Part shown: in pieces, positions 1 through 64,000 of the stretch
Numbering within the stretch: the first letter of the stretch is position 1
Layout of the letters: the number at the start of each line of letters is the position of its first letter
Assembly (NCBI RefSeq): GCF_001552355.1
Contig: NZ_BCRA01000013.1
Coordinates: forward strand, 1 to 64,000
Direction: 5' to 3'
DNA: 64,000 nt
Source of the DNA: Microbacterium resistens NBRC 103078
GTDB taxonomy: Bacteria > Actinomycetota > Actinomycetes > Actinomycetales > Microbacteriaceae
Notes under the pieces: model-generated
What the model saw: only the letters and a program-made list of their open reading frames with translations
What the model was told of the DNA's origin: nothing
Database searches by the model: none
Program-made: the position numbers and the translations under genes

Positions 1-457
1 CGCGCAGGAGTCGCGCGCGCATGCCCAGGCGGCGCTGGACGAGCTGCGGGCGCTCGCGGGCGGGGTCGCGCCGCCTCTGCTGCAGGACCGAGGGATCGTC
101 GAGGCGCTGCGCGCGCTCGGGACGGCCGGCGCCCTGCCCGTCACCAGCGCGATCGACCCGCGTATCGACGGCGTGCTGACTCCCGAGACCTCGCGCAACC
201 TCTACTTCGTCGTCGCCGAGCTGCTCACGAACGCCGCGAAGCACTCGGGGGCCGCGGGCGTGGAGCTCACCGCGACGCTGGACGGCGCGGCGGTGGAGGT
301 CCGGGTGCGAGACGACGGACGCGGCGGGGCGCTCCCGCGTCCCGGGCACGGCCTGGAGGGGCTGCGTCAGCGCGTCCAGGGGCTCCGCGGCGACATGGAG
401 ATCGACAGCCCGACCGGCGGCCCCACCGAGATCCGGGTCCGGGTCCCGGCCGCGTGA
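1..457 (+). CDS. Sensor histidine kinase, C-terminal part (partial at window edge)
   Basis: The reading frame is open from the first bases and ends in TGA at 455-457, so the 5' end lies outside the window. The visible part holds the end of a HisKA_3 dimerisation helix (ELRALAGGVAPPLL, following the missing H-box) and a HATPase_c domain: N box ELLTNAAKHSGA and G1 box DDGRGG. This is the NarL/DesK-type family of kinases, which phosphorylate LuxR-type response regulators. The stop codon overlaps a possible GTG (GTGA at 454-457) of the response regulator downstream, so the two form one operon. The input signal cannot be inferred because the sensor half is missing. Confidence 0.9.
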   Translation, partial: AQESRAHAQAALDELRALAGGVAPPLLQDRGIVEALRALGTAGALPVTSAIDPRIDGVLTPETSRNLYFVVAELLTNAAKHSGAAGVELTATLDGAAVEVRVRDDGRGGALPRPGHGLEGLRQRVQGLRGDMEIDSPTGGPTEIRVRVPAA

Positions 458-459
458 CG

Positions 460-491
460 CCAGGATACGGACCCGCGGGTCCGTATCCTGG
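460..491. promoter_or_regulatory. Perfect 32-bp palindrome between kinase and response regulator
   Basis: The left arm 460-475 (CCAGGATACGGACCCG) is the exact reverse complement of 476-491, with no loop. It starts three bases after the kinase stop and ends four bases before the GTG at 496. It could be an operator bound by a dimeric regulator, for example the adjacent LuxR-type protein, or an RNA hairpin that controls translation of the response regulator. It has no T-tract, so a classical terminator is unlikely. Confidence 0.7.
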
Positions 492-495
492 AGCG

Positions 496-1164
496 GTGAC
501 GATCCCCGGCCCTCCCCGCGTGATCCTGTTCGAGGACTCGGTGCTGCTCCGCGAGGGGCTGGTCCGCCTGTTCGAGGAAGCGGGGTTCGAGACCGTGGGC
601 GCGTACGGCGACGTCGACGACGTCGTCGCACGGACCCGGGAGGCGGGCGCGGACGTCGCGGTGCTGGATGTCCGGATGCCCCCGACGTTCCGCGACGAGG
701 GCATCCGCGCCGCCCTGTCCCTGCGCGCGGAGGCTCCGGGGATCGCGATCCTCGTGCTGAGCCAGTACGTCGAGGGGGTGTATGCGCGCGAGCTCCTCGG
801 CTCCGGAACCGGCGGGGTCGGCTACCTGCTCAAGGACAGGGTGGCCTCGCTGGAGGAACTCTCCGAAGCGGTTCTCCGGGTCCGGGCGGGAGGCACCGTG
901 CTGGATCCCCAGGTCGTGCAGCAGCTCGTATCGCGCGGCCCGGATCCGGTGAGCCTGCTCACGCCGCGGGAACGCGACGTGCTGGAGGAGATGGCGGCGG
1001 GTCGCAGCAACGCGTCGATCGCCGACCGCCTCGTGATCGGCGTCGGCGCGGTGGAGAAGAACATCAGCGCGATCTTCGGCAAGCTCGGGCTGGAGGACTC
1101 GGGGACCGACCACCGACGCGTCCTCGCGGTCCTCACATATCTGCAGCACGGCGCCCGCGCCTGA
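496..1164 (+). CDS. LuxR/NarL-family response regulator
   Basis: Two-component response regulator, partner of the kinase immediately upstream. With the GTG start at 496 it is 222 residues. The receiver domain has the acidic pocket E13-D14 (ILFEDSVLLREG) and phospho-acceptor D58 (VLDVRMPP). The C-terminal LuxR HTH lies at about residues 155-205 (LTPRERDVLEEMAAG...). The start is uncertain: GTG at 454 overlaps the kinase stop as GTGA but would add 14 residues encoded by the palindrome, while GTG 496 gives the usual short N-terminus but has the palindrome where a ribosome binding site should be. Its targets are unknown; it is a candidate for the GTCAACCCCC-box promoters at 6.9-16.3 kb, but nothing in the sequence proves this. 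Confidence 0.9.
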   Translation: MTIPGPPRVILFEDSVLLREGLVRLFEEAGFETVGAYGDVDDVVARTREAGADVAVLDVRMPPTFRDEGIRAALSLRAEAPGIAILVLSQYVEGVYARELLGSGTGGVGYLLKDRVASLEELSEAVLRVRAGGTVLDPQVVQQLVSRGPDPVSLLTPRERDVLEEMAAGRSNASIADRLVIGVGAVEKNISAIFGKLGLEDSGTDHRRVLAVLTYLQHGARA

Positions 1165-1185
1165 GCGCTTCTCGCGCGCGCAGAC

Positions 1186-1223
1186 GACGAGACCCCGCAC
1201 CGGGAGCGGAGCGGGGTCTCGTC
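1186..1223. terminator. Bidirectional intrinsic hairpin
   Basis: A perfect 13-bp stem, GACGAGACCCCGC at 1186-1198 pairing with 1211-1223, with a 12-base loop. It sits between the convergent response regulator and dps genes and probably terminates both. Confidence 0.8.
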
Positions 1224-1236
1224 GGGTGAGCCGTGG

Positions 1237-1722
1237 TCAGGCGGCGACGTGGGAGACGAGGAACCAGCGGTCCTTCTCCAGGCCGCGCTGGATCTCGATG
1301 GCCACGTCCTGGCTGGTGAGGTCGATCTCGTCGAGCCCCTCCACGGCCGCGCGCACGTCGGCGAGGATCGCGTCGATGTCCGCGATCACGTCGCGCACGA
1401 GCTCGTCCGAGCTCGTGAAGCCCGCGGGGACCTTCGTGGCGGCGGCCTTCTCCGCGACCGTGGCGACGCGCGCGTCGATCGGCAGACCGAGAGCCACGAT
1501 GCGCTCCGCCGCGGTGTCGGCGAAGTCGCCGGCGTGGGCGACGATGGTGTCGAGGAGCTCGTGCACACCGACGAAGTTGGCGCCGCGGACGTGCCAGTGC
1601 GCCTGCTTGCCGTTGATGGTCAGCGCCTGGAGGCCCAGCACGACCGGGGTCAGGAACTGCGCGGCGGCGGCGGCGACGGTCGGGTCGCTCGCGGTGGTGG
1701 TGATGGTCTCTGCCTTGCTCAT
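1237..1722 (-). CDS. dps: DNA starvation/stationary-phase protein Dps
   Basis: Ferritin-like dodecamer protein that oxidises and stores iron using peroxide and protects DNA. The 161 residues match the family length. The ferroxidase motif is clear: KQAHWHVRG (H42, H44), H54, D58, then D69 and E73 in DTAAERI. The ATG at 1722 follows a good ribosome binding site (GGAGGA); longer upstream reading is possible but lacks support. Upstream on this strand, GGAAC (1785-1789) and CGTT (1765-1768) are 16 nt apart, which fits an ECF/SigH-type stress promoter. A sigma-A reading (TTGCGG-N16-TAGCGT) overlaps it. Confidence 0.95.
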   Translation of the reverse strand: MSKAETITTTASDPTVAAAAAQFLTPVVLGLQALTINGKQAHWHVRGANFVGVHELLDTIVAHAGDFADTAAERIVALGLPIDARVATVAEKAAATKVPAGFTSSDELVRDVIADIDAILADVRAAVEGLDEIDLTSQDVAIEIQRGLEKDRWFLVSHVAA

Positions 1723-1764
1723 TCTGATCGTCCTCCGTAGATCGTTTCCGGCTTCGTCAGGGAC

Positions 1765-1789
1765 AACGCTACTCGTCTCAGAATGTTCC
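1765..1789 (-). promoter_or_regulatory. Possible ECF-type promoter of dps
   Basis: On the minus strand GGAAC, 16 nt, CGTT, about 40 bases before the dps start. This matches the GGAA/GTT class of actinobacterial ECF promoters. An overlapping TTGCGG-N16-TAGCGT could serve the housekeeping sigma factor, so the assignment is tentative. Confidence 0.4.
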
Positions 1790-1917
1790 GCAAGCAAGCT
1801 GAGGCATGGCTAAGACGCAGATCAGAGGCAAGTTCGGGAAGGCTCGCCTCACTCCTTTCCCGCGGTGTGAGCGCGCGCCGGACCGGGGCGTCCAGGGATC
1901 CGCGCTACCGTCGTCTG

Positions 1918-4041
1918 GTGGCCTCTGCTGGTGAATCCTCCCGCGTCGACCTCCGACGATCCCGTCCTCGTCCTTCCGCGGACGCCTCGACCGCTTCGTC
2001 ATCCGCCTCCCGGTTCCTGCCGCACGTCCAGGGGCTGCGCGCGATCGCCGTCCTGTTCGTGGTGCTCTATCACTTCTGGCCCGCGCGGCTGAGCGGCGGC
2101 TACGTCGGCGTCGACGTGTTCTTCGTCATCTCCGGGTTCCTCATCACCTCGCACCTCGCCCGCGAGCTGACCTCGACGGGGACGGTCCGGCTCGGCCGGT
2201 TCTGGGCCCGGCGGGCTCGCCGGCTCCTGCCGGCATCGCTGCTCGTCCTGCTGTTCTGCGCGATCGTCGTGTCGACGCCCTACCTCATGCCCACCGCGGC
2301 GCTTCCGGGCGAGATCAAGGAGATCGTCGCCTCCACCTTCTACGTCGAGAACTGGTTCCTCGCCTTCGACTCCGCCGACTATCTCGCGCACTCCGGCGAC
2401 CCGACGACCGTGCAGCACTACTGGTCGCTCTCGTTGGAGGAGCAGTTCTACGTGCTCTGGCCGCTCATCATGCTCCTTGCCGCATGGGTCGCGGTGAAGT
2501 GGTTCCGGGGTGCGCGGCTGCGGGCCGCCGCCATCGCGATCGGGGTCGTGTCGGTCGCGTCGTTCGTCTTCTGCGTGGTCTTCACGATCACGAACCCGGC
2601 GCCGGCATACTTCGTCACGTTCGGCCGGATGTGGCAGTTCGGCGTGGGAGCGGTCATCGCGCTGGTCCCGATGCTGCGCGTGCGCGGTGCGGCGCTGAGC
2701 TTCGTGCTCGGCTGGGCCGGCATCGTCGCCCTCCTGTACAGCGCGTTCCGCTTCGATGCGCAGACGCCCTTCCCCGGATACGCCGCGGCCCTGCCCACCC
2801 TCGGCGCGGCGGCGGTGATCGCGGCCTCGAACACGGACCGCTGGTGGTATCCGACGCGGGTGCTGTCGCTGCGTCCCATGACGTTCACGGGCGACATCTC
2901 CTACAGCCTGTACCTGTGGCACTGGCCGCTCATCATCATCGCCCCCTCGGTCCCGTTCTGGGGGCTGACGATCTACCACCGGATCGCGCTGCTGGTGATC
3001 TGCTTCGTGCTGGCGTGGCTCACCAAACGCTTCGTGGAGGACCCCGTGCGCTCCTGGAAGCCGCTGACGTCGCGCCCGCCGCGGCTGACACTGTGGGCGT
3101 CGCTCGCGGCCATGGTGGTCGTCGCCGGGTCCGCGGGCATCGGCTGGGCGGTGAACGCCCCCGCCTACGACCGGGGCGTCCAGGCGATCAAGGAGCTGCG
3201 CGAGAACCCGCCGGAGTGCTTCGGCGCCGCCGTGGTCCTGGACGAGGCGTGCGCGGGCACGGTGAGCGACACGATCCTCCCCGCGCCCGGGTTCGCTCGG
3301 GTGGACCGACCGTCCAACGCCGACGGCTGCTTCGTCCAGCTCAACGACTCCCGGCCCGTCGTGTGCGAGTACGGCTCGGACGATCCCGAGGCCCCGCAGG
3401 TGGCGCTCATCGGGGACAGCCACGCCTTCCAGGTCCTCAGCACGTTCCAGGACATCGCCGAGCGCGAGGGCTGGCACCTGGTGACGTACTTCAAGGGCGC
3501 ATGCCCGTGGAACAGCACGCCGCTCGCGGCGGGCGGCGCGTTCGGCCAGGCGTGCGACGACTGGCGCGCCGGGGTGGCCGCGGACCTGGAGAAGCGGGAC
3601 TTCGACGTGGCGTTCACCGCCGCGCTCTCGACCACCTCGTTCGATGCCCGGGGCTTCGACTCGGGCCACGACGCCGCTGTCGCCGGCTACAAGGACGTGT
3701 GGGGCCAGATGATCGCGCGGGGCACGCCGGTGGTGACCGTCGTGGACAACCCCGTGTGGGAGACCGACCCCAACAAGTGCCTGCGCACGCGCGACGCGGC
3801 CTCGTGCGACGGCGCGCGCTCGGAGCTGCTGACCGCCGACGACCCGCTGCGCGACGCGGCAGCGCAGACGGAGGGCGTCACCCTGCTGGACTTCACCTCG
3901 GTGTTCTGCGACGACGAGATCTGCCGCACCGTCGTGGGCGGCGCCAACGTCTATCGCGACCAGGACCACCTGACCGCCACGTTCGTGGACACCCTGGCCC
4001 CGCAGTACACGGCCGCCCTCAAGGAGGCGATGGCGCGATGA
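1918..4041 (+). CDS. Membrane acyltransferase family 3 with C-terminal SGNH domain
   Basis: O-acyltransferase of the OafA/OatA type that moves acetyl groups across the membrane onto a cell-surface glycan. The 707 residues contain an acyltransferase_3 domain (about 40-390) with many membrane segments and motifs such as FVVLYHFWP, GGYVGVDVFFVISGFLI and YSLYLWHWPL. A periplasmic SGNH domain follows with GDSH near residue 499 and the DxxH pair DQDH near residue 681-684. The start is set at GTG 1918 because a -10 hexamer TACCGT (1906-1911) lies exactly six bases before it, implying a leaderless mRNA. Earlier in-frame starts would run into the dps promoter. It overlaps the next gene by four bases (ATGA). 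Confidence 0.9.
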   Translation: MASAGESSRVDLRRSRPRPSADASTASSSASRFLPHVQGLRAIAVLFVVLYHFWPARLSGGYVGVDVFFVISGFLITSHLARELTSTGTVRLGRFWARRARRLLPASLLVLLFCAIVVSTPYLMPTAALPGEIKEIVASTFYVENWFLAFDSADYLAHSGDPTTVQHYWSLSLEEQFYVLWPLIMLLAAWVAVKWFRGARLRAAAIAIGVVSVASFVFCVVFTITNPAPAYFVTFGRMWQFGVGAVIALVPMLRVRGAALSFVLGWAGIVALLYSAFRFDAQTPFPGYAAALPTLGAAAVIAASNTDRWWYPTRVLSLRPMTFTGDISYSLYLWHWPLIIIAPSVPFWGLTIYHRIALLVICFVLAWLTKRFVEDPVRSWKPLTSRPPRLTLWASLAAMVVVAGSAGIGWAVNAPAYDRGVQAIKELRENPPECFGAAVVLDEACAGTVSDTILPAPGFARVDRPSNADGCFVQLNDSRPVVCEYGSDDPEAPQVALIGDSHAFQVLSTFQDIAEREGWHLVTYFKGACPWNSTPLAAGGAFGQACDDWRAGVAADLEKRDFDVAFTAALSTTSFDARGFDSGHDAAVAGYKDVWGQMIARGTPVVTVVDNPVWETDPNKCLRTRDAASCDGARSELLTADDPLRDAAAQTEGVTLLDFTSVFCDDEICRTVVGGANVYRDQDHLTATFVDTLAPQYTAALKEAMAR

Positions 4042-4583
4042 GCGGACGGGGGAGCATCCTGTCCCTGCCTGGCCGCTCTCCGCGCATCGATCCGACGGCC
4101 TTCCTGGCCGAAGGGTCCCGGATCGTGGGGGAGGTCGTCCTCGGCGAGGGCGCGAGCGTCTGGTACAACGCCGTGCTCCGCGCGGATTCCGATGCCATCA
4201 CGGTCGGTGCCGGCAGCAACGTGCAGGACAACGTGTCCGTTCACGTCGACGCGGGCCATCCGGTGCGGATCGGAGCGGACGTCTCGATCGGGCACAACGC
4301 CGTGGTCCACGGCTGCACCATCGGTGACGGGTCCCTCGTGGGAATGGGCGCCGTGGTGCTGTCCGAAGCGGTCATCGGCGAGGAGTGCCTGATCGCCGGC
4401 GGAGCGGTGGTGCTCGGCGGAACCGTGGTGCCGGACGGTTCGCTCGTCGCGGGCGTCCCGGCGAAGGTGCGCCGAGCGCTCAGCGCCGAGGAACGGGCGC
4501 GCCTGCGCGAGAACGCCCACGCGTACCGTCGGCACACCACGGCCCACGCCGCCGCGGTCGACGTCCCCGCCGAGACCCGCTGA
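4038..4583 (+). CDS. Gamma-carbonic-anhydrase-like hexapeptide-repeat protein
   Basis: Left-handed beta-helix protein of the gamma carbonic anhydrase/PaaY-YrdA family, 181 residues. Hexapeptide repeats run through most of the protein, and the three-histidine metal pattern is visible in DNVSVHVD, SIGHN and AVVHGC. Carbonate dehydratase activity is plausible, but many family members have no proven activity. The ATG at 4038 overlaps the acyltransferase stop, and an AAGGAGG ribosome binding site lies at the end of that gene, so the two are translationally coupled. Whether it works with the acyltransferase is unknown. Confidence 0.85.
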   Translation: MSGRGSILSLPGRSPRIDPTAFLAEGSRIVGEVVLGEGASVWYNAVLRADSDAITVGAGSNVQDNVSVHVDAGHPVRIGADVSIGHNAVVHGCTIGDGSLVGMGAVVLSEAVIGEECLIAGGAVVLGGTVVPDGSLVAGVPAKVRRALSAEERARLRENAHAYRRHTTAHAAAVDVPAETR

Positions 4584-4629
4584 CGAGCACGAACAGCGCG
4601 TCGTCACGCCCCGCTAGGCTGGAGTCTCC

Positions 4630-4703
4630 GGGGCAGTGGCCAAGCTGGTCAAGGCAGTGGGCTCATAACCCAACGATCGCGGGTTCGAGTCCCGCCTGCC
4701 CCA
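4630..4703 (+). tRNA. tRNA with CAU anticodon (tRNA-Met or tRNA-Ile2)
   Basis: A cloverleaf of 74 nt: acceptor GGGGCAG pairing with CTGCCCC, anticodon loop CTCATAA, T arm GCGGGTTCGAGTCCCGC. No CCA is encoded. The first pair is G-C, so this is not the initiator. A CAU tRNA may be elongator Met or the lysidine-modified Ile2, which cannot be decided by eye. A TAGGCT -10 hexamer at 4615-4620 is well placed for its promoter. Confidence 0.9.
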
Positions 4704-4741
4704 CGAGCCGTCCGGCGGGCGTAGGGGCCGCCGTTGCCGGG

Positions 4742-5725
4742 CTACTCCTCGTCCTCCGCGGCACGGCCCTTCCGCCCCTTGCCGAGCCAGCCCCGCCGGA
4801 GGAAGAGCACGACCGCGACGACATCGACCACGACGATGGACAGTCCGATCACGAGCCAGCCGAACTGCCATTGCACCAGAGGCAGGTTCTTGAAGTTCAT
4901 CCCGTAGATTCCGGCGACGACCGTCGGGATCGCCAGGAGCGCGGCGAAGGAGGAGATCGTCCGCATGTCCTGGTTCTGCCGCGTCGAGACGTTGCTCTCG
5001 TGACTGGAGACGACGGCGTCGAGGGCGACGTGCTCTGCGGCGGCGAGCCGGGCTACTCCCTCGACATCGTTCACGAGGCGGCGGAAGTACGGGCGCAGCG
5101 CCGTCTCCCCGACGGTGGCGGCCTCGATCTCCGCCCGCCCGTCGCGCACTGCCTCAGCGAGCCCCGAGGCGGCCCGGTCGATCGTCCCGATCCGCTGCCG
5201 CAGACGGTAGATCCGCCGGTAGTCCTCGTGCACGCGGCTGTCGAAGACCTCGGCCTCCACCCTTTCGAGCTCCCGCTCGATGTCCGCGCCGATCTGGACG
5301 AAGTCGGTCACCACGGCGTTGAGCACCCGGTACACCGCGGAGACGGGGGAGCGCACCGGGAGCGCGTCGGCGGCGGTGAGGAGGGCCCCGATGTCGCGCA
5401 GGTGCTCCGTCGGCCCCTGCTGGACGAGGAGGAGCCGCTCGTCGTCGAAGACGAACCGCAACTCGGCATCGGAGGCCTGACGCCCGTCCCGTGGGTCGAT
5501 GTCCCACACGGTCAGGTACCGGACCTCTCCGAAGCGCTCGAGCTTCGGGTGTCGGCGGCGCTGGGTGAGGTCGACCGTGATCAGCGGGTGCAGGTCCCAG
5601 CCCTGCGTGGCCCGGGCGAGCTCGGCGGGGGTGGGGTTCGGAAGCAGGGTCCAGAACGTCCCCGCTGCGGCGGGGCGCGAGCCCGCGTGCCCGGTTGCGG
5701 TCGAGGATCTCATCGTGGCCCTCAT
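4742..5725 (-). CDS. corA: CorA family magnesium/divalent cation channel
   Basis: Membrane channel for Mg2+ (and Co2+/Ni2+) uptake. The 327-residue protein has the usual large cytoplasmic domain and two C-terminal membrane segments with the signature YGMNF near residue 275 between them. The positively charged tail (RRGWLGKGRKGRAAEDEE) ends the protein. The ATG at 5725 overlaps the upstream small gene as ATGA. It is the last gene of a three-gene operon led by the SDR gene, so it is probably transcribed from the shared-box promoter at 6933-6971. Confidence 0.92.
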   Translation of the reverse strand: MRATMRSSTATGHAGSRPAAAGTFWTLLPNPTPAELARATQGWDLHPLITVDLTQRRRHPKLERFGEVRYLTVWDIDPRDGRQASDAELRFVFDDERLLLVQQGPTEHLRDIGALLTAADALPVRSPVSAVYRVLNAVVTDFVQIGADIERELERVEAEVFDSRVHEDYRRIYRLRQRIGTIDRAASGLAEAVRDGRAEIEAATVGETALRPYFRRLVNDVEGVARLAAAEHVALDAVVSSHESNVSTRQNQDMRTISSFAALLAIPTVVAGIYGMNFKNLPLVQWQFGWLVIGLSIVVVDVVAVVLFLRRGWLGKGRKGRAAEDEE

Positions 5726-6030
5726 CCGGTCGCCGGCGGGAGGTGGGGGATCGGGACCGGGCGGGTCGACCCGGGCAGCGGGTCCACGTCGCCGAGGGAC
5801 TCCAGTGCCGAGAGCAGCTCGTCCAGGTCGTGGAAGCGGCGCCGCGACGGACACGGCGAGCGCAGCCAGATGACGTTCAGTGCGCCGAAGCCGTCCCGGT
5901 CGACGTAGGCGACGAGGTGCGCGGGATCATGCTCGCCCCGGGTGTCGTCGCAGATGCGCCACCCCGTCTCGCCGAGCGGTCGCAGCCGCCAGCGGGGTCT
6001 CGGTCCGGGACGTTCCCCCGAGACGTTCAC
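5722..6030 (-). CDS. Hypothetical protein, 102 residues
   Basis: Small soluble protein with no membrane segment and no motif I recognise. It contains WRICDDTRGEHDPAHLVAYVDRDG and ends in a proline-rich tail. The GTG start at 6030 overlaps the stop of the SDR gene (GTGA), and its own stop overlaps the corA ATG (ATGA). It is therefore translationally coupled inside the SDR-corA operon. Confidence 0.75.
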   Translation of the reverse strand: MNVSGERPGPRPRWRLRPLGETGWRICDDTRGEHDPAHLVAYVDRDGFGALNVIWLRSPCPSRRRFHDLDELLSALESLGDVDPLPGSTRPVPIPHLPPATG

Positions 6031-6905
6031 AGCGGCTTCCCTCCGGTGACGGGCAGGATGGCGCCCGAGACGTACGACGCGTCGTCGGAGGCGAGGAAGA
6101 CGTAGGCACCGGCGAGCTCGGCCGGCTGTCCGGCGCGCCCCAGGGGCGTGTCGCTGCCGAACTCGGCCACCTTGTCCTCGTCCCATCCTGTGCCGGGGAT
6201 GAGCGGCGTCCAGATCGGACCGGGGGCCACCGCGTTCACGCGGATGCCGCGGGGCCCGGCCTCCTCCGCCAGCGCCTTCACGAACGCGACCTGCGCGGCC
6301 TTGGTCATGGCGTAGTCGATGAGGCCCGGGGACGGCTGGAAGGCCTGGATCGAGGCGGTGACGATGAGGGACGCCCCCGATTCGAGCAGCGGCAGCGCCG
6401 TGCGGGCCGAGAAGAGCAGTCCCTCCAGGTTCGTCTGGAAGACCCGGCGCATGTCCTCGGTGTCCAATTGCGCCAGCCCCTCCACATCGTGCTGGTATCC
6501 GGCATTGAGCACGACGACGTCGAGACGCCCGAAGCTGCGCCGCGCCTCCTTCACGCTCTCCTCCGCGAAGGCCTCATCGCGCACGTCACCGGCCAGGCTG
6601 AGACCGGTGCGACCGGCGTCGCGGATCAATCCGAGCGTGTCGTCCGCGTCCTCCTGCTCCTCGGGCATGTGCACGATCGCGACATCGGCGCCCTCGCGGG
6701 CGAAGGCGATCGCGACCGCCCGTCCGATGCCCGAGTCCCCGCCGGTGATGAAGGTCTTGCGGTCCGCGAGCCGTCCGTGGCCGCGGTAGGACTCCTCGCC
6801 ATGATCCGGTCGGGGACGCATCCGGGACGTCTGCCCCGGCTGCTCCTGGCTCTGCGGGGCGAACTGGTCGTCGTGGAGGGTGCGGGGGTCGGCGGCACGG
6901 TTCAC
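6027..6905 (-). CDS. SDR oxidoreductase, general-stress (YghA/YdaD) type
   Basis: NAD(P)-dependent short-chain dehydrogenase of 292 residues with an N-terminal extension of about 45 residues, as in the YghA/GSP39 group often linked to stress. Motifs: TGGDSGIGRAVA (nucleotide binding), LNAGYQ, and the catalytic YAMTK. The GTG at 6905 follows the ribosome binding site GAGGAGAC; an ATG further upstream lacks one. First gene of an operon with the 102-residue protein and corA. Its promoter carries the shared GTCAACCCCCTCG box. Substrate unknown. Confidence 0.9.
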   Translation of the reverse strand: MNRAADPRTLHDDQFAPQSQEQPGQTSRMRPRPDHGEESYRGHGRLADRKTFITGGDSGIGRAVAIAFAREGADVAIVHMPEEQEDADDTLGLIRDAGRTGLSLAGDVRDEAFAEESVKEARRSFGRLDVVVLNAGYQHDVEGLAQLDTEDMRRVFQTNLEGLLFSARTALPLLESGASLIVTASIQAFQPSPGLIDYAMTKAAQVAFVKALAEEAGPRGIRVNAVAPGPIWTPLIPGTGWDEDKVAEFGSDTPLGRAGQPAELAGAYVFLASDDASYVSGAILPVTGGKPL

Positions 6906-6932
6906 GGTGTCTCCTCTCGATGGCCTCGTCCG

Positions 6933-6971
6933 AGACTGCCGTGCGCGCGACGGCATCACGAGGGGGTTGAC
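6933..6971 (-). promoter_or_regulatory. Shared-box promoter of the SDR-corA operon
   Basis: Minus strand: GTCAACCCCCTCG (6971-6959), with 28 nt between GTCAA and the -10 hexamer CAGTCT (6938-6933), 28 nt before the start codon. The box begins right after the stop codon of the GH13 gene. One of eight promoters in this region with the same box and spacing. Confidence 0.65.
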
Positions 6972-6972
6972 A

Positions 6973-8622
6973 TCATCCCTGCCCCCGGTCGCCCAGGAAC
7001 CAGCGGAAGCCGTAGGCGTCGAGGTCGATGGTCATCGTCCGCTCCTCGGCGTCGGCGGCAGGAGCACCGGTGCCCAGGATGTCGCGCAGCGGGCCGTGCG
7101 GGGGCAGGGAGCGCAGGTCCACGCGGACGCTGCAGGCGGACTCGGACAGATTGTGCACGGCGAGGAAGACGCGGTCGTCCTCGATCTGTGCGTGGCTGAA
7201 GACGGCGGGGTCGTCCGCCGGCAGCACCTCCGTCCGCCCCCACGCGATCTCGGGCGTCGCCCGGTACCGCGCGATGAGCCGGCGGATGAAGGCGAGCAGG
7301 GAGCCGGGATCGTTCTGCTGCTCCTGGACGGAGACATGACGCGGGGCGTAGCCGCCGTCCGGGAGGCGGCGGACCAGGCGCGAGCGCCGGGCCGTGGAGA
7401 AGCCTGCGGCAGGCTCCGCCGTCCACTGCATCGGCGTGCGGACGGCGAGGCGGTCGGGCGTCCGGGGGATCTCTCCCATCCCGATCTCCTCGCCGTAGAG
7501 CAGCACCGGTGCGCCGGGCGCGGAGAAGAGCAGACTGTAGGCGAGGCGGAGGCGTCGCGGGTCGCCGTCGAGCAGGGGAGCGAGCCGGCGGGTGATCCCG
7601 CGGTCGTAGACGCGCTGGCGCTCGTCCGGCGCGAACGCCGCGAACACGTCCTCCCGCTCGTCGGGCTTTCGGAGCTCGACCGTCAGCTCGTCGTGGTTGC
7701 GCAGGAACATCGCCCATCCCTGGCTCGCGTCCACGAGCGGACGGCTCCCGAGGATCGCGCGCAGCGGCTCCGCCTCGCGGCGGGCCAGGGCGAGGAACGT
7801 GGCGGTCATCGTGTCGAAGTCGAACTGCAGGTCCAGCTCCGTCCCGCGGGTGCCGAAGTACTCCACCTGGTCGGCGTGGCTGAGTCCCACCTCGCCGAGG
7901 AGCACGGCGTCCCCGCGCCGCCGCCCGATGAACCGTCGCAGCTCACGGAGGAAGGCGTGCGGATCCGCGTGGTCGGCGGCGCCGGGCGGTCCGATGAGGA
8001 AGGGCACGGCGTCGAGGCGGAAGCCGTCGACGCCCAGTTCCAGCCAGTAGCCGACGATGCGCGCGAACTCGGCCCGCACCGCGGGGTGGGCGAGGTTCAG
8101 GTCGGGCTGGAACCGGTGGAACGAGTGGTGGTAGTACTGCCCGGCCTTCTCGTCGAACGTCCAGACGTCGTCCTCCTCGCCGGGGAACACGGGATGATGC
8201 CCCGCTCGCGGAGGATCGTCGGACCAGACGTAGTAGTCGCGGAACGGGCTGTCCGGCGAGCGACGGGCCGAGCGGAACCAGGGGTGCCGGTCCGAGGTGT
8301 GGTTGAGGACGAGATCCATGATCACGCGGATGCCGCGGTCGTGCGCGATGCGTAGGAACTCCACGACGTCGCCCGCCGTGCCCAGGCGCGGGTCGACTCC
8401 GTAGTGGTCGCTGATGTCGTAGCCGTCATCGCGGTTCGGGGAGGGGTGGAACGGCAGGAGCCAGACGCAGGTCACCCCGAGCTCGACGAGGTGCTCGATC
8501 CGCCTGGACAGGCCGGGGAAGTCCCCGATGCCGTCGCCGTTCGAGTCCTGGAACGTCTCGACGTCGAGGCAGTAGACGACGGCCGTACGCCACCAGAGGT
8601 CGCTCACGTCCGCGGGCTTCAT
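6973..8622 (-). CDS. GH13 alpha-amylase family protein, trehalose-synthase-like
   Basis: Alpha-glucan or disaccharide-acting enzyme of 549 residues with the GH13 barrel. Conserved regions: DLVLNHTSDRHPWF, the nucleophile region DGFRLDAVPFL, the acid/base region LLGEVGL, and FLRNHDELT. The order and wording resemble trehalose synthase (maltose isomerase) more than starch amylases, but it lacks the fused maltokinase. No signal peptide, so it is cytoplasmic. The ATG at 8622 overlaps the LLM gene stop (ATGA) with GGAG upstream. It ends the three-gene operon that starts with the FAD-Rieske gene. A trehalose or osmoprotection role is inferred from family and context. Confidence 0.88.
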   Translation of the reverse strand: MKPADVSDLWWRTAVVYCLDVETFQDSNGDGIGDFPGLSRRIEHLVELGVTCVWLLPFHPSPNRDDGYDISDHYGVDPRLGTAGDVVEFLRIAHDRGIRVIMDLVLNHTSDRHPWFRSARRSPDSPFRDYYVWSDDPPRAGHHPVFPGEEDDVWTFDEKAGQYYHHSFHRFQPDLNLAHPAVRAEFARIVGYWLELGVDGFRLDAVPFLIGPPGAADHADPHAFLRELRRFIGRRRGDAVLLGEVGLSHADQVEYFGTRGTELDLQFDFDTMTATFLALARREAEPLRAILGSRPLVDASQGWAMFLRNHDELTVELRKPDEREDVFAAFAPDERQRVYDRGITRRLAPLLDGDPRRLRLAYSLLFSAPGAPVLLYGEEIGMGEIPRTPDRLAVRTPMQWTAEPAAGFSTARRSRLVRRLPDGGYAPRHVSVQEQQNDPGSLLAFIRRLIARYRATPEIAWGRTEVLPADDPAVFSHAQIEDDRVFLAVHNLSESACSVRVDLRSLPPHGPLRDILGTGAPAADAEERTMTIDLDAYGFRWFLGDRGQG

Positions 8623-9575
8623 GCGGCGCTCCGCAGCGCGGGGAGCAGTTCGCTTCCCGCGCGGTCGATGAAGGCCAGCTGGTCCCTGGCCACCTGGTGG
8701 AGCTGGACTTCGTCGAACCCGCGGGCGAGGTCGAGGATCCTCTCCGCCAGTCGTCCGGCGTCGGTGTCGATGACGACGGCGGAGCGGAGGGCGTCGTCGT
8801 CCGGGGCGGGATGGGCGTCGAACTCCTCCGGCAGCGCGAGGTCCCACACGCGATCGGCGGGGACGGCGCTGTGACGCCACTGGTCCCTGGCGGCCGCCAG
8901 CGCCAGCGACTCGCTCTCGGCGAGGCAGACGTGGACCTGGAGGACTGCGCGTCCTCGTCCCGCCGCATCGCGGAACGCCGCCAGCACCCGCTCGGGCGGA
9001 TCGGGCTGGGGCGCGACCGTGATCAGCCCGTCGGCCCAGCGGGCGGCCCGGGCGGCGGTCGCCGGGGAGACCGCCGCGGCGAGCAGCGGCGGAGGGGAGA
9101 GCGGCAGGCTCCACACCCGGGCACGGTCGATGCGCGGAGGATCGAGCGCGGTGACGACCTGCCCGCGGAGGAGCTCTCGGATGGAGCGGGCAGTGGCCTC
9201 CCAGGCGCGGTCGCGGTCGGGCTTCGCGGGCCAGGGGAGGGCGGTCACGTGCTCGTTGACCGCCTCGCCGCTGCCCAACGCGGCCCAGAACCGCCCGGGG
9301 AACATCAGCTCCACCGTCGCGACCGCCTGGGCGATCACCGCGGGGTGGTACCGGTAGCCCGGCGCGGTCACGACGCCCAGAGGCAGGGAGGTGGCCTGAA
9401 GGACGGCCCCGAGCCATGCCCAGGCGAATCCGGACTCGCCCTGCCGCGCGCCCCACGGGGCGAGGTGGTCCGAGCACATCGCGGCATCGAACCCGGCACG
9501 TTCCGCCGCGATCACGCAGTCCCGGAGCAGGTCCGGGCCGAACTGCTCGTGCGACGCGTGATACCCGACGATCAC
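8619..9575 (-). CDS. LLM-class flavin-dependent oxidoreductase (TIGR03885-like)
   Basis: Luciferase-like monooxygenase fold, 318 residues, binding FMN or F420. Typical features are SDHLAPW near the N-terminus, the conserved GVVTAPGYRYHPAVIAQ and the GRFWAALGSGEAVNEH stretch. The GTG at 9575 overlaps the stop of the FAD-Rieske gene (GTGA) and follows GAGGAG. Its location between a sugar enzyme and a FAD-Rieske protein points to a redox stress role, but the substrate is not known. Confidence 0.85.
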   Translation of the reverse strand: MIVGYHASHEQFGPDLLRDCVIAAERAGFDAAMCSDHLAPWGARQGESGFAWAWLGAVLQATSLPLGVVTAPGYRYHPAVIAQAVATVELMFPGRFWAALGSGEAVNEHVTALPWPAKPDRDRAWEATARSIRELLRGQVVTALDPPRIDRARVWSLPLSPPPLLAAAVSPATAARAARWADGLITVAPQPDPPERVLAAFRDAAGRGRAVLQVHVCLAESESLALAAARDQWRHSAVPADRVWDLALPEEFDAHPAPDDDALRSAVVIDTDAGRLAERILDLARGFDEVQLHQVARDQLAFIDRAGSELLPALRSAA

Positions 9576-11077
9576 GGCCGCTCCTCGTCGACGCGGGGAA
9601 GATCCCGGACGGCGGGCCCTTCGAGGACGGTCCCGTCCGGCGCGAACCGCGAGCCGTGGAGCGGACAGTCCCAGCTGCGCTCCACGTCGTTCCACGTGAC
9701 GATGCCCCCGAGATGCGTGCACACCGCCGACACCGCACAGCGCCCCTCCCGGGTGCGGGTCTCGGCCACGGGAGGGCCGAGACCCCGTCGCACCACCCGT
9801 GCACGCACGACGGAGTCCGGCGCGGGGCGACGGGTCGGCAGCACCCGGCCGCGCAGGGCGTTGACCGCGGTCGCCGCAGCGGCGCCCACGAGCGTGGGCG
9901 CGCTCCGCAAGCCGATCCGCGGCCGTTCGAACACCTCGGACCAGGGCGGCGAGCCGCCGTCGACGCGGGCGGCCACGGCGAGCGCTGCGGCGACGGCGTT
10001 GGTCATTCCCCACTTCGCGTAGCCGGTGGCCAGAAGGATCCGCTCGCCCGTCCGCGGACGGGCGCCGGCGAAGGGGAGCATCGTCGGAAGGGCGTAGTCC
10101 TGCGCGCCCCACCACCGCACGCGTTGCGCGACGCCGAAGCGCTCCTGCGTCCACGCGTCGAGCGCGGCCAGACGCGCGCCGGTGTCAGACACCCGCCCGG
10201 GGACGAACGGCTCTCCGCCGACGAGGAGCAGCGTCTCGCCGGATCCGTCGACCGCCGTGCGCAACGACCGGCGCGGATGGTCGACGGAGAGATGCATCCC
10301 GCGGGGCAGGGCGTCCTGATCCCGCACCCGGTAGGCGGCGACGAACTCCCGGGACGGCGACAGGAGCATGGTGAAGGACCCGTCCTCCACCGCGGGGAAG
10401 CCCGTCGCGACGACGAGGCGGGACGCACGGGTCCTTCCTCCGGTCGTGGTCACGTCGACCCCGCCGGGCAGCGGATCGGCGCCGGTGACGCGGGCGCCCA
10501 TGCTGAACCCGACGCCGGCACGGAACGCCCGCTCCGACAGGATCCGCAGGACCTCCCGCGGATCGAGAGCGGCCTGGTCGCCCAGCCGCAGGACACCGAG
10601 CACCGGGAAGGGAAGCCCTGTGTCGCCGCCGGAGAGCAGCGGGACGCCGGCGATCCTGCTCGCCTCCCGTTCGCGCGACAGTGCCCGCAGCCCCTCGGGA
10701 GAGGTCGCGAACGTCACGGCGGTCTCGCCGTGCAGGGCGCCGGGATCCTCGCGCATCTCGCGGCGGAGCCAATCCGCGCCGACGCGGTTCGCGGCCGCGT
10801 ATGCGCCCAGGGCCGAGCGTCCGGCGCGGCGGTGCACCTCGCCGTACCTCCCGCCCTGCAGCAGGCTCAGCTTGCCGGTGGTTCCTCCGGTCGTGCCCGC
10901 GCCGATCCGTCGCGCCTCCACGACGTGCACGCGGTGCCCGCGGCGAGCCAGTTCCAGGGCGCAGGTGAGACCGGTCAGCCCGGCTCCCGCCACCAGGACC
11001 TCGACGGCCTGGGGGAGGGGCGTCGTTGGCACCTCCACGGGGCACTCCCGCCACAGCGACTCCGCACGGATCGGCAT
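9572..11077 (-). CDS. FAD-dependent oxidoreductase with C-terminal Rieske domain
   Basis: A DAO-type FAD oxidoreductase (GAGLTGLTCALELARRGHRV at about residues 30-50) fused to a C-terminal Rieske [2Fe-2S] domain with CTHLGG and CPLHGS ligand motifs. Total 501 residues. Proteins of this architecture are widespread, but their substrate is mostly undefined. The ATG at 11077 follows GAGGAGG. It leads a coupled operon with the LLM oxidoreductase and GH13 enzyme and is divergent from the DUF4383 gene. Both sides carry the shared box. Confidence 0.9.
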   Translation of the reverse strand: MPIRAESLWRECPVEVPTTPLPQAVEVLVAGAGLTGLTCALELARRGHRVHVVEARRIGAGTTGGTTGKLSLLQGGRYGEVHRRAGRSALGAYAAANRVGADWLRREMREDPGALHGETAVTFATSPEGLRALSREREASRIAGVPLLSGGDTGLPFPVLGVLRLGDQAALDPREVLRILSERAFRAGVGFSMGARVTGADPLPGGVDVTTTGGRTRASRLVVATGFPAVEDGSFTMLLSPSREFVAAYRVRDQDALPRGMHLSVDHPRRSLRTAVDGSGETLLLVGGEPFVPGRVSDTGARLAALDAWTQERFGVAQRVRWWGAQDYALPTMLPFAGARPRTGERILLATGYAKWGMTNAVAAALAVAARVDGGSPPWSEVFERPRIGLRSAPTLVGAAAATAVNALRGRVLPTRRPAPDSVVRARVVRRGLGPPVAETRTREGRCAVSAVCTHLGGIVTWNDVERSWDCPLHGSRFAPDGTVLEGPAVRDLPRVDEERP

Positions 11078-11123
11078 GGGACCCTCCTCTCGGGCGCGTC
11101 GCGGTCCTCTGCGCCCGCCTCGC

Positions 11124-11162
11124 ACCCTCGCCCCGCCTCGTCCGGACCGGCAGGGGGTTGAC
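11124..11162 (-). promoter_or_regulatory. Shared-box promoter of the FAD-Rieske operon
   Basis: Minus strand: GTCAACCCCCTGC (11162-11150), then a -10-like hexamer GAGGGT (11129-11124) exactly 28 nt after GTCAA. The hexamer is the weakest of the set; the box itself is near perfect. Confidence 0.5.
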
Positions 11163-11188
11163 ACCGGATCGGTCGGCGCCGGGACGTT

Positions 11189-11227
11189 GTCAATCCCCTC
11201 GGCGGCCCGCCATGGCCGGGCTAGCGT
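11189..11227 (+). promoter_or_regulatory. Shared-box promoter of the DUF4383 gene
   Basis: Plus strand: GTCAATCCCCTCG (11189-11201), 28 nt after GTCAA to TAGCGT (11222-11227), about 31 nt before the start codon. It faces away from the FAD-Rieske promoter; the two boxes are 26 bp apart. Confidence 0.65.
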
Positions 11228-11258
11228 CGTGCGTCGGGCGACGACCGCAGGAGGAGCC

Positions 11259-11744
11259 ATGATGACGACGGACGACCGATCCGAGGCACGGCCGGGGCAG
11301 CCGTACGCGGGCAGCGCGGTGCAGAAGGTGGCGCTCGCCGCCGGCGTGGTCTTCCTCCTCGTCGGGGTGGCCGGCTTCGTCCCGGGGCTGACCCAGGGCC
11401 TGGAGCACCTGCAGCCGCTGGGACACGGCTCGGAGGCGTACCTGCTCGGTCTCTTCCAGGTGTCCGTCCTCCACAACGCCGTGCACCTGCTGTTCGGCGT
11501 CGTCGGCGTCGTCGCGGCGATCCGCCCGGCGGCCTCCCGCCATTACCTGCTGTGGGGCGGAGTGGTCTATCTGGCGCTGTGGGTCTACGGGCTCTTCCTC
11601 GCGGGCCGGGAGGGCGATGTCGTCCCGCTCAATGCCGCCGACAACGTGCTGCACCTGGTGCTGGCCGTCCTGATGATCCTCTCCGCGCTGGTGATCGGCC
11701 GACGCGGACGCCCGCGGGCGACGGGCGTCCGCGCACTGGACTGA
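11259..11744 (+). CDS. DUF4383 membrane protein
   Basis: Small integral membrane protein of 161 residues with four predicted membrane helices: VALAAGVVFLLVGVAGFVPG, a helix around LFQVSVLHNAVHLLFGVVG, LLWGGVVYLALWVYGLFLAG and VLHLVLAVLMILSALVIG. The conserved HNAVHLLFG motif is typical of DUF4383. Function unknown. GAGGAG lies just before two adjacent ATGs (11259, 11262); the second may be the true start. It converges on the DUF6766 gene with two bases between the stops. Confidence 0.88.
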   Translation: MMTTDDRSEARPGQPYAGSAVQKVALAAGVVFLLVGVAGFVPGLTQGLEHLQPLGHGSEAYLLGLFQVSVLHNAVHLLFGVVGVVAAIRPAASRHYLLWGGVVYLALWVYGLFLAGREGDVVPLNAADNVLHLVLAVLMILSALVIGRRGRPRATGVRALD

Positions 11745-11746
11745 GG

Positions 11747-12424
11747 TCAGTCGGACTCCCAGGCGCTGAGCCGATACGGAACGCCCACGGGCTTGGACTC
11801 GGCTGACCCGCGCTGGCGGAGATAGATGGACAGGCCCACCATCGCACCCACCGCGAGGAACTCCGACTGCCAGTTCTGCAGCGTGCGATCCCAGAAGTCG
11901 GGGGACGCGAGGTACTGCGCCCAGGTGATCGCGGGCTGGCCGTGCTGTGCCTGCTCGGCGTTGTAGACCACCGCGCCGGCGAGGGACTGTGCGAGCCACG
12001 ACAGGACGAAGACCGCCCCCATCACCAGGACGAGCGAGTTGCCGTAGAGCCAGGTCCGCCAGCCGCCGGCGCGCGCCCATCGCGGTGAGTCCGGTCGCGC
12101 GTGCGCCCCGACGAGCTGATCCTCATCGTTCCCGGGGCCCTCGTCCTCCGGCTTCTTCGACTCGGGCGAGCCGCGCTGCACGAGCCAGATGGTCGCCGTG
12201 ATGAAGAGCAGGAACTGGAGGAACTCGGACTGCCAGTTCTCGGCGACGTCGACGACGAACTCGGAGGAGAGCAGGAAGCCGCCGAAGCTCTCGACGACGC
12301 CCCCGTGCTCCTGTTGCTCAGAGGCGTAGCGGGCGTACCCGGCGATCGCCTGTCCCCCGAGCGCCCCGAGGAACAGGAGGAGGAACAGCAGGCTCAGGGC
12401 ATGGTCGCGGATGAGACGGCGCAT
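11747..12424 (-). CDS. DUF6766-like membrane protein with internal duplication
   Basis: 225 residues with about four membrane helices arranged as two similar halves. Each half has a helix, then a short loop with NWQSEFLQF or NWQSEFLAV, another helix, and an arginine-serine end (QRGSPESK, QRGSAESK). The repeated module suggests an ancient duplication. Function unknown. Last gene of the small operon 12717-11747, probably expressed from the shared-box promoter at 12792-12830. Confidence 0.8.
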   Translation of the reverse strand: MRRLIRDHALSLLFLLLFLGALGGQAIAGYARYASEQQEHGGVVESFGGFLLSSEFVVDVAENWQSEFLQFLLFITATIWLVQRGSPESKKPEDEGPGNDEDQLVGAHARPDSPRWARAGGWRTWLYGNSLVLVMGAVFVLSWLAQSLAGAVVYNAEQAQHGQPAITWAQYLASPDFWDRTLQNWQSEFLAVGAMVGLSIYLRQRGSAESKPVGVPYRLSAWESD

Positions 12425-12425
12425 G

Positions 12426-12563
12426 TCAGCGTCCCGTCCCAGCGATGGCCAGCATGGCGACCAGCCCGCCGCCCAGGATCGTGATCCAGGTCCAGAACAC
12501 GACGGCCATGCCGATGCGAGCCCGCCGCTCCTCGGCGATCCCCTCAGGAGTCGGCGTCGTCAT
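12426..12563 (-). CDS. Small membrane protein, 45 residues
   Basis: Short protein with one clear membrane helix (MAVVFWTWITILGGGLVAMLAI) after a charged N-terminus (EERRAR). The ATG at 12563 lies inside the end of the upstream 57-residue gene (20-base overlap), and it ends one base before the DUF6766 start. The tight packing supports it as a real coupled gene. Function unknown. Confidence 0.65.
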   Translation of the reverse strand: MTTPTPEGIAEERRARIGMAVVFWTWITILGGGLVAMLAIAGTGR

Positions 12564-12717
12564 CGGGATCCTCGCCCTCGGCCTGGGACGGGTGGCCGGG
12601 GATCCAGGGGTCGGTGCCCTCGGGGGCATCCGGATCCTCGCCCTCGGCCTGGGAAGGGTGTCCCTGCGTTCCGCGATCGCGGGGGTCGGGACGACCGGGG
12701 TCGTGTCGTGAACTCAT
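12544..12717 (-). CDS. Small acidic protein with tandem repeat, 57 residues
   Basis: Hydrophilic, probably disordered protein. The peptide GHPSQAEGEDPD occurs twice, 22 residues apart, followed by an acidic tail (DDDADS). The ATG at 12717 has TGGAGG eight bases upstream. First gene of the operon with the 45-residue membrane protein and DUF6766. Such charged, repeat-bearing peptides are common among stress-induced hydrophilins, but that role is only a guess. Confidence 0.65.
   Translation of the reverse strand: MSSRHDPGRPDPRDRGTQGHPSQAEGEDPDAPEGTDPWIPGHPSQAEGEDPDDDADS
12566..12654. repeat. Two identical 23-bp direct repeats
   Basis: The same 23 bases occur at 12566-12588 and 12632-12654, exactly 66 bp apart, so the frame is kept. 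They encode the repeated QAEGEDP peptide of the small acidic protein. Confidence 0.85.
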
Positions 12718-12791
12718 GGTGGCCTCCAGGGGCTGACGGACGGCGATGCGGGGCGCACGCGCCGAAGGCGTCATGCGCGCCTCGTGATGGG

Positions 12792-12830
12792 AGGCTAGGG
12801 CGGCGCGCGTCCCGCGGCGAGGGGGTTGCC
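12792..12830 (-). promoter_or_regulatory. Shared-box promoter of the small-protein/DUF6766 operon
   Basis: Minus strand: GGCAACCCCCTCG (12830-12818), 28 nt to TAGCCT (12797-12792), about 75 nt before the first start codon. Same geometry as the other promoters of the set. Confidence 0.6.
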
Positions 12831-12886
12831 CTGGCCGGGCGTCGCGAGTAGCGGGGTAGCGGAGCATACTCATGCCCTCCGGCGGG

Positions 12887-12925
12887 CGGAACCCTCCTGC
12901 GTCGGTGCGGAGAGGGACGTAATCT
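12887..12925 (+). promoter_or_regulatory. Degenerate shared-box promoter of the SRPBCC gene
   Basis: Plus strand: CGGAACCCTCCTG (12887-12899), with TAATCT (12920-12925) at exactly the 28-nt spacing and 27 nt before the start codon. The box is the most diverged copy, so confidence is lower. Confidence 0.4.
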
Positions 12926-12952
12926 CGCTCTTCCGAGCGCGAGGAGACGAGC

Positions 12953-13420
12953 ATGTACAGCACAGTGCGGGCATCCACGGTCGTCGACGTCCCGGTGCCG
13001 GTCGCCTACGACCAGTGGACCCAGTTCGAGGACTTCCCCGACTTCATGACGGCGGTGGAGAGCATCGAGCAGACGACAGCGGAGCGCACGCGGTGGCGGG
13101 TGGAGATCGGCGGCGTCAGACGCGAGTTCACCGCCACGGTGGTCGACCAGGTGCCCGATGATCACATCACCTGGCGCAGCGTCGACGAGGAGGTCCACGC
13201 CGGCACCGTCCGGTTCGCGGTGGACCCGTCGGGCGGCACACGCGTGTCCCTGGAGATGAGCTGGCGGCCGGAGACCTTCTCCGAGCGCGCGGGAGCCGCT
13301 CTGGGCATCGACGACGCCATGGTGCGCCGGGACCTGGAGAACTTCAAGCGTTTCATCGAGACGCACCACCCCACGGGCGCATGGCGCGGAGAGATCCACG
13401 GCGGGGAGCAGACGGACTGA
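12953..13420 (+). CDS. SRPBCC (START-like) family protein
   Basis: 155-residue polyketide-cyclase/START-like protein: STVVDVPVPVAYDQWTQFEDFPDFM is the typical N-terminal beta strand and helix of this helix-grip fold, which binds hydrophobic ligands. The usual ribosome binding site GAGGAGAC precedes the ATG. It belongs to the stress-type island; the ligand is unknown. Confidence 0.88.
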   Translation: MYSTVRASTVVDVPVPVAYDQWTQFEDFPDFMTAVESIEQTTAERTRWRVEIGGVRREFTATVVDQVPDDHITWRSVDEEVHAGTVRFAVDPSGGTRVSLEMSWRPETFSERAGAALGIDDAMVRRDLENFKRFIETHHPTGAWRGEIHGGEQTD

Positions 13421-13528
13421 TCCGCCCTCGAACTTGCCCCCGCGGCGCGTCGATGCGAGCCTGGGATCACGGGGCGGCTTCCCCCACGGCGGACTCCGGT
13501 CCGCCGGAGTCGCGCCCGAAGGAGGAGC

Positions 13529-13888
13529 ATGGGCACTCTCACGTACGACGGGACCGTCAAGAAGGAGTTCGACGACCGGGTGCTCGCCCACCTGCAGGTG
13601 GTGATCGGCAGCAAACTGCGCCGCGGCGAGTCGTTCTTCTTCACCTGGCGCGACGACGCCAGCGTCGGGGACGGCCGCACCAGCGTCTGGATGCACCCGC
13701 AGGTGCCGATGGTCTACAAGTACTTCGGCAGCAGACAGCCGCGTCTGAACGTCGCGTGGATCGACGCGCTCGCGTACACCGCGAACTCGCCGCACGGGCT
13801 GTACCTCGTGCCCGAGCCCGCCGAGTCCTCGTCGGCGGCGCCGAGCACCCAGTGGGAAGAGGACGACATCGACGGCGGAGGGCGCTGA
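13529..13888 (+). CDS. DUF7882-like small protein
   Basis: 119 residues starting MGTLTYDGTVKKEFDDRVLAHLQVVIGSKLRRGESFFFTW, the pattern of a conserved Microbacteriaceae family often mislabelled as an ATP-dependent DNA ligase. No ligase motif is present. A strong GAAGGAGGAG ribosome binding site supports the ATG. A plain sigma-A-like promoter (TTGCCC, 17 nt, GAGCCT at 13457-13462) precedes it; it lacks the shared box. The region 13421-13528 holds only this promoter. Confidence 0.8.
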   Translation: MGTLTYDGTVKKEFDDRVLAHLQVVIGSKLRRGESFFFTWRDDASVGDGRTSVWMHPQVPMVYKYFGSRQPRLNVAWIDALAYTANSPHGLYLVPEPAESSSAAPSTQWEEDDIDGGGR

Positions 13889-13927
13889 GCACGCGGTCGG
13901 GCACGGGGTGCCGCGGGCACAGGGTTC

Positions 13928-15010
13928 TCAGGGTGCGGCGGTCATCGCGCGGCGGTACAGGGAGGCGAGGCCGGTGTCGCCCTCCTTTCCGGCACGGCGT
14001 TGGAGATCCGCTCCGGAGCGTTCGCGCGACGTCGCGTCCAGAAGGTCGTCGATGAGCACGCGCATCGATGCGGTGGCCACGGGGCGGATCGTCGCACGCA
14101 GACGGTCGAGGACGACGCCCGCCGTCTCGTGACGGCCGGACACCGGATCGAAGGCGCCGCGGGAGAGCCCGTAGCGGGCCGCGTGCCACATCTCCGCGTC
14201 GATCACGGCCGAGGGAATCGGCTCCGGCTCGACGCGGGCGTCGTCGAAGGAGCGGGCGAGTGCCACGAGGAGGGCAGCGAGCGAGACCGACGCCGCAGGG
14301 GTCAGCTGGGCGTCGCACACGCGGGTCTCGATGGTGGGCAGGTGCGCGGAGAAGCGGATCGCCCAGTTGAGCCCATCGCCCTTCCGCGTGGCGCCGACGT
14401 CGGTCAACCGCGCGTGCAGCCGGTCGTACTCGTCCGCGTCGCGGAGGAACGGGGGCACCCCGTAGGTGGTCCAGCGGCGGGTCTGGATCGCCCGCCAGCT
14501 GCGGTACCCGGTGTCCTGCCCCTCCCAGAACGGGGAGTTCGCGGACACGGCCAGCAGGAGCGGCAGCCAGGGGCGCAGGCCGTTCATCACTCGCACCCCC
14601 TGCTCCCTGTCCGGGATGCAGGTGTGCACATGCAGGCCGTTCAAGAGGTGCTCCTGCGTCAGCGCGCCGACGTCGCGGGCGATGCGGCGATAGCGGGCGG
14701 AGCGCGGCGGCGCCGTCTCCTGCGGTCGACGGTACGGGGTGCCGCTGCCGACGGCCAGGAGCCCGTGCCGGTCGGCCCAGTGCGACAGAGCCCGTCGGAA
14801 GGCGTGGAGTTCGTCCGCGAGCTCGTCCCAGCCGGAGCAGACCCGCGTGGAGTGCTCGATCTGGCAGGGGAGGAACTCGGCGGCCACATCTCCGTATCCT
14901 CGGCCGCCACGGAGCGCAGCGATGGCCGCCGGCCCCTCGTGCACGGGGGTGAGCCGCGCCGGGTCGACGAGCATGAACTCCTCCTCGACCCCGAACGTGT
15001 CTGCGGTCAT
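13928..15010 (-). CDS. Glutamate-cysteine ligase family 2 (YbdK-type carboxylate-amine ligase)
   Basis: ATP-dependent carboxylate-amine ligase of 360 residues, GCS2 family. It starts MTADTFGVEEEFMLVD, the conserved FGVEEEF motif, and contains HVHTCIPD and NSPFWEG, typical of YbdK proteins that form gamma-glutamylcysteine weakly in vitro. The physiological product in actinobacteria, which use mycothiol, is not settled. The ATG at 15010 follows an AGGAGAACGCG ribosome binding site. Divergent from the 67-residue protein gene, with a shared-box promoter on each side. Confidence 0.88.
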   Translation of the reverse strand: MTADTFGVEEEFMLVDPARLTPVHEGPAAIAALRGGRGYGDVAAEFLPCQIEHSTRVCSGWDELADELHAFRRALSHWADRHGLLAVGSGTPYRRPQETAPPRSARYRRIARDVGALTQEHLLNGLHVHTCIPDREQGVRVMNGLRPWLPLLLAVSANSPFWEGQDTGYRSWRAIQTRRWTTYGVPPFLRDADEYDRLHARLTDVGATRKGDGLNWAIRFSAHLPTIETRVCDAQLTPAASVSLAALLVALARSFDDARVEPEPIPSAVIDAEMWHAARYGLSRGAFDPVSGRHETAGVVLDRLRATIRPVATASMRVLIDDLLDATSRERSGADLQRRAGKEGDTGLASLYRRAMTAAP

Positions 15011-15038
15011 CGCGTTCTCCTGTCGGAAGGGGCCCCTC

Positions 15039-15077
15039 ATTCTGAGACGGACGCCGCCGACGCGACAGACTCTTGAC
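15039..15077 (-). promoter_or_regulatory. Shared-box promoter of the GCS2 gene
   Basis: Minus strand: GTCAAGAGTCTGT (15077-15065), 28 nt after GTCAA to CAGAAT (15044-15039). The C-rich half of the box is poorly kept, but the GTCAA core and spacing match. Confidence 0.45.
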
Positions 15078-15109
15078 ACGGCGGCGCACTGTCACGCCGA
15101 GCGGGGATC

Positions 15110-15148
15110 GTCAAGGCCCTCGTCCGCTCCGCGTGACCGCGACAGCCT
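15110..15148 (+). promoter_or_regulatory. Shared-box promoter of the 67- and 88-residue genes
   Basis: Plus strand: GTCAAGGCCCTCG (15110-15122), 28 nt after GTCAA to CAGCCT (15143-15148), 42 nt before the start codon. Divergent from the GCS2 promoter, 32 bp between the boxes. Confidence 0.6.
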
Positions 15149-15190
15149 GGCGATGCGGGCCGACGTCCGCCGAGTCGAGAGGAGATCCGG

Positions 15191-15394
15191 ATGGCCGAGT
15201 ACGACGCGCATCGGTGGTGGCCGACGCTGTCCATGGAGGCCAAGCATCGCATCCTCCGCGACCTCGACGCCCCGTTGTCGGAGGAGGTGCGCCGCGAGAT
15301 CGCGGAATCCACGGGCACCGACATCCCGGACGGAGCGAGTCTGGGCCCGGAGGACCGACAGTTCATCCGGACCCAGGGCGAACAGGTGGACTGA
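15191..15394 (+). CDS. Hypothetical small protein, 67 residues
   Basis: Acidic soluble protein (MAEYDAHRWWPTLSMEAKHRILRDL...) with no family I can name. The ATG follows GAGGAGATCC. It is followed after 36 bases by the 88-residue gene in the same orientation, so the two are probably co-transcribed from the shared-box promoter at 15110-15148. Confidence 0.75.
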   Translation: MAEYDAHRWWPTLSMEAKHRILRDLDAPLSEEVRREIAESTGTDIPDGASLGPEDRQFIRTQGEQVD

Positions 15395-15430
15395 GGCCGC
15401 GAGAACGGATCACACGAGAGGAGCAGAGAC

Positions 15431-15697
15431 ATGCCCGGTTCGCGCAGGAACAGCGTGAAGGATGAAGAGGTCTACCAGGAGCTGCGCGAGGACGGCGCCT
15501 CCAAGCAGAAGGCCGCGCGGATCGCGAACGCCGCGGCCAGGGACGGCCGTTCCGCGGTCGGTCGCCGTGGCGGCGATGCGGAACCGTACGAGGAGTGGAC
15601 GGTCGATGAACTGCGCCATCGCGCGAAGGAGATCGGTCTGCACGGCTACTCCGATCGCCGAAAGGGCGAGCTGATCGACATGCTCCGCAACAGCTGA
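15431..15697 (+). CDS. Rho-N/SAP-like small basic protein (DUF7218-like), 88 residues
   Basis: N-terminal part SVKDEEVYQELREDGASKQKAARIANAAA resembles the DUF7218 family. The C-terminal part EEWTVDELRHRAKEIGLHGYSDRRKGELIDMLRNS is a Rho-N/SAP-type helix-extended-loop-helix motif, a nucleic-acid-binding fold. A good ribosome binding site (AGAGGAGCAG) precedes it. Probably a nucleoid or stress-associated accessory protein, but that is inference. Confidence 0.8.
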   Translation: MPGSRRNSVKDEEVYQELREDGASKQKAARIANAAARDGRSAVGRRGGDAEPYEEWTVDELRHRAKEIGLHGYSDRRKGELIDMLRNS

Positions 15698-15706
15698 GCT
15701 CGCGGG

Positions 15707-15744
15707 GGAGGACGACGGGGCGCCCGCGCGTCCCGTCGTCCTCC
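15707..15744. terminator. Bidirectional intrinsic hairpin
   Basis: A perfect 13-bp stem at 15707-15719 and 15732-15744 (GGAGGACGACGGG with its complement) and a 12-base loop, between the convergent 88-residue gene and FHA gene. Confidence 0.75.
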
Positions 15745-15751
15745 GCGGCCC

Positions 15752-16267
15752 TCAGCTGTCGTGCACCTCCAGCGGGCGCTCGTCGCCCGGCTCGTCGCGC
15801 CGGTAGTCCGGTCGCGCGGGCTGCGGAGGCTGGTCGGACAGCTCGCCGCCTTCGCGCCCGCCGTACGGGCGGCCATGATCCGCGAACTCGTCGCGCTGGA
15901 ACACGAGGGTCCAGTCGGCCACGGTGAACCGGGCCCCGGTGCGGAGGATCTCGCCCCGCTCCGCGTCCGTCCCCGAGACGTCCGGGCGGGCGTTCATCTC
16001 CCCGGCGGCGTGCAGCTCCAGCACGTACTCGTCCCGGTCGTCATGCGTGATCGTCGCGTGCACAGGGTCCGCGCCGTCGAGTCGGAGCTGCGCATCCGGT
16101 GCGGAGCCGATCGCCGTGCGGTCGTCGACGAGATCGAAGACCTGGCGTTCGTCCTCCCGGGAGACGAGCAGCCGCGGATTCCCCGCGCCCCAGGCGGCGT
16201 GCGTCGTTCCGCCCCTGGTCGGCTCGGGGAGGCCGTGTGCGGGCTCTCGTGCGTCGTCGTGCGACAT
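15752..16267 (-). CDS. FHA-domain-like protein
   Basis: 171 residues with a central FHA-like domain (about 30-125): FDLVDDRTAIGSAPDAQLRL, DPVHATI and VLELHAAGEMNARPD fit the beta-sandwich that binds phosphothreonine peptides. The usual serine before the conserved histidine is absent (DPVHATI), so binding may be weakened. N- and C-terminal tails are proline- and charge-rich. Single gene behind a near-perfect shared-box promoter. Confidence 0.75.
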   Translation of the reverse strand: MSHDDAREPAHGLPEPTRGGTTHAAWGAGNPRLLVSREDERQVFDLVDDRTAIGSAPDAQLRLDGADPVHATITHDDRDEYVLELHAAGEMNARPDVSGTDAERGEILRTGARFTVADWTLVFQRDEFADHGRPYGGREGGELSDQPPQPARPDYRRDEPGDERPLEVHDS

Positions 16268-16300
16268 GTCTGCGCCTTCCGTCGGGTTCGTGGACGATGC

Positions 16301-16340
16301 ACGCTAATGCAGGCGACGACCGATGCTCGAGGGGGTTGAC
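16301..16340 (-). promoter_or_regulatory. Shared-box promoter of the FHA gene
   Basis: Minus strand: GTCAACCCCCTCG (16340-16328), 29 nt after GTCAA to TAGCGT (16306-16301), 33 nt before the start codon. The box is identical to that of the SDR operon. Confidence 0.6.
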
Positions 16341-16379
16341 GCCGGCGCCCTGCAACGGCAGAGCCCGGGCGGCGTCGGG

Positions 16380-17636
16380 TCAGCGCACCCGGCGACCGCG
16401 CACGATGTCCTGCAGGCGGGCGAGGACGGGGCCCGATCGCAGGCCGTTGTGCTCGTACTCGCTCGTGATCCACGGGGTCACGCCCGGCAGGAGCGCGGCG
16501 GTCTCCAGGGAGAACTCCAGCGGGACGTAGACGTCGTTGACGTACACGGCGGCGGCACCCCGCGCGCCGGACGAGGCGAGGGCCTCGGCGTCGTAGATCC
16601 GCGGCCACGGGTGCTCGGCGAGGGCACGGGCGACGGCCGCCCAGGGGCGGAACGCAGGTACGGTCTCGGTCCACTCGCTGCGGATGTGCTCGCCGGTGAA
16701 CAGGGTGACGTCCTCGCGGAAGTCGTCCGGCTCGACCCGTTCGGCGGACCACGAGGTGGTGTGGCCGCTCGCGTAACTGGACTCGTGGAACACGTAGTAG
16801 AGCGGGTTGCGTCCGTCGAACGGCATCGCGCGGGCGAGGTCGTACCGGAAGGCGGGGGAGTCCGGATCGAGCTCGAGCAGGGACCAGATCGACTGCCAGC
16901 CGTCGTTGGTGCCGAGGGCGGAGCCGACCGAACGCAGGCGGGACGGCGAGACGACCTCGCCGTCCGGGAGCACGATGCCGCCGGACGCGGCCCGGTCGAC
17001 GAGGCGGCGCATCCGGTCCCGGTGCTCGGGGAAGCGCCGGTAGTAGCGGTTCGACGCATCGCGCATCTTGTCGTAGCACAGCGCGTAGACCTCGTCCGGA
17101 TGGCGGGTGACGGTGCTGAGCCCTCCGGTGATGTACACGTGGTCCAGGGCGTCGGGGAAGGCACTGAGGTAGGCGAGCGTGGTGAAACCGCCGAACGACT
17201 GGCCGAGCAGGTTCCACCGGTCGGCGCCGAGATGCGCCCGCAGCGCCTCGGCGTCGCGGACGATCGCGTCCGCGCGCAGATGGGTGAGACGCTCGGCGGC
17301 CGCATCAGGGCCCGCGTCGAGATCTCGGTCCCCGACCGGCGTCGAGCGCCCGGTGCCCCGCTGGTCGAGCAGGACGACGCGGTACTCCCGGAGGGCGTCG
17401 TCCAGCCACAGCGGCCCCGTGGGGGAGTGGAAGGCCCGGGGCGCCTCGTGTCCGGGGCCGCCCTGGAGGAAGACGAGGAACGGGAGCTCCTCGCCGCCGG
17501 ACCGCGACACGACCGCGGCGAAGACGTCGATGGTGCGGGTGTCGGACCGGTCCCCCCACACGAGGGGAACCGTCAGCGTGTGTTCGTGAACCGTCAGATC
17601 CTGCATCCGGCGGACGGTGGTGCGCGCCGAGGTCAT
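16380..17636 (-). CDS. Alpha/beta hydrolase, proline iminopeptidase-like
   Basis: 418 residues. The alpha/beta-hydrolase core shows LQGGPGHEAPR (oxyanion region, HGGPG-like), LLDQRGTGRSTP and the nucleophile elbow GQSFGG, the pattern of proline iminopeptidases (family S33). No signal peptide. The proposed ATG at 17636 overlaps the DUF262 gene stop by one base (TGATG); a start at 17606 is also possible. The overlap couples it to the GmrSD-like gene, an unusual partnership, so its substrate may not be a plain peptide. Confidence 0.85.
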   Translation of the reverse strand: MTSARTTVRRMQDLTVHEHTLTVPLVWGDRSDTRTIDVFAAVVSRSGGEELPFLVFLQGGPGHEAPRAFHSPTGPLWLDDALREYRVVLLDQRGTGRSTPVGDRDLDAGPDAAAERLTHLRADAIVRDAEALRAHLGADRWNLLGQSFGGFTTLAYLSAFPDALDHVYITGGLSTVTRHPDEVYALCYDKMRDASNRYYRRFPEHRDRMRRLVDRAASGGIVLPDGEVVSPSRLRSVGSALGTNDGWQSIWSLLELDPDSPAFRYDLARAMPFDGRNPLYYVFHESSYASGHTTSWSAERVEPDDFREDVTLFTGEHIRSEWTETVPAFRPWAAVARALAEHPWPRIYDAEALASSGARGAAAVYVNDVYVPLEFSLETAALLPGVTPWITSEYEHNGLRSGPVLARLQDIVRGRRVR

Positions 17637-19636
17637 CACATCACGTTCCCGATGTAGGAGTACTTGACGAAGACCTCGGGGGCGAGTCCGGACTCCTCCA
17701 GCAGACCCTGGATCGCGCCCATCATGTACTTGGAATCCCAGCCCATGTAGAGGAAGTGGTTCTCGTCCAGCTCGTCCCACTGTCCGTTCCACGCCTTCTC
17801 CCCGTAGATCGGGCCGCCCCGACGGGCGCTGTACGCGAGGACGGCGTCGCGGGTGTCGGTCCATCCCCGCCGGAACACGCGATTGAAGAGGTACTTGACG
17901 TCGTAGACCTCCCAGTGCTCGCCGCGGTACTCCACGTACTCGAACTCGCGGTCCCAGCCCTGGGGCCATCCGCGCCGGCGCACGGCGTCCAGGATCGGGG
18001 TCAGTCCGTCGTCGTCGATGTCGGTGACCGCCGGGCGCTTCCACACCGACACGAACGTCTCGGTCAGCTCCACCGTCCGCGCGGCGATGGCGGAGGTGCC
18101 CCAGGCGTCGCGCGTCGCGAGCACGCGGGTGCCCGCGGCACGGCTGCGCGCATAGGTGTCGCGCTTGTCGGGGAAGGAGGCCCCGAACACCCGCTCTGCC
18201 AGCGGCGCCTCCAGCAGCGTGAGGTTCCCCAGGGTCGGCGCGAGCGCGCGGTGACTGTTCTGCTCGTCCTCCGTGTACTCGCTCCACGGGCGCTCGCCGT
18301 CACCGGACCAGGACTCATGCGGCGCCAGCGGGACGATGTGCTCGACGTCGAAGGCCTCCGGATCGTCGATCCCCTCGAGCCGGCCCAGGACGTAGGCCGC
18401 GTGGGGGAGCTCGCTGTACTTCAGCGCGACCCGGACGCGCTCGTCGGAGGGGGTGATTCGGGCGATGGCGCGCAGGAGCTGTTCCGGGCCCTGGGCGCGG
18501 GCGCGGCAGAGCCGGGCGATCAGGCGGTCCGTCGGGACGCCCACCACGCTGCGCCGCAGCAGGAGCGACTGGACGTTCTCCAGCGTGCCGATGAGCTCGT
18601 CCTTGCCGATCAGGCCGAGCGAGTGGTCGCGGTAGGCACTGAGCAGCAGCGGGTACGTCGCGCGCCCGAACGTGTTCACGTACCGGAGCTGACGACGGAT
18701 GTCGGGATCGGGCTCGCGGGAGGGGTCGAGCAGCACCCGGTAGATCTCCGAGAACTCGCGCCAGACGCCCGCCTGCGTCCGAAGCTCGTCCAGCCCGAGG
18801 TGCGGGAAGCTCTGGCGGAAGGCGCTGTACACGCCGTGCTCGCCGGCGACGGCCACTTCGCGGCCGGTCGTCATGATCAGGAAGTGACGCCAGAACGCGC
18901 CGATGAGCTCCCCGGTGTTGCGTTCGATCGGCAGCCAGAACTCCGTCTCCACCGCGAGCTGCTCGGCGTGGGACAGGCCCATCAGCACGTAGTTGTGGAT
19001 CAGCTCGTGGTCGCGAAGGGGCTCTCCGGTCGAGTTCAGGCTCTCGAAGATCTGCTGGGCGTTCGCGTCCGCGCCGAGCGTGATGGACACGTGCTCCAGC
19101 TTCTGCAGCCCGCGCCAGATCCGGGGCGCCTCGTCCGCGTGGACCTGACTGCGGAAGAAGGCGTAGTTGTCGTCGAAGCGCGACTCGCGCTCGTCGGAGG
19201 GGGAGCGGCGGTCCAGCACGACGGACTCGTAGAGGTCCGCCCACGCGTGGTGCGGGCGCAGCTTCGTGCGCGTCGCGTCGTCGGCCCGCACCAGGACGCG
19301 CTCGAGCTCGGCGGCGAGCGCCGGGTCCTGCTCCCGCACCGCGTGATGCAGGGCGGCGACGAGGAGCATGAGGGTGGTGATCCGCTGCTGCCCGTCGATC
19401 AGCACGAGGTCCGCGTCGGCACCGGCGTCCTGAGCCGACAGGATCGAGCCGATGAAGTGGCGGTGCGCGTCGTCCTGAGCCGCCACCGCGCGGACGTCGG
19501 CGAGGAGCTGCTCGCAGCCGCCGATGTCCCACCGGTACTGCCTCTGATACACCGGGACCACGATGGTCGTGGAGTCGGCGGAGAGCCATTCGATCGTGTT
19601 GACTGCGGTCGCCTCGACGTTCGTGGCCATGCTCAT
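17636..19636 (-). CDS. DUF262/DUF1524 protein (GmrSD-like)
   Basis: 666 residues. The N-terminal DUF262 domain has the YQRQYRW motif and LIDGQQRITTL (DGQQR signature), a ParB-like nucleotide hydrolase fold. DUF1524, an HNH-type nuclease, follows at about 470-560: VEHIVPLAPH, then LGNLTLLE and the F-x-x-K-x-x-x-Y-x-x-S tail. This is the single-chain layout of GmrSD type IV restriction enzymes that cut modified DNA. A further C-terminal part of about 130 residues (aromatic, WDREFEYVEYRGEHWEVYDVKYL...) is not assigned. Start ATG 19636 or 19630; the ribosome binding site AAGGGA is somewhat distant. Defence role inferred from family. Confidence 0.88.
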   Translation of the reverse strand: MSMATNVEATAVNTIEWLSADSTTIVVPVYQRQYRWDIGGCEQLLADVRAVAAQDDAHRHFIGSILSAQDAGADADLVLIDGQQRITTLMLLVAALHHAVREQDPALAAELERVLVRADDATRTKLRPHHAWADLYESVVLDRRSPSDERESRFDDNYAFFRSQVHADEAPRIWRGLQKLEHVSITLGADANAQQIFESLNSTGEPLRDHELIHNYVLMGLSHAEQLAVETEFWLPIERNTGELIGAFWRHFLIMTTGREVAVAGEHGVYSAFRQSFPHLGLDELRTQAGVWREFSEIYRVLLDPSREPDPDIRRQLRYVNTFGRATYPLLLSAYRDHSLGLIGKDELIGTLENVQSLLLRRSVVGVPTDRLIARLCRARAQGPEQLLRAIARITPSDERVRVALKYSELPHAAYVLGRLEGIDDPEAFDVEHIVPLAPHESWSGDGERPWSEYTEDEQNSHRALAPTLGNLTLLEAPLAERVFGASFPDKRDTYARSRAAGTRVLATRDAWGTSAIAARTVELTETFVSVWKRPAVTDIDDDGLTPILDAVRRRGWPQGWDREFEYVEYRGEHWEVYDVKYLFNRVFRRGWTDTRDAVLAYSARRGGPIYGEKAWNGQWDELDENHFLYMGWDSKYMMGAIQGLLEESGLAPEVFVKYSYIGNVM

Positions 19637-19803
19637 TCTGCTGACTCGTCCCTTGCTCTGCGGTCCTCGTACGCCGGCATGCTGCGCGCTCGCCGGCCCT
19701 TCCAGCTTAGGCCGTGCCCCTCTCCGCAGCGGGCGTCCGGTGCTCCGGGCGGCCCGTCGGTTTTTCACGGCGCGGGGTCCCCGGGCACGCGCGGAGCCCG
19801 ATG

Positions 19804-19817
19804 TTAGGCTGTCCTAA
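19804..19817. promoter_or_regulatory. DtxR/IdeR-like iron box (partial match)
   Basis: TTAGGCTGTCCTAA is an imperfect palindrome (TTAGG/CCTAA arms) that matches 12 of 14 positions of the 3' part of the DtxR consensus. It lies 42 bases upstream of the next gene, in the core promoter zone. The left five bases of the full 19-bp consensus are not kept. The stretch 19637-19858 otherwise shows nothing clear. Confidence 0.5.
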
Positions 19818-19858
19818 GAAGGGCCTGTAAAAACTTCGCTGGCCCCTTATGAAAGGAC

Positions 19859-20644
19859 ATGACTCAGATCATGGGATACATCAAGTCCGCCGCCCTCGAG
19901 GACAAGGGCTTCGTCGTCCTCGACAGCTACGCCCAGGAGCTCGACCCCAAGGAGTGGCTCGACATCGAGTACGTCGACTGGAAGTCCTCGGGTGACACGC
20001 GCTTCGCTCCCCTGGCCTCGGCCAAGGGCGAGATCGAGTGCAACGGGTTCTGGAACCACGTGCCGCCGCGCACCGACAAGGACGGCGTCTGGATCGACTC
20101 GCAGACGGCCAAGGCGCCGAACCTGACCCGTCGGGCGCAGGAGCCGGGTGCGAACGTCGGCCGCTGCCGCGTGATCGAGCTGCAGCCGACCACGTACGGC
20201 GAGTGCCTGTACAACCTGCACCAGGACGACAACAACCGCCTCAACCCCGACGGCACCGGCTGGGTCGTTCGCGGCTTCTTCAACCTGACCGACGACAAGG
20301 ACAGCTACTTCGTCCTGCGCGAGAACCGGACCGACCCGAGCGTCGAGTACCGCATCGCCCTGCCGGCCGGCGCACAGCTGATCGTGGACACGCAGCGTCT
20401 GTGGCACGCCGCTACCCACAACGGCACCGAGCCCCGCTACTGCCTCATCACCTCGTGGACCTCGGGCCCCGAGCTCGATGCGTACATCGAGAAGTACCAC
20501 GGCACGCAGGACGTCGAGAACTATGAGGTCTCGCAGGACGTCCTCGACGCCGGCTACGCCGAGCAGGCGCGGCGCGACGCCGCCCGGGCGGCCTACTACG
20601 CCGCCAAGGGCCAGCAGGAGAAGATCGCGATGAGCGAGGCCTGA
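19859..20644 (+). CDS. Probable Fe(II)/2-oxoglutarate-dioxygenase-fold protein
   Basis: 261 residues, no close family recalled. The central part reads as a double-stranded beta helix with a possible metal triad: HxD in LYNLHQDDN, a distal histidine in LWHAATHNG, and a following arginine in EPRYCLITSW, as in Fe/2OG oxygenases. The C-terminus is a charged helix. The ATG has a strong GAAAGGAC site. Codon choice is strongly biased to C-ending codons, suggesting high expression. A DtxR-like box lies in the promoter, so iron control is plausible. The substrate and even the enzyme class are inference. Confidence 0.6.
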   Translation: MTQIMGYIKSAALEDKGFVVLDSYAQELDPKEWLDIEYVDWKSSGDTRFAPLASAKGEIECNGFWNHVPPRTDKDGVWIDSQTAKAPNLTRRAQEPGANVGRCRVIELQPTTYGECLYNLHQDDNNRLNPDGTGWVVRGFFNLTDDKDSYFVLRENRTDPSVEYRIALPAGAQLIVDTQRLWHAATHNGTEPRYCLITSWTSGPELDAYIEKYHGTQDVENYEVSQDVLDAGYAEQARRDAARAAYYAAKGQQEKIAMSEA

Positions 20645-20684
20645 GCCTCCTCGCACGGTGACCGCCCCAGGGCGGACACGTACC

Positions 20685-20717
20685 GCGGGCCCCGGCGCGA
20701 CAGCGTCCGGGGCCCGC
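20685..20717 (+). terminator. Intrinsic hairpin after the Fe/2OG-like gene
   Basis: GCGGGCCCCGG at 20685-20695 pairs perfectly with 20707-20717 across an 11-base loop. The remaining intergenic DNA to 20882 contains a plausible promoter for DUF3145 (TTGTGA, 17 nt, GAGAAT). Confidence 0.7.
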
Positions 20718-20882
20718 GTCGTCCTGTCGGCGGACGCCGTCGCCGACACGCCGGCGACGTCAAGAGTTACATGCTTGTGATTTCGCCGATCATCGGTGAG
20801 AATGGGCGCATAACCGCATAGGAACGCCGTGCTTCGCGGATCAGGTCGTAGGGGAAGACGCACCTGAGGAAACGGAGAGAAC

Positions 20883-21386
20883 ATGGCGACTGCACACGCA
20901 CGCGGAGTGGTGTTCATCCACTCCGCGCCACGCGCGCTCTGCCCCCACCTGGAGTGGGCGGTGGGTCGCGCCCTCGGGCGCGCCGTCAACTTCGAGTGGG
21001 CGGACCAGCCCGTGCTGGAAGGCGCCCGCAGGGCGGAGTTCTACTGGGACGGCCCGGCCGGGACGGGAGCCGCGCTGGCGACGGCGATCCGCGGCTGGGA
21101 GCATCTCCGTTTCGAGGTGACCGAGGACCCGACGCCGCGCAGCGACGGCGGACGCTGGCTGCACACGCCGGGGCTCGGCATCCACTACGCGCAGACCGAC
21201 GCCGCCGGCAACATCGTCGTCGGAGAGGACCGCATCCGTTACGCGATGGAGATCGCCGCCGGGAACGCGGTCGACCTCCAGCGCGAGCTCGACGTCGCGC
21301 TGGGAGCGGCGTGGGACGAAGAGCTCGAGCCCTTCCGGCACGCGAGCGACGACGCGCACGTGGTCTGGCTCCACAAGGTCGGCTAG
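20883..21386 (+). CDS. DUF3145 protein
   Basis: 167 residues, an actinobacterial family of unknown function: GVVFIHSAPRALCPHLEWAVGRALG and the mid-protein LRFEVTEDP and LGIHYAQTDAAGNIVVGED motifs. The ATG follows ACGGAGAGAAC. It stands convergent to fabF and next to the fatty acid synthesis locus, a placement I recall as common in actinobacteria, which suggests but does not show a link. Confidence 0.9.
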   Translation: MATAHARGVVFIHSAPRALCPHLEWAVGRALGRAVNFEWADQPVLEGARRAEFYWDGPAGTGAALATAIRGWEHLRFEVTEDPTPRSDGGRWLHTPGLGIHYAQTDAAGNIVVGEDRIRYAMEIAAGNAVDLQRELDVALGAAWDEELEPFRHASDDAHVVWLHKVG

Positions 21387-21508
21387 CCGCGTCCGATTCC
21401 GGCGTCTCGTCGGGGTCGGGATCAGGCAGGGGCGCAGAGGCCCGACTACCGAAGACCGGAGAGCAAGGACCCGGCCGGCGGGAAAGGGAATCGGCGCCCC
21501 GGACGATA

Positions 21509-21539
21509 CGAGGCCCCCGGGATGATCCCGGGGGCCTCG
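21509..21539. terminator. Bidirectional intrinsic hairpin
   Basis: A perfect 14-bp stem (21509-21522 with 21526-21539) and a 3-base loop TGA, between the convergent DUF3145 and fabF genes. Confidence 0.85.
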
Positions 21540-21564
21540 AGGTCTCGAGACGAGCGGACGGGCC

Positions 21565-22806
21565 TCAGCCGTCGTAGCTGCGGAACGCGGCGACCGCGTT
21601 GTGTCCGCCGAAGCCGAACGAGTTGCTGATGGCGAGCTGCGGGCCCTCTCCCAGCGGCTGCGGCTCGCCGGAGAGCCGGAACGGCACCTCGGGATCCTGC
21701 TCGGTCATGTTGATCGTGGGCGGTGCGACGCGGTCGCGCAGCGCCAGGATGGTGAACACCGCCTCCAGCGCGCCGGTGCCGCCGAGAAGGTGCCCCGTCG
21801 ACGCCTTGGTGGCCGAGACGGGGATCTCGTCCAGGCGGTCGCCGAAGATGCGCTTGAGCGCGACGTACTCGTTCGGGTCGCCGACCGGGGTCGAGGTGGC
21901 GTGGGCGTTGATGTGGGTGACCTCGTCGGCGGTGGCCCCGGCCGCGGCCAGCGCCTGCTCGACCGCGCGTGCCGCACCCCATCCCTCGGGGTCGTTGCCG
22001 GTGATGTGGTAGGCGTCCGCGGTGACCCCGCCGCCCACGACGTAGGCGTAGATCTTCGCTCCGCGGGCCTTGGCGTGCTCCTCGGTCTCCATGACGACCG
22101 CGGCGCCGCCTTCGCCCATCACGAAGCCGTCGCGGTCGACGGCGCCGGGCCGCGATGCGTGCTCCGGGTCGTCGTTGCGCCGCGAGAGCGCCTGTGCGGA
22201 CGCGAACGCGGCCATCGTGATCGGGTGGATCGCGGATTCCGCGCCTCCCGCGATCACGACGTCCGCGAGTCCGTCCTGCAGGTGCTCGTAGGCGTTGACG
22301 ATGGACTCCGTGCTCGACGCGCACGCGCTGACCACGGAGCGGGCGTACGCCTTCGCGCCGAAGTGCAGCGAGAGGTTCCCCGCGCCGGCGTTCGGCATGA
22401 GCATCGGGACCGTCAGCGGCATCACACGCCGCGGACCCTTCTCGCGCAGGGTGTCCCAGGCATCGAGCAGCGTCCATAGTCCGCCGATGCCCGTCGCCCA
22501 GTCGACGCCGAGCCGCTCGGGCTCGACGTCGGGCGCACCGGCGTCCTCCCAGGCCTCCCGGGCGGCGATGAGGGCGAACTGGGTCGACGGGTCGAGCCGC
22601 TTGGCCTCATGGCGGGGCAGGACCTCCTCGGGCCGGACGGAGGCCTCGGCCGCGAAGGTCACGGGCAGCTCGTACTGCGCGACCCAGTCGTGCTCCAGGG
22701 TGTGGGTGCCGGACGCGCCGGCGAGGAGGTTGGCCCAGTTCTCGGGAGCCGTCCCTCCGATCCCGGAGGTCGCGCCGATGCCGGTGACGACGATGCGCTT
22801 GGTCAT
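21565..22806 (-). CDS. fabF: Beta-ketoacyl-ACP synthase II
   Basis: Elongating condensing enzyme of type II fatty acid synthesis, 413 residues. Catalytic cysteine in VSACASSTES, histidines in NAHATSTPVGD and in TKASTGHLLGG, and the C-terminal GFGGHNA motif. The ATG begins MTKRIVVTGIG, the usual start. Last gene of the locus fasR-fabD-fabH-acpP-fabF, read on the minus strand. Confidence 0.95.
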   Translation of the reverse strand: MTKRIVVTGIGATSGIGGTAPENWANLLAGASGTHTLEHDWVAQYELPVTFAAEASVRPEEVLPRHEAKRLDPSTQFALIAAREAWEDAGAPDVEPERLGVDWATGIGGLWTLLDAWDTLREKGPRRVMPLTVPMLMPNAGAGNLSLHFGAKAYARSVVSACASSTESIVNAYEHLQDGLADVVIAGGAESAIHPITMAAFASAQALSRRNDDPEHASRPGAVDRDGFVMGEGGAAVVMETEEHAKARGAKIYAYVVGGGVTADAYHITGNDPEGWGAARAVEQALAAAGATADEVTHINAHATSTPVGDPNEYVALKRIFGDRLDEIPVSATKASTGHLLGGTGALEAVFTILALRDRVAPPTINMTEQDPEVPFRLSGEPQPLGEGPQLAISNSFGFGGHNAVAAFRSYDG

Positions 22807-22926
22807 GTGGGGAGTCCTTGTGGGGCTGGGTGTCCGCGATCGCGGGTCATGTGTCCGTGTGGGGGAGAAGGCGCCATGAGGCGAGGACGCCACGCCCCGC
22901 GGACGCGGGGGTGGCATCCACGGGTG

Positions 22927-23175
22927 TCACTCCTGGCCGGCGACGATGAAGTCGACCGCGTCCTTGACGGTCTTGAGGTTCTTGACCTCGTCGTCCGGGA
23001 TGGTCACGCCGAACTTCTCCTCGGCGTTGACGACGATCGTCATCATCGAGATCGAATCGATGTCGAGGTCGTCCGTGAAGGACTTCTCGAGGGCGACCTC
23101 GGAGGCGTCGATGCCCGTCTCGTCGGTGATGAGCTCGGCGAGGCCCGCGAGGACCTCATCGTTGGTGAAAGCCAT
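22927..23175 (-). CDS. acpP: Acyl carrier protein
   Basis: 82-residue carrier of the growing acyl chain. The phosphopantetheine site is S41 in DLDIDSISMM. Acidic, with the usual four-helix pattern. The ribosome binding site AAAGAGGAAAAGCC precedes the ATG. Lies between fabH and fabF. Confidence 0.95.
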   Translation of the reverse strand: MAFTNDEVLAGLAELITDETGIDASEVALEKSFTDDLDIDSISMMTIVVNAEEKFGVTIPDDEVKNLKTVKDAVDFIVAGQE

Positions 23176-23239
23176 GGCTTTTCCTCTTTCTTGGATGGTT
23201 TCGGAACCGGTGAACAGTCTAGGAGGCGACGACGGATCG

Positions 23240-24238
23240 TCAGGGGAGCACGACGACCTGCGCGGCGAACACGAGACCCGCGCCGAACCCGATCTGCAGG
23301 GCGAGGCCGCCGCTGAGCTCCGGGTGCTCCTGCATGAGACGGTGACTGGCGAGCGGGATCGAGGCCGCGGACGTGTTGCCGGTGGTCTCGATGTCGCGCG
23401 CGATCACCGTGCTCTCTGGGAGCTTCAGCTGCTTGGCGAACTCGTCGACGATCCGCATGTTCGCCTGGTGGGGGATGAAGGCGGCGAGATCCGAGGCCTC
23501 CACACCGGCCTTCTCCAGCGCCTCCCGAGCGACCTTGACCATCTCCCAGACGGCCCAGCGGAACACGGTCGGCCCCTCCTGGCGCAGGGTCGGCCACGGA
23601 GCCTTCCCGTCGCGGAAGTCGACGAGGGTGTGGTTCATGCCGACGGCGTCGGCCTTGGAGCCGTCCGAGCCCCACACCGCAGGGGAGATGCCCGGCGTGT
23701 CGCTCGGGCCCACGACCGCGGCGCCGGCGCCGTCGCCGAGCAGGAACGAGATGCTCCGGTCGGTGGGGTCGACGATGTCGGACAGCTTCTCGGCCCCGAT
23801 CACGACGGCGTACCGGGCCGCTCCGGCGCGGATCAGGGCGTCTGCCTGGGCGATGCCGTACGCGTACCCCGCGCACGCGGCGTTCATGTCGTAGGCCGCG
23901 GCGGGGTTCGCGCCGATCCGGTCCGCGACGATCGCCGACACGGACGGGGTCTGCTTCGGGTTGCTGATCGTCGCCACGATCACGAGGTCGACGTCCGCCG
24001 GGTCGATGCCCGCGGTCGCGACGGCCTCCTTGGCGGCCTCGGTGGCGAGGTCGATCGCGTCCGTGCCGGCGTCCGCGCGGACCCGCGTGACGATTCCGGT
24101 GCGCTGCCGGATCCACTCGTCGCTGGAATCGATCGGACCGACGAGGTCCTCGTTGGGGACGGCGTTCTCGCCGCGTGCGGCGCCGTATGCGTAGATGCGC
24201 GTGTAGGCGGGCCCGGTGGCCTGCGTGAGCCCGGTCAT
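23240..24238 (-). CDS. fabH: Beta-ketoacyl-ACP synthase III
   Basis: Starter condensing enzyme that joins acyl-CoA to malonyl-ACP; in these bacteria it usually accepts branched starters. 332 residues with the triad Cys in NAACAGYAYG, His in IPHQANMRI and Asn in ETTGNTSAAS. The ATG overlaps the fabD stop (ATGA), so the two are translationally coupled. Confidence 0.95.
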   Translation of the reverse strand: MTGLTQATGPAYTRIYAYGAARGENAVPNEDLVGPIDSSDEWIRQRTGIVTRVRADAGTDAIDLATEAAKEAVATAGIDPADVDLVIVATISNPKQTPSVSAIVADRIGANPAAAYDMNAACAGYAYGIAQADALIRAGAARYAVVIGAEKLSDIVDPTDRSISFLLGDGAGAAVVGPSDTPGISPAVWGSDGSKADAVGMNHTLVDFRDGKAPWPTLRQEGPTVFRWAVWEMVKVAREALEKAGVEASDLAAFIPHQANMRIVDEFAKQLKLPESTVIARDIETTGNTSAASIPLASHRLMQEHPELSGGLALQIGFGAGLVFAAQVVVLP

Positions 24239-25155
24239 GCGGCTTCTCCGTTCAGCAGCGCCACGGCCGCGTCGAGGTCTTCGGGGGTCTTCACCGCGAC
24301 GGCCGGAACGCCGCGCAGCCCGCGCTTGGCCAGACCGGTGAGCGCGCCGGCGGGGGCGAGCTCGATGAGGCCGGTGATACCGTGCTCGGCGAACGACGCC
24401 ATGCAGAGGTCCCAGCGCACGGGGGAGGCGACCTGGTTCACGAGGAGCTCCAGCGCCGCGGATCCGTCCGAGACCACGGATCCGTCGTGGTTCGTCCACA
24501 GCAGCGTCTGGGGGTCCTGCGCCTCGACGCCGTCGACGGCCGCACGGAGGGTCTCCACCGCGGGGGCCATGTAGGAGGTGTGGAACGCGCCGGCCACCTG
24601 CAGCGGGATGACGCGCGTGCCCCGCACCGGCTCCTCGGAGAGCGCGGCGAGGGCCGGGAGGGTCCCGGCCGCGACGATCTGGCTGCCGCCGTTGTAGTTC
24701 GCGGGGGTCAGCTCCAGTTCGGCGAGTCGGGCGAGGACCGCGTCCTCATCGCCGCCGAGCACCGCGCTCATGCCGGTGGGCGTGGCGGCGGCCGCATCGG
24801 CCATGGCTCGGCCGCGGATGCCGACCAGACGCATCGCGGTGGTTCCCGAAACGACCCCGGCGCCGGCCAGGGCGGCGAGCTCGCCGACCGAGTGGCCCGC
24901 GATCCCGTCCGGCGTTCGGCCGGCGCGCTCGCGCAGGAGCTTGCCGGCGATCATCGACGCGGCGACGATGAGCGGCTGCGCGATCCGGGTGTCCCGGATC
25001 GTATCGGCGTCCGACTCCGTGCCGTGCAGAGCGAGGTCCACCTCGGCCGCCTCGGAGAAGGAGTCCAGCAGCTCGGCGACTCCTTCGAGCTCGAGCCAGG
25101 GGGAGAGGAATCCGGGGGTCTGAGAGCCCTGTCCGGGACATGCGACGACGATCAC
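24235..25155 (-). CDS. fabD: Malonyl-CoA:ACP transacylase
   Basis: Loads malonyl groups onto ACP. 306 residues with CPGQGSQ near the start, the serine elbow GHSVGELAAL and the catalytic histidine in AGAFHTSYM. GTG start at 25155 gives the normal N-terminus. Follows the regulator gene by 88 bases. Confidence 0.93.
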   Translation of the reverse strand: MIVVACPGQGSQTPGFLSPWLELEGVAELLDSFSEAAEVDLALHGTESDADTIRDTRIAQPLIVAASMIAGKLLRERAGRTPDGIAGHSVGELAALAGAGVVSGTTAMRLVGIRGRAMADAAAATPTGMSAVLGGDEDAVLARLAELELTPANYNGGSQIVAAGTLPALAALSEEPVRGTRVIPLQVAGAFHTSYMAPAVETLRAAVDGVEAQDPQTLLWTNHDGSVVSDGSAALELLVNQVASPVRWDLCMASFAEHGITGLIELAPAGALTGLAKRGLRGVPAVAVKTPEDLDAAVALLNGEAA

Positions 25156-25243
25156 GGGTTCCAGTCTGCCAACGAATGCGCGGTTTCGGTGGCACATCCC
25201 TCACAAGAATCGGAGGAACAGTTGTGTGTGGCGTACAGCGGGG

Positions 25244-26473
25244 TCACCGTGGACGGCGCGGATGGGCGCGGCGGCGCACGGGCTCGGCCGCCCCGATCGA
25301 TCCGAGCACGAGCGCGGTCTGCAGGATCAGGGCCTCGCGCGGTCCGGTCGCGTCCCACCCGATCACCTCGCTCACCCGCTTCAGGCGGTAGCGCACGGTG
25401 TTCGGGTGCACGAAGAGCTCACGGGCGGTCGCCTCCAGCGATCGGCCGTTGTCGAGGTAGCTCCACAGCGTGGTGATGAGATCGGTCGAGTGCGCCTGCA
25501 GCGGGCGGTAGATCCGCTCGATGAGCGTCTGCTTGGCGAGCGGATCGCCGGCGATGGTCCGTTCGGGGAGCAGGTCGTCCGCCTCGACCGGACGGGGGGC
25601 GCCGCGCCAGGCCTTCGCGACGGCGAACCCGGCCAGCGCGGCACGGGCGCTCTGCCCCGCATCGACGAGCGCGGCGACGGCGGGGCCGACGACGACGTAG
25701 CCGGGGCCGAACGACGGCTCGAGCCGCCGCGCGATCTCGCTGAACGACAGCTGCTCCTCCTCGGCGTCGCCCTCGTCCTCGGCCTTGGACGCCGACCGCG
25801 CCCGCCCGATCACGAGGACCAGACGCGATCCCTGGACGCCGATGAGCACGTCGACCGAGAGCTTGCGAGCGGTGCGCCGCACCTGGTCGACGTCGAACTG
25901 CGGCGGCGTGGTGCCCACGATGACGCACACCTCGCCGTGGCCGTGCCAGCCGAGCGCGGCGATCCGGCTGGGCAGCTCCTCATCGGCTTCGCCGGTCAGG
26001 ATCGAGTCGACGACGAGGGCTTCCAGGCGGGCGTCCCAGAGGCCGCGGGCTTCCGCAGCCCGGGCGTAGACGTCGGCCGCGGCGAACGCGACGTCCCGGG
26101 AGTACAGCAGGATCGCCTCGCGCAGATGCTCGCCCTTGCCGGCGACACGCTCCTCGGTGACCTCGACGGTCACGCGGATGAGCTGCAGCGTCTGCTGCAG
26201 GCTGACGCTGCGCAGCAGCTCACGCGGGGCCGCGGCGAAGATGTCGGCGGCGATCCACGGCGTGGACGTCGGGTCGTCGTACCACTGGATGAACGACGTG
26301 ATCCCGGCCTGCGCCACCAGCCCGACGGCGGAGCGTCGGGCCGGTGGCATCTCGGCGTACCAGGGCAGCGACTCCTCGAGCCGCTGGAGCGTCGCCGTGG
26401 CCAGGTCCCCGGAGATGCGTCGCAGCCACGTGAGCGTCGACGCCTTGGTCATCGTGGGGGACGAGTCGGTCAC
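25244..26473 (-). CDS. PucR-type transcriptional regulator, FasR-like
   Basis: 409 residues with a C-terminal PucR helix-turn-helix (about 335-390: YLDNGRSLEATARELFVHPNTVRYRLKRVSEVIG). In Streptomyces the regulator at the same place, FasR, activates the fab genes, so this is probably its counterpart. The N-terminal half (MTKASTLTWLRRISGDLA...) matches that group. GTG 26473 lies seven bases after aceE; ATG 26452 is an alternative start. No clear ribosome binding site in front of either. Confidence 0.88.
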   Translation of the reverse strand: MTDSSPTMTKASTLTWLRRISGDLATATLQRLEESLPWYAEMPPARRSAVGLVAQAGITSFIQWYDDPTSTPWIAADIFAAAPRELLRSVSLQQTLQLIRVTVEVTEERVAGKGEHLREAILLYSRDVAFAAADVYARAAEARGLWDARLEALVVDSILTGEADEELPSRIAALGWHGHGEVCVIVGTTPPQFDVDQVRRTARKLSVDVLIGVQGSRLVLVIGRARSASKAEDEGDAEEEQLSFSEIARRLEPSFGPGYVVVGPAVAALVDAGQSARAALAGFAVAKAWRGAPRPVEADDLLPERTIAGDPLAKQTLIERIYRPLQAHSTDLITTLWSYLDNGRSLEATARELFVHPNTVRYRLKRVSEVIGWDATGPREALILQTALVLGSIGAAEPVRRRAHPRRPR

Positions 26474-26480
26474 GCGGGTG

Positions 26481-29207
<2,727 letters not shown>

Positions 29208-29304
29208 GGGGAGCCTTTCGTCTGTCTGGCAGGTCGTGCCAAGGAAACGGGATGAGGCATGAGGAACGCTTGTCGCATTCGTACAGCACGCCTTGTTGGA
29301 TACC

Positions 29305-30320
29305 CTAGCCCCGTTCGCGGGGGTCGAGATGCGCATCGGGCGGTGAGGTCGCCGACCCGTGGTGCACGCGGGTCCTCTCCGCGGCGCGCGGGTGCAACCG
29401 GGGGATCCAGCAGGAGACCTCCTCCCGATAGTCGAGGAACTCCCGGCCGAAGCGGCGTTCGAGGTCGGCCTCCTCCTGCGGGCGCACCAGGGTGTTCCAC
29501 ACCACCGATCCGGCCAGCGCGTAGGCGACGACGAGCCAGGATCCGAGCATCAGTCCCACTGCGACCCCCTGCGCGATCCCGCCCACGGCCATGGGGTTGC
29601 GCACGAACCGGTACGGACCGGTGACGACGAGGCGGTTCGGCATGACGGACGGCAGCGGTGTCCCGCCGCCACGCAGCGAGACGGCGACGCCGGACCAGAG
29701 CGAGAGCGCGAGCGCGGGCACGAACAGGGCCGCGCCCGCGATGCGCACGGCGGGCGGCACGGGCGGGTGCAGTCCCCAACGCTGCTCGAAGAAGAGGATG
29801 ACCAGGGGGACGGCCAGGAGCAGCACGCCGGAGAACACGAGAGTCTGGATCCCGGTGCGGGCGAGGTGGGTTCCGGCCGGAGCCGGGGGAGCGGACCGGA
29901 ACCGGAACGGTCCGACGACGATCCACTCGACGGGCACGCGGTCGAGAAGCACGAGGATTCCGGCCCCGACCGAGGCGAGCGCGGCGACCGCCATCGCCAG
30001 GGCGCCCCATCCGCCCAGCCCGGTCACCGTCGCGTACGTCGCCATGCCGATCGAGACGAGCGCCGTCCAGGGGACCGCCACCCACACGGCGGCACGGACA
30101 CCGGCGGCGACGAGGACGGAGGCGCCGACGAAGAGCGGGATGTCGAACACCGCGACGAGGACGGGATCGAGGCGTCCCAGTGTGCTGTCGCGGACGAGCG
30201 GGGCGGTGAAGACTCCGATCCACCACGCGATCCCGCGAGCGCCTGGAACGCGAAGTAGGCGCGCCCCCACCGCCGGTCGAGCAGGTCGACGAGGCTCCCG
30301 CTGCCTCCTCGTTCCGCCAT
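29305..30320 (-). pseudogene. Isoprenylcysteine methyltransferase-like membrane protein with frameshift
   Basis: The main frame (29305 to about 30232) encodes a multi-pass protein ending in an ICMT/NnrU-like domain: GPYRFVRNPMAVGGIAQG and [20 protein letters not shown]. The N-terminus fits another frame, starting MAERGGSGSLVDLLDRRWG at ATG 30320. The two join near 30232 if one base is added (LAG then IAWWIGVF). Without the shift, translation would have to begin at GTG 30270 with an odd arginine-rich start. So either the gene is recently broken by a 1-base deletion or the sequence has an error. Family function: S-adenosylmethionine-dependent methylation of lipids or prenyl groups. Confidence 0.65.
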
Positions 30321-30377
30321 GGCCGCCAGTCTAGGTCCGTCGCCGCGCGCTGTCGGGATCGGTAGACTTCCGAGCGC

Positions 30378-30450
30378 GGGCCTTTAGCTCAGCTGGTAGA
30401 GCGCCACGTTTACACCGTGGATGTCGTCGGTTCGATCCCGGCAGGGCCCA
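30378..30450 (+). tRNA. tRNA-Val (UAC anticodon)
   Basis: 73-nt cloverleaf: acceptor GGGCCTT with AGGGCCC, D arm GCTCAGCTGGTAGAGC, anticodon stem CCACG/CGTGG with loop TTTACAC (anticodon TAC), T arm CGGTTCGATCCCG. No CCA encoded. A TAGACT -10 hexamer at 30363-30368 is nine bases upstream. Confidence 0.93.
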
Positions 30451-30516
30451 CCGCCGCCGACGCCGGCCTCGGGCCCACCCGTGGCGGTCGTCCGATCCGA
30501 GGCCTAGGCTCGCGCC

Positions 30517-31077
30517 ATGGGACTTCTGACGTTCTCCCTCAACCTGACGCTCGACGGGTGTGTCGACCACGAGGAGGGGATCGCCGACGACGAGACGCAC
30601 GCCTACTTCACCGGCCTCATGTCCGAGGCGGGGGCGATGCTCTGGGGCCGGGTCACGTACGAGATGATGGAGGCCTTCTGGCCGGCGGTGGCGCGCGGGG
30701 ACGAGCCGGCGCCTCCGGCCATGCGCGACTGGGCCGTCGCACTGGAGACGAAGCCGAAGTACGTCGTGTCCTCGACGAGGACGGACTTTCCCTGGACGAA
30801 CAGTCATCACCTCGCCGGTGACGACCTGCGTGGTGCGGTGCAGAGGCTCAAGGACGAGACCTCGGACGGGGTGCTCCTCGGCAGCGGCGCCCTGGCGGTC
30901 TCGCTGGACCGCCTGGACCTCATCGACGAGTACCGCTTCCTGGTCCACCCCCGGATCGCCGGCCACGGCCCCACCCTCTATGACAAGGGCTTGCCGAGGA
31001 CCCGGCGGCTCGACTTGGTCTCCGCGACACCCCTGCGCTGCGGCGCGGTAGCGATGCACTACCGCCGCGCCGACTGA
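30517..31077 (+). CDS. Dihydrofolate-reductase-like (RibD C-terminal) family protein
   Basis: 186 residues of the DHFR/RibD-C superfamily, NADPH-dependent reductases of mostly unknown substrate. It shows SLNLTLDGCV, WGRVTYEMME, KYVVSST and DGVLLGSGALAVSLDRLDLIDEYRFLVHP. The -10 hexamer TAGGCT (30505-30510) is exactly six bases before the ATG, so the mRNA is probably leaderless. The 128 bases after the stop show no feature. Confidence 0.85.
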   Translation: MGLLTFSLNLTLDGCVDHEEGIADDETHAYFTGLMSEAGAMLWGRVTYEMMEAFWPAVARGDEPAPPAMRDWAVALETKPKYVVSSTRTDFPWTNSHHLAGDDLRGAVQRLKDETSDGVLLGSGALAVSLDRLDLIDEYRFLVHPRIAGHGPTLYDKGLPRTRRLDLVSATPLRCGAVAMHYRRAD

Positions 31078-31205
31078 CGCGAGAGAGGCCGTCGGGTCAG
31101 CGCCAGGCCGTCAGCAGGCTTCCCACGAGGACGGCCAGCGGCAGGGACCCTCAGACGGGGCCCACGCTCTTGTCAGGAATGCGCGGTCCATCCCGGTGAA
31201 CGGTG

Positions 31206-31727
31206 TCAGGCGATCTCGCCGCGGTGGAGCGCCTCGGCACGCCGTTTCAGCGCGCGACCGGTGTCGTTGAAGGCGCGGGTCACCCACGGACCCGAGAACC
31301 GCATGACATGGATGGCGTTCGGACCGAGGAACGCGTCCGTCGAGCGGTACCGGGTGAGCTCGGGGCCGACGGACTCCAGGATCTGGTCCCGCCGTGCCGC
31401 GTACGGCCACTCCTCGGTGAACGGAAGCTCCCACGACAGCAAGTGATTCGGTTCCACCGCGCAGACGAACTCGACGCCCGGGAAGAGGGCACCGCCGCCG
31501 GTGTAGTCGACCAGGCTCATGTGGACCGGCGCGCCGAGCTCGAGGGTGGACTCGGCGCGGACGCAGAACGGGTTCCATTCGCCGTAGCGCGGCATGTCCA
31601 CCAGCACCTCCCACACTCGCTCGACGGGAGCGGCGATCTCGAAGAGGTCGGAGGAGACGAGCGTGGCGGTGTCGTACTCGGCGAACGGGTCGAAGGTGGT
31701 GTGCGACGGTGCGCTCTGCGCGGTCAT
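31206..31727 (-). CDS. SRPBCC family protein of the catabolic locus
   Basis: 173 residues with the START/helix-grip pattern EIAAPVERVWEVLVDMPRYGEWNPF. Such proteins bind hydrophobic ligands or act as cyclases and hydratases. The ATG at 31727 has GAGGAC upstream. Last gene of the minus-strand arm that starts with the cyclase-type hydrolase gene, so it probably handles a pathway intermediate. Confidence 0.8.
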   Translation of the reverse strand: MTAQSAPSHTTFDPFAEYDTATLVSSDLFEIAAPVERVWEVLVDMPRYGEWNPFCVRAESTLELGAPVHMSLVDYTGGGALFPGVEFVCAVEPNHLLSWELPFTEEWPYAARRDQILESVGPELTRYRSTDAFLGPNAIHVMRFSGPWVTRAFNDTGRALKRRAEALHRGEIA

Positions 31728-31761
31728 GGCCGAAGTCCTCACTGTTGTCGTCTCTCGGGGA

Positions 31762-32691
31762 TCAGCGGGTCGATGCGGTGAGCCGCTGCGGGTGCCGCGC
31801 GGCGACGGTCCTACGGATGCCCTCGCGCCAGTCGACCGTGCACGGGCCGGTGATCGAGAGCCTGCGGGCGTTGTCGGCGACCGAACCCCGGAGCGTGTTG
31901 TCGATCGGGGCGACCACGACCTCGGCGGCCGTCCCCATGAGCTCGGCGGCGTACGAGCACCACTCCTGGACGCTCACTGCCTCGTCGCCGCCCCAATTGA
32001 CGATGGTCGCGGGAATCGTCGCCGCCTCCAGGAGCGCGGAGGTCTGGGCGTTGATGTCGTCCTCGTAGATCGGACTGTACAGACACGGATCCCAACGGGT
32101 CGTGACGGGTCTACCCTCGGCGATCGCATCGACATGGTGAGCGGGCAGACCGCCGTTCGGCCCGTACGAGGCGTTCATCCGGGCGATCGTGACCGGAATG
32201 CCGAAGGCGCGGGCCGCCAGTCGTGCTGTCGCCTCCTGGCTGATCTTCGACATCGAGTACGTCGGGCTGTGTGTGGCGTTGCAGTCGCCGAGCGGCGACT
32301 CCTCGGTGAAGACGTAGCGCGGGTCGTCCTGCGGACGGTACACGGAGTGCGTCGACATGACGAGCGCGCCCCGGGCCGTCCGGCAGTGCTGGAGCAGCAG
32401 CCCCGTGCCCTCCGCATTCGCGCGGATGGCGCCGTCGTAGTCCCAGCCCGGCGCCTGGCTTGCGGCCAGGTGGACGACGTAGGTGACGTCGCTGGGGACT
32501 CCGGTGAAGTCCCCGGCCGCGAGATCGCACGCGACCGGGGTGATCCCCGCCTCGCGGACTCGCTCTCGCGCTTGCGGATCGCTGAACCGCGCGAGCCCCC
32601 AGACGTCGTTGTCCGCGGCGAGCATGCGGGCGATCGGGAAGGCGATCTGTCCCGCGACCCCGGTCACGAGGATCTTCTCGCCGCTCAGCAT
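31762..32691 (-). CDS. NAD-dependent epimerase/dehydratase (extended SDR)
   Basis: 309 residues. N-terminal Rossmann motif VTGVAGQIAFPIARML, catalytic STHSVY and YSMSK. Extended SDRs include sugar epimerases and 3-beta-hydroxysteroid or hydroxy-ketone dehydrogenases; in this setting oxidation or reduction of a cyclic hydroxyl is likely. Thirty-four bases separate it from the SRPBCC gene and 28 from the 264-residue gene, all on one strand. Confidence 0.82.
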   Translation of the reverse strand: MLSGEKILVTGVAGQIAFPIARMLAADNDVWGLARFSDPQARERVREAGITPVACDLAAGDFTGVPSDVTYVVHLAASQAPGWDYDGAIRANAEGTGLLLQHCRTARGALVMSTHSVYRPQDDPRYVFTEESPLGDCNATHSPTYSMSKISQEATARLAARAFGIPVTIARMNASYGPNGGLPAHHVDAIAEGRPVTTRWDPCLYSPIYEDDINAQTSALLEAATIPATIVNWGGDEAVSVQEWCSYAAELMGTAAEVVVAPIDNTLRGSVADNARRLSITGPCTVDWREGIRRTVAARHPQRLTASTR

Positions 32692-32719
32692 GTCGGCGTC
32701 CGGTCGTCGTCGTGCACGG

Positions 32720-33514
32720 TCACCACAGCTCGTCCGTGTAGGTGTCCGTGCCGACGACGGTGGGAAGGAAGGGCGAGGCGAAGGTCACGGTGCCGGCCCC
32801 CGACCGTTCGATGTCCGCCGCGTAGTCGATGATCTGCGGCCAGCTCTGGACGGGCTCGTCCTCCAGGAAGAGCATCTGCAGGATGCGCTCCGCGGTGCCG
32901 CCGTCGTTGCCCATCTTCATCGGGACGGAATGGTCGGCGGGCCAGGGCTTCATCCGCCAGCTGCTGATCAGGTCGACGGCACCTTTGCTGAGCAAGGCGG
33001 CCGCGGGGCCCTTCTCGATCGCCTGGATCGCGTCGGTGCGCGACACGTCCGCTGCGGGCTCGATCATCAGGACGACGAGACCCCCGTAGCGGTGATCGTG
33101 CGCGAGCTCCAATGGCACGGAGTCCTCTCCCGCCGACACCGTCGAGTCCGGCAGGTACTGGGCGGTGTGGACGTGCGAGCGCTCCGGGAAGCCTCGTCCG
33201 GCAGCGTACAGCTCGCCGACCTGCTTCTGCGCCCACGCGTCCGCGACCTCGGCATCCGGCTCGTGCACCCAGTAGGCAGCGAGATACGAGCCCTCGTCCA
33301 CGGTGCTGGCCACGGGGCCCGATGCGGGAAAGCGCAGGTCCTTCATCGCGCGGGTGGCCACCCATCGGCTGCCGGCGAACCAGCCCGGGCCGATCATGCA
33401 GCCGGAGTATCGGTGGTCCCGTTCGTACCACCGGTTGTACGCGACCTCGTGGCCGCGGTGGGGATCCACCAGGGTGAACAGCGCGTATCCGAGTCGGACG
33501 GGCGTCAGCGTCAT
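32720..33514 (-). CDS. Hypothetical protein of the catabolic locus, 264 residues
   Basis: Soluble protein starting MTLTPVRLGYALFTLVDPHRGHEVAYNRWYERDHRYSG. The N-terminal NRWYERDH pattern resembles ferredoxin-like alpha+beta barrel proteins (EthD/Dabb type), and the protein could be two such modules, but I cannot name the family. The ATG has GAGAAGGAGAAG upstream. It sits between the epimerase and the first monooxygenase, so a helper role in the same pathway is likely. Confidence 0.7.
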   Translation of the reverse strand: MTLTPVRLGYALFTLVDPHRGHEVAYNRWYERDHRYSGCMIGPGWFAGSRWVATRAMKDLRFPASGPVASTVDEGSYLAAYWVHEPDAEVADAWAQKQVGELYAAGRGFPERSHVHTAQYLPDSTVSAGEDSVPLELAHDHRYGGLVVLMIEPAADVSRTDAIQAIEKGPAAALLSKGAVDLISSWRMKPWPADHSVPMKMGNDGGTAERILQMLFLEDEPVQSWPQIIDYAADIERSGAGTVTFASPFLPTVVGTDTYTDELW

Positions 33515-33532
33515 GGTCTTCTCCTTCTCGGT

Positions 33533-35389
33533 TCAGCGGGTGAGCGCCAGGCCGTCGAACCGGTCGTCTTCGCGCCACTGCTGCAGCATGTCGAAGTACT
33601 CGTACCCCGGGCCGTAGAGGCCTGCCACCAGGGTGCTGCGCTTGTCGTCGAAACGGCCCTCGTTGTTGTACTGGCCTGGCGTGCAGGTCCGGTTCCAGTC
33701 CCGGCGCATCTCGGCGTGCCCGGCGATCGTCTCGTTCCACCCGGCCTCGGCCTCGGAGGTCGGCTGGATCGCCTTGATCTGTTCGGTCAGGCACTTGTCG
33801 ATCATGTAGACCATGTGCCGTGCCTGATGATCGATGAGGTTCGCGATGTTCGAGACCGCCGTGGACTGGACGAAGCCGAGGAAGAAGAGGTTGGGGAAGT
33901 CCTCGCTGAGGAAGCCGTGGTACGTGCTCGCGCCGGTGGCGAACTTTTCCGACAGGATCCTGCCGTCGCGGCCGACGACGTCGTATCCGGCCCGGTCGGT
34001 CCAGGTCCGGCCGATCTGGAACCCCGTCGCGAACACGATGAGGTCCACCTCATACTCGTGGTCGCCGACCACGATGCCGCGTTCGGTGATCCGGTCGATC
34101 GGGGTCTCGGACGTGTCCACGATGGTCACCGAGTCCCGGTTGAACGCCGGGAGGAAGTCATCGCTGAACCCGGGGCGCTTGCACATGGTGCGGTAGTAGC
34201 TCTTGAGCTTCTCGGCCTTCTCCGGATCCTCGACGATCGCGTCGACCCGGTCACGGAGCATCTCGTTCCACTCGTAGTCCGAGCGCTCCATCGCGTCCAT
34301 GAACTGCTCGAGAGTGGGATCCGCGCCACCCGCTTCGAAGATCGCGCCGAGCTGGTACTTCGCGAACTTGATCCAGCCGTCGTCCACCTCGCAGTCCGCG
34401 GTCGCGCGGTCCATGGCGCACTTGTCGAAGGTCGCGCGTCGCGCCTGGTGCCATCCCTCCGGCAACGAGCGGAACCACTCCAGGTCGGTCGGCGCGTTCT
34501 CCCGCGGGGCGATCTGCGTGGGGGTGCGCTGGAAGACGACGAGCGACTGCGCGTACTCGGCGAGCTGCGGGATCGCCTGCACGCCGGTGGCCCCGGTGCC
34601 GATGATCGCGACCCGCTTGTCGCGGAGCTTCTCCAGGTTCCCGGTGATGTCTCCTCCGGTGTAGCCGTAGTCCCACCGGCTCGTGTGGAAGCTGTGCCCC
34701 GCGAACGTCTCGATGCCGGGGATGCCGGGCAGCTGCGGGCGGCTGAAGGTCCCGCTCTGCGTCGAGACGAATCGTGCGCGCACCGCGTCTCCGGCGTCGG
34801 TCCGGACGATCCAGCGCGCTGCCGCCTCATCCCACTCCATCCCGGTCACGCGGGTCTGGAACAGGGCGCGCTCGTAGAGGTCGAACTGCTTCGCCAGCGA
34901 CTGGCAGTAGGCGAAGATCTCGCTGCCGCGGACGTAGCGCTCGGTCGGGATGTATCCGGTGTCCTCCAGGTACGGCAGGTACACGTAGGACTCGACATCG
35001 CACCGCACGCCCGGGTATCGGTTCCAGTACCAGGTGCCGCCGAAGTCCGCCGCCACGTCGAGGATGAGGAAATCCGTCCGCCCGCGCTTGGTGAGCTCGA
35101 TCCCGGCGCTCATCCCCATGAAGCCCGCGCCGATGATGAGGACGTCGACCTCCGCGGTGCACGGCGGCGCGGTGCGGGTGCCGGTCGCGTGCGGATCGGC
35201 GTCGAAAGCGGCCAGGTCTCCGTCGAAACCGACCGCCTGATAGGTGTCGGCACCAGTGTTCGGCAGCCGCTTGTCGCGCTCCTCGGCATACTTCCGGCGG
35301 AACCACTCCAGGTCTTCCACCTTGCGTTGCGGCACCCACAGGTGGGGATCGCGTGTCGTGCTTGTGGTCGTGTCGGTGAGGGTCATCAT
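33533..35389 (-). CDS. Flavin-containing Baeyer-Villiger-type monooxygenase 1
   Basis: 618 residues. First FAD-binding motif GAGFMG at 87-92, second nucleotide motif GTGATG, and the Baeyer-Villiger fingerprint FAGHSFHTSRWD at 229-240 (F-x-G-x3-H-x3-W-D). Family members insert oxygen beside a ketone to give an ester or lactone, using NADPH; similarity is closest in feel to cyclohexanone/cyclopentadecanone types. Start at either of two adjacent ATGs (35389, 35386) after AAAGGACG. Second gene of the minus arm. Confidence 0.9.
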   Translation of the reverse strand: MMTLTDTTTSTTRDPHLWVPQRKVEDLEWFRRKYAEERDKRLPNTGADTYQAVGFDGDLAAFDADPHATGTRTAPPCTAEVDVLIIGAGFMGMSAGIELTKRGRTDFLILDVAADFGGTWYWNRYPGVRCDVESYVYLPYLEDTGYIPTERYVRGSEIFAYCQSLAKQFDLYERALFQTRVTGMEWDEAAARWIVRTDAGDAVRARFVSTQSGTFSRPQLPGIPGIETFAGHSFHTSRWDYGYTGGDITGNLEKLRDKRVAIIGTGATGVQAIPQLAEYAQSLVVFQRTPTQIAPRENAPTDLEWFRSLPEGWHQARRATFDKCAMDRATADCEVDDGWIKFAKYQLGAIFEAGGADPTLEQFMDAMERSDYEWNEMLRDRVDAIVEDPEKAEKLKSYYRTMCKRPGFSDDFLPAFNRDSVTIVDTSETPIDRITERGIVVGDHEYEVDLIVFATGFQIGRTWTDRAGYDVVGRDGRILSEKFATGASTYHGFLSEDFPNLFFLGFVQSTAVSNIANLIDHQARHMVYMIDKCLTEQIKAIQPTSEAEAGWNETIAGHAEMRRDWNRTCTPGQYNNEGRFDDKRSTLVAGLYGPGYEYFDMLQQWREDDRFDGLALTR

Positions 35390-35517
35390 CGTCCTTTGTC
35401 GATAGGTGTGGTGCTCGGCCGGGCGGGGCGACTACCAGGGAGCGCCGGCACGAGGGGGTGCGGGGGACATGCGGCGGCTCCGTCGTCGCGGCGGTCTCGA
35501 TCCGATGGGGCGTTCGC

Positions 35518-36408
35518 TCAGCCGATGGCCACCGGGGTGACCGGGCTCGCCGTGGCGCCGGTGACCTTCAGCGCGCCGATCGACAGCAGGAACTCATAAC
35601 AGCGGTCGGCCGCGAGCTCGCTGAGGTTCATGTTCTCGACCAGGTGGATCCCGTGCTCCACGAGCAGGATGATGTGCCCGCCCAGATACACGTTCTCGTC
35701 GAAGGGGATCGGTTCGACGGCTGCGTTGTCCGAGCCCACGAGGGCGACGTCCTTCTCCGCCAGGAACCTGGCAGCCTCCCGCCCGATGCCCGGCTGCGGC
35801 ATCTGCTCGCCCTGGTTCTTGAGGTAGTCCTCCATCCAGCCGGTGCGGATGAGGACCATGTCGCCCGTCTGAAGCTCGACGCCCTGCGCGTCCAGCGCCT
35901 GCTGCAGGTCGGCGGCGGTGATGACGTAGCCGGCCGGGAGGGGGTCTTGTCCCTTGGACGCGGCGACGTCGATGAGCACCCCGCGTCCGGCGATGCCGCC
36001 GACCTGGGTGATGTCGCACTTGTCGGCGCCGAGATACGGGGTCATCCCCTCGGCGGGGAATCCGTTGTAGATCTTTCCGTCCGCGTAGACGTGACAGAGC
36101 GCGTCCATGTGCGTGGAGGTGTGGGAGGGAATGATCAGCTGATCCTCGTTCGCACCGACTCCGGGCGCGCCGCCGTTGGCCCGGGCCATCGCCTCGTCGT
36201 CGTGGTTGGTCAGGGTGAGCCGCTGCGGGGCGCCTCGGTAGTCCAGGTTCGGGACGCCACTGCGCTGGATCGGGATGCTCAGGCCGTACGTCTTACCCGT
36301 CCTGGGCAGCTGCAGGGCCGCGAGGACTCGCTCCGGTGTCAGGAGGTTCAGGGCACCGCGCTCATCCGATTCGCCCCAGCGGCCCCAGTTCGACCTGTGT
36401 GTGCTCAC
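35518..36408 (-). CDS. Cyclase family protein (kynurenine-formamidase-like hydrolase)
   Basis: 296 residues. The metal-binding signature HTSTHMDALCH (HxxTHxDxxxH) is intact in the cyclase (PF04199) family, which holds metal-dependent amide and lactone hydrolases. A lactonase job after the monooxygenase would fit, but this is inference. GTG at 36408 follows GAGGAGGATGAT. First gene of the minus arm (36408-31206), transcribed from the operator-bearing promoter at 36544-36572. Confidence 0.85.
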   Translation of the reverse strand: MSTHRSNWGRWGESDERGALNLLTPERVLAALQLPRTGKTYGLSIPIQRSGVPNLDYRGAPQRLTLTNHDDEAMARANGGAPGVGANEDQLIIPSHTSTHMDALCHVYADGKIYNGFPAEGMTPYLGADKCDITQVGGIAGRGVLIDVAASKGQDPLPAGYVITAADLQQALDAQGVELQTGDMVLIRTGWMEDYLKNQGEQMPQPGIGREAARFLAEKDVALVGSDNAAVEPIPFDENVYLGGHIILLVEHGIHLVENMNLSELAADRCYEFLLSIGALKVTGATASPVTPVAIG

Positions 36409-36543
36409 ATCATCCTCCTCGTTGAAGACGGGTGCGATCCGTGACCGCCGAGCTCTGTGCTCGACGACGATCGCATGACCTCGATCGTTTCCGGGACGGC
36501 GGCAGCGGCGCCGCCGCCCCGATGATCGATGACGATCGCACCG

Positions 36544-36572
36544 ACTGTAGCCAGTGGCCACGTCAGCGTCAA
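36544..36572 (-). promoter_or_regulatory. Promoter and operator O1 of the minus arm
   Basis: Minus strand: TTGACG (36572-36567), 17 nt, TACAGT (36549-36544), a near-consensus sigma-A promoter. The operator GTGGCCACTGGCTAC fills the spacer and reaches into the -10 (36561-36547). A bound protein would block RNA polymerase. Confidence 0.8.
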
Positions 36573-36616
36573 CTCGGCCGTCGCGGCGCGTCCGTGCTGG
36601 CATGCGATCGTCGATA

Positions 36617-36645
36617 TTGACTCGACTGTGGCCACTGGCTACAGT
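36617..36645 (+). promoter_or_regulatory. Promoter and operator O2 of the reductase arm
   Basis: Plus strand: TTGACT (36617-36622), 17 nt, TACAGT (36640-36645), with operator GTGGCCACTGGCTAC at 36628-36642. The region 36409-36714 is a 306-bp divergent control region holding O1 and O2 and no gene I can support. Confidence 0.8.
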
Positions 36646-36714
36646 CGAGGCGATCGCCCGTTGATCTGCGTCGCTGCCCCGCGCCCATGACGGGCAGGCC
36701 CGAAGGAGGACCCC

Positions 36715-37773
36715 ATGGCTGAGCCGGCACGGACCGCACCGGCGGAGCTGCGCATCGTCGACGTCATTGAGGAGACGGCGGACGCACGCTCGCTCGTCTT
36801 CGGCGTCCCGCCCGAGCTGTCGCGAGTGTTCGACTACCGCCCGGGGCAGTTCCTCACGTTGCGCATCCCCAGCGAACGCACCGGTGCGGTCGCCCGCTCC
36901 TACTCGCTCTCCAGCACGCCCGGCATCGACGCGCATCTCAAGGTCACCGTGAAACGGACCGACGGCGGATACGCATCGAACTGGCTGTGCGACAGCATTC
37001 GCGTCGGGGACCTGCTCACCGTTCTTCCGCCGTCGGGATCCTTCGTGCTGAGGAGGCTCGACGCGGACCTCCTGCTCTTCGCCGGCGGCAGCGGCATCAC
37101 CCCGGTGATCTCGATCCTCAAGGCGGCGCTTCGCGACGGCACGGGGCGCATCCGACTCGTGTACGCGAATCGGGATCGGGACTCGGTGATCTTCCGCGCC
37201 GAGTTGAACGCTCTGGCGGAGAAGCATCCCGACCGGCTGAGCATGCTGCACTGGTACGACGACGAGCACGGCTACCCGGACATCCCGCGGGTCGCGGACG
37301 CCGCGGCGAGCCATCCCGATGCGGACGCGTACCTGTGCGGGCCGCCGCCTTTCATGCGCACCGTCGCAGACGGTCTCCGTCACGCCGGGTTCGGCGCCGA
37401 CCGGGTCCACCGCGAGGTGTTCTCCTCGCTCTCCGGCAACCCGTTCGACGAGGTGGCAGCCGTGCCCGAGGAGCCTGCCGACCAGGACGCCGGATCCGCG
37501 GGTGCTGCGAAGGGTGTCGTCCATCTCGACGGGGAGACGCACGAGGTCGCCTGGCCGCGCGATCGCACGCTGGTGGACGTGCTGCTGGCCCGCGGAATCG
37601 ACGTGCCGTACTCGTGCCGCTCGGGAGAGTGTGGCTCGTGCGCCTGTCGCCTCGTCTCCGGGGAGGTGTCCATGGCTCCGACCGAGGCGATGGACCAGGA
37701 GGACATCGACGAGGGATACCTCCTCGGCTGCCAGACGCGACCGGCCTCGGACGAGGTCGAGATCGCCTTCTGA
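36715..37773 (+). CDS. Ferredoxin reductase with plant-type 2Fe-2S domain (KshB-like)
   Basis: 352 residues. FAD-binding FNR domain (RSYSLSS), NAD domain (GGSGITPVISI, CGPPPF) and a C-terminal ferredoxin domain with CRSGECGSCACRL plus the distal cysteine in LLGCQT. This order (FAD-NAD-2Fe2S) is that of KshB and PaaE. It should pass electrons from NADH to the Rieske oxygenase at 40385. ATG 36715 follows GAAGGAGGACC. Confidence 0.9.
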   Translation: MAEPARTAPAELRIVDVIEETADARSLVFGVPPELSRVFDYRPGQFLTLRIPSERTGAVARSYSLSSTPGIDAHLKVTVKRTDGGYASNWLCDSIRVGDLLTVLPPSGSFVLRRLDADLLLFAGGSGITPVISILKAALRDGTGRIRLVYANRDRDSVIFRAELNALAEKHPDRLSMLHWYDDEHGYPDIPRVADAAASHPDADAYLCGPPPFMRTVADGLRHAGFGADRVHREVFSSLSGNPFDEVAAVPEEPADQDAGSAGAAKGVVHLDGETHEVAWPRDRTLVDVLLARGIDVPYSCRSGECGSCACRLVSGEVSMAPTEAMDQEDIDEGYLLGCQTRPASDEVEIAF

Positions 37774-37824
37774 CGCGTGGCGGTTCGGCTGGTCGGCGCA
37801 TCGACGAAGAGCAAGGAGAAGGCG

Positions 37825-38451
37825 ATGGACCTCAGAGAGCTCGTTTCTCGGGACCACACGGCCGTCGTGCTCATGGAGATGCAGCGCGGGGTGGTCGGCG
37901 ACCTCTCCGGTCCGCTTCTCGCTCCGCTGGTCGACGCCGCGCGCGAGCGAGGGATCGTCGCCGCGCTCGCCGAGGTCGTCCGGGCGGCGCGCGAGGTCGA
38001 CGTGCCGGTGGTCCATGCGGTGGTCCGCTTCCGCGCGGACGGCGTCGGCACTCCGATCAACACGCCGACGCTGGCTCGGCTGCAGCGCAGCGATCCGGAC
38101 CGGCTGCGCGAGGGGGCGGCGGACACCGATGTCCTCCCCGAGTTGAGGCCGCGACCCGGCGATGTGCTCTCCTGGCGGCGTCACGGGATGTCGGCGTTCA
38201 CCGGAACCGATCTCGACACCGTACTGCGTTCGCTGGGCGTGCGCACCGTGGTCCTCGGCGGCGTCTCGCTCAACGTCGGCGTGATCGGGACGGCGATCGA
38301 GGCCGTGAACCTCGGGTACAGGGTCGCCGTGGTCCGTGACGGGGTGGTCGGAGTCCCGCTCGAGTACGGCGACGACGTGCTGCGGCACTCGCTGCGGGCG
38401 CTCGGGGCCCAACCGACCGCCGCGGAGATCGCGGAGGCGTGGGCGGGCTGA
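37825..38451 (+). CDS. Isochorismatase-family protein without the usual Asp-Lys-Cys triad
   Basis: 208 residues with the family fold: LMEMQRGVV near residue 17, SAFTGTDLD near 123, VLGGVSLNVGVIGTAIEA near 144. In cysteine hydrolases of this family these positions carry Asp, Lys and Cys; here they are E18, R119 and G152. So it is not a normal cysteine hydrolase; it may use another mechanism, as EntB-type isochorismatases do, or be non-catalytic. ATG 37825 has AAGGAG upstream; a GTG at 37777 is less likely. Follows the reductase gene in the same arm. Confidence 0.8.
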   Translation: MDLRELVSRDHTAVVLMEMQRGVVGDLSGPLLAPLVDAARERGIVAALAEVVRAAREVDVPVVHAVVRFRADGVGTPINTPTLARLQRSDPDRLREGAADTDVLPELRPRPGDVLSWRRHGMSAFTGTDLDTVLRSLGVRTVVLGGVSLNVGVIGTAIEAVNLGYRVAVVRDGVVGVPLEYGDDVLRHSLRALGAQPTAAEIAEAWAG

Positions 38452-38460
38452 TGCTGCGCG

Positions 38461-38492
38461 CTGTCCGCCGGGGCGTCCGACCCGGCGGACAG
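38461..38492. terminator. Bidirectional intrinsic hairpin
   Basis: CTGTCCGCCGGG (38461-38472) pairs perfectly with 38481-38492 across an 8-base loop, between the convergent isochorismatase-like and esterase genes. Confidence 0.8.
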
Positions 38493-38499
38493 CCCGCGC

Positions 38500-39378
38500 T
38501 CACCCGGTGGTGGTGCGCGCGAGGGCGTCCGCGACGATGCGGACGGCCCGAGCGGACTCCGCGCGGGCCGGATCGACCGTCGGCCAGGCGTGCGGGAGGT
38601 CGGCGAAGACCTCCGCCCGCACCGGCACCCCTGCGCGCGCGAGTCCTGCGGACATCGCGAGGGTGTCGTCGAGGAGGCACTCCGAGGAACTGGCGAGGAG
38701 GAGCGCCGGAGGGAACCCGCGGAGATCGCCGAGGACCGGCGAGGCCAACGGATCGTCGTCCGGCCAGCCCTGCAGGTATTGCGCCGCCGCTGTGCGGGCG
38801 TCTGCGTGCCCGAACAGGGGATCGGTGTCGGCGCGGGTGCGATAGCTCTCGGCGGTGCAGCGGAGATCCACCCATCCCGAGAGCAGGACGAGCGCGCGAG
38901 GACGGGGGAGCCCGAGCGCGGCCCCGGCGGCGGCGAGCGCGGCGGCCAGCCCGCCCCCTGCGGAGTCGCCGACGAGAGCGGGCGGCGTCGGCGACGATCC
39001 CGCGAGCGCGCGGTAGACGTGGATCGCGTCGTGCAGGGCTGCGGGATACGGATGCTCGGGGGCGAGGCGGTAGTCCACGGCGATCACACGCTCGCCGCTG
39101 GCGAGCGCGAGCTGTTCCGCGAAGGCTCGGAACAGTTCGGGGGACCCGAGGCGGTAGCCTCCGCCGTGGAAGTAGACGGTGGTCGGCTGCGGCCCGTCGT
39201 CCGGTCGTCGCTGCGCGGAACTGCTCAGGCAGCGCACGCCGCCGATCCGGACTTCGGTGGTCTCGACACCGGGGAGCGGAGGCGCCTCCGGCGCGGAGGC
39301 GATCCGCTGACGTCGATCCAGGAGGCTCTGCGGAGTGGCGAGGGCACAGGGGCGCTCGGCGGGGATCGCGGCGCTCAT
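38500..39378 (-). CDS. Alpha/beta hydrolase, hormone-sensitive-lipase type esterase
   Basis: 292 residues of the HSL family: oxyanion motif YFHGGGY, nucleophile GDSAGGG, distal acid and HAWP histidine near the end. It probably hydrolyses the ester or lactone made by one of the monooxygenases. The ATG overlaps the SDR stop (ATGA). Confidence 0.9.
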   Translation of the reverse strand: MSAAIPAERPCALATPQSLLDRRQRIASAPEAPPLPGVETTEVRIGGVRCLSSSAQRRPDDGPQPTTVYFHGGGYRLGSPELFRAFAEQLALASGERVIAVDYRLAPEHPYPAALHDAIHVYRALAGSSPTPPALVGDSAGGGLAAALAAAGAALGLPRPRALVLLSGWVDLRCTAESYRTRADTDPLFGHADARTAAAQYLQGWPDDDPLASPVLGDLRGFPPALLLASSSECLLDDTLAMSAGLARAGVPVRAEVFADLPHAWPTVDPARAESARAVRIVADALARTTTG

Positions 39379-40178
39379 GACAGCAGGCTCTCGAAAGGGT
39401 CGATGATGCTGACGCCGCCGTCGACCGCGATCGTCTGACCGGTGACGAAGGCGGAGAGGTCGCTCGTGAGGAAGAGAGCGGCGGAAGCGACGTCGGAGGG
39501 GGAGCCGTTGCGCTTCAGGGGCGCGACCGCGGCGGCGCGCTCGCGCAGGGCGTCCGTGCCTGCGGCGAGGATCCTCGGGGTGAGGATGGAGCCCGGCGCG
39601 ACCGCGTTCGCGCGGATGCCGCGAGGGCCGAGCTCGCTGGCGAGCGTCTTCACGAGCGACACCAGCCCTGCCTTCGCCGCCCCGTAGGCGGCATGGTGCA
39701 CGGAGGCGGTCAGGCCGTGCAGCGATGAGATGAAGGTCATCGTCCCCGCCGTTCCCGTCTCGATCATGTGCCGGCCGATGTGCCGACTGAGCAGATGCGC
39801 GTGGCGGAGGCAGATCGAGAACTGCGCATCCCACGTCTGCGGATCCATGTCCAGCACCGCGGCCCATTCCGCCATGCCGACGATGTCGACGAAGCCGCTG
39901 AGCGGGCCGTCCAGGAGCCCGACGGCGTCGTGCACGAGCCGGGCGACCTCGTCGTCCTGCGTGACGTCGCCGGACCAGGGGATCCCGTCGACCTCCGCGG
40001 CGACCTGCCTGGCTCGATCCGCGTCGATGTCCGCGCAGACGACGCGGGCGCCGCTCTGGGCGAGGGCATGGCTGGCCTCTCGTCCCATGCCCTGGCCGGC
40101 GCCCACGACGACGAGCGTGCGCCCGTCGAGTCGCAGTCGTCCCGGATAGGTGCGGGTGGGGGGATCTGTGCGCGTCAT
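39375..40178 (-). CDS. SDR family oxidoreductase of the catabolic locus
   Basis: 267 residues. Nucleotide motif VVGAGQGMGREAS, catalytic serine SSLHG and YGAAK. The ATG 40178 follows GGAGGAAGG. Probably oxidises a hydroxyl of the substrate to a ketone. First gene of the short minus arm SDR-esterase, divergent from the Rieske gene and sharing operator O3. Confidence 0.88.
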   Translation of the reverse strand: MTRTDPPTRTYPGRLRLDGRTLVVVGAGQGMGREASHALAQSGARVVCADIDADRARQVAAEVDGIPWSGDVTQDDEVARLVHDAVGLLDGPLSGFVDIVGMAEWAAVLDMDPQTWDAQFSICLRHAHLLSRHIGRHMIETGTAGTMTFISSLHGLTASVHHAAYGAAKAGLVSLVKTLASELGPRGIRANAVAPGSILTPRILAAGTDALRERAAAVAPLKRNGSPSDVASAALFLTSDLSAFVTGQTIAVDGGVSIIDPFESLLS

Positions 40179-40221
40179 CGTGGCCTTCCTCCGATCAGGA
40201 CCCGGGCGGCGTTGCCTCAGG

Positions 40222-40250
40222 TTGACGCAAGTGTAGCCACTGGCTACAGT
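40222..40250. promoter_or_regulatory. Promoter and operator O3, divergent
   Basis: Plus strand: TTGACG (40222-40227), 17 nt, TACAGT (40245-40250), with the perfect 15-bp palindrome GTAGCCACTGGCTAC at 40233-40247. On the minus strand TACACT (40235-40230) can serve as the -10 for the SDR-esterase arm, with a weak -35. One operator can therefore control both arms. Confidence 0.8.
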
Positions 40251-40384
40251 GATTGCAGTCACCACGGCGGGTGACCGCGCGAGGCCTCATGGAGGAGGTC
40301 CCGCGAAGGACCGGACCGCATCGGACGCATCGCGGGTCCCACCGTTCCGCGAGTGCCCGCCGCCAGGGTTCAAGGAGGACGACT

Positions 40385-41428
40385 GTGACATCGATGGCCC
40401 TTTCCATGAAGCCGACCGGCTGGTTCCAGATCGGATGGTCGAGCGATTTCGAGGTCGGCGACGTCAAACCCCTCCGGTACTTCGATCGCGATCTGGTGGC
40501 GTTTCGCACCGAGAGCGGGAAGCTCGCGGTGCTCAACGCGTACTGCGAGCATCTGGGCGCGAACATGGCGTACGGCGGCACGGTGTGCGGCGAGGACATC
40601 CAGTGTCCGTTCCACGGCTGGCGCTGGAGCATCGCGGGCAAGAACACCCTGATCCCGTATCAGGACTCGGTGAACCGGGCACGGCGGATCGGGGCCTGGC
40701 ACACCGCCGAGCGGGACGGGATCGTGTACCTCTGGCACAACCACGACGGCGGTGCGCCCCTGTACGAGGTGCCGAGCGTCTTCGATCTCTTCCCCGGCAG
40801 CGGCTCCGAGGACGACTACCACGTCCCCGACGAGGGCGCGCGGTTCCAATCCGAGGCGCTGCCGATCCACCCCCAGTACGTCGCGGAGAACGGCGTCGAC
40901 TTCGCGCACTTCAAGTACGTGCACCGTGCCGAGGAGATCCCGACCGTGGTGAGCCGTGAGTTCGGCGAGCACGACTTCCGTTCCGAGCTGGCGCTCGACT
41001 TCTCCGTCCGCACGGCGGACGGCGGGACCGAGACGGTCGAAGGCCGGACGTTCGCCGGTCTGCTGGGCCTCGGGCTCGGCTTCTCGTACGCCTACGGCGT
41101 CGGTGCCATCTGCAGCATCACCGCGGTCACCCCCGTGGACGACGAGACCTCGATCCTCCGCTTCACCGCCTGGGCCAGCAAGGAGGACGGCGAGAGTGAG
41201 GAGCGCGTCGCCAAGCGGCAGCGCAGCGCCATCGGGCAGTTGCGCGCCGACCTCGCGATCTGGGAGCACCAGCGGTACACCGAGCCTCCCGGGCTGGCGA
41301 CGGCCGAGGCGGCCGGCTTCCGGGACATCCGCCAGTGGGCGCGTCGCTTCTACCCCACCGGCCACAAGGGCAGCGGCGCCGAGGAGCAGCGCGCGGGGAC
41401 CGACGAGCTCGTGGCGGAGAACGCCTGA
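40385..41428 (+). CDS. Rieske non-heme iron oxygenase (KshA-like)
   Basis: 347 residues. The Rieske cluster ligands are in YCEHLGANMAYG and CPFHGW; the mononuclear iron site is D-x2-H-x4-H in DFAHFKYVH. The overall pattern (TGWFQIGW...PFHGWRW...LIPYQDS) is that of KshA, the 3-ketosteroid 9-alpha-hydroxylase oxygenase, so it probably hydroxylates a polycyclic or terpenoid-like ring. GTG 40385 follows AAGGAGGACGA; ATG 40394 is an alternative. First gene of the long plus arm, 135 bases after O3. Confidence 0.9.
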   Translation: MTSMALSMKPTGWFQIGWSSDFEVGDVKPLRYFDRDLVAFRTESGKLAVLNAYCEHLGANMAYGGTVCGEDIQCPFHGWRWSIAGKNTLIPYQDSVNRARRIGAWHTAERDGIVYLWHNHDGGAPLYEVPSVFDLFPGSGSEDDYHVPDEGARFQSEALPIHPQYVAENGVDFAHFKYVHRAEEIPTVVSREFGEHDFRSELALDFSVRTADGGTETVEGRTFAGLLGLGLGFSYAYGVGAICSITAVTPVDDETSILRFTAWASKEDGESEERVAKRQRSAIGQLRADLAIWEHQRYTEPPGLATAEAAGFRDIRQWARRFYPTGHKGSGAEEQRAGTDELVAENA

Positions 41429-42585
41429 TGCGCGGGAAACTGGGGGAGGATCTCGAACGCTGGCGTGCCGAGATCCGGGCGTTCCTCGACGCGGAGCTGC
41501 CCAAGGAGCACGCCTTCAACCCGGAGTTCGACGATGCTCCGGAGCAGTGGGCCATCGCACTGGAGTTCAGCAGGAAGGTCGCCGCGAAGGGATGGATCGG
41601 CCTCACCTGGCCGGTCGAGTACGGCGGCAAGGGACTCCCGCCCGTGGCGAACCAGATCCTGCTGGAGGAGCTGTACGCGGCGGACGCGCCCATGATCAAC
41701 TCGGTCGGCATCTTCCTGGCCGCGGGCACCATCCTGGTCGGCGGCACGGAAGAACAGAAGAAGCGACTGCTGCCCGAGATCGCGAACATGCGCGTGCTCT
41801 GGGCGGAGGGGCTCACCGAGCCCGAGGCCGGGTCCGACCTCGGGTCGCTCCGGACGAAGGCCGTCCGTGACGGCGAGGAGTGGGTGATCACCGGCCAGAA
41901 GGCGTTCACCTCCTGGGGGCCGATGTCGGACGTGCTCTACGTCGCCGCGCGCACCTCCACCGATGAGGCGGCGCGCGACGCGATCAGCATCTTCGTCGTG
42001 GATCTCAAGAGCCCCGGAGTCACGCTGCACCCGATGCGCAACTACGGCGGCGGAGTGCAGTCCACGACCTACCTCGATCACGTCCGGGTGCCGGCCGACG
42101 CGCTGATCGGCGAGGAAGGCATGGGGTGGAGCTACATCATGCGCGCCTTCTACGCGTCGGGAACGGTGGAGCCGATCTACGCGATGCAGGAGGAACGGCT
42201 CCGCGCGCTCATCGCGCATTGCCGGAGCATCCCGGGCCTGCTCGACGACCCCCACGTGCGGGCCGATCTCACCGAGCTCGCCGATATCGTGCAGACCCAG
42301 CGCCTGATGGCCTACGAGATCATCGGGGACAACGCGGCGGGACGCCAGACGCCCTGGGGCGGGGGCGTGCAGCAGGTGATCGCCAAGGAGTCCGAACCGC
42401 TGTTCGCGCAGATCTACGATCGCGTGCTCGGACCCGCGAGTCAGCTCCGTCCCGGCGCGCCCGGAGCAGTGCTCGACGGGAGACCCGAGGCCTGGTACCG
42501 GCAGTCGTTCGCGAACCACGCCGGAGGGACCTCCCAACTCAAACGCATGGTGCTGGCCACGCGCGGACTCGGTCTGCCGCGATAG
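41428..42585 (+). CDS. Acyl-CoA dehydrogenase, first subunit
   Basis: 385 residues, FAD-dependent. Motifs: AEGLTEPEAGSDLGSLRT, TGQKAFTSW and the C-terminal NHAGGTSQLKRMVLATRGLGLP. Start ATG 41428 overlaps the oxygenase stop by one base. In steroid catabolism two different ACAD genes side by side make a heterotetramer; the same is likely here with the next gene. Confidence 0.9.
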   Translation: MRGKLGEDLERWRAEIRAFLDAELPKEHAFNPEFDDAPEQWAIALEFSRKVAAKGWIGLTWPVEYGGKGLPPVANQILLEELYAADAPMINSVGIFLAAGTILVGGTEEQKKRLLPEIANMRVLWAEGLTEPEAGSDLGSLRTKAVRDGEEWVITGQKAFTSWGPMSDVLYVAARTSTDEAARDAISIFVVDLKSPGVTLHPMRNYGGGVQSTTYLDHVRVPADALIGEEGMGWSYIMRAFYASGTVEPIYAMQEERLRALIAHCRSIPGLLDDPHVRADLTELADIVQTQRLMAYEIIGDNAAGRQTPWGGGVQQVIAKESEPLFAQIYDRVLGPASQLRPGAPGAVLDGRPEAWYRQSFANHAGGTSQLKRMVLATRGLGLPR

Positions 42586-42594
42586 GAGGACAAG

Positions 42595-43677
42595 ATGGAT
42601 GTGGCATGGGGCGAGGACTACGACGTCCTCGCGGATGTCGGCAGGGCCGCGTTCTCGCGGTGCTCGCCGTTGGAGGATCGCGCGAGCAGGTTGTCCTTCG
42701 AGGAGCAGGTGGCGCAGTTCGCCGACCTGGGCTGGTTGCAGCTGGGGGACCCGACGGGCGCGGATGAAGATCGTGCGCCTCTGGGCACGATCGCGGCGAT
42801 CTTCACGGAGATGGGGCGCGCACTGGTGGACGGGCCGCTCCTGGACCTGATGACGGCGCGCGACGCCTCGCTGGCAGCGGGCACGGCAGACGCCAGGGAA
42901 CTGGCGGATCGCATCGGCGATGGCGCGACGATCGTCGTCCCGGTGTTCTCCTCCGCCGACTGGGGAGAGCACGTCTCCGTCCGGGACGGCGCGCTGAGCG
43001 GCACCGCGCTCGCCGTCGGCTTCGCGGACCGGGCGCATGCCTTTCTGGTCCACGCGCGAGGTGCGGAGAACGTGCTCGCACGGGTCCCGTCCGGGGACTC
43101 CGTCGAGGTCGAGGCGATGCCGAATCTGGGGGAGCGTCCGCTGTTCGCAGTGAGGTTCTCGAACACGCCGCTCGCGTCCGAGGACGTGCTGGCCCGGGGC
43201 GCGGGCGCGGATGCCGCCGTGGAGCTGGCCGACGCCCGCGCCGCGGTCCTCCGAGCGGCGCAGGTGGTCGGAGCCGGGCAGCGCCTGCTGGAGATCACCG
43301 TCCGCTATGCGCGGGAGCGGCATCAGTTCGGCGGTCCCATCGGACGGTTCCAGGCCGTGCAGTACCTCTGCACGGACATCGCCCTCGCCGTGCATCGGAC
43401 CTCGGTGCACGTGCGCTCCACGGCCCGGGCCCTCGATGCCGGGGAGGACGTGCAGCCGCACCTGGGCCTTCTCCGCCGACAGGCCGCGCGCACGGCGCAG
43501 GTGATGGTGCACGGTGCCCACGAGGTGCACGCCGGCATCGGCTTCATGGTCGAGTCGTCCGTCCACCTGTTCACGAATGCCGCGAAGCGCTGGCAATTCG
43601 ACTTCGGATCGGATGCCCGCAACGAGGCCGACGTCGTGTCGGCCCTCGACCGACGGTGGGCGGAGTCGGCCGCGTGA
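42595..43677 (+). CDS. Acyl-CoA dehydrogenase, second subunit
   Basis: 360 residues, shorter and more diverged. It lacks the EPEAGSD stretch but keeps RHQFGGPIGRFQAVQ and HAGIGFMVESS in the C-terminal helical domain. It starts nine bases after the first ACAD gene, with AGGAGGACAAG. Probably the partner chain that completes the FAD site of the first subunit rather than an independent enzyme. Confidence 0.85.
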   Translation: MDVAWGEDYDVLADVGRAAFSRCSPLEDRASRLSFEEQVAQFADLGWLQLGDPTGADEDRAPLGTIAAIFTEMGRALVDGPLLDLMTARDASLAAGTADARELADRIGDGATIVVPVFSSADWGEHVSVRDGALSGTALAVGFADRAHAFLVHARGAENVLARVPSGDSVEVEAMPNLGERPLFAVRFSNTPLASEDVLARGAGADAAVELADARAAVLRAAQVVGAGQRLLEITVRYARERHQFGGPIGRFQAVQYLCTDIALAVHRTSVHVRSTARALDAGEDVQPHLGLLRRQAARTAQVMVHGAHEVHAGIGFMVESSVHLFTNAAKRWQFDFGSDARNEADVVSALDRRWAESAA

Positions 43678-44480
43678 GCTACATCGACTACCGCGTGGAT
43701 GACGCCGTGGCCGTCATCAGCCTCGACCGGCCGGAGAAGCACAACGCCCAGGACGAGTCGATGCTGCGCGACCTCGACGCACGATGGCAGCAGGCCGCCG
43801 CCGACGACGCGGTGAAGGTGATCGTGATCCGGGCCAACGGCGACAACTTCTCGGCCGGGCACGATCTCCGCACTCCCGCGCCGGGATACTTCCGCGACGG
43901 CAAGACCGTGATGGAGAGCGCCTACGGATGGGAGAGCGAGCACTATCTCGGCTTCTCCCAGCGCTGGCGCGACATCCCCAAGCCGTCCATCGCCGCGGTG
44001 CAGGGCGCCTGCATCGCCGGTGCACTGAACGTGATCTGGCCGTGTGATCTCATCGTCGCGGCGGAGACGGCGTCCTTCAGCGACCCGGTCGTCAAGTTCG
44101 GCGTCGGCGGGGTGGAGTACCACGCGCATCTCTGGGAGCTCGGCGCTCGCCGCGCCAAGGAGATGCTGTTCACAGCGCGCACCTTCAGCGCGGCCGAGGC
44201 GTACGACGCCGGGATGGTCAACCGCGTCGTTCCCCTGGACGAGCTGGACGCCCACACGATGGCGCTCGCCCGCGAGATCTCGGAGATGGACGCATGGGGG
44301 CTGGCCACGACCAAACGCGCCATCAACCAGGGGCTCGACGTGATGGGGCAGCGCGCCGCGATCCAGGCGGCCTTCGACATCCACTGGCACGGACACGCCA
44401 ACGCGCTGCTGCGCACCGGATACCCCCTGCTCACCCCGGATCCGCTGCGATCCGCGTCGGACACCAAGGAGGACTCGTGA
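43674..44480 (+). CDS. Enoyl-CoA hydratase/isomerase family protein
   Basis: 268 residues of the crotonase fold. Oxyanion-hole segments: DNFSAGHDL and QGACIAGALNVIWPCDL. The usual catalytic glutamates are not obvious, so the exact reaction (hydration, isomerisation or ring cleavage) is open. GTG 43674 overlaps the second ACAD stop (GTGA). Part of the beta-oxidation block. Confidence 0.88.
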   Translation: MSYIDYRVDDAVAVISLDRPEKHNAQDESMLRDLDARWQQAAADDAVKVIVIRANGDNFSAGHDLRTPAPGYFRDGKTVMESAYGWESEHYLGFSQRWRDIPKPSIAAVQGACIAGALNVIWPCDLIVAAETASFSDPVVKFGVGGVEYHAHLWELGARRAKEMLFTARTFSAAEAYDAGMVNRVVPLDELDAHTMALAREISEMDAWGLATTKRAINQGLDVMGQRAAIQAAFDIHWHGHANALLRTGYPLLTPDPLRSASDTKEDS

Positions 44481-46063
44481 GCCCGACGGTCACGCCCCGA
44501 GACGTCTCGACAGCCGATGCCGTCTCCCTCTGGCACCTGCTGAGTCTCCGGGCCGCTGCCACCGGAGCTGCGGTGGCGCTTCGCGACGAACACGGCCGGA
44601 CGGAGACGTTCGCGGACGTGGCCGGCCGCGCCGAGCGGGTCGCCGCCGGACTGAGGGATCTCGGCATCGGGCCAGGAGCCGTGGTGAGCTGGCAGCTCCC
44701 CACGAGGATCGACACGATCGTGCTGAGCCTGGCCCTGTCGAGGCTCGGCGCCGTGCAGAACCCGATCATCCCGCTGTACCGGGAGCGGGAGGTCACCGCG
44801 ATGGTCGCGCAGTGCGGCACCGAGTGGCTGATCACGATCCCCGAGTTCCGCGGTTTCGACCACGCCGCCATGGCGCACGGCGTCCGCGCCGCCACCGGTG
44901 ACCGGGTCGAGGTGATCGTGCTCGGCGAGACCCTGCCCGACGGCGACCCCGCGTCGCTGCCGCCCGCGCCGGAAGGACGTGACGAGGTGCGGTGGATCTA
45001 CACGACGTCGGGCACCACCTCGGCGCCCAAGGGCGTCTGCCACGCGGACGGCACGCTGATCGCCGGCGGAAGCGCGCTGGCTGCGGCGATCGAGGCGACG
45101 GCGAGCGACGTCGCGACGGTGCTGTTCCCGTACGCGCACATCGGCGGCCCGGACATGCTCGTGGCGTCGCTCGTGAGCGGCATGTCGCTCGTGCTCATGG
45201 AGGTCTATGAGCCGGCAGCCGCGGTCGCGCTGATGCGGGACGCCGGCGTGACGGTGACGGGCGGATCGACGCCGCACTACGCGCTGCTGCTCGAACAGCA
45301 GCGCAAGGCACCCGGCACCGTGCTCGTGCCCACTCTGCGGATCCTGGCGGGCGGAGGCGCGCCGATGCCGGAGAGCCTGTTCCGCGACGTGCTCGCCGAG
45401 ATGGGAGTGCCGGTGCTGCACGCATACGGGATGACCGAATGCCCGATGATCACCTCCGCACGCGTGGGCGACAGCGTCGAACACCTCGCGACGACCTCCG
45501 GGCGTCCGGTGCAGGGGTGCGAGGTGGAGATCCGGTCGGAGGAGGGCGACGCCCTGGCGGCCGGGGAGGCCGGCCGGGTCTGGCTGCGCGGGGAGATGCG
45601 CTTTCTCCACTACCTCGTGGACGGTCAGCCGGTCGCGCCGTTCGACGCGGAGGGGTGGCTGTTCACCGGCGACGTCGGGCGTCTCGACCCGGACGGACAT
45701 CTCGTCCTCGTCGGGCGCGAGAAGGACCTCATCATCCGGAAGGGGGAGACGATCAGCCCCGCGGAGATCGAGGACGTCCTGGCGGCTCACCCCGGCATCG
45801 CCGACGTGGCGGTGCTCGGCCTTCCGGACGAACGGACCGGGGAGCGGATCTGCGCGGTGCTCGTGGCGGCACCAGGAGGCGAGGCGCCGGATCTGGCCGC
45901 GGTGCGCGAGCACTGTCGCGCCTCGGGCATCTCACCGGCGAAGTTCCCCGAGCAGGTCGTCCTCGTGGACGAGATGCCCAAGACCCCGACCATGAAGATC
46001 CGCAAGCAGGTCCTCCGCGAGTCCGTGTCGGACGCGGCCCTCGCGGTCCCGACGGCCGGCTGA
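44477..46063 (+). CDS. AMP-forming acyl-CoA ligase
   Basis: 528 residues of the ANL superfamily. P-loop YTTSGTTSAPKGV, A5 motif YGMTEC, A7 and hinge GWLFTGDVGRLDPDGHLVLVGREKD, and the lysine tail PKTPTMKIRKQVLR. It should activate the carboxylic acid formed after ring opening as CoA thioester. GTG 44477 overlaps the hydratase stop (GTGA) and has AAGGAGGAC upstream. Confidence 0.9.
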   Translation: MSPTVTPRDVSTADAVSLWHLLSLRAAATGAAVALRDEHGRTETFADVAGRAERVAAGLRDLGIGPGAVVSWQLPTRIDTIVLSLALSRLGAVQNPIIPLYREREVTAMVAQCGTEWLITIPEFRGFDHAAMAHGVRAATGDRVEVIVLGETLPDGDPASLPPAPEGRDEVRWIYTTSGTTSAPKGVCHADGTLIAGGSALAAAIEATASDVATVLFPYAHIGGPDMLVASLVSGMSLVLMEVYEPAAAVALMRDAGVTVTGGSTPHYALLLEQQRKAPGTVLVPTLRILAGGGAPMPESLFRDVLAEMGVPVLHAYGMTECPMITSARVGDSVEHLATTSGRPVQGCEVEIRSEEGDALAAGEAGRVWLRGEMRFLHYLVDGQPVAPFDAEGWLFTGDVGRLDPDGHLVLVGREKDLIIRKGETISPAEIEDVLAAHPGIADVAVLGLPDERTGERICAVLVAAPGGEAPDLAAVREHCRASGISPAKFPEQVVLVDEMPKTPTMKIRKQVLRESVSDAALAVPTAG

Positions 46064-46111
46064 CGCAGTCCCCGGCGGCCCAGGCCGCCCATCGAGCATT
46101 GGAACCTAGAC

Positions 46112-48055
46112 ATGCCTGAACGGAGCTTCGTCGAGCGCGCGGTCGCGCACGCCGACGTCAACGCCTTGCGGCTCTCCCTGTACCAGATCACCCGGGACCC
46201 CGAGATCGCCTCGATCGTGCCGCGTCGGGTGTACGGCGCCGTCGCCGACACGGTCTCGTTCGCGGTCGAGGACGAGGAGCTGATCCGGCGCAAGGCCGTC
46301 GATCTGCTGCTGACCGGCGCCCCCGCAGAGGAGGAGCTGCCCGAGCCCACGGCTTCTGAGATCGACGAGCTGATCCAGATGCTCGAAGGGCGCCGGCTCG
46401 AACCTCCCGAGCTGACGCTGCGGCGTCAGATCCCGAGCTTCGGCGACATGCCGTTCCAGGCGCGCTGGACGGCGGACCCCTCGGTCCCGGACGGGTACCA
46501 CGTGGCGATCGTGGGCGCGGGCATCGCCGGGATCGCGATGGGGGTCCAGCTCGCCCAGCTCGGCATCCCGTTCACCGTCTACGAACGTCGGTCCGAGGTC
46601 GGCGGCGTCTGGAGCATCAACACCTATCCGGATGCCGGGGTGGACACACTCAGCGCCACGTACGAGTACGGGTTCGAGAAGAAGTACCCCTGGCCCGCGT
46701 ACTTCGCCCGCCAGGCGGACGTCCGGGCGTACGTCGAGCACGTGGCGCGGCGGCACGGGGTGTTCGATCGGGTCTCGTTCGGCAGCGACGTCCGCGTCGC
46801 ACGATTCGACGACCGGAGCCAGGACTGGACGCTGACGGTCTCCCGGGAAGGGCAGCCCGACCAGATCGTCCGCGCCGATGTCGTCGTCGCGGCGAGCGGC
46901 ATCTTCGCGACGCCGCGCGATCTGCCGATCGAGGGCGCGGAGGGGTTCGCCGGTGATGTGGTGCACACCGCGCGGTGGCACGACGGAGTGGACTGCACCG
47001 GCAAGAGGGTGGCGGTCATCGGCAACGGGTCGACGGGGGTGCAGCTCCTGTCGAAGGTCGCCGAGACCGCCGAGTCGGTGACGGTGTACCAGCGCACCCC
47101 GCAGTGGATCTCGCCGCGCGCCAACTACGGGGTCCCGATCCCCGACGAGCTCCAGTGGCTCATCGGCGCTCTGCCGTTCTACTGGAACTGGAACAAGTAC
47201 GTCGCCGCGATGGGCACGATCGAGCTGCGCAACGTCCTCACGACCGATGCGCGATGGATCGAGGACGGGGGCGCGGTCAGCGAGCGCAATGACGACCTGC
47301 GCGCGCTCCTGACCCGCTACATCGAGCGTCAGGTCGGCGGCCGGCGCGACCTGGTGGATCAGCTCGTGCCCGACTACGCGCCGATGACGCGGCGCCCCGT
47401 GGTCGACAACAACTGGTATGCGTCACTGACGCGACCGAACGTCGAGCTCGTGTCGACCGCGATCGATCGCATCGAGGAGACCGCGATCGTGACCGCGGAC
47501 GGGACCGCGCGCGAGACGGAGGTGATCCTCGCGGCGGTGGGCTTCCAGACGGAGAAGTACGTCTGGCCGACCGCGTACTACGGCGAGGGCGGGGTGAGCC
47601 TGGAGGAGGTCTGGCGTCCGCAGGGGGCACAGGCCTACCTGGGCATGACGGTCCCGCGCTTCCCGAACCTGTTCCTGCTGTACGGGCCGAACTCGCAGCC
47701 GGTCGCCGGAGGAGCGGGGCTGCCCACCTGGTTCGAGATCTGGAGCCGGTACGTCGCACAGGGGATCGTCGCGATGCTCGAGGGCGGTCATGCTTCGATG
47801 GCGGTGCGCCAGGACGTCTTCGACAGATACAACGAGGATCTGCACGCGGAGGCGCAGAAGCTCATCTACCTGTCCGAGCACAGCACGATGAAACGGAACT
47901 ACTACGTGAACGAGTTCGGGCGGCTGCAGATGAACGCGCCCTGGACGGGCGAGCGGTTCTTCGAGATGTGCGAGGCGCTGCAGGTCTCCGACTACCACTT
48001 CACCGCGGCGTCGACAGCGTCGCCGCGGGAGCTCCTGACCGCACGCATCCACTGA
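46112..48055 (+). CDS. Flavin-containing Baeyer-Villiger-type monooxygenase 2, N-terminally extended
   Basis: 647 residues. About 130 residues precede the first FAD motif (VAIVGAGIAGIAMG), as in 4-hydroxyacetophenone monooxygenase. The second motif is GNGSTG, and the fingerprint FAGDVVHTARWHD is near residue 279. The extension is helical and acidic. It is only distantly like monooxygenase 1, so the two probably act on different ketones in the pathway. No clear ribosome binding site before the ATG. Confidence 0.9.
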   Translation: MPERSFVERAVAHADVNALRLSLYQITRDPEIASIVPRRVYGAVADTVSFAVEDEELIRRKAVDLLLTGAPAEEELPEPTASEIDELIQMLEGRRLEPPELTLRRQIPSFGDMPFQARWTADPSVPDGYHVAIVGAGIAGIAMGVQLAQLGIPFTVYERRSEVGGVWSINTYPDAGVDTLSATYEYGFEKKYPWPAYFARQADVRAYVEHVARRHGVFDRVSFGSDVRVARFDDRSQDWTLTVSREGQPDQIVRADVVVAASGIFATPRDLPIEGAEGFAGDVVHTARWHDGVDCTGKRVAVIGNGSTGVQLLSKVAETAESVTVYQRTPQWISPRANYGVPIPDELQWLIGALPFYWNWNKYVAAMGTIELRNVLTTDARWIEDGGAVSERNDDLRALLTRYIERQVGGRRDLVDQLVPDYAPMTRRPVVDNNWYASLTRPNVELVSTAIDRIEETAIVTADGTARETEVILAAVGFQTEKYVWPTAYYGEGGVSLEEVWRPQGAQAYLGMTVPRFPNLFLLYGPNSQPVAGGAGLPTWFEIWSRYVAQGIVAMLEGGHASMAVRQDVFDRYNEDLHAEAQKLIYLSEHSTMKRNYYVNEFGRLQMNAPWTGERFFEMCEALQVSDYHFTAASTASPRELLTARIH

Positions 48056-48068
48056 AAGGCGGAAGACC

Positions 48069-49139
48069 ATGAGAGCGATCGTCTTTGACGGTACGGAGAA
48101 CACGCTCGTCGACGATGTCGAGCTCCGCGACCCGGGACACGGCGAGGTGATCGTCCGCATCGTGGCGAGCGGGCTGTGCCAGAGCGACCTGAGCGTGATG
48201 CGCGGCAAGATCCCGTTCCCCTCGCCGGTGATCCTCGGCCACGAGGGCGCGGGCGTCGTGGAGGCGGTAGGGCCCGGGGTCACGGCGCCGCAGGTCGGCG
48301 ATCACGTGGTCCTGGCCACGTTGGCGGCGTGCGGGCGATGCCCGTCGTGCGCGGCGGGTCACCCGACGATGTGTCGTGAGTCGTTCGGCAAGACCGCCAC
48401 GCCGTTCCGGCGCGGCGACACCGCCGTCCACAACTTCGCGACGCTGTCGACCTTCAGCGAACGGATCGTGGTCCAGGCGCAGCAGGCGATCCCGATCCCG
48501 AAGGACGTCCCTCTGGAGACGGCGTGCCTGATCGGCTGCGCGGTGCTCACCGGCGCGGGAGCCGTCTTCAACCGTGCGCGCGTGCGACCGGGCGACTCGG
48601 TGGCGGTGATCGGCGCGGGCGGGATCGGACTCAACGTGGTCCAGGCGGCCCGGGTGGCGGGTGCCGCCCGGATCATCGTCGTCGACACCAATCCGGGCAA
48701 GGCGGCCCAGGCGGAGCGCTTCGGGGCCACCGCGTTCGTCGACGCGACGGATGGCGACGCGGCGGCACGCGTCCGCGAGCTCTCCGGCGGAGGCGTCGGC
48801 CATGCGTTCGACTGCGTGGGCGGCGAGGCCGTGACCAGCCAGGCCATGGAGATGCTCGACTGGGGCGGTCAGCTGATCATGCTCGGAGTGGCCGGCCCGG
48901 AGACGCGGCTGTCGGTGCCGGCGAGCGCGTTGTACATGGATCGTTCGGTGCTCGGCTGCCGGTATGGCTCATCCCGGCCGGGAGCGGATGTCCCGATGTA
49001 TCTCGAGCTCTATCGCCGTGGGCTCCTCCTGCTCGACGAGCTGGTGACGCGGACCTACGAGCTCGACGACTTCGAGATGCTCTTCGACGATGCTCGCGCG
49101 GGGGTGCTCGACCGCGGCGTGCTGCGGATGCCCGCCTGA
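48069..49139 (+). CDS. Zinc-dependent alcohol dehydrogenase
   Basis: 356 residues, MDR family class III-like. Catalytic zinc ligands in GLCQSD and GHEGAG, structural zinc cysteines in CGRCPSCAAGHPTMC, and NAD motif GAGGIG. It probably oxidises an alcohol entering or leaving the monooxygenase steps. GAAAGGCGGAAG precedes the ATG. Last gene of the plus arm; its stop lies five bases from the stop of the convergent regulator gene. Confidence 0.92.
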   Translation: MRAIVFDGTENTLVDDVELRDPGHGEVIVRIVASGLCQSDLSVMRGKIPFPSPVILGHEGAGVVEAVGPGVTAPQVGDHVVLATLAACGRCPSCAAGHPTMCRESFGKTATPFRRGDTAVHNFATLSTFSERIVVQAQQAIPIPKDVPLETACLIGCAVLTGAGAVFNRARVRPGDSVAVIGAGGIGLNVVQAARVAGAARIIVVDTNPGKAAQAERFGATAFVDATDGDAAARVRELSGGGVGHAFDCVGGEAVTSQAMEMLDWGGQLIMLGVAGPETRLSVPASALYMDRSVLGCRYGSSRPGADVPMYLELYRRGLLLLDELVTRTYELDDFEMLFDDARAGVLDRGVLRMPA

Positions 49140-49144
49140 TCCCG

Positions 49145-50188
49145 TCAGGATCCGTCCGCGGGTCGCGTCGCGTAGACGAGGAGCTTCAGCATGTCAGCCA
49201 CCTCGCGTCGCAGGCCCTCGCGGCTGGCGGGGTCGTCGGCGCGGTCCGAGAGAGCGCTGAAGTAGGGCTCATACATGTTCCAGACCGAGCCGATGAGCGC
49301 GATCAACGACGCCAGCACCTCCGCGTCGAAGCGTCCGGGCGTCGTCGGCCGGGCGGGGTCCTGCCACAGCGCTTCGATCTGCGTGCGGTAGCCGCGCGAC
49401 CGGGCGCCCCCGAGCAGGCGTTCCGGCGGGGTGCCCTCGAACACGGCCCAGGTGAGCATACGGCCGAACTGCCCCGCGTCGAGGTCCGCGCCGAAGGAGT
49501 TGTCGATGGCGGCGTAGATGTCCTGCTCCCCGGAGAGACGCTCACCGCCGTAGGCCACGAGGAGCTGCATCACCGCGACGAGGAGGTTCTCCTTCGTCTG
49601 GTAGTGACGGTGGATCAGTCCGTAGGGCACGTCGGCGGCGGTCGCGATCTCGCGGAGCGAGGTCTTCGCCGGTCCCTTCCGCGCGAACAGCTCGGCCGCC
49701 GCCAGGAGGATCGCCCGCTGGGCCTCGCTGGACTCGGCGCGGGCGGGCATCCAGCCGGCGACGTCGTCGGGAACCTCGTCGGCGTCCTCGGCCCCGGGCG
49801 CGGGAAGCGCCTCCGGCTCGAGAGAGCGCGCGCGGCGCAGCGCCTCGGCCTTCGTCGCCGGGCTGCGGAGGAGGTCTCCCGGGGGCTCGGCGTCCGGCCC
49901 GGGGGAGACGGACCATCGCGCGATCGCCTCCGCCGGGATCCCGCTGTCCACGGCGTCCAGGAGCTCGGCGACCTCGGGCCGGACGGCGCCGGTCTGCTCG
50001 TCGAACTGCCATGCCGGGAACAGGGTGACGCCGTGGCCCGGCGCAGCGAGGAGCTTCCGGTTGCGCACGCGGGCGTTGATGGCTTGGCGGCTGATGCCGA
50101 GGACCTCCGCGACCCGCGGAGTCGCCCACCACTGGGCCTCGTCCGCCGCCGATGCGGGAGCCGGGGGACGGTCGCGTCGTTGAGCCAT
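49145..50188 (-). CDS. Regulator: MbcA/ParS/Xre-like domain fused to TetR
   Basis: 347 residues in two parts. Residues 1-100 (WATPRVAEVLGISRQAINARV...LFPAWQFD...) look like the MbcA/ParS/Xre antitoxin-type module with a helix-turn-helix at about 22-45. After a linker rich in Pro, Glu and Ala, a TetR domain starts near residue 155 with helix-turn-helix ELFARKGPAKTSLREIATAADVPYGLIHRHYQTKENLL and a ligand-binding part. It lies at the end of the catabolic locus and is the only regulator gene there, so it is the likely binder of operators O1-O3. A degenerate operator upstream suggests self-control. Confidence 0.8.
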   Translation of the reverse strand: MAQRRDRPPAPASAADEAQWWATPRVAEVLGISRQAINARVRNRKLLAAPGHGVTLFPAWQFDEQTGAVRPEVAELLDAVDSGIPAEAIARWSVSPGPDAEPPGDLLRSPATKAEALRRARSLEPEALPAPGAEDADEVPDDVAGWMPARAESSEAQRAILLAAAELFARKGPAKTSLREIATAADVPYGLIHRHYQTKENLLVAVMQLLVAYGGERLSGEQDIYAAIDNSFGADLDAGQFGRMLTWAVFEGTPPERLLGGARSRGYRTQIEALWQDPARPTTPGRFDAEVLASLIALIGSVWNMYEPYFSALSDRADDPASREGLRREVADMLKLLVYATRPADGS

Positions 50189-50235
50189 AGCTATACCACC
50201 ATACTTGCGTTCCGGGCCTCGGCGGAGGTGATTCG

Positions 50236-50256
50236 TTGACGGCGTGGCCTCTGGCC
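50236..50256. promoter_or_regulatory. Degenerate operator O4 upstream of the regulator gene
   Basis: TTGACG (50236-50241) followed by GTGGCCTCTGGCC (50244-50256), which matches 12 of the first 13 positions of the O2 operator. It lies 48 bp upstream of the regulator start and about 54 bp before the GNAT gene. Lower confidence, because the right arm is broken. Confidence 0.4.
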
Positions 50257-50309
50257 TCGAAGGACGATCCCGTCACGGCGACGCCGGTGGCGAGGCCTAG
50301 GATCGACGG

Positions 50310-50747
50310 ATGACCACCCTCGCCCCGCTGACCGCGGCCGACCACGACGACTGGCTCGCGCTGTGGACCGGTTACCTCGACTTCTACGAGGCCACGATCG
50401 CGCCCGACGTCACCGCTCACACGTTCGAGCGGCTCGTGGCGGGGATCGACATGCACGCGACGATCGCGCGGGACGACGACGGCGCCGCGGTGGGGCTCGT
50501 GCACTGGCTGGCGCACCCGGCGACCTGGACGCGCGGCCCCTACTGCTACCTCGAGGATCTGTTCGTCGTCCCGTCGGCGCGCGGGGCGGGGACCGGTCGC
50601 GCGCTCATCGGCCACGTCGCGACCTGGGCGCGCGAGAACGGGTGCGCGAAGGTGTACTGGCTGACGCAGTCCGGCAACACCGCGGCCCGCGCACTGTACG
50701 ACCGGGTCGCGCGCGACACCGGCTTCGTGCAGTACGCGATCCCCTGA
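50310..50747 (+). CDS. GNAT family N-acetyltransferase
   Basis: 145 residues. Acetyl-CoA site YLEDLFVVPSARGAGTGRALIGHVATWARENG and the C-terminal NTAARALYDRVARDTGFVQY are typical of GNAT enzymes. The -10 hexamer TAGGAT (50298-50303) is exactly six bases before the ATG, so a leaderless mRNA is likely. Substrate unknown. Confidence 0.9.
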   Translation: MTTLAPLTAADHDDWLALWTGYLDFYEATIAPDVTAHTFERLVAGIDMHATIARDDDGAAVGLVHWLAHPATWTRGPYCYLEDLFVVPSARGAGTGRALIGHVATWARENGCAKVYWLTQSGNTAARALYDRVARDTGFVQYAIP

Positions 50748-50794
50748 ACGGCATCGGATCGGCGTCGCGCGCGCGGGTGTGCCAGGCTGGCCCC

Positions 50795-51925
50795 ATGACC
50801 CTTCCGCACGATGACGTCGATCCGGGTGGCCTGCTCGAATACTCGGTGGTCTTCACCGACCGCTCCCTGAACCACATGTCCGCGCGCTTCGTCGGGGTGA
50901 TGCAGGAGATCCTCGCCATCCTCCGTGCCGCCTACAGCGCCCACAGCGCGGCGGTGGTCCCGGGAGGCGGGACCTATGCGATGGAGGCCGTGGCCCGTCA
51001 GCTCGCGACAGGCCGTCGCTGTCTCGTCCTGCGCAACGGGCTGTTCTCGTACCGCTGGTCGCAGATCCTCGAGACTGGACGGATCTCGGACGACGTCACC
51101 GTTCTCACGGCGCGCCCCGTGGACGGTGCGCCTCAGGCGGCCTGGCAGCCCGTGCCGCTGGAGGAGGTGGTGGAGGCGATCCGGACGCAGCGCCCCGAGG
51201 TCGTCTTCGCGCCGCACGTGGAGACCGCATCGGGCATGGTGCTCCCCGACGACTACGTCCGTGCCGTGGCGGATGCGGTGCATGGTGTCGGCGGAGTGTT
51301 CGTCCTGGACTGCATCGCATCGGGGGCGCTCTGGGTGGACATGGGCGACCTGGGCGTCGACGTCCTCCTCAGTGCGCCGCAGAAGGGGTGGAGCGGCTCG
51401 CCGGGTGCGGGATACGTGATGCTCAGCCCCGCCGGGCACGCGGCGGTCGGCGCGGGGACGGCGTCGAGTTTCGCGATCGATCTCGGCCGATGGCTGTGGA
51501 TCGCCGAGGAGTATCGGGAAGGACGCGCGCCGTACCACGCCACGATGCCGACCGACACGTTGGCTCATGATGCGCGTCTGATGGCGCAGACCCGGGATCG
51601 GGGGTTCGCGGCGCTGCGGGGCGCCCAGGTCGAGCTCGGACGACGGGTCCGTGCGCTCCTCGCCGAACGGGGCCTGCCCTCCGTCGCCGCGCCCCAGTTC
51701 GCGGCCGCCAGCGTCGTCGTCGTGCACACGGACGACCCCGCGCTGCAGAGCGGCGCCCGCTTCCGCGAGGCCGGTGTGCAGATCGCTGCCGGCGTCCCGT
51801 TGCACTGCGGCGAACCGGACACCTATTCGACGTTCCGCATCGGCCTGTTCGGACTGGACAAGCTCGACGACGTGGATGGGGCGGTCGCACGTCTCGCGGC
51901 GGCTCTGGACCGCGTCGGTCTCTGA
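50795..51925 (+). CDS. Class V aminotransferase
   Basis: 376 residues, PLP-dependent. GGGTYAMEAVARQL binds the phosphate, DCIASGA holds the PLP aspartate, and the PLP lysine is in SAPQKGWSGSP. Similar to alanine-glyoxylate and serine-pyruvate aminotransferases; the amino donor cannot be told. A -10-like CAGGCT (50783-50788) six bases before the ATG suggests a leaderless mRNA. Confidence 0.88.
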   Translation: MTLPHDDVDPGGLLEYSVVFTDRSLNHMSARFVGVMQEILAILRAAYSAHSAAVVPGGGTYAMEAVARQLATGRRCLVLRNGLFSYRWSQILETGRISDDVTVLTARPVDGAPQAAWQPVPLEEVVEAIRTQRPEVVFAPHVETASGMVLPDDYVRAVADAVHGVGGVFVLDCIASGALWVDMGDLGVDVLLSAPQKGWSGSPGAGYVMLSPAGHAAVGAGTASSFAIDLGRWLWIAEEYREGRAPYHATMPTDTLAHDARLMAQTRDRGFAALRGAQVELGRRVRALLAERGLPSVAAPQFAAASVVVVHTDDPALQSGARFREAGVQIAAGVPLHCGEPDTYSTFRIGLFGLDKLDDVDGAVARLAAALDRVGL

Positions 51926-51947
51926 CTCCGACCGTCACCGGTGGCGG

Positions 51948-54158
51948 TCAGCGCGTGAACCGCTCCGGGCGCAGGTCGAGTCGGCGAAGGAGCTGCGCAT
52001 TGAGCGCGACGACCACGGTGGAGACCGACATCAGGACGGCGCCCACCGACATCGGCAGGAGGAATCCGATCGGGGCGAGCACGCCGGCCGCGAGCGGGAC
52101 GGCGGCGAGGTTGTACCCCGCGGCCCACCACAGGTTCTGCGTCATCTTCCGGTAGGCGGCCCGCGACAGCTCGATCGTGGCGACGACCGACCGCGGATCG
52201 TCGCTGGCGAGGATGACCCCGGCGGAGCCGATGGCGACATCGGTCCCCGCGCCGATCGCGATGCCGACGTCGGCCCTGGCAAGGGCGGGGGCGTCGTTCA
52301 CTCCGTCCCCGACCATCGCGACGGCGCGGCCCTCGGCCTGCAGCTCGGCGACGCGCGCCGACTTGTCCTCGGGGCGCACCCCCGCGAAGTAGCGGGAGAT
52401 GCCGAGCTCGCGGGCCACGGACGCCGCGACGGCTTCGGCGTCGCCCGTGATCATCACCACCTCGATGCCGCGAGCGGTGAGGGCCCGGACGGCGTCACGG
52501 GACTCGGCGCGGATCGCATCCGCGAGGCGGAGGGCACCGGCGACCCGCCCGTCGACGAGGACGTGCAGGATGATCGCGCCTTCGGCACGCCATGCCTCGG
52601 ACGCCGGCAGTTCGTCGGCTCCGGCCTGCGCGAGGAGCGCCGGTCCGCCGACCTCGACGGTCCGGTCGCCCACCCGGGCGCGGACGCCGAGGGCGGGCTC
52701 GGAGCGGAACTCAGACGCGGTGGCCCGGGAGAGCTCCCGGCTCTCCGCGGCGGTCACGATCGCGCGGGCGAGGGGATGCTCGGAGTCGGATTCGGCGGAC
52801 GCCGCCAGAGCCAGGATCTCGTCCTGGTCGTAGCCGTCCGCCGGGACGACCGCCGTCACGGCGGGCGCGCCCTCGGTGAGCGTTCCGGTCTTGTCGAACA
52901 GCACCGCGTCGACGGTGCGCATCCGCTCGAGCGCCATGCGGTCCTTGACGAGGATGCCTCCCCGCGCCGCGCGCTCCGTCGCGATCGAGACGACCAGCGG
53001 GATCGCAAGGCCGAGCGCGTGCGGGCAGGCGATCACGAGGACCGTGATGGCGCGTACGACCGCGGCGTCCGGGAGCCCGACGGCCGTCCAGACGACGGCG
53101 GTCACGACCCCGGCGATGAGTGCGAACCAGAACAGCCACCCGGCGGCGCGATCCGCCAGACGCTGGGCGTGGGAGCTGGAGCTCTGTGCGTCCGCCACCA
53201 GGCGGCCGATGCCCGCGAGGGCGGTGTCGTCGCCCACCGCGGTCACCCGTGCGCGGATCCCCGAGTCGGTGGCGATGGTGCCGGCCACGACCGTGTCGCC
53301 GACGGTGCGCTGCACGGGGCGGGACTCCCCGGTGATCATCGATTCGTCCACGCTCGCCGACCCCTGCTCGATCACGGCGTCGGCCGGGACCCGTCCGCCC
53401 GGACGCACGAGGACGACGTCGCCCACCTGCAGCTGTGCGGGGGAGACGGACTCGGTCTCGTCCCCGACGATGCGCTCGGCCTCGTCGGGAAGCAGGGCGG
53501 CGAGCGAGTCCAGCGCGGAGGTGGTCTGCGCCAGGGAGCGCATCTCGATCCAGTGCCCGAGCAGCATGATCACCACCAGGAGCGCGAGCTCCCACCAGAA
53601 GTCGAGCTCGTGGTGGAGGAGTCCGAGCGTCGCTCCCCAGGAGGCGAGGAACGCGACCGTGATGGCGAGGGCGATCAGCAGCATCATCCCCGGTCGGCGT
53701 CCGCGGAGCTCGTCGACGGCACCGGTGAGGAACGGCCGACCGCCCCAGAGGAAGACGACGGTGCCCAGCACGGGCGGGATCGCGCGGATCACCGGGTCGT
53801 CGGGGACGACGTAGCCCACGAGCATCGCGAACATGGGGGAGAACGCGACCACCGGGACGGCGAGGACGAGCATGATCCAGAACAGCCGCCGGAACTGGCC
53901 GACGTGATCGCCGTGGCCGGCATGTCCGCCGTGGCCCTCGTGACCGCCGTGGTCGGTCGGGGCCCCGTGGCCGGCGTGGTCTCCGTGAGCGGCGCCGTCA
54001 CGGGCGTGATGCGCTGCGGGTGCCGAAGGACTCAGGTGGGCTCCGTGGGCTCCGTGGGCTGCGTGCGCGTGGCCCGCGTGGTCCGTGCGCTGCGGCGCGC
54101 CCGAATCGGAGGGTCGTGGGGCGGCGTGTCGATGTGTCTCGTGCGCTTCGTCGTCCAT
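51948..54158 (-). CDS. copB: Heavy-metal P-type ATPase, CopB-like
   Basis: 736-residue P1B ATPase for copper or silver export. The membrane metal site is CPH ([12 protein letters not shown]), the CopB signature, rather than CPC. Phosphorylation site DKTGT, hinge GDGVNDAP, and TGES in the actuator domain. The first 90 residues are histidine-rich ([16 protein letters not shown]) in place of CXXC domains. The start is placed at ATG 54158, not the ATG eight codons upstream, because that one lies inside the CsoR-like operator. Confidence 0.92.
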
Positions 54159-54173
54159 ATCCCCGCGAACACT

Positions 54174-54190
54174 ATACCCCATTGGGGTAT
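54174..54190. promoter_or_regulatory. CsoR-like copper operator
   Basis: ATACCCCATTGGGGTAT, two perfect 7-bp arms around a 3-base centre. It overlaps a TATAGT -10 hexamer on the minus strand, 12 bases before the copB start. This matches CsoR-type operators, so copper would relieve repression. No csoR gene is in the window. The YchJ-like gene diverges from the other side. Confidence 0.75.
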
Positions 54191-54240
54191 TCCGAAAGGG
54201 GGTCGAACGGCGGCGCTATGGTGGTGGACGAGGAGGGCGT

Positions 54241-54633
54241 ATGCGGCGGATACGGGAGGACCAGCGCTGCCCGTGCGGGACGGGCGACGTCTACGGATCG
54301 TGCTGCGGCCCGATCCTCGCCGGATGCCCCGCCCCGACCGCGGAGCGTCTGATGAGATCGCGGTTCACCGCCTTCGCGGTCGGCGACGAGGAGCACCTGC
54401 TCCGCACCTGGCATCCGGACTCCCGACCCGCGCGCGTGGATCTCGACGCCGACATGGACTGGCTCTCCCTGGACGTCCAAGCGACGGAGAGCGGCGGTCC
54501 GTTCGACCGCGAGGGGACCGTGCAGTTCGTCGCGCGTTACCGCGATGCGGGCGGGCGTGGCGCACTGCGCGAGCGGAGTCGCTTCGTCCGGGAGCCGAGC
54601 GGATGGCTCTATGTCGACGGCACGACGGCCTGA
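54241..54633 (+). CDS. YchJ/UPF0225-like SEC-C motif protein
   Basis: 130 residues. N-terminal zinc-binding CPCGTGDVYGSCCGP, then the YchJ core (LMRSRFTAFAVGDEEHLLRTWHP, FVARYRD, LRERSRFVR, WLYVDG). Function unknown; the motif is shared with SecA C-termini. ATG 54241 has GAGGAGGG upstream. It is divergent from copB. Confidence 0.88.
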   Translation: MRRIREDQRCPCGTGDVYGSCCGPILAGCPAPTAERLMRSRFTAFAVGDEEHLLRTWHPDSRPARVDLDADMDWLSLDVQATESGGPFDREGTVQFVARYRDAGGRGALRERSRFVREPSGWLYVDGTTA

Positions 54634-54669
54634 CCCCGCACGCCGCGGTTCCTGGCGTAGGTTTGAGAC

Positions 54670-55422
54670 GTGAAAGCCAACCCCGCGCACCAGATCGTGC
54701 TCCTGGACATCGCCGACCTCGACCGACGGATCGCCCGCGCCGAGCACGCGCGGACCCATCCGCCGCAGGGGGAGCGGATCAACGAGCTCGCCGCGCTCCG
54801 TCAGGAGCAGCTGCGCGAGCTCACGGTCCTGACGGGGCGGCGCGACGACGTGCAGGCAGAGCTCACACGGGTGGAGTCGGACGTCGCGCTGGTCGAGCAG
54901 CGCCGCGACCGCGACGCGCAGCGTCTTGCCGCCACGGCGAACCCCAAGGACGCCGTCGCGCTGGAGCAGGAGCTCGCGAGCCTCGCACGCCGCCAGAGCG
55001 ACTTGGAGGACATGCAGCTCGACGTGATGGGGCGCCTGGAGGAGGCGGAAGCGGCGCGAGCCGCGCAGCAGGCTCTCATCGACGCCACCGTCGAGGAGGG
55101 GACGCGCCTGACGGCCGAGGCCAAGGCGCAGGTGGCCGCCGCCACGACGGAGGGTGAGCAGCTCGCGCGGGACCGTGCCGCGCTCACCGATTCGGTCCCG
55201 CCGTCGCTCCTCAGCGAGTACGAGCGCCGCGCGCAGCGCACGGCCGGAGCCGCGCTGCTGCGTCGTCAGACGTGCGAGGGGTGCCGCATGGTGCTCTCCG
55301 GGACCGACCTCAACGTGATCCGCCAGGCGGACCCGGAGGAGGTCGTGTCCTGCCCGGAGTGCGGCTGCATCCTCGTCCGCACGGAGGAGTCGGGTCTGCA
55401 GGCGACCCCCGCCGCGGACTGA
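54670..55422 (+). CDS. C4-type zinc-ribbon coiled-coil protein
   Basis: 250 residues. The long central part (about 30-190) is a coiled coil rich in Glu, Arg, Ala and Leu, ending in a zinc ribbon with C-x2-C pairs, CEGCRM and CPECGC. Members are common in actinobacteria and stand near RNA and DNA metabolism genes; their function is not settled. The TAGGTT hexamer (54658-54663) lies six bases before the GTG, suggesting a leaderless mRNA. Confidence 0.88.
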   Translation: MKANPAHQIVLLDIADLDRRIARAEHARTHPPQGERINELAALRQEQLRELTVLTGRRDDVQAELTRVESDVALVEQRRDRDAQRLAATANPKDAVALEQELASLARRQSDLEDMQLDVMGRLEEAEAARAAQQALIDATVEEGTRLTAEAKAQVAAATTEGEQLARDRAALTDSVPPSLLSEYERRAQRTAGAALLRRQTCEGCRMVLSGTDLNVIRQADPEEVVSCPECGCILVRTEESGLQATPAAD

Positions 55423-55450
55423 CGACCGGCGCTGATCGCGCGCTCGGCGC

Positions 55451-56290
55451 TCAGAGCTCCTCGTGCGTGCGCGGGTCGGCGCCGAAGAGGCGTCCGTCCG
55501 CGCGCCCCAGTGCCGTCACCGCGTCGACGTCGTCGGCGGACAGGCGCAGATCGGCGGCGGCGAGGTTCGCGGACTGGTGGGCCGGATCCGCGGCCTTCGG
55601 GATCGCGACCGACCCTCGTGTCGCGTGCCATGCCAGGACGACCTGCGCGGGGGAGAGCCCGCGCTCCTCCGCGATCCTCGTGACGACCGGCTCGGAGAAC
55701 AGGTCGCCGGCGCGCCCCAGCGGGCTCCACGCCTCGGTGATGATGCCCTGCTCCCGGTGGTACGCCAGCGCGTCCGTCTGCGGGAAGTACGGGTGCAGTT
55801 CGATCTGGTTGACGACCGGGCGGACCCCGGTCGCGTCCTCGATGCGTTCGAGGTGCTCCGGCAGGAAGTTGGAGACGCCGATCTGGCGTACCAGGCCCCG
55901 GTCCCGGGCCTCGATCAGCGACTCCCACGCCTCGACGTACTTGTCCACGCGGGGGTTCGGCCAGTGGATGAGGAGGAGGTCGATGGCGTCGACACCGAGC
56001 CGGAACCGGCTCTCCTCGATCGAGACGAGGGCCTTGCTCCGCTCGTGGTGACGCCCGGCGAGCTTCGTGGTGACGATGAGCTCTCCGCGGTCCACGGCCG
56101 CCCCCGAGACGCCCCAGCCGACCGCGCCCTCGTTCTCGTAGTTGAACGCCGAGTCGATCAGCCGGTAGCCGGTCTCGATCCCGGCGCGGACGGCGTCGGC
56201 GCCGGCCTCGCCGCGGAACGCGTAGGTGCCCAGGCCTTGAACGGGCAGGCGGAACCCGTTGTGGGCGGTGAAGGGATCGATGTCGGTCAT
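55451..56290 (-). CDS. Aldo/keto reductase
   Basis: 279 residues, (alpha/beta)8-barrel NADPH reductase. Catalytic tetrad: D in DSAFNY, Y in the same stretch, K in TKLAG, H in LLIHWPN. Similar to 2,5-diketo-D-gluconate reductases. The ATG has GAGAGGACC upstream. Substrate not known. Confidence 0.92.
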   Translation of the reverse strand: MTDIDPFTAHNGFRLPVQGLGTYAFRGEAGADAVRAGIETGYRLIDSAFNYENEGAVGWGVSGAAVDRGELIVTTKLAGRHHERSKALVSIEESRFRLGVDAIDLLLIHWPNPRVDKYVEAWESLIEARDRGLVRQIGVSNFLPEHLERIEDATGVRPVVNQIELHPYFPQTDALAYHREQGIITEAWSPLGRAGDLFSEPVVTRIAEERGLSPAQVVLAWHATRGSVAIPKAADPAHQSANLAAADLRLSADDVDAVTALGRADGRLFGADPRTHEEL

Positions 56291-56427
56291 GACGGTCCTC
56301 TCGACGGCGGATCGGTCGGTTCCACGCTAACGCGCTCGGACGCGCGTGGGGAGTGCGCGGAGACGGGACGCAACAATCGCGAGCGGCGCGGGCGGTCGAT
56401 GTCGGCGGCAGGGCCTAGGTTCGAAAC

Positions 56428-58179
56428 GTGGCAACCTCGGCTGCCCCGGCTGCACCCGGGCCCACGTCGATCGTGCTCGGGCGCGCACCGGGTCGCGGTG
56501 CGTGGCGCGCGTTGCTGCTGGACGCGGACGGCGAGGTCTTCGCCACGGAGGAGATCGGGGACGACGGGCTCGTGGCCTGGGTCGGTGCCCACGAGCGCCG
56601 GTCCGCCCCGAGGTGGGTCGTGCGCAGCGTCCGTGACGTCTATCCCCGCCTGCTCTCCGGCGGAGTCCGGCTACGCCGCGCCCAGGATCTCCTGCTGTGC
56701 CATGCGATCCTCCGGGACACCACGATGCTGCCCCACCCTGTCGCCGCATCCCCGGCCTGGCGGCGCGGCGATCCTCCCGCGTCGGAGGGGCGCCCCGCCC
56801 TGTTCTCCCTGGGCGACGACGGGGCCGGCGCCGAGGAGGAGGCCGAGTCCGTGCTCGCCGAGCTCCGCCGGCAGCGCGCCGCCCTCGGCACCGCTCCCGA
56901 CGCGCGCCTGGAGCTGCTGTGCCTCGCGGAGTCCGCCGGGGCGCTCGTCGCTGAAGAGATGACGGCGGCGGGACTGCCGTGGGACGAGGCCGTCCATGAC
57001 CGGATCCTCGCCGACGCCCTCGGTCGCCGTCCGCCACGGGGGAGCCGCCCGGAACGGATGGCAGCGCTGGTCCGGGAGATCGGGCAGCTCCTCGAAGACC
57101 CGCAGCTGAACCCGGACAGCCCGCCGCGGCTGCTGCGCGCGCTCCGCCGCGCCGGCGTCATGGTCGACTCGACCTCCCGATGGGAGCTCGCCGAGGTGGA
57201 CCACCCGGTGATCCCTCCTCTGCTCGCGTACAAGCGCATGGCTCGTCTGTTCACGGCGAACGGGTGGAGCTGGCTCGCCGAATGGGTGCACGAGGGGCGG
57301 TTCCGTCCGGTGTACATCACCGGCGGCGTCGTCACCGGTCGCTGGGCCTCGGCCGGGGGCGGGGCGCTGCAGATCCCGCGGAGCCTGCGCCCCGCCGTGC
57401 GTGCGGATCCGGGGTGGCTGCTCGTGTGCGCGGACGTCGCCCAGCTGGAGCCGCGCGTGCTCGCCGCCCTGTCACGTGATCGGGCGATGGCCGCCGCGGC
57501 TCAGGGCGCCGACCTCTACGCAGGCATCGTGCGCTCCGGGGTGGTCGCCACCCGCGAGGAGGCGAAGTACGCCGTGCTGGGGGCGATGTACGGGGCCACC
57601 ACGGGAGACAGCGGTCGACTCGCGCCGCGGCTTCGCAGCGTCTTCCCCCGCGCCATGGCGCTCGTGGACGCGGCGGCCCGCGAGGGGGAGGAGGGTGGCG
57701 TCGTCTCGACGCTGCTCGGTCGTGGCTCGCCGCGGCCGGACGCGTCCTGGAGCACGACGCAGTCGCGCGCCAGCGACCCGGACGCCGGCGCGGCGGACGA
57801 GCGGCGCGCCCGCAGCCGTGCGCGGGACCGGGGGCGCTTCACGCGCAACTTCGTCGTGCAGGGGACGGCGGCGGAGTGGTCGCTGCTGTGGCTGGCCGAG
57901 ATCCGGCACCGCCTGGCCTCGCTGCCGCCCGGGGAACGGGCAGCGCCGAGGTCGGGGCCGGTGTTCTCCCGGCAGGCGCACCTGGCGTTCTTCCTCCACG
58001 ACGAGGTGATCGTGCACTGTCCCGAGGAGCAGGCCGAGACGGTGGCCGACGCGGTGCGCGCGTCGGCGGACGCGGCGACGCGGCGACTGTTCCCCGGCTT
58101 CCCGGTCGAGATCCCGCTGGACCTGCGCATCTCCGAGGACGCGGGCAAAGGACCGGCACCGGTCGCGCCGGTAGACTGA
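56428..58179 (+). CDS. Family A DNA polymerase-like protein (bifunctional 3'-5' exonuclease/polymerase family)
   Basis: 583 residues, shorter than DNA polymerase I. Polymerase motifs: A (CADVAQLEPRVLA), B (REEAKYAVLGAMYGATTG) and C (FLHDEVIVH). The N-terminal third corresponds to the degenerate exonuclease domain; acidic catalytic residues are not clear there. The 5' nuclease domain is absent. Role in repair is inferred. The TAGGTT hexamer (56416-56421) lies six bases before the GTG: leaderless start. Its last codons overlap the rnpB promoter. Confidence 0.88.
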   Translation: MATSAAPAAPGPTSIVLGRAPGRGAWRALLLDADGEVFATEEIGDDGLVAWVGAHERRSAPRWVVRSVRDVYPRLLSGGVRLRRAQDLLLCHAILRDTTMLPHPVAASPAWRRGDPPASEGRPALFSLGDDGAGAEEEAESVLAELRRQRAALGTAPDARLELLCLAESAGALVAEEMTAAGLPWDEAVHDRILADALGRRPPRGSRPERMAALVREIGQLLEDPQLNPDSPPRLLRALRRAGVMVDSTSRWELAEVDHPVIPPLLAYKRMARLFTANGWSWLAEWVHEGRFRPVYITGGVVTGRWASAGGGALQIPRSLRPAVRADPGWLLVCADVAQLEPRVLAALSRDRAMAAAAQGADLYAGIVRSGVVATREEAKYAVLGAMYGATTGDSGRLAPRLRSVFPRAMALVDAAAREGEEGGVVSTLLGRGSPRPDASWSTTQSRASDPDAGAADERRARSRARDRGRFTRNFVVQGTAAEWSLLWLAEIRHRLASLPPGERAAPRSGPVFSRQAHLAFFLHDEVIVHCPEEQAETVADAVRASADAATRRLFPGFPVEIPLDLRISEDAGKGPAPVAPVD

Positions 58180-58183
58180 TCGG

Positions 58184-58563
58184 GAACGGGTCGGCCGGAC
58201 GGTCGCGTGGCGGGAGACCGCACCGAGGAACGTCCGGGCTCCACAGGGCAGGGCGGTGGGTAACACCCACCCGGAGCAATCCGCGAGACAGTGCCACAGA
58301 GAGCAGACCGCCTCTCCCGCGTGCGGGCGGAGGTAAGGGTGAAAGGGTGGTGTAAGAGACCACCGGGGATCGTGGCGACACGATCCGCCAGGTAAACCTC
58401 GCCCGGAGCAAGGCCAGACAGAGGATGCTGACGCGGCTCGCCGAGTCCTCGGGTAGGCCGCTGGAGCGGCACGGCAACGTGTCGCCGAGAGAGATGACCG
58501 TCGAAGGGACCGCCCGAGAGGGCTCCCGGAACAGAACCCGGCGTACAGGCCGGCCCGTTCACC
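58184..58563 (+). ncRNA. rnpB: RNase P RNA (class A)
   Basis: The catalytic RNA for tRNA 5' processing. The ends pair (GAACGGGTCGGCCGG with CCGGCCCGTTC), forming P1. The universally conserved GAGGAACGTCCGGGCTCC follows the first stem, and CAGAACCCGGCGTACA is the 3' conserved block. The TAGACT -10 hexamer at 58172-58177 overlaps the end of the polymerase gene. Ends are given to within a few bases. Confidence 0.9.
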
Positions 58564-58624
58564 ACCCCGCCGGCGCCGCGAGCGCGCGTTTGCCAGCGCA
58601 TGGCCGCCGGAACAGAATGATTGA

Positions 58625-59638
58625 ATGACGATTCAAGGCTCCGTGCCGGTCGACGAACGGGTGTTCCGACGCAGTCCGCTCCGGGCGATCATCGGCGTCC
58701 TGCTGGGGTCCGCCCTGCTCTCCACGGCGCTGCTGTTCATCGTGCCGAGTCATCTTCCTCGTCAGATGTCGACCGGCACCCGAGGGATGGTCGTCCTCGC
58801 CCTCTGCGTGGCGGGGGCGCTCATCATCGCGGTCTGTGTGTTCGTGTTCGCGAACGTGCGGATCGTCGTTCGTTCGGACATCGTCATGATCCTTCGGCCC
58901 GGGAAGAACCGGCTTTACCTGCGGGAGGACACCGAGTTCGCCTCGAAGGTGACCGAGCACTATACGAACGGGCTGAGATCGGGGACGACCCGTGCCCTGA
59001 CCGTGCACTCGGACGCCGGGACGGAGACCGTCTCCCTGCCCGGATACACGCGGGCACAGTTCAACGAGCTGATGTCCCTGCTCGCACCGGTCGCGCCGGA
59101 GCCCGCGGACGCGGTGGAGACCGCGAGGAGACGCGCCTCGCTGCCCACGCACTTCCGCACGGATGCCGGACGCGTGCGCCGGTCCGCCCGGGCCCTCGGG
59201 CTCGTCGGCGTCGGGCTCCTCGTGCTCGCACTGGCGACCGTCGCCGTGGTCTTCGGGACCGGCGGGCTGGAGTTCAACGACTACTCGGCGCTGATCCTGA
59301 TCGTGCCGTTCGCTGTCCTCGGCGCCGTCGGGGTCCTCATCGGATCCGCGCAGCAGGTCAGGAAGGCGCGGTCCGTGCCGGCGCAGCTGAGCGCGAACCA
59401 CCTCGGTCTGCGGATCGACGACGTCGACTACCCGTACGCGCAGCTCACCCGCATCCAGCTCACACCGCCGTCGTACAGTCGACATCGGTTGGTGCTGGAG
59501 CCGGTGGCCGGGAGGAGGGCGTCGTACCTGCTCAGCGGCTCGGGCGTCACCATGACGCCCGGGATCGCGGAGCTGTTCGAAGTGCTCCGGGTCGAGACCG
59601 CTCGGCATCCCGGGCTGCTGCGGCTGGACCTGGAGTAG
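58625..59638 (+). CDS. Membrane protein of unknown function, 337 residues
   Basis: Four membrane helices in two pairs: about residues 22-42 and 57-78, then 196-217 and 224-241, each pair followed by a soluble stretch with beta-strand character (NVRIVVRSDIVMILRPG, SANHLGLRIDDVDYPYAQLTRIQL). Resembles a duplicated PH-like membrane protein but no family is certain. It starts 62 bases after rnpB; there is no clear ribosome binding site. Confidence 0.75.
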   Translation: MTIQGSVPVDERVFRRSPLRAIIGVLLGSALLSTALLFIVPSHLPRQMSTGTRGMVVLALCVAGALIIAVCVFVFANVRIVVRSDIVMILRPGKNRLYLREDTEFASKVTEHYTNGLRSGTTRALTVHSDAGTETVSLPGYTRAQFNELMSLLAPVAPEPADAVETARRRASLPTHFRTDAGRVRRSARALGLVGVGLLVLALATVAVVFGTGGLEFNDYSALILIVPFAVLGAVGVLIGSAQQVRKARSVPAQLSANHLGLRIDDVDYPYAQLTRIQLTPPSYSRHRLVLEPVAGRRASYLLSGSGVTMTPGIAELFEVLRVETARHPGLLRLDLE

Positions 59639-59669
59639 CGCGCAGGGCCCGGGAGACCCGGGAGGTCAG

Positions 59670-60428
59670 TCAGTCGGCGGCGAGCGAGGCGGCGCCGATG
59701 ATGCCCGCGGAGTTGCGGTGGACGGCCGCCACGATGGGCGTGTTCAGATCGAGCAGCGGCAGGAACTTCTCCGGGTGTTTGGAGACGCCGCCCCCGACGA
59801 CGAAGAGATCGGGGCTGAAGAGGAACTCCACGTGCGCGAAGAAGACCTGGAGGCGTGCCGACCACTCCTCCCAGGACAGCTGCTCGCGCTCCATCGCGGA
59901 GTACGCGGTCCACTTCTCGATCGAGGCGTCCTCCACGCTCGTGCCGTCGTACAGCAGATGCCCGAGCTCCGTGTTCGGAACCAGCACGCCGTTATAGAGG
60001 AACGCGGAGCCGATGCCGGTGCCGAGGGTGGCGACGATCGTGAGACCGCGTGCGTCACGGGCGGCGCCGTGGCGGGCCTCGGCGACGCCGGCCGCATCGG
60101 CGTCGTTGACGAAGTGGATCTCGCGGCCGAGCCCCTTCTCGAAGAAGGCCTCGGCCTCGAAGCCGATCCAATCCGGCGACACATTGGCCGCCGAGAGCGT
60201 CTTGCCGTACTTCACGATCGCCGGGAAGGCCACCCCCAGCGGGAGGGTGGACTCGGCCACGCCGAGGGTGTCCAGGACCTCCTTGACCGCTGTGAGCACG
60301 TCATCGGGGGAGGCGCCCTTCGGGGTGGGGACGCGTACGCGGTCCGAGGAGAGGGTGCCGTGTTCGAGATCGACGATGCCCGCCTTGATCCCGGTTCCGC
60401 CGATGTCCACGCCGATCGCTTGTGCCAT
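59670..60428 (-). CDS. ppgK: Polyphosphate glucokinase (ROK family)
   Basis: 252-residue enzyme that phosphorylates glucose with polyphosphate or ATP. DIGGTGIKAGIVD at the N-terminus, DADAAGVAEARHG and GTGIGSA form the phosphate and sugar sites. A TAGGCT hexamer on the minus strand (60441-60436) is seven bases before the ATG: probable leaderless mRNA. It ends 31 bases from the convergent membrane protein gene. Confidence 0.92.
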   Translation of the reverse strand: MAQAIGVDIGGTGIKAGIVDLEHGTLSSDRVRVPTPKGASPDDVLTAVKEVLDTLGVAESTLPLGVAFPAIVKYGKTLSAANVSPDWIGFEAEAFFEKGLGREIHFVNDADAAGVAEARHGAARDARGLTIVATLGTGIGSAFLYNGVLVPNTELGHLLYDGTSVEDASIEKWTAYSAMEREQLSWEEWSARLQVFFAHVEFLFSPDLFVVGGGVSKHPEKFLPLLDLNTPIVAAVHRNSAGIIGAASLAAD

Positions 60429-60496
60429 GCGTCACAGCCTAGCGATGAGCGCGGACGACAGTAGGATCGTGACAGCCGCTGACGAAGGGGAACCCT

Positions 60497-60715
60497 GTGG
60501 AAGACGCCGACAAGAAGTACTGGTACAACATCCGCACCGGTGACGTCGAGTTCGGGATGATCTCGCCCGCCGTCGACCGGGTCGGCCCGTTCGACACCGA
60601 GGCGGAGGCCCGACGCGCGCCCGAGAAGCTCGAGGAGAACGCCCGGGTCTGGGCGGAGGAGGACGCGGCGGACGACTCCTGGGGCGGCTCCGGCCCCGAC
60701 GACGCCAAGGCCTGA
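60497..60715 (+). CDS. Small SPOR-like hypothetical protein, 72 residues
   Basis: Starts MEDADKKYWYNIRTGDVEFG and has GPFDTEAEARRAPEKL, a pattern often annotated as SPOR-domain-like in these bacteria. Acidic tail. GTG start at 60497 follows AAGGGGAA. It ends three bases before glnA2 and is probably co-transcribed with it. Confidence 0.75.
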   Translation: MEDADKKYWYNIRTGDVEFGMISPAVDRVGPFDTEAEARRAPEKLEENARVWAEEDAADDSWGGSGPDDAKA

Positions 60716-60718
60716 TCC

Positions 60719-62056
60719 GTGGACAAGCAGCGCGACTTCGTCCTGCGCACGATCGAGGAGCGCGGCGTCAAGTTCGTCCGTCTGTGGTTCACGGACGTGA
60801 TCGGGACGCTCAAGTCCGTGGCGATCGCGCCGGCGGAGGTCGAGGGCGCGTTCGCGGAGGGCATCGGGTTCGACGGGTCCGCCATCGAGGGACTGACGCG
60901 CAGCTTCGAGTCCGACCTGCTCGCGCAGCCCGACCCCACGACCTTCCAGATCTTGCCCTGGCGGGGTGAGATCGACCCCACGGCGCGGATGTTCTGCGAC
61001 CTCACGACGCCGGACGGGCGTCCGGCGGTGGCGGATCCGCGTCACGTGCTGAAGCGCACGCTCGCCAAAGCCGCCGACGCCGGGTTCACCTTCTACACGC
61101 ATCCGGAGATCGAGTTCTACCTGCTGAAGTCGAAGGAGGCGGGGCCCGACGGCCCCGTCCCGGTGGACTCGGCAGGCTACTTCGACAACGTGCCCGGCGG
61201 CACGGCGCACGACTTCCGCCGCAGCGCGGTGCGGATGCTCGAGGATCTCGGGATCTCCGTCGAGTTCAGCCATCACGAGGGCGGGCCGGGGCAGAACGAG
61301 ATCGACCTGCGCTATGCCGACGCACTGACCACGGCCGACAACATCATGACCTTCCGCACCGTGATCAAGGAGGTGGCGATCGAGCAGGGCGTCTACGCGA
61401 CGTTCATGCCGAAGCCGCTCAGCGATCAGCCGGGAAGCGGCATGCACACGCACATGTCCCTGTTCGAGGGGGACGTCAACGCCTTCTACGAAGAGGGCGC
61501 CAAGTACCAGCTCTCGCGCACCGGGCGTCAGTTCATCGCCGGACTGCTGCGCCACGCGAACGAGATCGCGGCGGTGACGAACCAGTTCGTCAACTCGTAC
61601 AAGCGCCTGTGGGGCGGCGACGAGGCGCCGAGCTTCATCACGTGGGGCCACGCGAACCGCTCCGCGCTCGTGCGCGTCCCGATGTACAAGCCGAACAAGG
61701 GGCAGTCCTCGCGCGTGGAGTACCGGGCGCTGGACTCCGCGGCGAACCCCTACCTCGCCTATGCGCTCATGCTGGCCGCGGGGCTGAAGGGGATCGAGGA
61801 GGGCTACGAGCTCCCGCCCGAGGCCGAGGACAACGTTTGGTCGCTAAGCGAGGCGGAGCGGCGGGCCCTCGGCTACGCGCCGCTGCCGTCGAGCCTGGAT
61901 CACGCGCTGGAGTACATGGAGGACTCGGAGCTCGTCGCGGAGACCCTGGGAGAGCAGGTGTTCACCTACGTCCTGCTGAACAAGCGCAAGGAGTGGGAGG
62001 CGTACCGGGGTCAGGTGACGCCGTTCGAGCTCAAGAGCAACCTCGAGCTGCTCTGA
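60719..62056 (+). CDS. glnA2: Glutamine synthetase, type I (GlnA2-like)
   Basis: 445 residues, the length of actinobacterial GlnA2. Catalytic features: VIGTLKSVAIAP, EGIGFDGSAIEG, HPEIEFYLLK, HHEGGPGQNEIDLR, SGMHTHMS and RVEYRALDSAANPYLA. The C-terminal segment reads ELPPEAEDNVWSLSEAERR, the I-alpha pattern without the NLYDLPPE adenylylation site, so it is probably not a substrate of GlnE. GTG 60719 follows the SPOR-like gene after three bases. glnE starts eight bases later. Confidence 0.92.
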   Translation: MDKQRDFVLRTIEERGVKFVRLWFTDVIGTLKSVAIAPAEVEGAFAEGIGFDGSAIEGLTRSFESDLLAQPDPTTFQILPWRGEIDPTARMFCDLTTPDGRPAVADPRHVLKRTLAKAADAGFTFYTHPEIEFYLLKSKEAGPDGPVPVDSAGYFDNVPGGTAHDFRRSAVRMLEDLGISVEFSHHEGGPGQNEIDLRYADALTTADNIMTFRTVIKEVAIEQGVYATFMPKPLSDQPGSGMHTHMSLFEGDVNAFYEEGAKYQLSRTGRQFIAGLLRHANEIAAVTNQFVNSYKRLWGGDEAPSFITWGHANRSALVRVPMYKPNKGQSSRVEYRALDSAANPYLAYALMLAAGLKGIEEGYELPPEAEDNVWSLSEAERRALGYAPLPSSLDHALEYMEDSELVAETLGEQVFTYVLLNKRKEWEAYRGQVTPFELKSNLELL

Positions 62057-62063
62057 TCCCCGC

Positions 62064-64000
62064 ATGCCCCGTCCGGATGCCTCCGTCTCGCTGTCGGCGC
62101 TCGCCCGGCTGGGGTTCGACGATCTGTCCGCGGCCGCTGCGGCGCTGAGCGATCTGTCGGCGACGACCGGCGTGGACCGGATCACCCTCCTCGACGGGTT
62201 CTCCGCGGCCGATCCCGACGAGGCCGTCGCCGGGCTCCTGCGGGTGGCCCGTCGCGATCCGGAGGGCGTCGCGCGCCTGCTGCGGGACCCGCACGCGCGG
62301 CCCGGGGTCTGGCGGCTTTTCGGCGCATCCACGGGGCTCGCCCGGTTCTTCGAGCGTCGTCCCGCCGAGCTCGACGTCCTCGCGTCCCCGCCGGTCGCCG
62401 TGCCGACGGCGGATGCGCTGCGGTCCCGGTTCCTCGCCGCGGTCGGCGCCGAGGACGGGGTCGCGCGAAGCGGCGACGCCGCCGCGCGGATCGCGCTGCG
62501 GGTGGCCTACCGGCGAGCGCTCGCGGAGATCGCCTCCGTCGACCTCGCGTCGACGGATCCCGTCGCGTTCATACCGGTCGTGGCGCGGGCGTTGGCGGAC
62601 GCAGCGGACGCAGCGCTGGAGGCCGGTCTCGCGATCGCCCGGGCCGCCGTGGTCGCCGAGTCCGCGTCGGCACGGGTGCGCGTGACGTCCGAGGAGGTCG
62701 CGGCGACGAGGCTCGCGGTGATCGCGATGGGGAAGACCGGTGCGCAGGAGCTGAACTACATCAGCGACGTGGATGTCATCTTCGTCGCGGGGACCGCCGA
62801 CGAGGACGCCGTCCCCGAGGCGCGGGCCATCGATGTCGCGACGCGCCTGGCCCGCGAGATGACGGGCGCGGTCTCGGGGATCGGGGCCGAGCCCCCGCTC
62901 TGGGAACTGGACGCGGCGCTGCGGCCGGAGGGCAAGCAGGGCGCTCTCGTCCGCTCCCTCGGCTCGCACCTCGCGTACTACGATCGCTGGGCGAAGAGCT
63001 GGGAGTTCCAGGCGCTGCTGAAGGCGCGGCCGGCGGCAGGCGACCCGCAGCTCGGTCGGGAGTACCTCGCGGCCGTGCAGCCCAAGATCTGGTCGAGCGC
63101 CGCGCGTGAGGACTTCGTCGGCAGCGTGCAGCGCATGCGCGAGCGCGTGACCGAGCACATCGCTGCGGACGATGTGCCGTACCAGATCAAGCTCGGCCCC
63201 GGGGGCCTGCGGGACATCGAGTTCACAGTCCAGCTCCTGCAGCTCGTGCATGGGCTCACGGACCCGTCGCTGCGCACGCGCGGCACCCTCGAATCTCTCG
63301 ACGCCCTCGTCGTGGGCGGATACATCGGCAGGGCGGAGGCGGCCACGTTCGGCCAGGACTACCGCACGCTGCGGCTCCTGGAGCACCGGCTGCAGCTGCG
63401 CGACCTGCAGCGGACGCATCTCATGCCGCGCACGCCGGCGGGACTCCGCGTCCTCGCGCGCGCGACCGGGGTCGCGGACACCGCGGAAGGGGTATGGGCG
63501 CGCTGGGAGGACGTGCGCCGGGAAGTGCGCGACCTGCATACCCGGCTCTTCTACCGGCCGCTGCTGAGCGCCGTGGCCGGGCTCCCCGCGGAGGAGCGGT
63601 CGCTGTCGACCGAGCAGGCCCACGACCGACTGGCGGCGATCGGCTTCCGGGACCCCGCGGGGGCGCTGCGGCACATCGGCGCCCTCACGACGGGGATCAG
63701 CCGCAAGGCGACCATCCAGCGTCACCTCATGCCGGTCATGGTGCGCTGGTTCGCCGACGGGAGCGATCCCGACTACGGCCTGATCGCGTTCCGGCGGATC
63801 AGCGAGCGGCTCGGGGACACACCCTGGTTCCTGCGCATGCTGCGCGATTCATCGGGCGCCGCCGAGAGCCTCACCCGCCTGCTGTCGTCCTCACGATACG
63901 TCGGCGAGCTGATGGAGTGGATCCCCGAGTCGGTCGCGTGGCTCGACAGCACCGAGCTCCTGCGGCCGCGCAGCGCGGCGGCGCTGGACGAGGAGGCGCG
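62064..64000 (+). CDS. glnE: Glutamine synthetase adenylyltransferase GlnE, N-terminal part (runs off the window)
   Basis: Bifunctional enzyme that adds or removes AMP on glutamine synthetase. 645 residues are visible. The first nucleotidyltransferase domain shows MGKTGAQELNYISDVDVIFV (G-S/T and D-x-D motif), followed by the helical regulatory stretch (GGLRDIEFTVQLLQLVHG, LRLLEHRLQLRDLQRTH). The second catalytic domain is outside the window. ATG at 62064; eight bases after glnA2. Confidence 0.93.
   Translation, partial: MPRPDASVSLSALARLGFDDLSAAAAALSDLSATTGVDRITLLDGFSAADPDEAVAGLLRVARRDPEGVARLLRDPHARPGVWRLFGASTGLARFFERRPAELDVLASPPVAVPTADALRSRFLAAVGAEDGVARSGDAAARIALRVAYRRALAEIASVDLASTDPVAFIPVVARALADAADAALEAGLAIARAAVVAESASARVRVTSEEVAATRLAVIAMGKTGAQELNYISDVDVIFVAGTADEDAVPEARAIDVATRLAREMTGAVSGIGAEPPLWELDAALRPEGKQGALVRSLGSHLAYYDRWAKSWEFQALLKARPAAGDPQLGREYLAAVQPKIWSSAAREDFVGSVQRMRERVTEHIAADDVPYQIKLGPGGLRDIEFTVQLLQLVHGLTDPSLRTRGTLESLDALVVGGYIGRAEAATFGQDYRTLRLLEHRLQLRDLQRTHLMPRTPAGLRVLARATGVADTAEGVWARWEDVRREVRDLHTRLFYRPLLSAVAGLPAEERSLSTEQAHDRLAAIGFRDPAGALRHIGALTTGISRKATIQRHLMPVMVRWFADGSDPDYGLIAFRRISERLGDTPWFLRMLRDSSGAAESLTRLLSSSRYVGELMEWIPESVAWLDSTELLRPRSAAALDEEA

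Follow-up and report, generated by a model that had tools for sequence, protein, structure and literature searches.

A block of about 17 genes at positions 31206-50188 of the window (the whole analysed stretch of 64,000 nucleotides from Microbacterium resistens NBRC 103078) may well be an acquired catabolic island whose enzymes use Baeyer-Villiger chemistry to trim and open a steroid-like polycyclic isoprenoid, a reading that we favour with moderate confidence. Most of this confidence lies in the steroid-like substrate class; we are far less sure of any one steroid, such as a steroidal sapogenin. Pfam and NCBIfam scans recovered every enzyme class listed by a sequence-only reading of this DNA (two Baeyer-Villiger monooxygenases, BVMO1 and BVMO2, a Rieske oxygenase, an SDR, an alcohol dehydrogenase (ADH), an esterase, a cyclase, a ligase, a pair of acyl-CoA dehydrogenase genes (ACAD1 and ACAD2) and an enoyl-CoA hydratase (ECH)) and revealed four additional genes. 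Specifically, these encode an SRPBCC (Polyketide_cyc2) protein (31206-31742, minus strand; PF10604, 32 bits), for which a relative (55%) occurs in one locus only among those searched, an NAD-epimerase-family SDR (31762-32691, minus strand; PF01370, 74 bits; relatives 70-81%), the conserved protein U264 (32720-33514, minus strand), without a Pfam or NCBIfam match, and an isochorismatase-type cysteine hydrolase (37777-38451, plus strand; PF00857, 104 bits), for which no relative was found in the actinobacterial carrier loci searched. A literature search found no description of this cluster and no experimental work on its genes.

Type I Baeyer-Villiger monooxygenases are marked by an FxGxxxHxxxW[P/D] fingerprint and two dinucleotide-binding motifs. 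BVMO1 (33533-35389, minus strand) carries the complete FxGxxxHxxxWD fingerprint, as do 11 of 11 relatives shown. BVMO2 (46112-48055, plus strand), which has an N-terminal extension of about 125 amino acids, keeps FxGxxxHxxxW in 17 of the 18 copies shown, with Y for F in the remaining one; the last position of the fingerprint is variable and is H in the window copy. Both GxGxxG motifs are present in both window proteins (by eye), and by these sequence marks the two belong to the type I class. BVMO2 matches an FMO-like family (63 bits), and its best match in the PDB is the steroid monooxygenase 4ap3 (residues 127-345). BVMO1 resembles polycyclic-ketone and PtlE-like enzymes: its best PDB match is 5mq6, which we take to be a polycyclic-ketone monooxygenase, and it reaches 642 bits against the PtlE model NF045818, under the cut-off of 1100.

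These similarities of BVMO1 bear on the possible, though unlikely, alternative that the cluster degrades a smaller cyclic ketone or alcohol (a mono-, bi- or tricyclic terpenoid or a macrocyclic ketone) via BVMO, lactonase and beta-oxidation. PtlE is a tricyclic sesquiterpenoid lactone synthase, cyclohexanone monooxygenases are also among the matches of BVMO1, and its best-ranked plasmid relative (46%) is a Streptomyces gene annotated as neopentalenolactone/pentalenolactone D synthase, a putative sesquiterpenoid lactone synthase that keeps the terpenoid alternative alive. In addition, the ANL acyl-CoA ligase (44477-46063, plus strand, start chosen; PF00501 and PF13193; relatives 60-73%) matches a cyclohexanecarboxylate-CoA ligase at 342 bits, under the cut-off. 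Known pathways for cyclohexanone and macrocyclic ketones (chn, cpd and cdd) combine an ADH, a type I BVMO and a hydrolase with an aldehyde dehydrogenase for the omega-hydroxy acid. The window cluster shares the first three but has no aldehyde dehydrogenase family among its 17 proteins (Pfam), which speaks against either type of pathway, and it contains extra CoA, Rieske and steroid-type dehydrogenase genes. Also standing against a small ketone are the dehydrogenase pair and the Rieske protein, closest to steroid enzymes, and the steroid side-chain genes that adjoin the cluster in some relatives.

The Rieske protein (40385-41428, plus strand, start chosen) combines PF00355 with PF19298 (KshA_C, 100.8 bits; cut-off 23.3). 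Rieske CxH/CxxH and iron-ligand motifs, the marks of the KshA family, are present in the window copy and in 15 of 15 relatives shown, which places it by sequence in that family. Its best solved matches are KshA structures (E about 1e-30), at only roughly 30% identity by eye. A candidate partner is the KshB/PaaE-like reductase with FAD/NAD and 2Fe-2S domains (36715-37773, plus strand; TIGR02160, 228 bits, under the cut-off of 420.8), whose relatives (50-59%) adjoin BVMO2 in several related loci. Plasmid relatives of the Rieske protein in Mycobacterium branderi (38%) and Rhodococcus DMU1 (43%) lie in neighbourhoods that gave no substrate clue; on the DMU1 plasmid, a 49% reductase relative is found nearby.

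The acyl-CoA dehydrogenase is split, with the N-terminal and middle domains in ACAD1 (41428-42585, plus strand; PF02771 and PF02770) and the C-terminal domain alone in ACAD2 (42595-43677, plus strand; PF00441). Their nearest PDB chains are Tcur3483 (then 4x28) for ACAD1 and Tcur3481 (with 4x28_D fourth) for ACAD2. Both Tcur chains occur in 6wy8/6wy9, and we take Tcur3483/Tcur3481 and 4x28 to be heteromeric steroid dehydrogenases. The two adjacent genes, with partner chains of one complex as best matches, resemble a heteromeric steroid-type pair, and their products are predicted to form a complex. Next lies the crotonase-type ECH gene (43674-44480, plus strand, start chosen; PRK08290, 350 bits over 280). 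Two further hydrolases are encoded. The cyclase-type metal hydrolase and candidate lactonase (about 35518-36408, minus strand, start uncertain; PF04199, 103.7 bits) carries HxxxHxDxxxH in the window and in 11 of 11 relatives shown, and its nearest PDB entries are 5ibz and then kynurenine formamidases; a long plus-strand frame (35458-36444) was rejected as the antisense of this gene. The HSL-type alpha/beta esterase (38500-39378, minus strand; PF07859, Abhydrolase_3, 166.8 bits; GDSAGG) has a chosen start that overlaps the stop of the SDR dehydrogenase gene (39375-40178, minus strand, start chosen; PF13561, 187 bits; 46-48% in four relatives).

A role as tailoring genes of a biosynthetic cluster is scarcely credible: BVMO1 resembles PtlE, an antibiotic-pathway enzyme, but terpene cyclases and polyketide synthases are missing among the 17 proteins scanned, and the presence of an acyl-CoA ligase, a crotonase and the dehydrogenase pair points to breakdown. 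Pfam likewise found no thiolase, PF00725/PF02737 hydroxyacyl-CoA dehydrogenase or glyoxalase/extradiol family among the 17 proteins, in agreement with the earlier statement that these activities are lacking, with the caveat that the SDR could serve as an SDR-type hydroxyacyl-CoA dehydrogenase (its listed NCBIfam matches cover 25 of 225 families). The name KstD does not appear in the NCBIfam matches listed for the cluster proteins.

The 9,10-seco route is the main one known by which bacteria break down steroids aerobically, and the side-chain and ring catabolism of bile acids and cholesterol in actinobacteria involves CasG, Ltp2/ChsH, KshA and HsaC. The window cluster resembles the latter in its KshA-family protein, its heteromeric-type dehydrogenases and the neighbourhoods of some relatives. 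In three carriers (G679, G484 and G547), the Rieske-ACAD-ECH-ANL-BVMO2 module lies no more than 25 kb from CasG (bile-acid CoA ligase), a steroid 3-ketoacyl-CoA thiolase and a PRK07855 lipid-transfer protein, each scoring over its cut-off; ChsH2-type domains are found within the same distance in G484. Of the 16 carriers, four, from two genera, have CasG within 25 kb (0.32 expected; Poisson P 0.0004, relatedness uncorrected); in the other 12 it is missing, far away or encoded on a different contig.

These neighbourhoods in three or four relatives could also mean that the cluster assists the ordinary catabolism of sterols or bile acids by feeding into the 9,10-seco route, which we consider quite improbable. 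All 16 other carriers have the PRK07850 steroid thiolase and match TIGR03213 (HsaC-type extradiol dioxygenase) at E 1e-40, with 13 exceeding the cut-off of the latter. The window genome has no match to CasG (E 1e-150), TIGR03213 (E 1e-40) or PRK07850 (E 1e-150), and its one KshA_C protein is that of the cluster; CasG is also missing from three two-module carriers. The window strain could therefore not take steroid breakdown to completion along the known route, and the earlier judgement that this is not the classical steroid pathway holds genome-wide for these three markers at the thresholds used.

Insights into the history of the cluster come from searches of drawn samples of genomes. The island is present in 1 of 149 genomes of the genus, namely the window's own, and recurs in some Rhodococcus, Gordonia and Nocardia, with most genes 56-86% identical. 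Because the order Rieske-ACAD1-ACAD2-ECH-ANL-BVMO2 is kept in nine of nine named loci from other genera, the grouping of these genes is not due to chance. In the same nine loci, the positions of ADH (48069-49139, plus strand; PF08240 and PF00107; 67-79% to unbroken copies in relatives) and of the TetR regulator with an N-terminal extension (49145-50188, minus strand; PF00440 at 160-206; 45-62% to unbroken copies in relatives) differ. Of 401 genomes, 16 have ACAD1, and these include every one of the 11 in which BVMO1 was found at E 1e-250 (P about 5e-18, relatedness uncorrected), so that in this sample the BVMO1 module is always accompanied by the dehydrogenase module; one carrier has Rieske-ACAD-ECH-ANL with no match to BVMO2 or ADH within 40 kb. 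To the left of the island lies a tRNA-Val(tac) gene (30378-30452, plus strand; ARAGORN), found near aceE in six of six relatives fetched, and we infer an island near tRNA-Val, acquired horizontally from other soil bacteria. An att repeat and a plasmid origin were considered and rejected: the last 14-20 bases of the tRNA gene occur nowhere else in the window, and megablast of the cluster against plasmids returned eight records, all with short matches that fall below 80% coverage.

A steroid-acting BVMO is documented in Caenibius tardaugens, where, according to PMC12239570, a type I BVMO of the progesterone-degrading pdc cluster converts the side-chain ketone of a steroid to an acetate ester and the four genes comprise two regulators and a luciferase-like monooxygenase. 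The TetR-adjacent BVMO of pNL2 is probably the homologue of the proven progesterone BVMO reported there, and residues 1-632 of BVMO2, N-terminal part included, align with it at 29%. Unlike pdc, the window cluster adds a second BVMO, a lactonase, a Rieske protein, a ligase and beta-oxidation genes; it is not of the pdc type, with no PF00296 among its 17 proteins and only 29% identity between BVMO2 and the presumed pdc homologue. A PF00296 gene does lie between the two modules in one related locus.

A related core occurs on Sphingobium plasmids. Relatives of U264 (41-43%), BVMO2 (47%), ADH (52%), ECH (58%), SDR (43.5%) and HSL esterase (42%) are grouped on both plasmids examined (AP027328 and NZ_CP020539), isochorismatase relatives (34% over 203 amino acids and 38% over 85) occur in the two clusters, and a PF01370 epimerase-family gene adjoins U264 on NZ_CP020539. 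U264 (41-43%) and full-length BVMO2 (44-47%) are found on 12 Sphingobium plasmids; the U264 records, 12 in all, coincide with the 12 best for BVMO2, and every one comes from a strain linked to the degradation of alpha-tomatine. This link is at strain level only, and the Tom strains are related to each other. The Sphingobium cluster, of putative function, differs in having no Rieske or PF04199 match in the stretch searched and a second BVMO about 30% identical to both window BVMOs. On a plasmid with the U264 cluster, a gene resembling BVMO1 (45%) is found about 420 kb away from that cluster, and a gene annotated as cyclase lies about 18 kb past the last shared gene. Among the genes with an annotated function at 830-945 kb of AP027328, none is named a glycoside hydrolase.

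Relatives of U264 are 71-80% identical in six aligned cases, and the protein occurs in 24 of 396 genomes of the phylum, the window's own included. Among the 18 of 28 other U264 places that were fetched, ligase relatives lie near 10, the ACAD1+ACAD2 pair near four, cyclase near three, isochorismatase near three, a 50%-class ADH near two and an epimerase near one; a BVMO match lies near none. With no control neighbourhoods as a yardstick, these counts are only suggestive. The AlphaFold model has a mean pLDDT of 56, and a loose resemblance to a dimeric alpha+beta-barrel fold (TM no more than 0.55 among the 50 Foldseek matches listed) was set aside.

The steroid-type dehydrogenases, the CasG neighbours and the shared Sphingobium core make a steroid-like polycyclic substrate more likely than a ketone that is small or macrocyclic. 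The earlier proposal of a terpenoid, sterol-like or macrocyclic substrate can thereby be narrowed towards a putative steroid-like polycyclic compound. We infer the substrate class, the order of steps and any roles of U264, the SRPBCC protein and the isochorismatase-type hydrolase. Under the favoured reading, the reductase and Rieske oxygenase would hydroxylate the skeleton, ADH or SDR would produce a ketone, BVMO2 would turn a side-chain ketone into an ester, and the HSL esterase would cut the ester, freeing a short acid and leaving an alcohol on the ring. The SDR, epimerase-family SDR or ADH would then yield a ring ketone, BVMO1 a ring lactone and the PF04199 hydrolase the opened ring, followed by a partial beta-oxidation turn by the ANL ligase, two-subunit acyl-CoA dehydrogenase and crotonase, with finishing enzymes encoded elsewhere. 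The conserved gene set fits the ketone oxygenation, ester or lactone hydrolysis, CoA activation and partial beta-oxidation first proposed from sequence.

A bolder version, an undescribed route that applies Baeyer-Villiger chemistry to steroidal sapogenins or to the aglycones of glycoalkaloids and is shared horizontally between Actinomycetota and Alphaproteobacteria, is speculative and in our view rather doubtful. Here, BVMO2 and the esterase would cut the side chain at a ketone, and BVMO1 and the PF04199 lactonase would open a ring. According to PMC10653915, little was known of the genes for plant sapogenin degradation before early steps were worked out in Sphingobium; its main text does not mention monooxygenases. 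If the sapogenin version is true, root or soil bacteria without the 9,10-seco pathway would feed on or detoxify plant defence sapogenins and glycoalkaloids. A conserved and movable BVMO-based set with named hosts makes this gene question testable, with carriers in culture collections (Rhodococcus phenolicus DSM 44812 and Nocardia vermiculata NBRC 100427) and the related core in Sphingobium herbicidovorans MH. More generally, the cluster offers candidate pairs of a steroid-acting BVMO and a lactonase, and looks like a little-studied kind of steroid-like breakdown in which, unlike in the textbook route, oxygen may be inserted next to ketones.

The 17-gene cluster (31206-50188) belongs to a genome of 3.98 Mb in 233 contigs and to a window with 71% G+C. 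Scanning the genes at 29305-50747 with Pfam and NCBIfam confirmed every enzyme class proposed by the sequence-only reading, and the absence of thiolase, 3-hydroxyacyl-CoA dehydrogenase and extradiol dioxygenase that it had claimed was borne out, as no such Pfam family matched among the 17 proteins; no aldehyde dehydrogenase Pfam family matched them either. The cluster SDR might act as a hydroxyacyl-CoA dehydrogenase. Specifically, a plus-strand operon (40385-49139; starts chosen by us) encodes the Rieske protein, two acyl-CoA dehydrogenase subunits (ACAD1 and ACAD2), a crotonase (ECH), an acyl-CoA ligase (ANL), a type I Baeyer-Villiger monooxygenase (BVMO2) and an alcohol dehydrogenase (ADH), with start/stop overlaps, given these starts, at Rieske-ACAD1, ACAD2-ECH and ECH-ANL. 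A minus-strand TetR gene (49145-50188) faces this operon. Also on the minus strand are the genes for an HSL-type esterase and the SDR, which overlap start to stop, and those for a cyclase-type hydrolase (PF04199), the second monooxygenase (BVMO1), a conserved protein without a Pfam match (U264, 32720-33514), an epimerase-SDR and an SRPBCC protein; a plus-strand reductase and isochorismatase-type hydrolase lie between the minus-strand groups. A long plus-strand frame at 35458 was rejected as a gene, being the antisense of the cyclase gene. The TetR protein has about 150 additional N-terminal residues, the initial part of which resembles, by eye, a second DNA-binding domain, and most of this long form is found in the relatives too. 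Elsewhere in the window are a GNAT acetyltransferase (50310-50747) with a weak, below-cut-off likeness to AAC(6') aminoglycoside acetyltransferases and a GmrSD-type restriction endonuclease (17636-19768; PF03235, PF07510).

ACAD1 was found only in the window's own genome among 149 same-genus genomes (E 1e-100) and among 396 genomes sampled from the phylum (E 1e-120), and in 16 of 401 genomes sampled from family f22, spread over seven genera. The cluster sits in a variable stretch (30500-54670) beside tRNA-Val(tac) (30378-30452), which is no more than about 1.8 kb from aceE in all six same-genus relatives fetched, as in the window. (A second pyruvate dehydrogenase E1-like protein, 71% identical, is encoded elsewhere in the genome, at G000:C98:13082-15751.) The cluster was not seen in the 17-19 kb fetched from each of these six relatives, two of which gave weak or short paralogue matches only. 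The right-flank genes CT398, polA and p59670 are present in the fetched stretch of four of them, with tRNA-Val(tac)-CT398 distances of 0.4 kb (L108), 1.6 kb (L109), 4.2 kb (L104) and 8.5 kb (L105) versus 24 kb in the window; the other two carry different material at that place. We read the cluster as an island acquired in a variable tRNA-side region. A search of the window found no repeat copy of the tRNA end. The cluster is probably mobile.

The cluster is real and conserved. In nine named loci with BVMO2 (Rhodococcus, R. hoagii, R. phenolicus, Gordonia and Nocardia vermiculata), several of whose genomes are also among the 16 f22 carriers of ACAD1, we found TetR, ADH, Rieske, ACAD1, ACAD2, ECH, ANL, BVMO2 and BVMO1 throughout, in fragmented form in L010, as well as the cyclase gene, detected through its antisense frame. 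U264 occurs in eight of the nine and a reductase (50-53%) in five, with some loci ending short of the last genes. In the named loci ADH and TetR are upstream of Rieske, and in the window they are downstream of BVMO2. Among the f22 carriers, BVMO2 and ADH accompany ACAD1 in 15 of 16 (G657 shows neither), and G728 is the most complete, since it shares SDR, HSL, SRPBCC and the reductase with the window; no isochorismatase turned up in the f22 loci searched. All 11 of the 401 f22 genomes with BVMO1 (E 1e-250) are ACAD1 carriers (hypergeometric P ~5e-18, uncorrected for relatedness), and G666 has a broken BVMO1 (in L010) missed at this threshold. The Rieske-ACAD half can stand alone, as four carriers (G484, G547, G657 and G679) have it but no BVMO1. 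In L010 (Rhodococcus sp. JCM 9791), TetR, ADH, ACAD2, ECH, BVMO2 and BVMO1 appear fragmented, owing either to decay or to errors in the draft. Some Rhodococcus versions include a VOC-family protein before BVMO1 (L002:13310-13777), a luciferase-like monooxygenase between the two modules (L006:12848-14014), or both, families not seen in scans of the window cluster.

Several lines of evidence bear on the substrate. The best matches of ACAD1 and ACAD2 are Tcur3483 and Tcur3481, and each also matches 4x28, all of which we take to be steroid-acting heteromers; the best solved matches of the Rieske protein are KshA structures. In G679, G484 and G547, a steroid-24-oyl-CoA synthetase (CasG), a steroid 3-ketoacyl-CoA thiolase and the lipid-transfer protein PRK07855 are encoded within 25 kb of the module, all over cut-off; a CasI-like ligase in G679 scored 651 bits, short of the cut-off of 900, and G484 has a stretch of one, together with ChsH2-type domains. 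CasG lies within 25 kb in 4 of 16 carriers versus 0.32 matches expected (P 0.0004; the four represent two genera, hence fewer independent events), and the steroid thiolase in 3 of 16 versus 0.36 expected (P 0.006).

A further association comes from Sphingobium. Relatives of U264 occur in 12 plasmid records, which are also the 12 best full-length BVMO2 records (44-47%; next record 31%), and on the two examined closely (AP027328 and NZ_CP020539) relatives of U264, BVMO2, ADH, ECH, HSL, SDR and the isochorismatase are grouped. Eleven of the 12 come from 'Tom' isolates, apparently of the collection in PMC10653915, and the twelfth from S. herbicidovorans MH. PMC10653915 reports alpha-tomatine degradation by all tested isolates of its collection and transformation by strain MH, and not by its relative MI1205. 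The tie to tomatine is thus one of strains and not of gene function, and no annotated glycoside hydrolase gene was found in 830-945 kb of AP027328. U264 itself is widespread (24 of 396 phylum genomes); elsewhere, 10 of 18 neighbourhoods fetched contain ligase relatives and none a BVMO. Rhizobial plasmid records H65-H76 encode BVMO2-like proteins, apparently of the y4iD type (~31% over nearly the whole length).

Together, the ACAD and KshA matches, the steroid gene neighbourhoods and the co-occurrence on Sphingobium plasmids favour a steroid-like substrate. Against this, CasG, the TIGR03213 extradiol dioxygenase and the steroid thiolase PRK07850 had no match in the window genome at the thresholds used, and CasG had none in the carriers G617, G760 and G728; the strain-level nature of the Sphingobium tie and the 18 U264 neighbourhoods with no BVMO also weigh against it. 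Lacking these three markers and having one KshA_C protein, the window genome could carry out just a portion of the breakdown, or rely on other downstream steps. A terpenoid ring is also a possible substrate, kept as a candidate because the best-ranked plasmid relative of BVMO1 (46%) is annotated as neopentalenolactone/pentalenolactone D synthase.

For a steroid-like substrate, the most economical reading is side-chain cleavage followed by ring opening, although we infer both the steps and their order. BVMO2 would oxidize a side-chain ketone to an ester that the HSL esterase would cut; ADH, SDR and epimerase-SDR would produce a ring ketone, which BVMO1 would turn into a lactone to be opened by the PF04199 hydrolase; and the acid so released would be taken further by the ligase, split dehydrogenase and crotonase. 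The N-terminally extended BVMO2 aligns end to end (29%) with the TetR-adjacent BVMO of pNL2, taken to be Saro_3708 from its TetR neighbour and rough position, which the new locus tags do not confirm; PMC12239570 reports Saro_3708 as a homologue of a proven progesterone BVMO. Among the copies listed, motifs are intact in BVMO1 (12/12), the PF04199 hydrolase (HxxxHxDxxxH, 12/12), HSL (GDSAG, 13/13) and the Rieske protein (16/16), and BVMO2 keeps FxGxxxHxxxW in 17 of 18, with Y for the first F in L005 and a variable last residue.

Our searches of the open literature found no description of this cluster. The enzymes it encodes belong to known types, and there is precedent for steroid side-chain cleavage by BVMOs; the importance of the cluster would rise if its substrate were a steroidal sapogenin.
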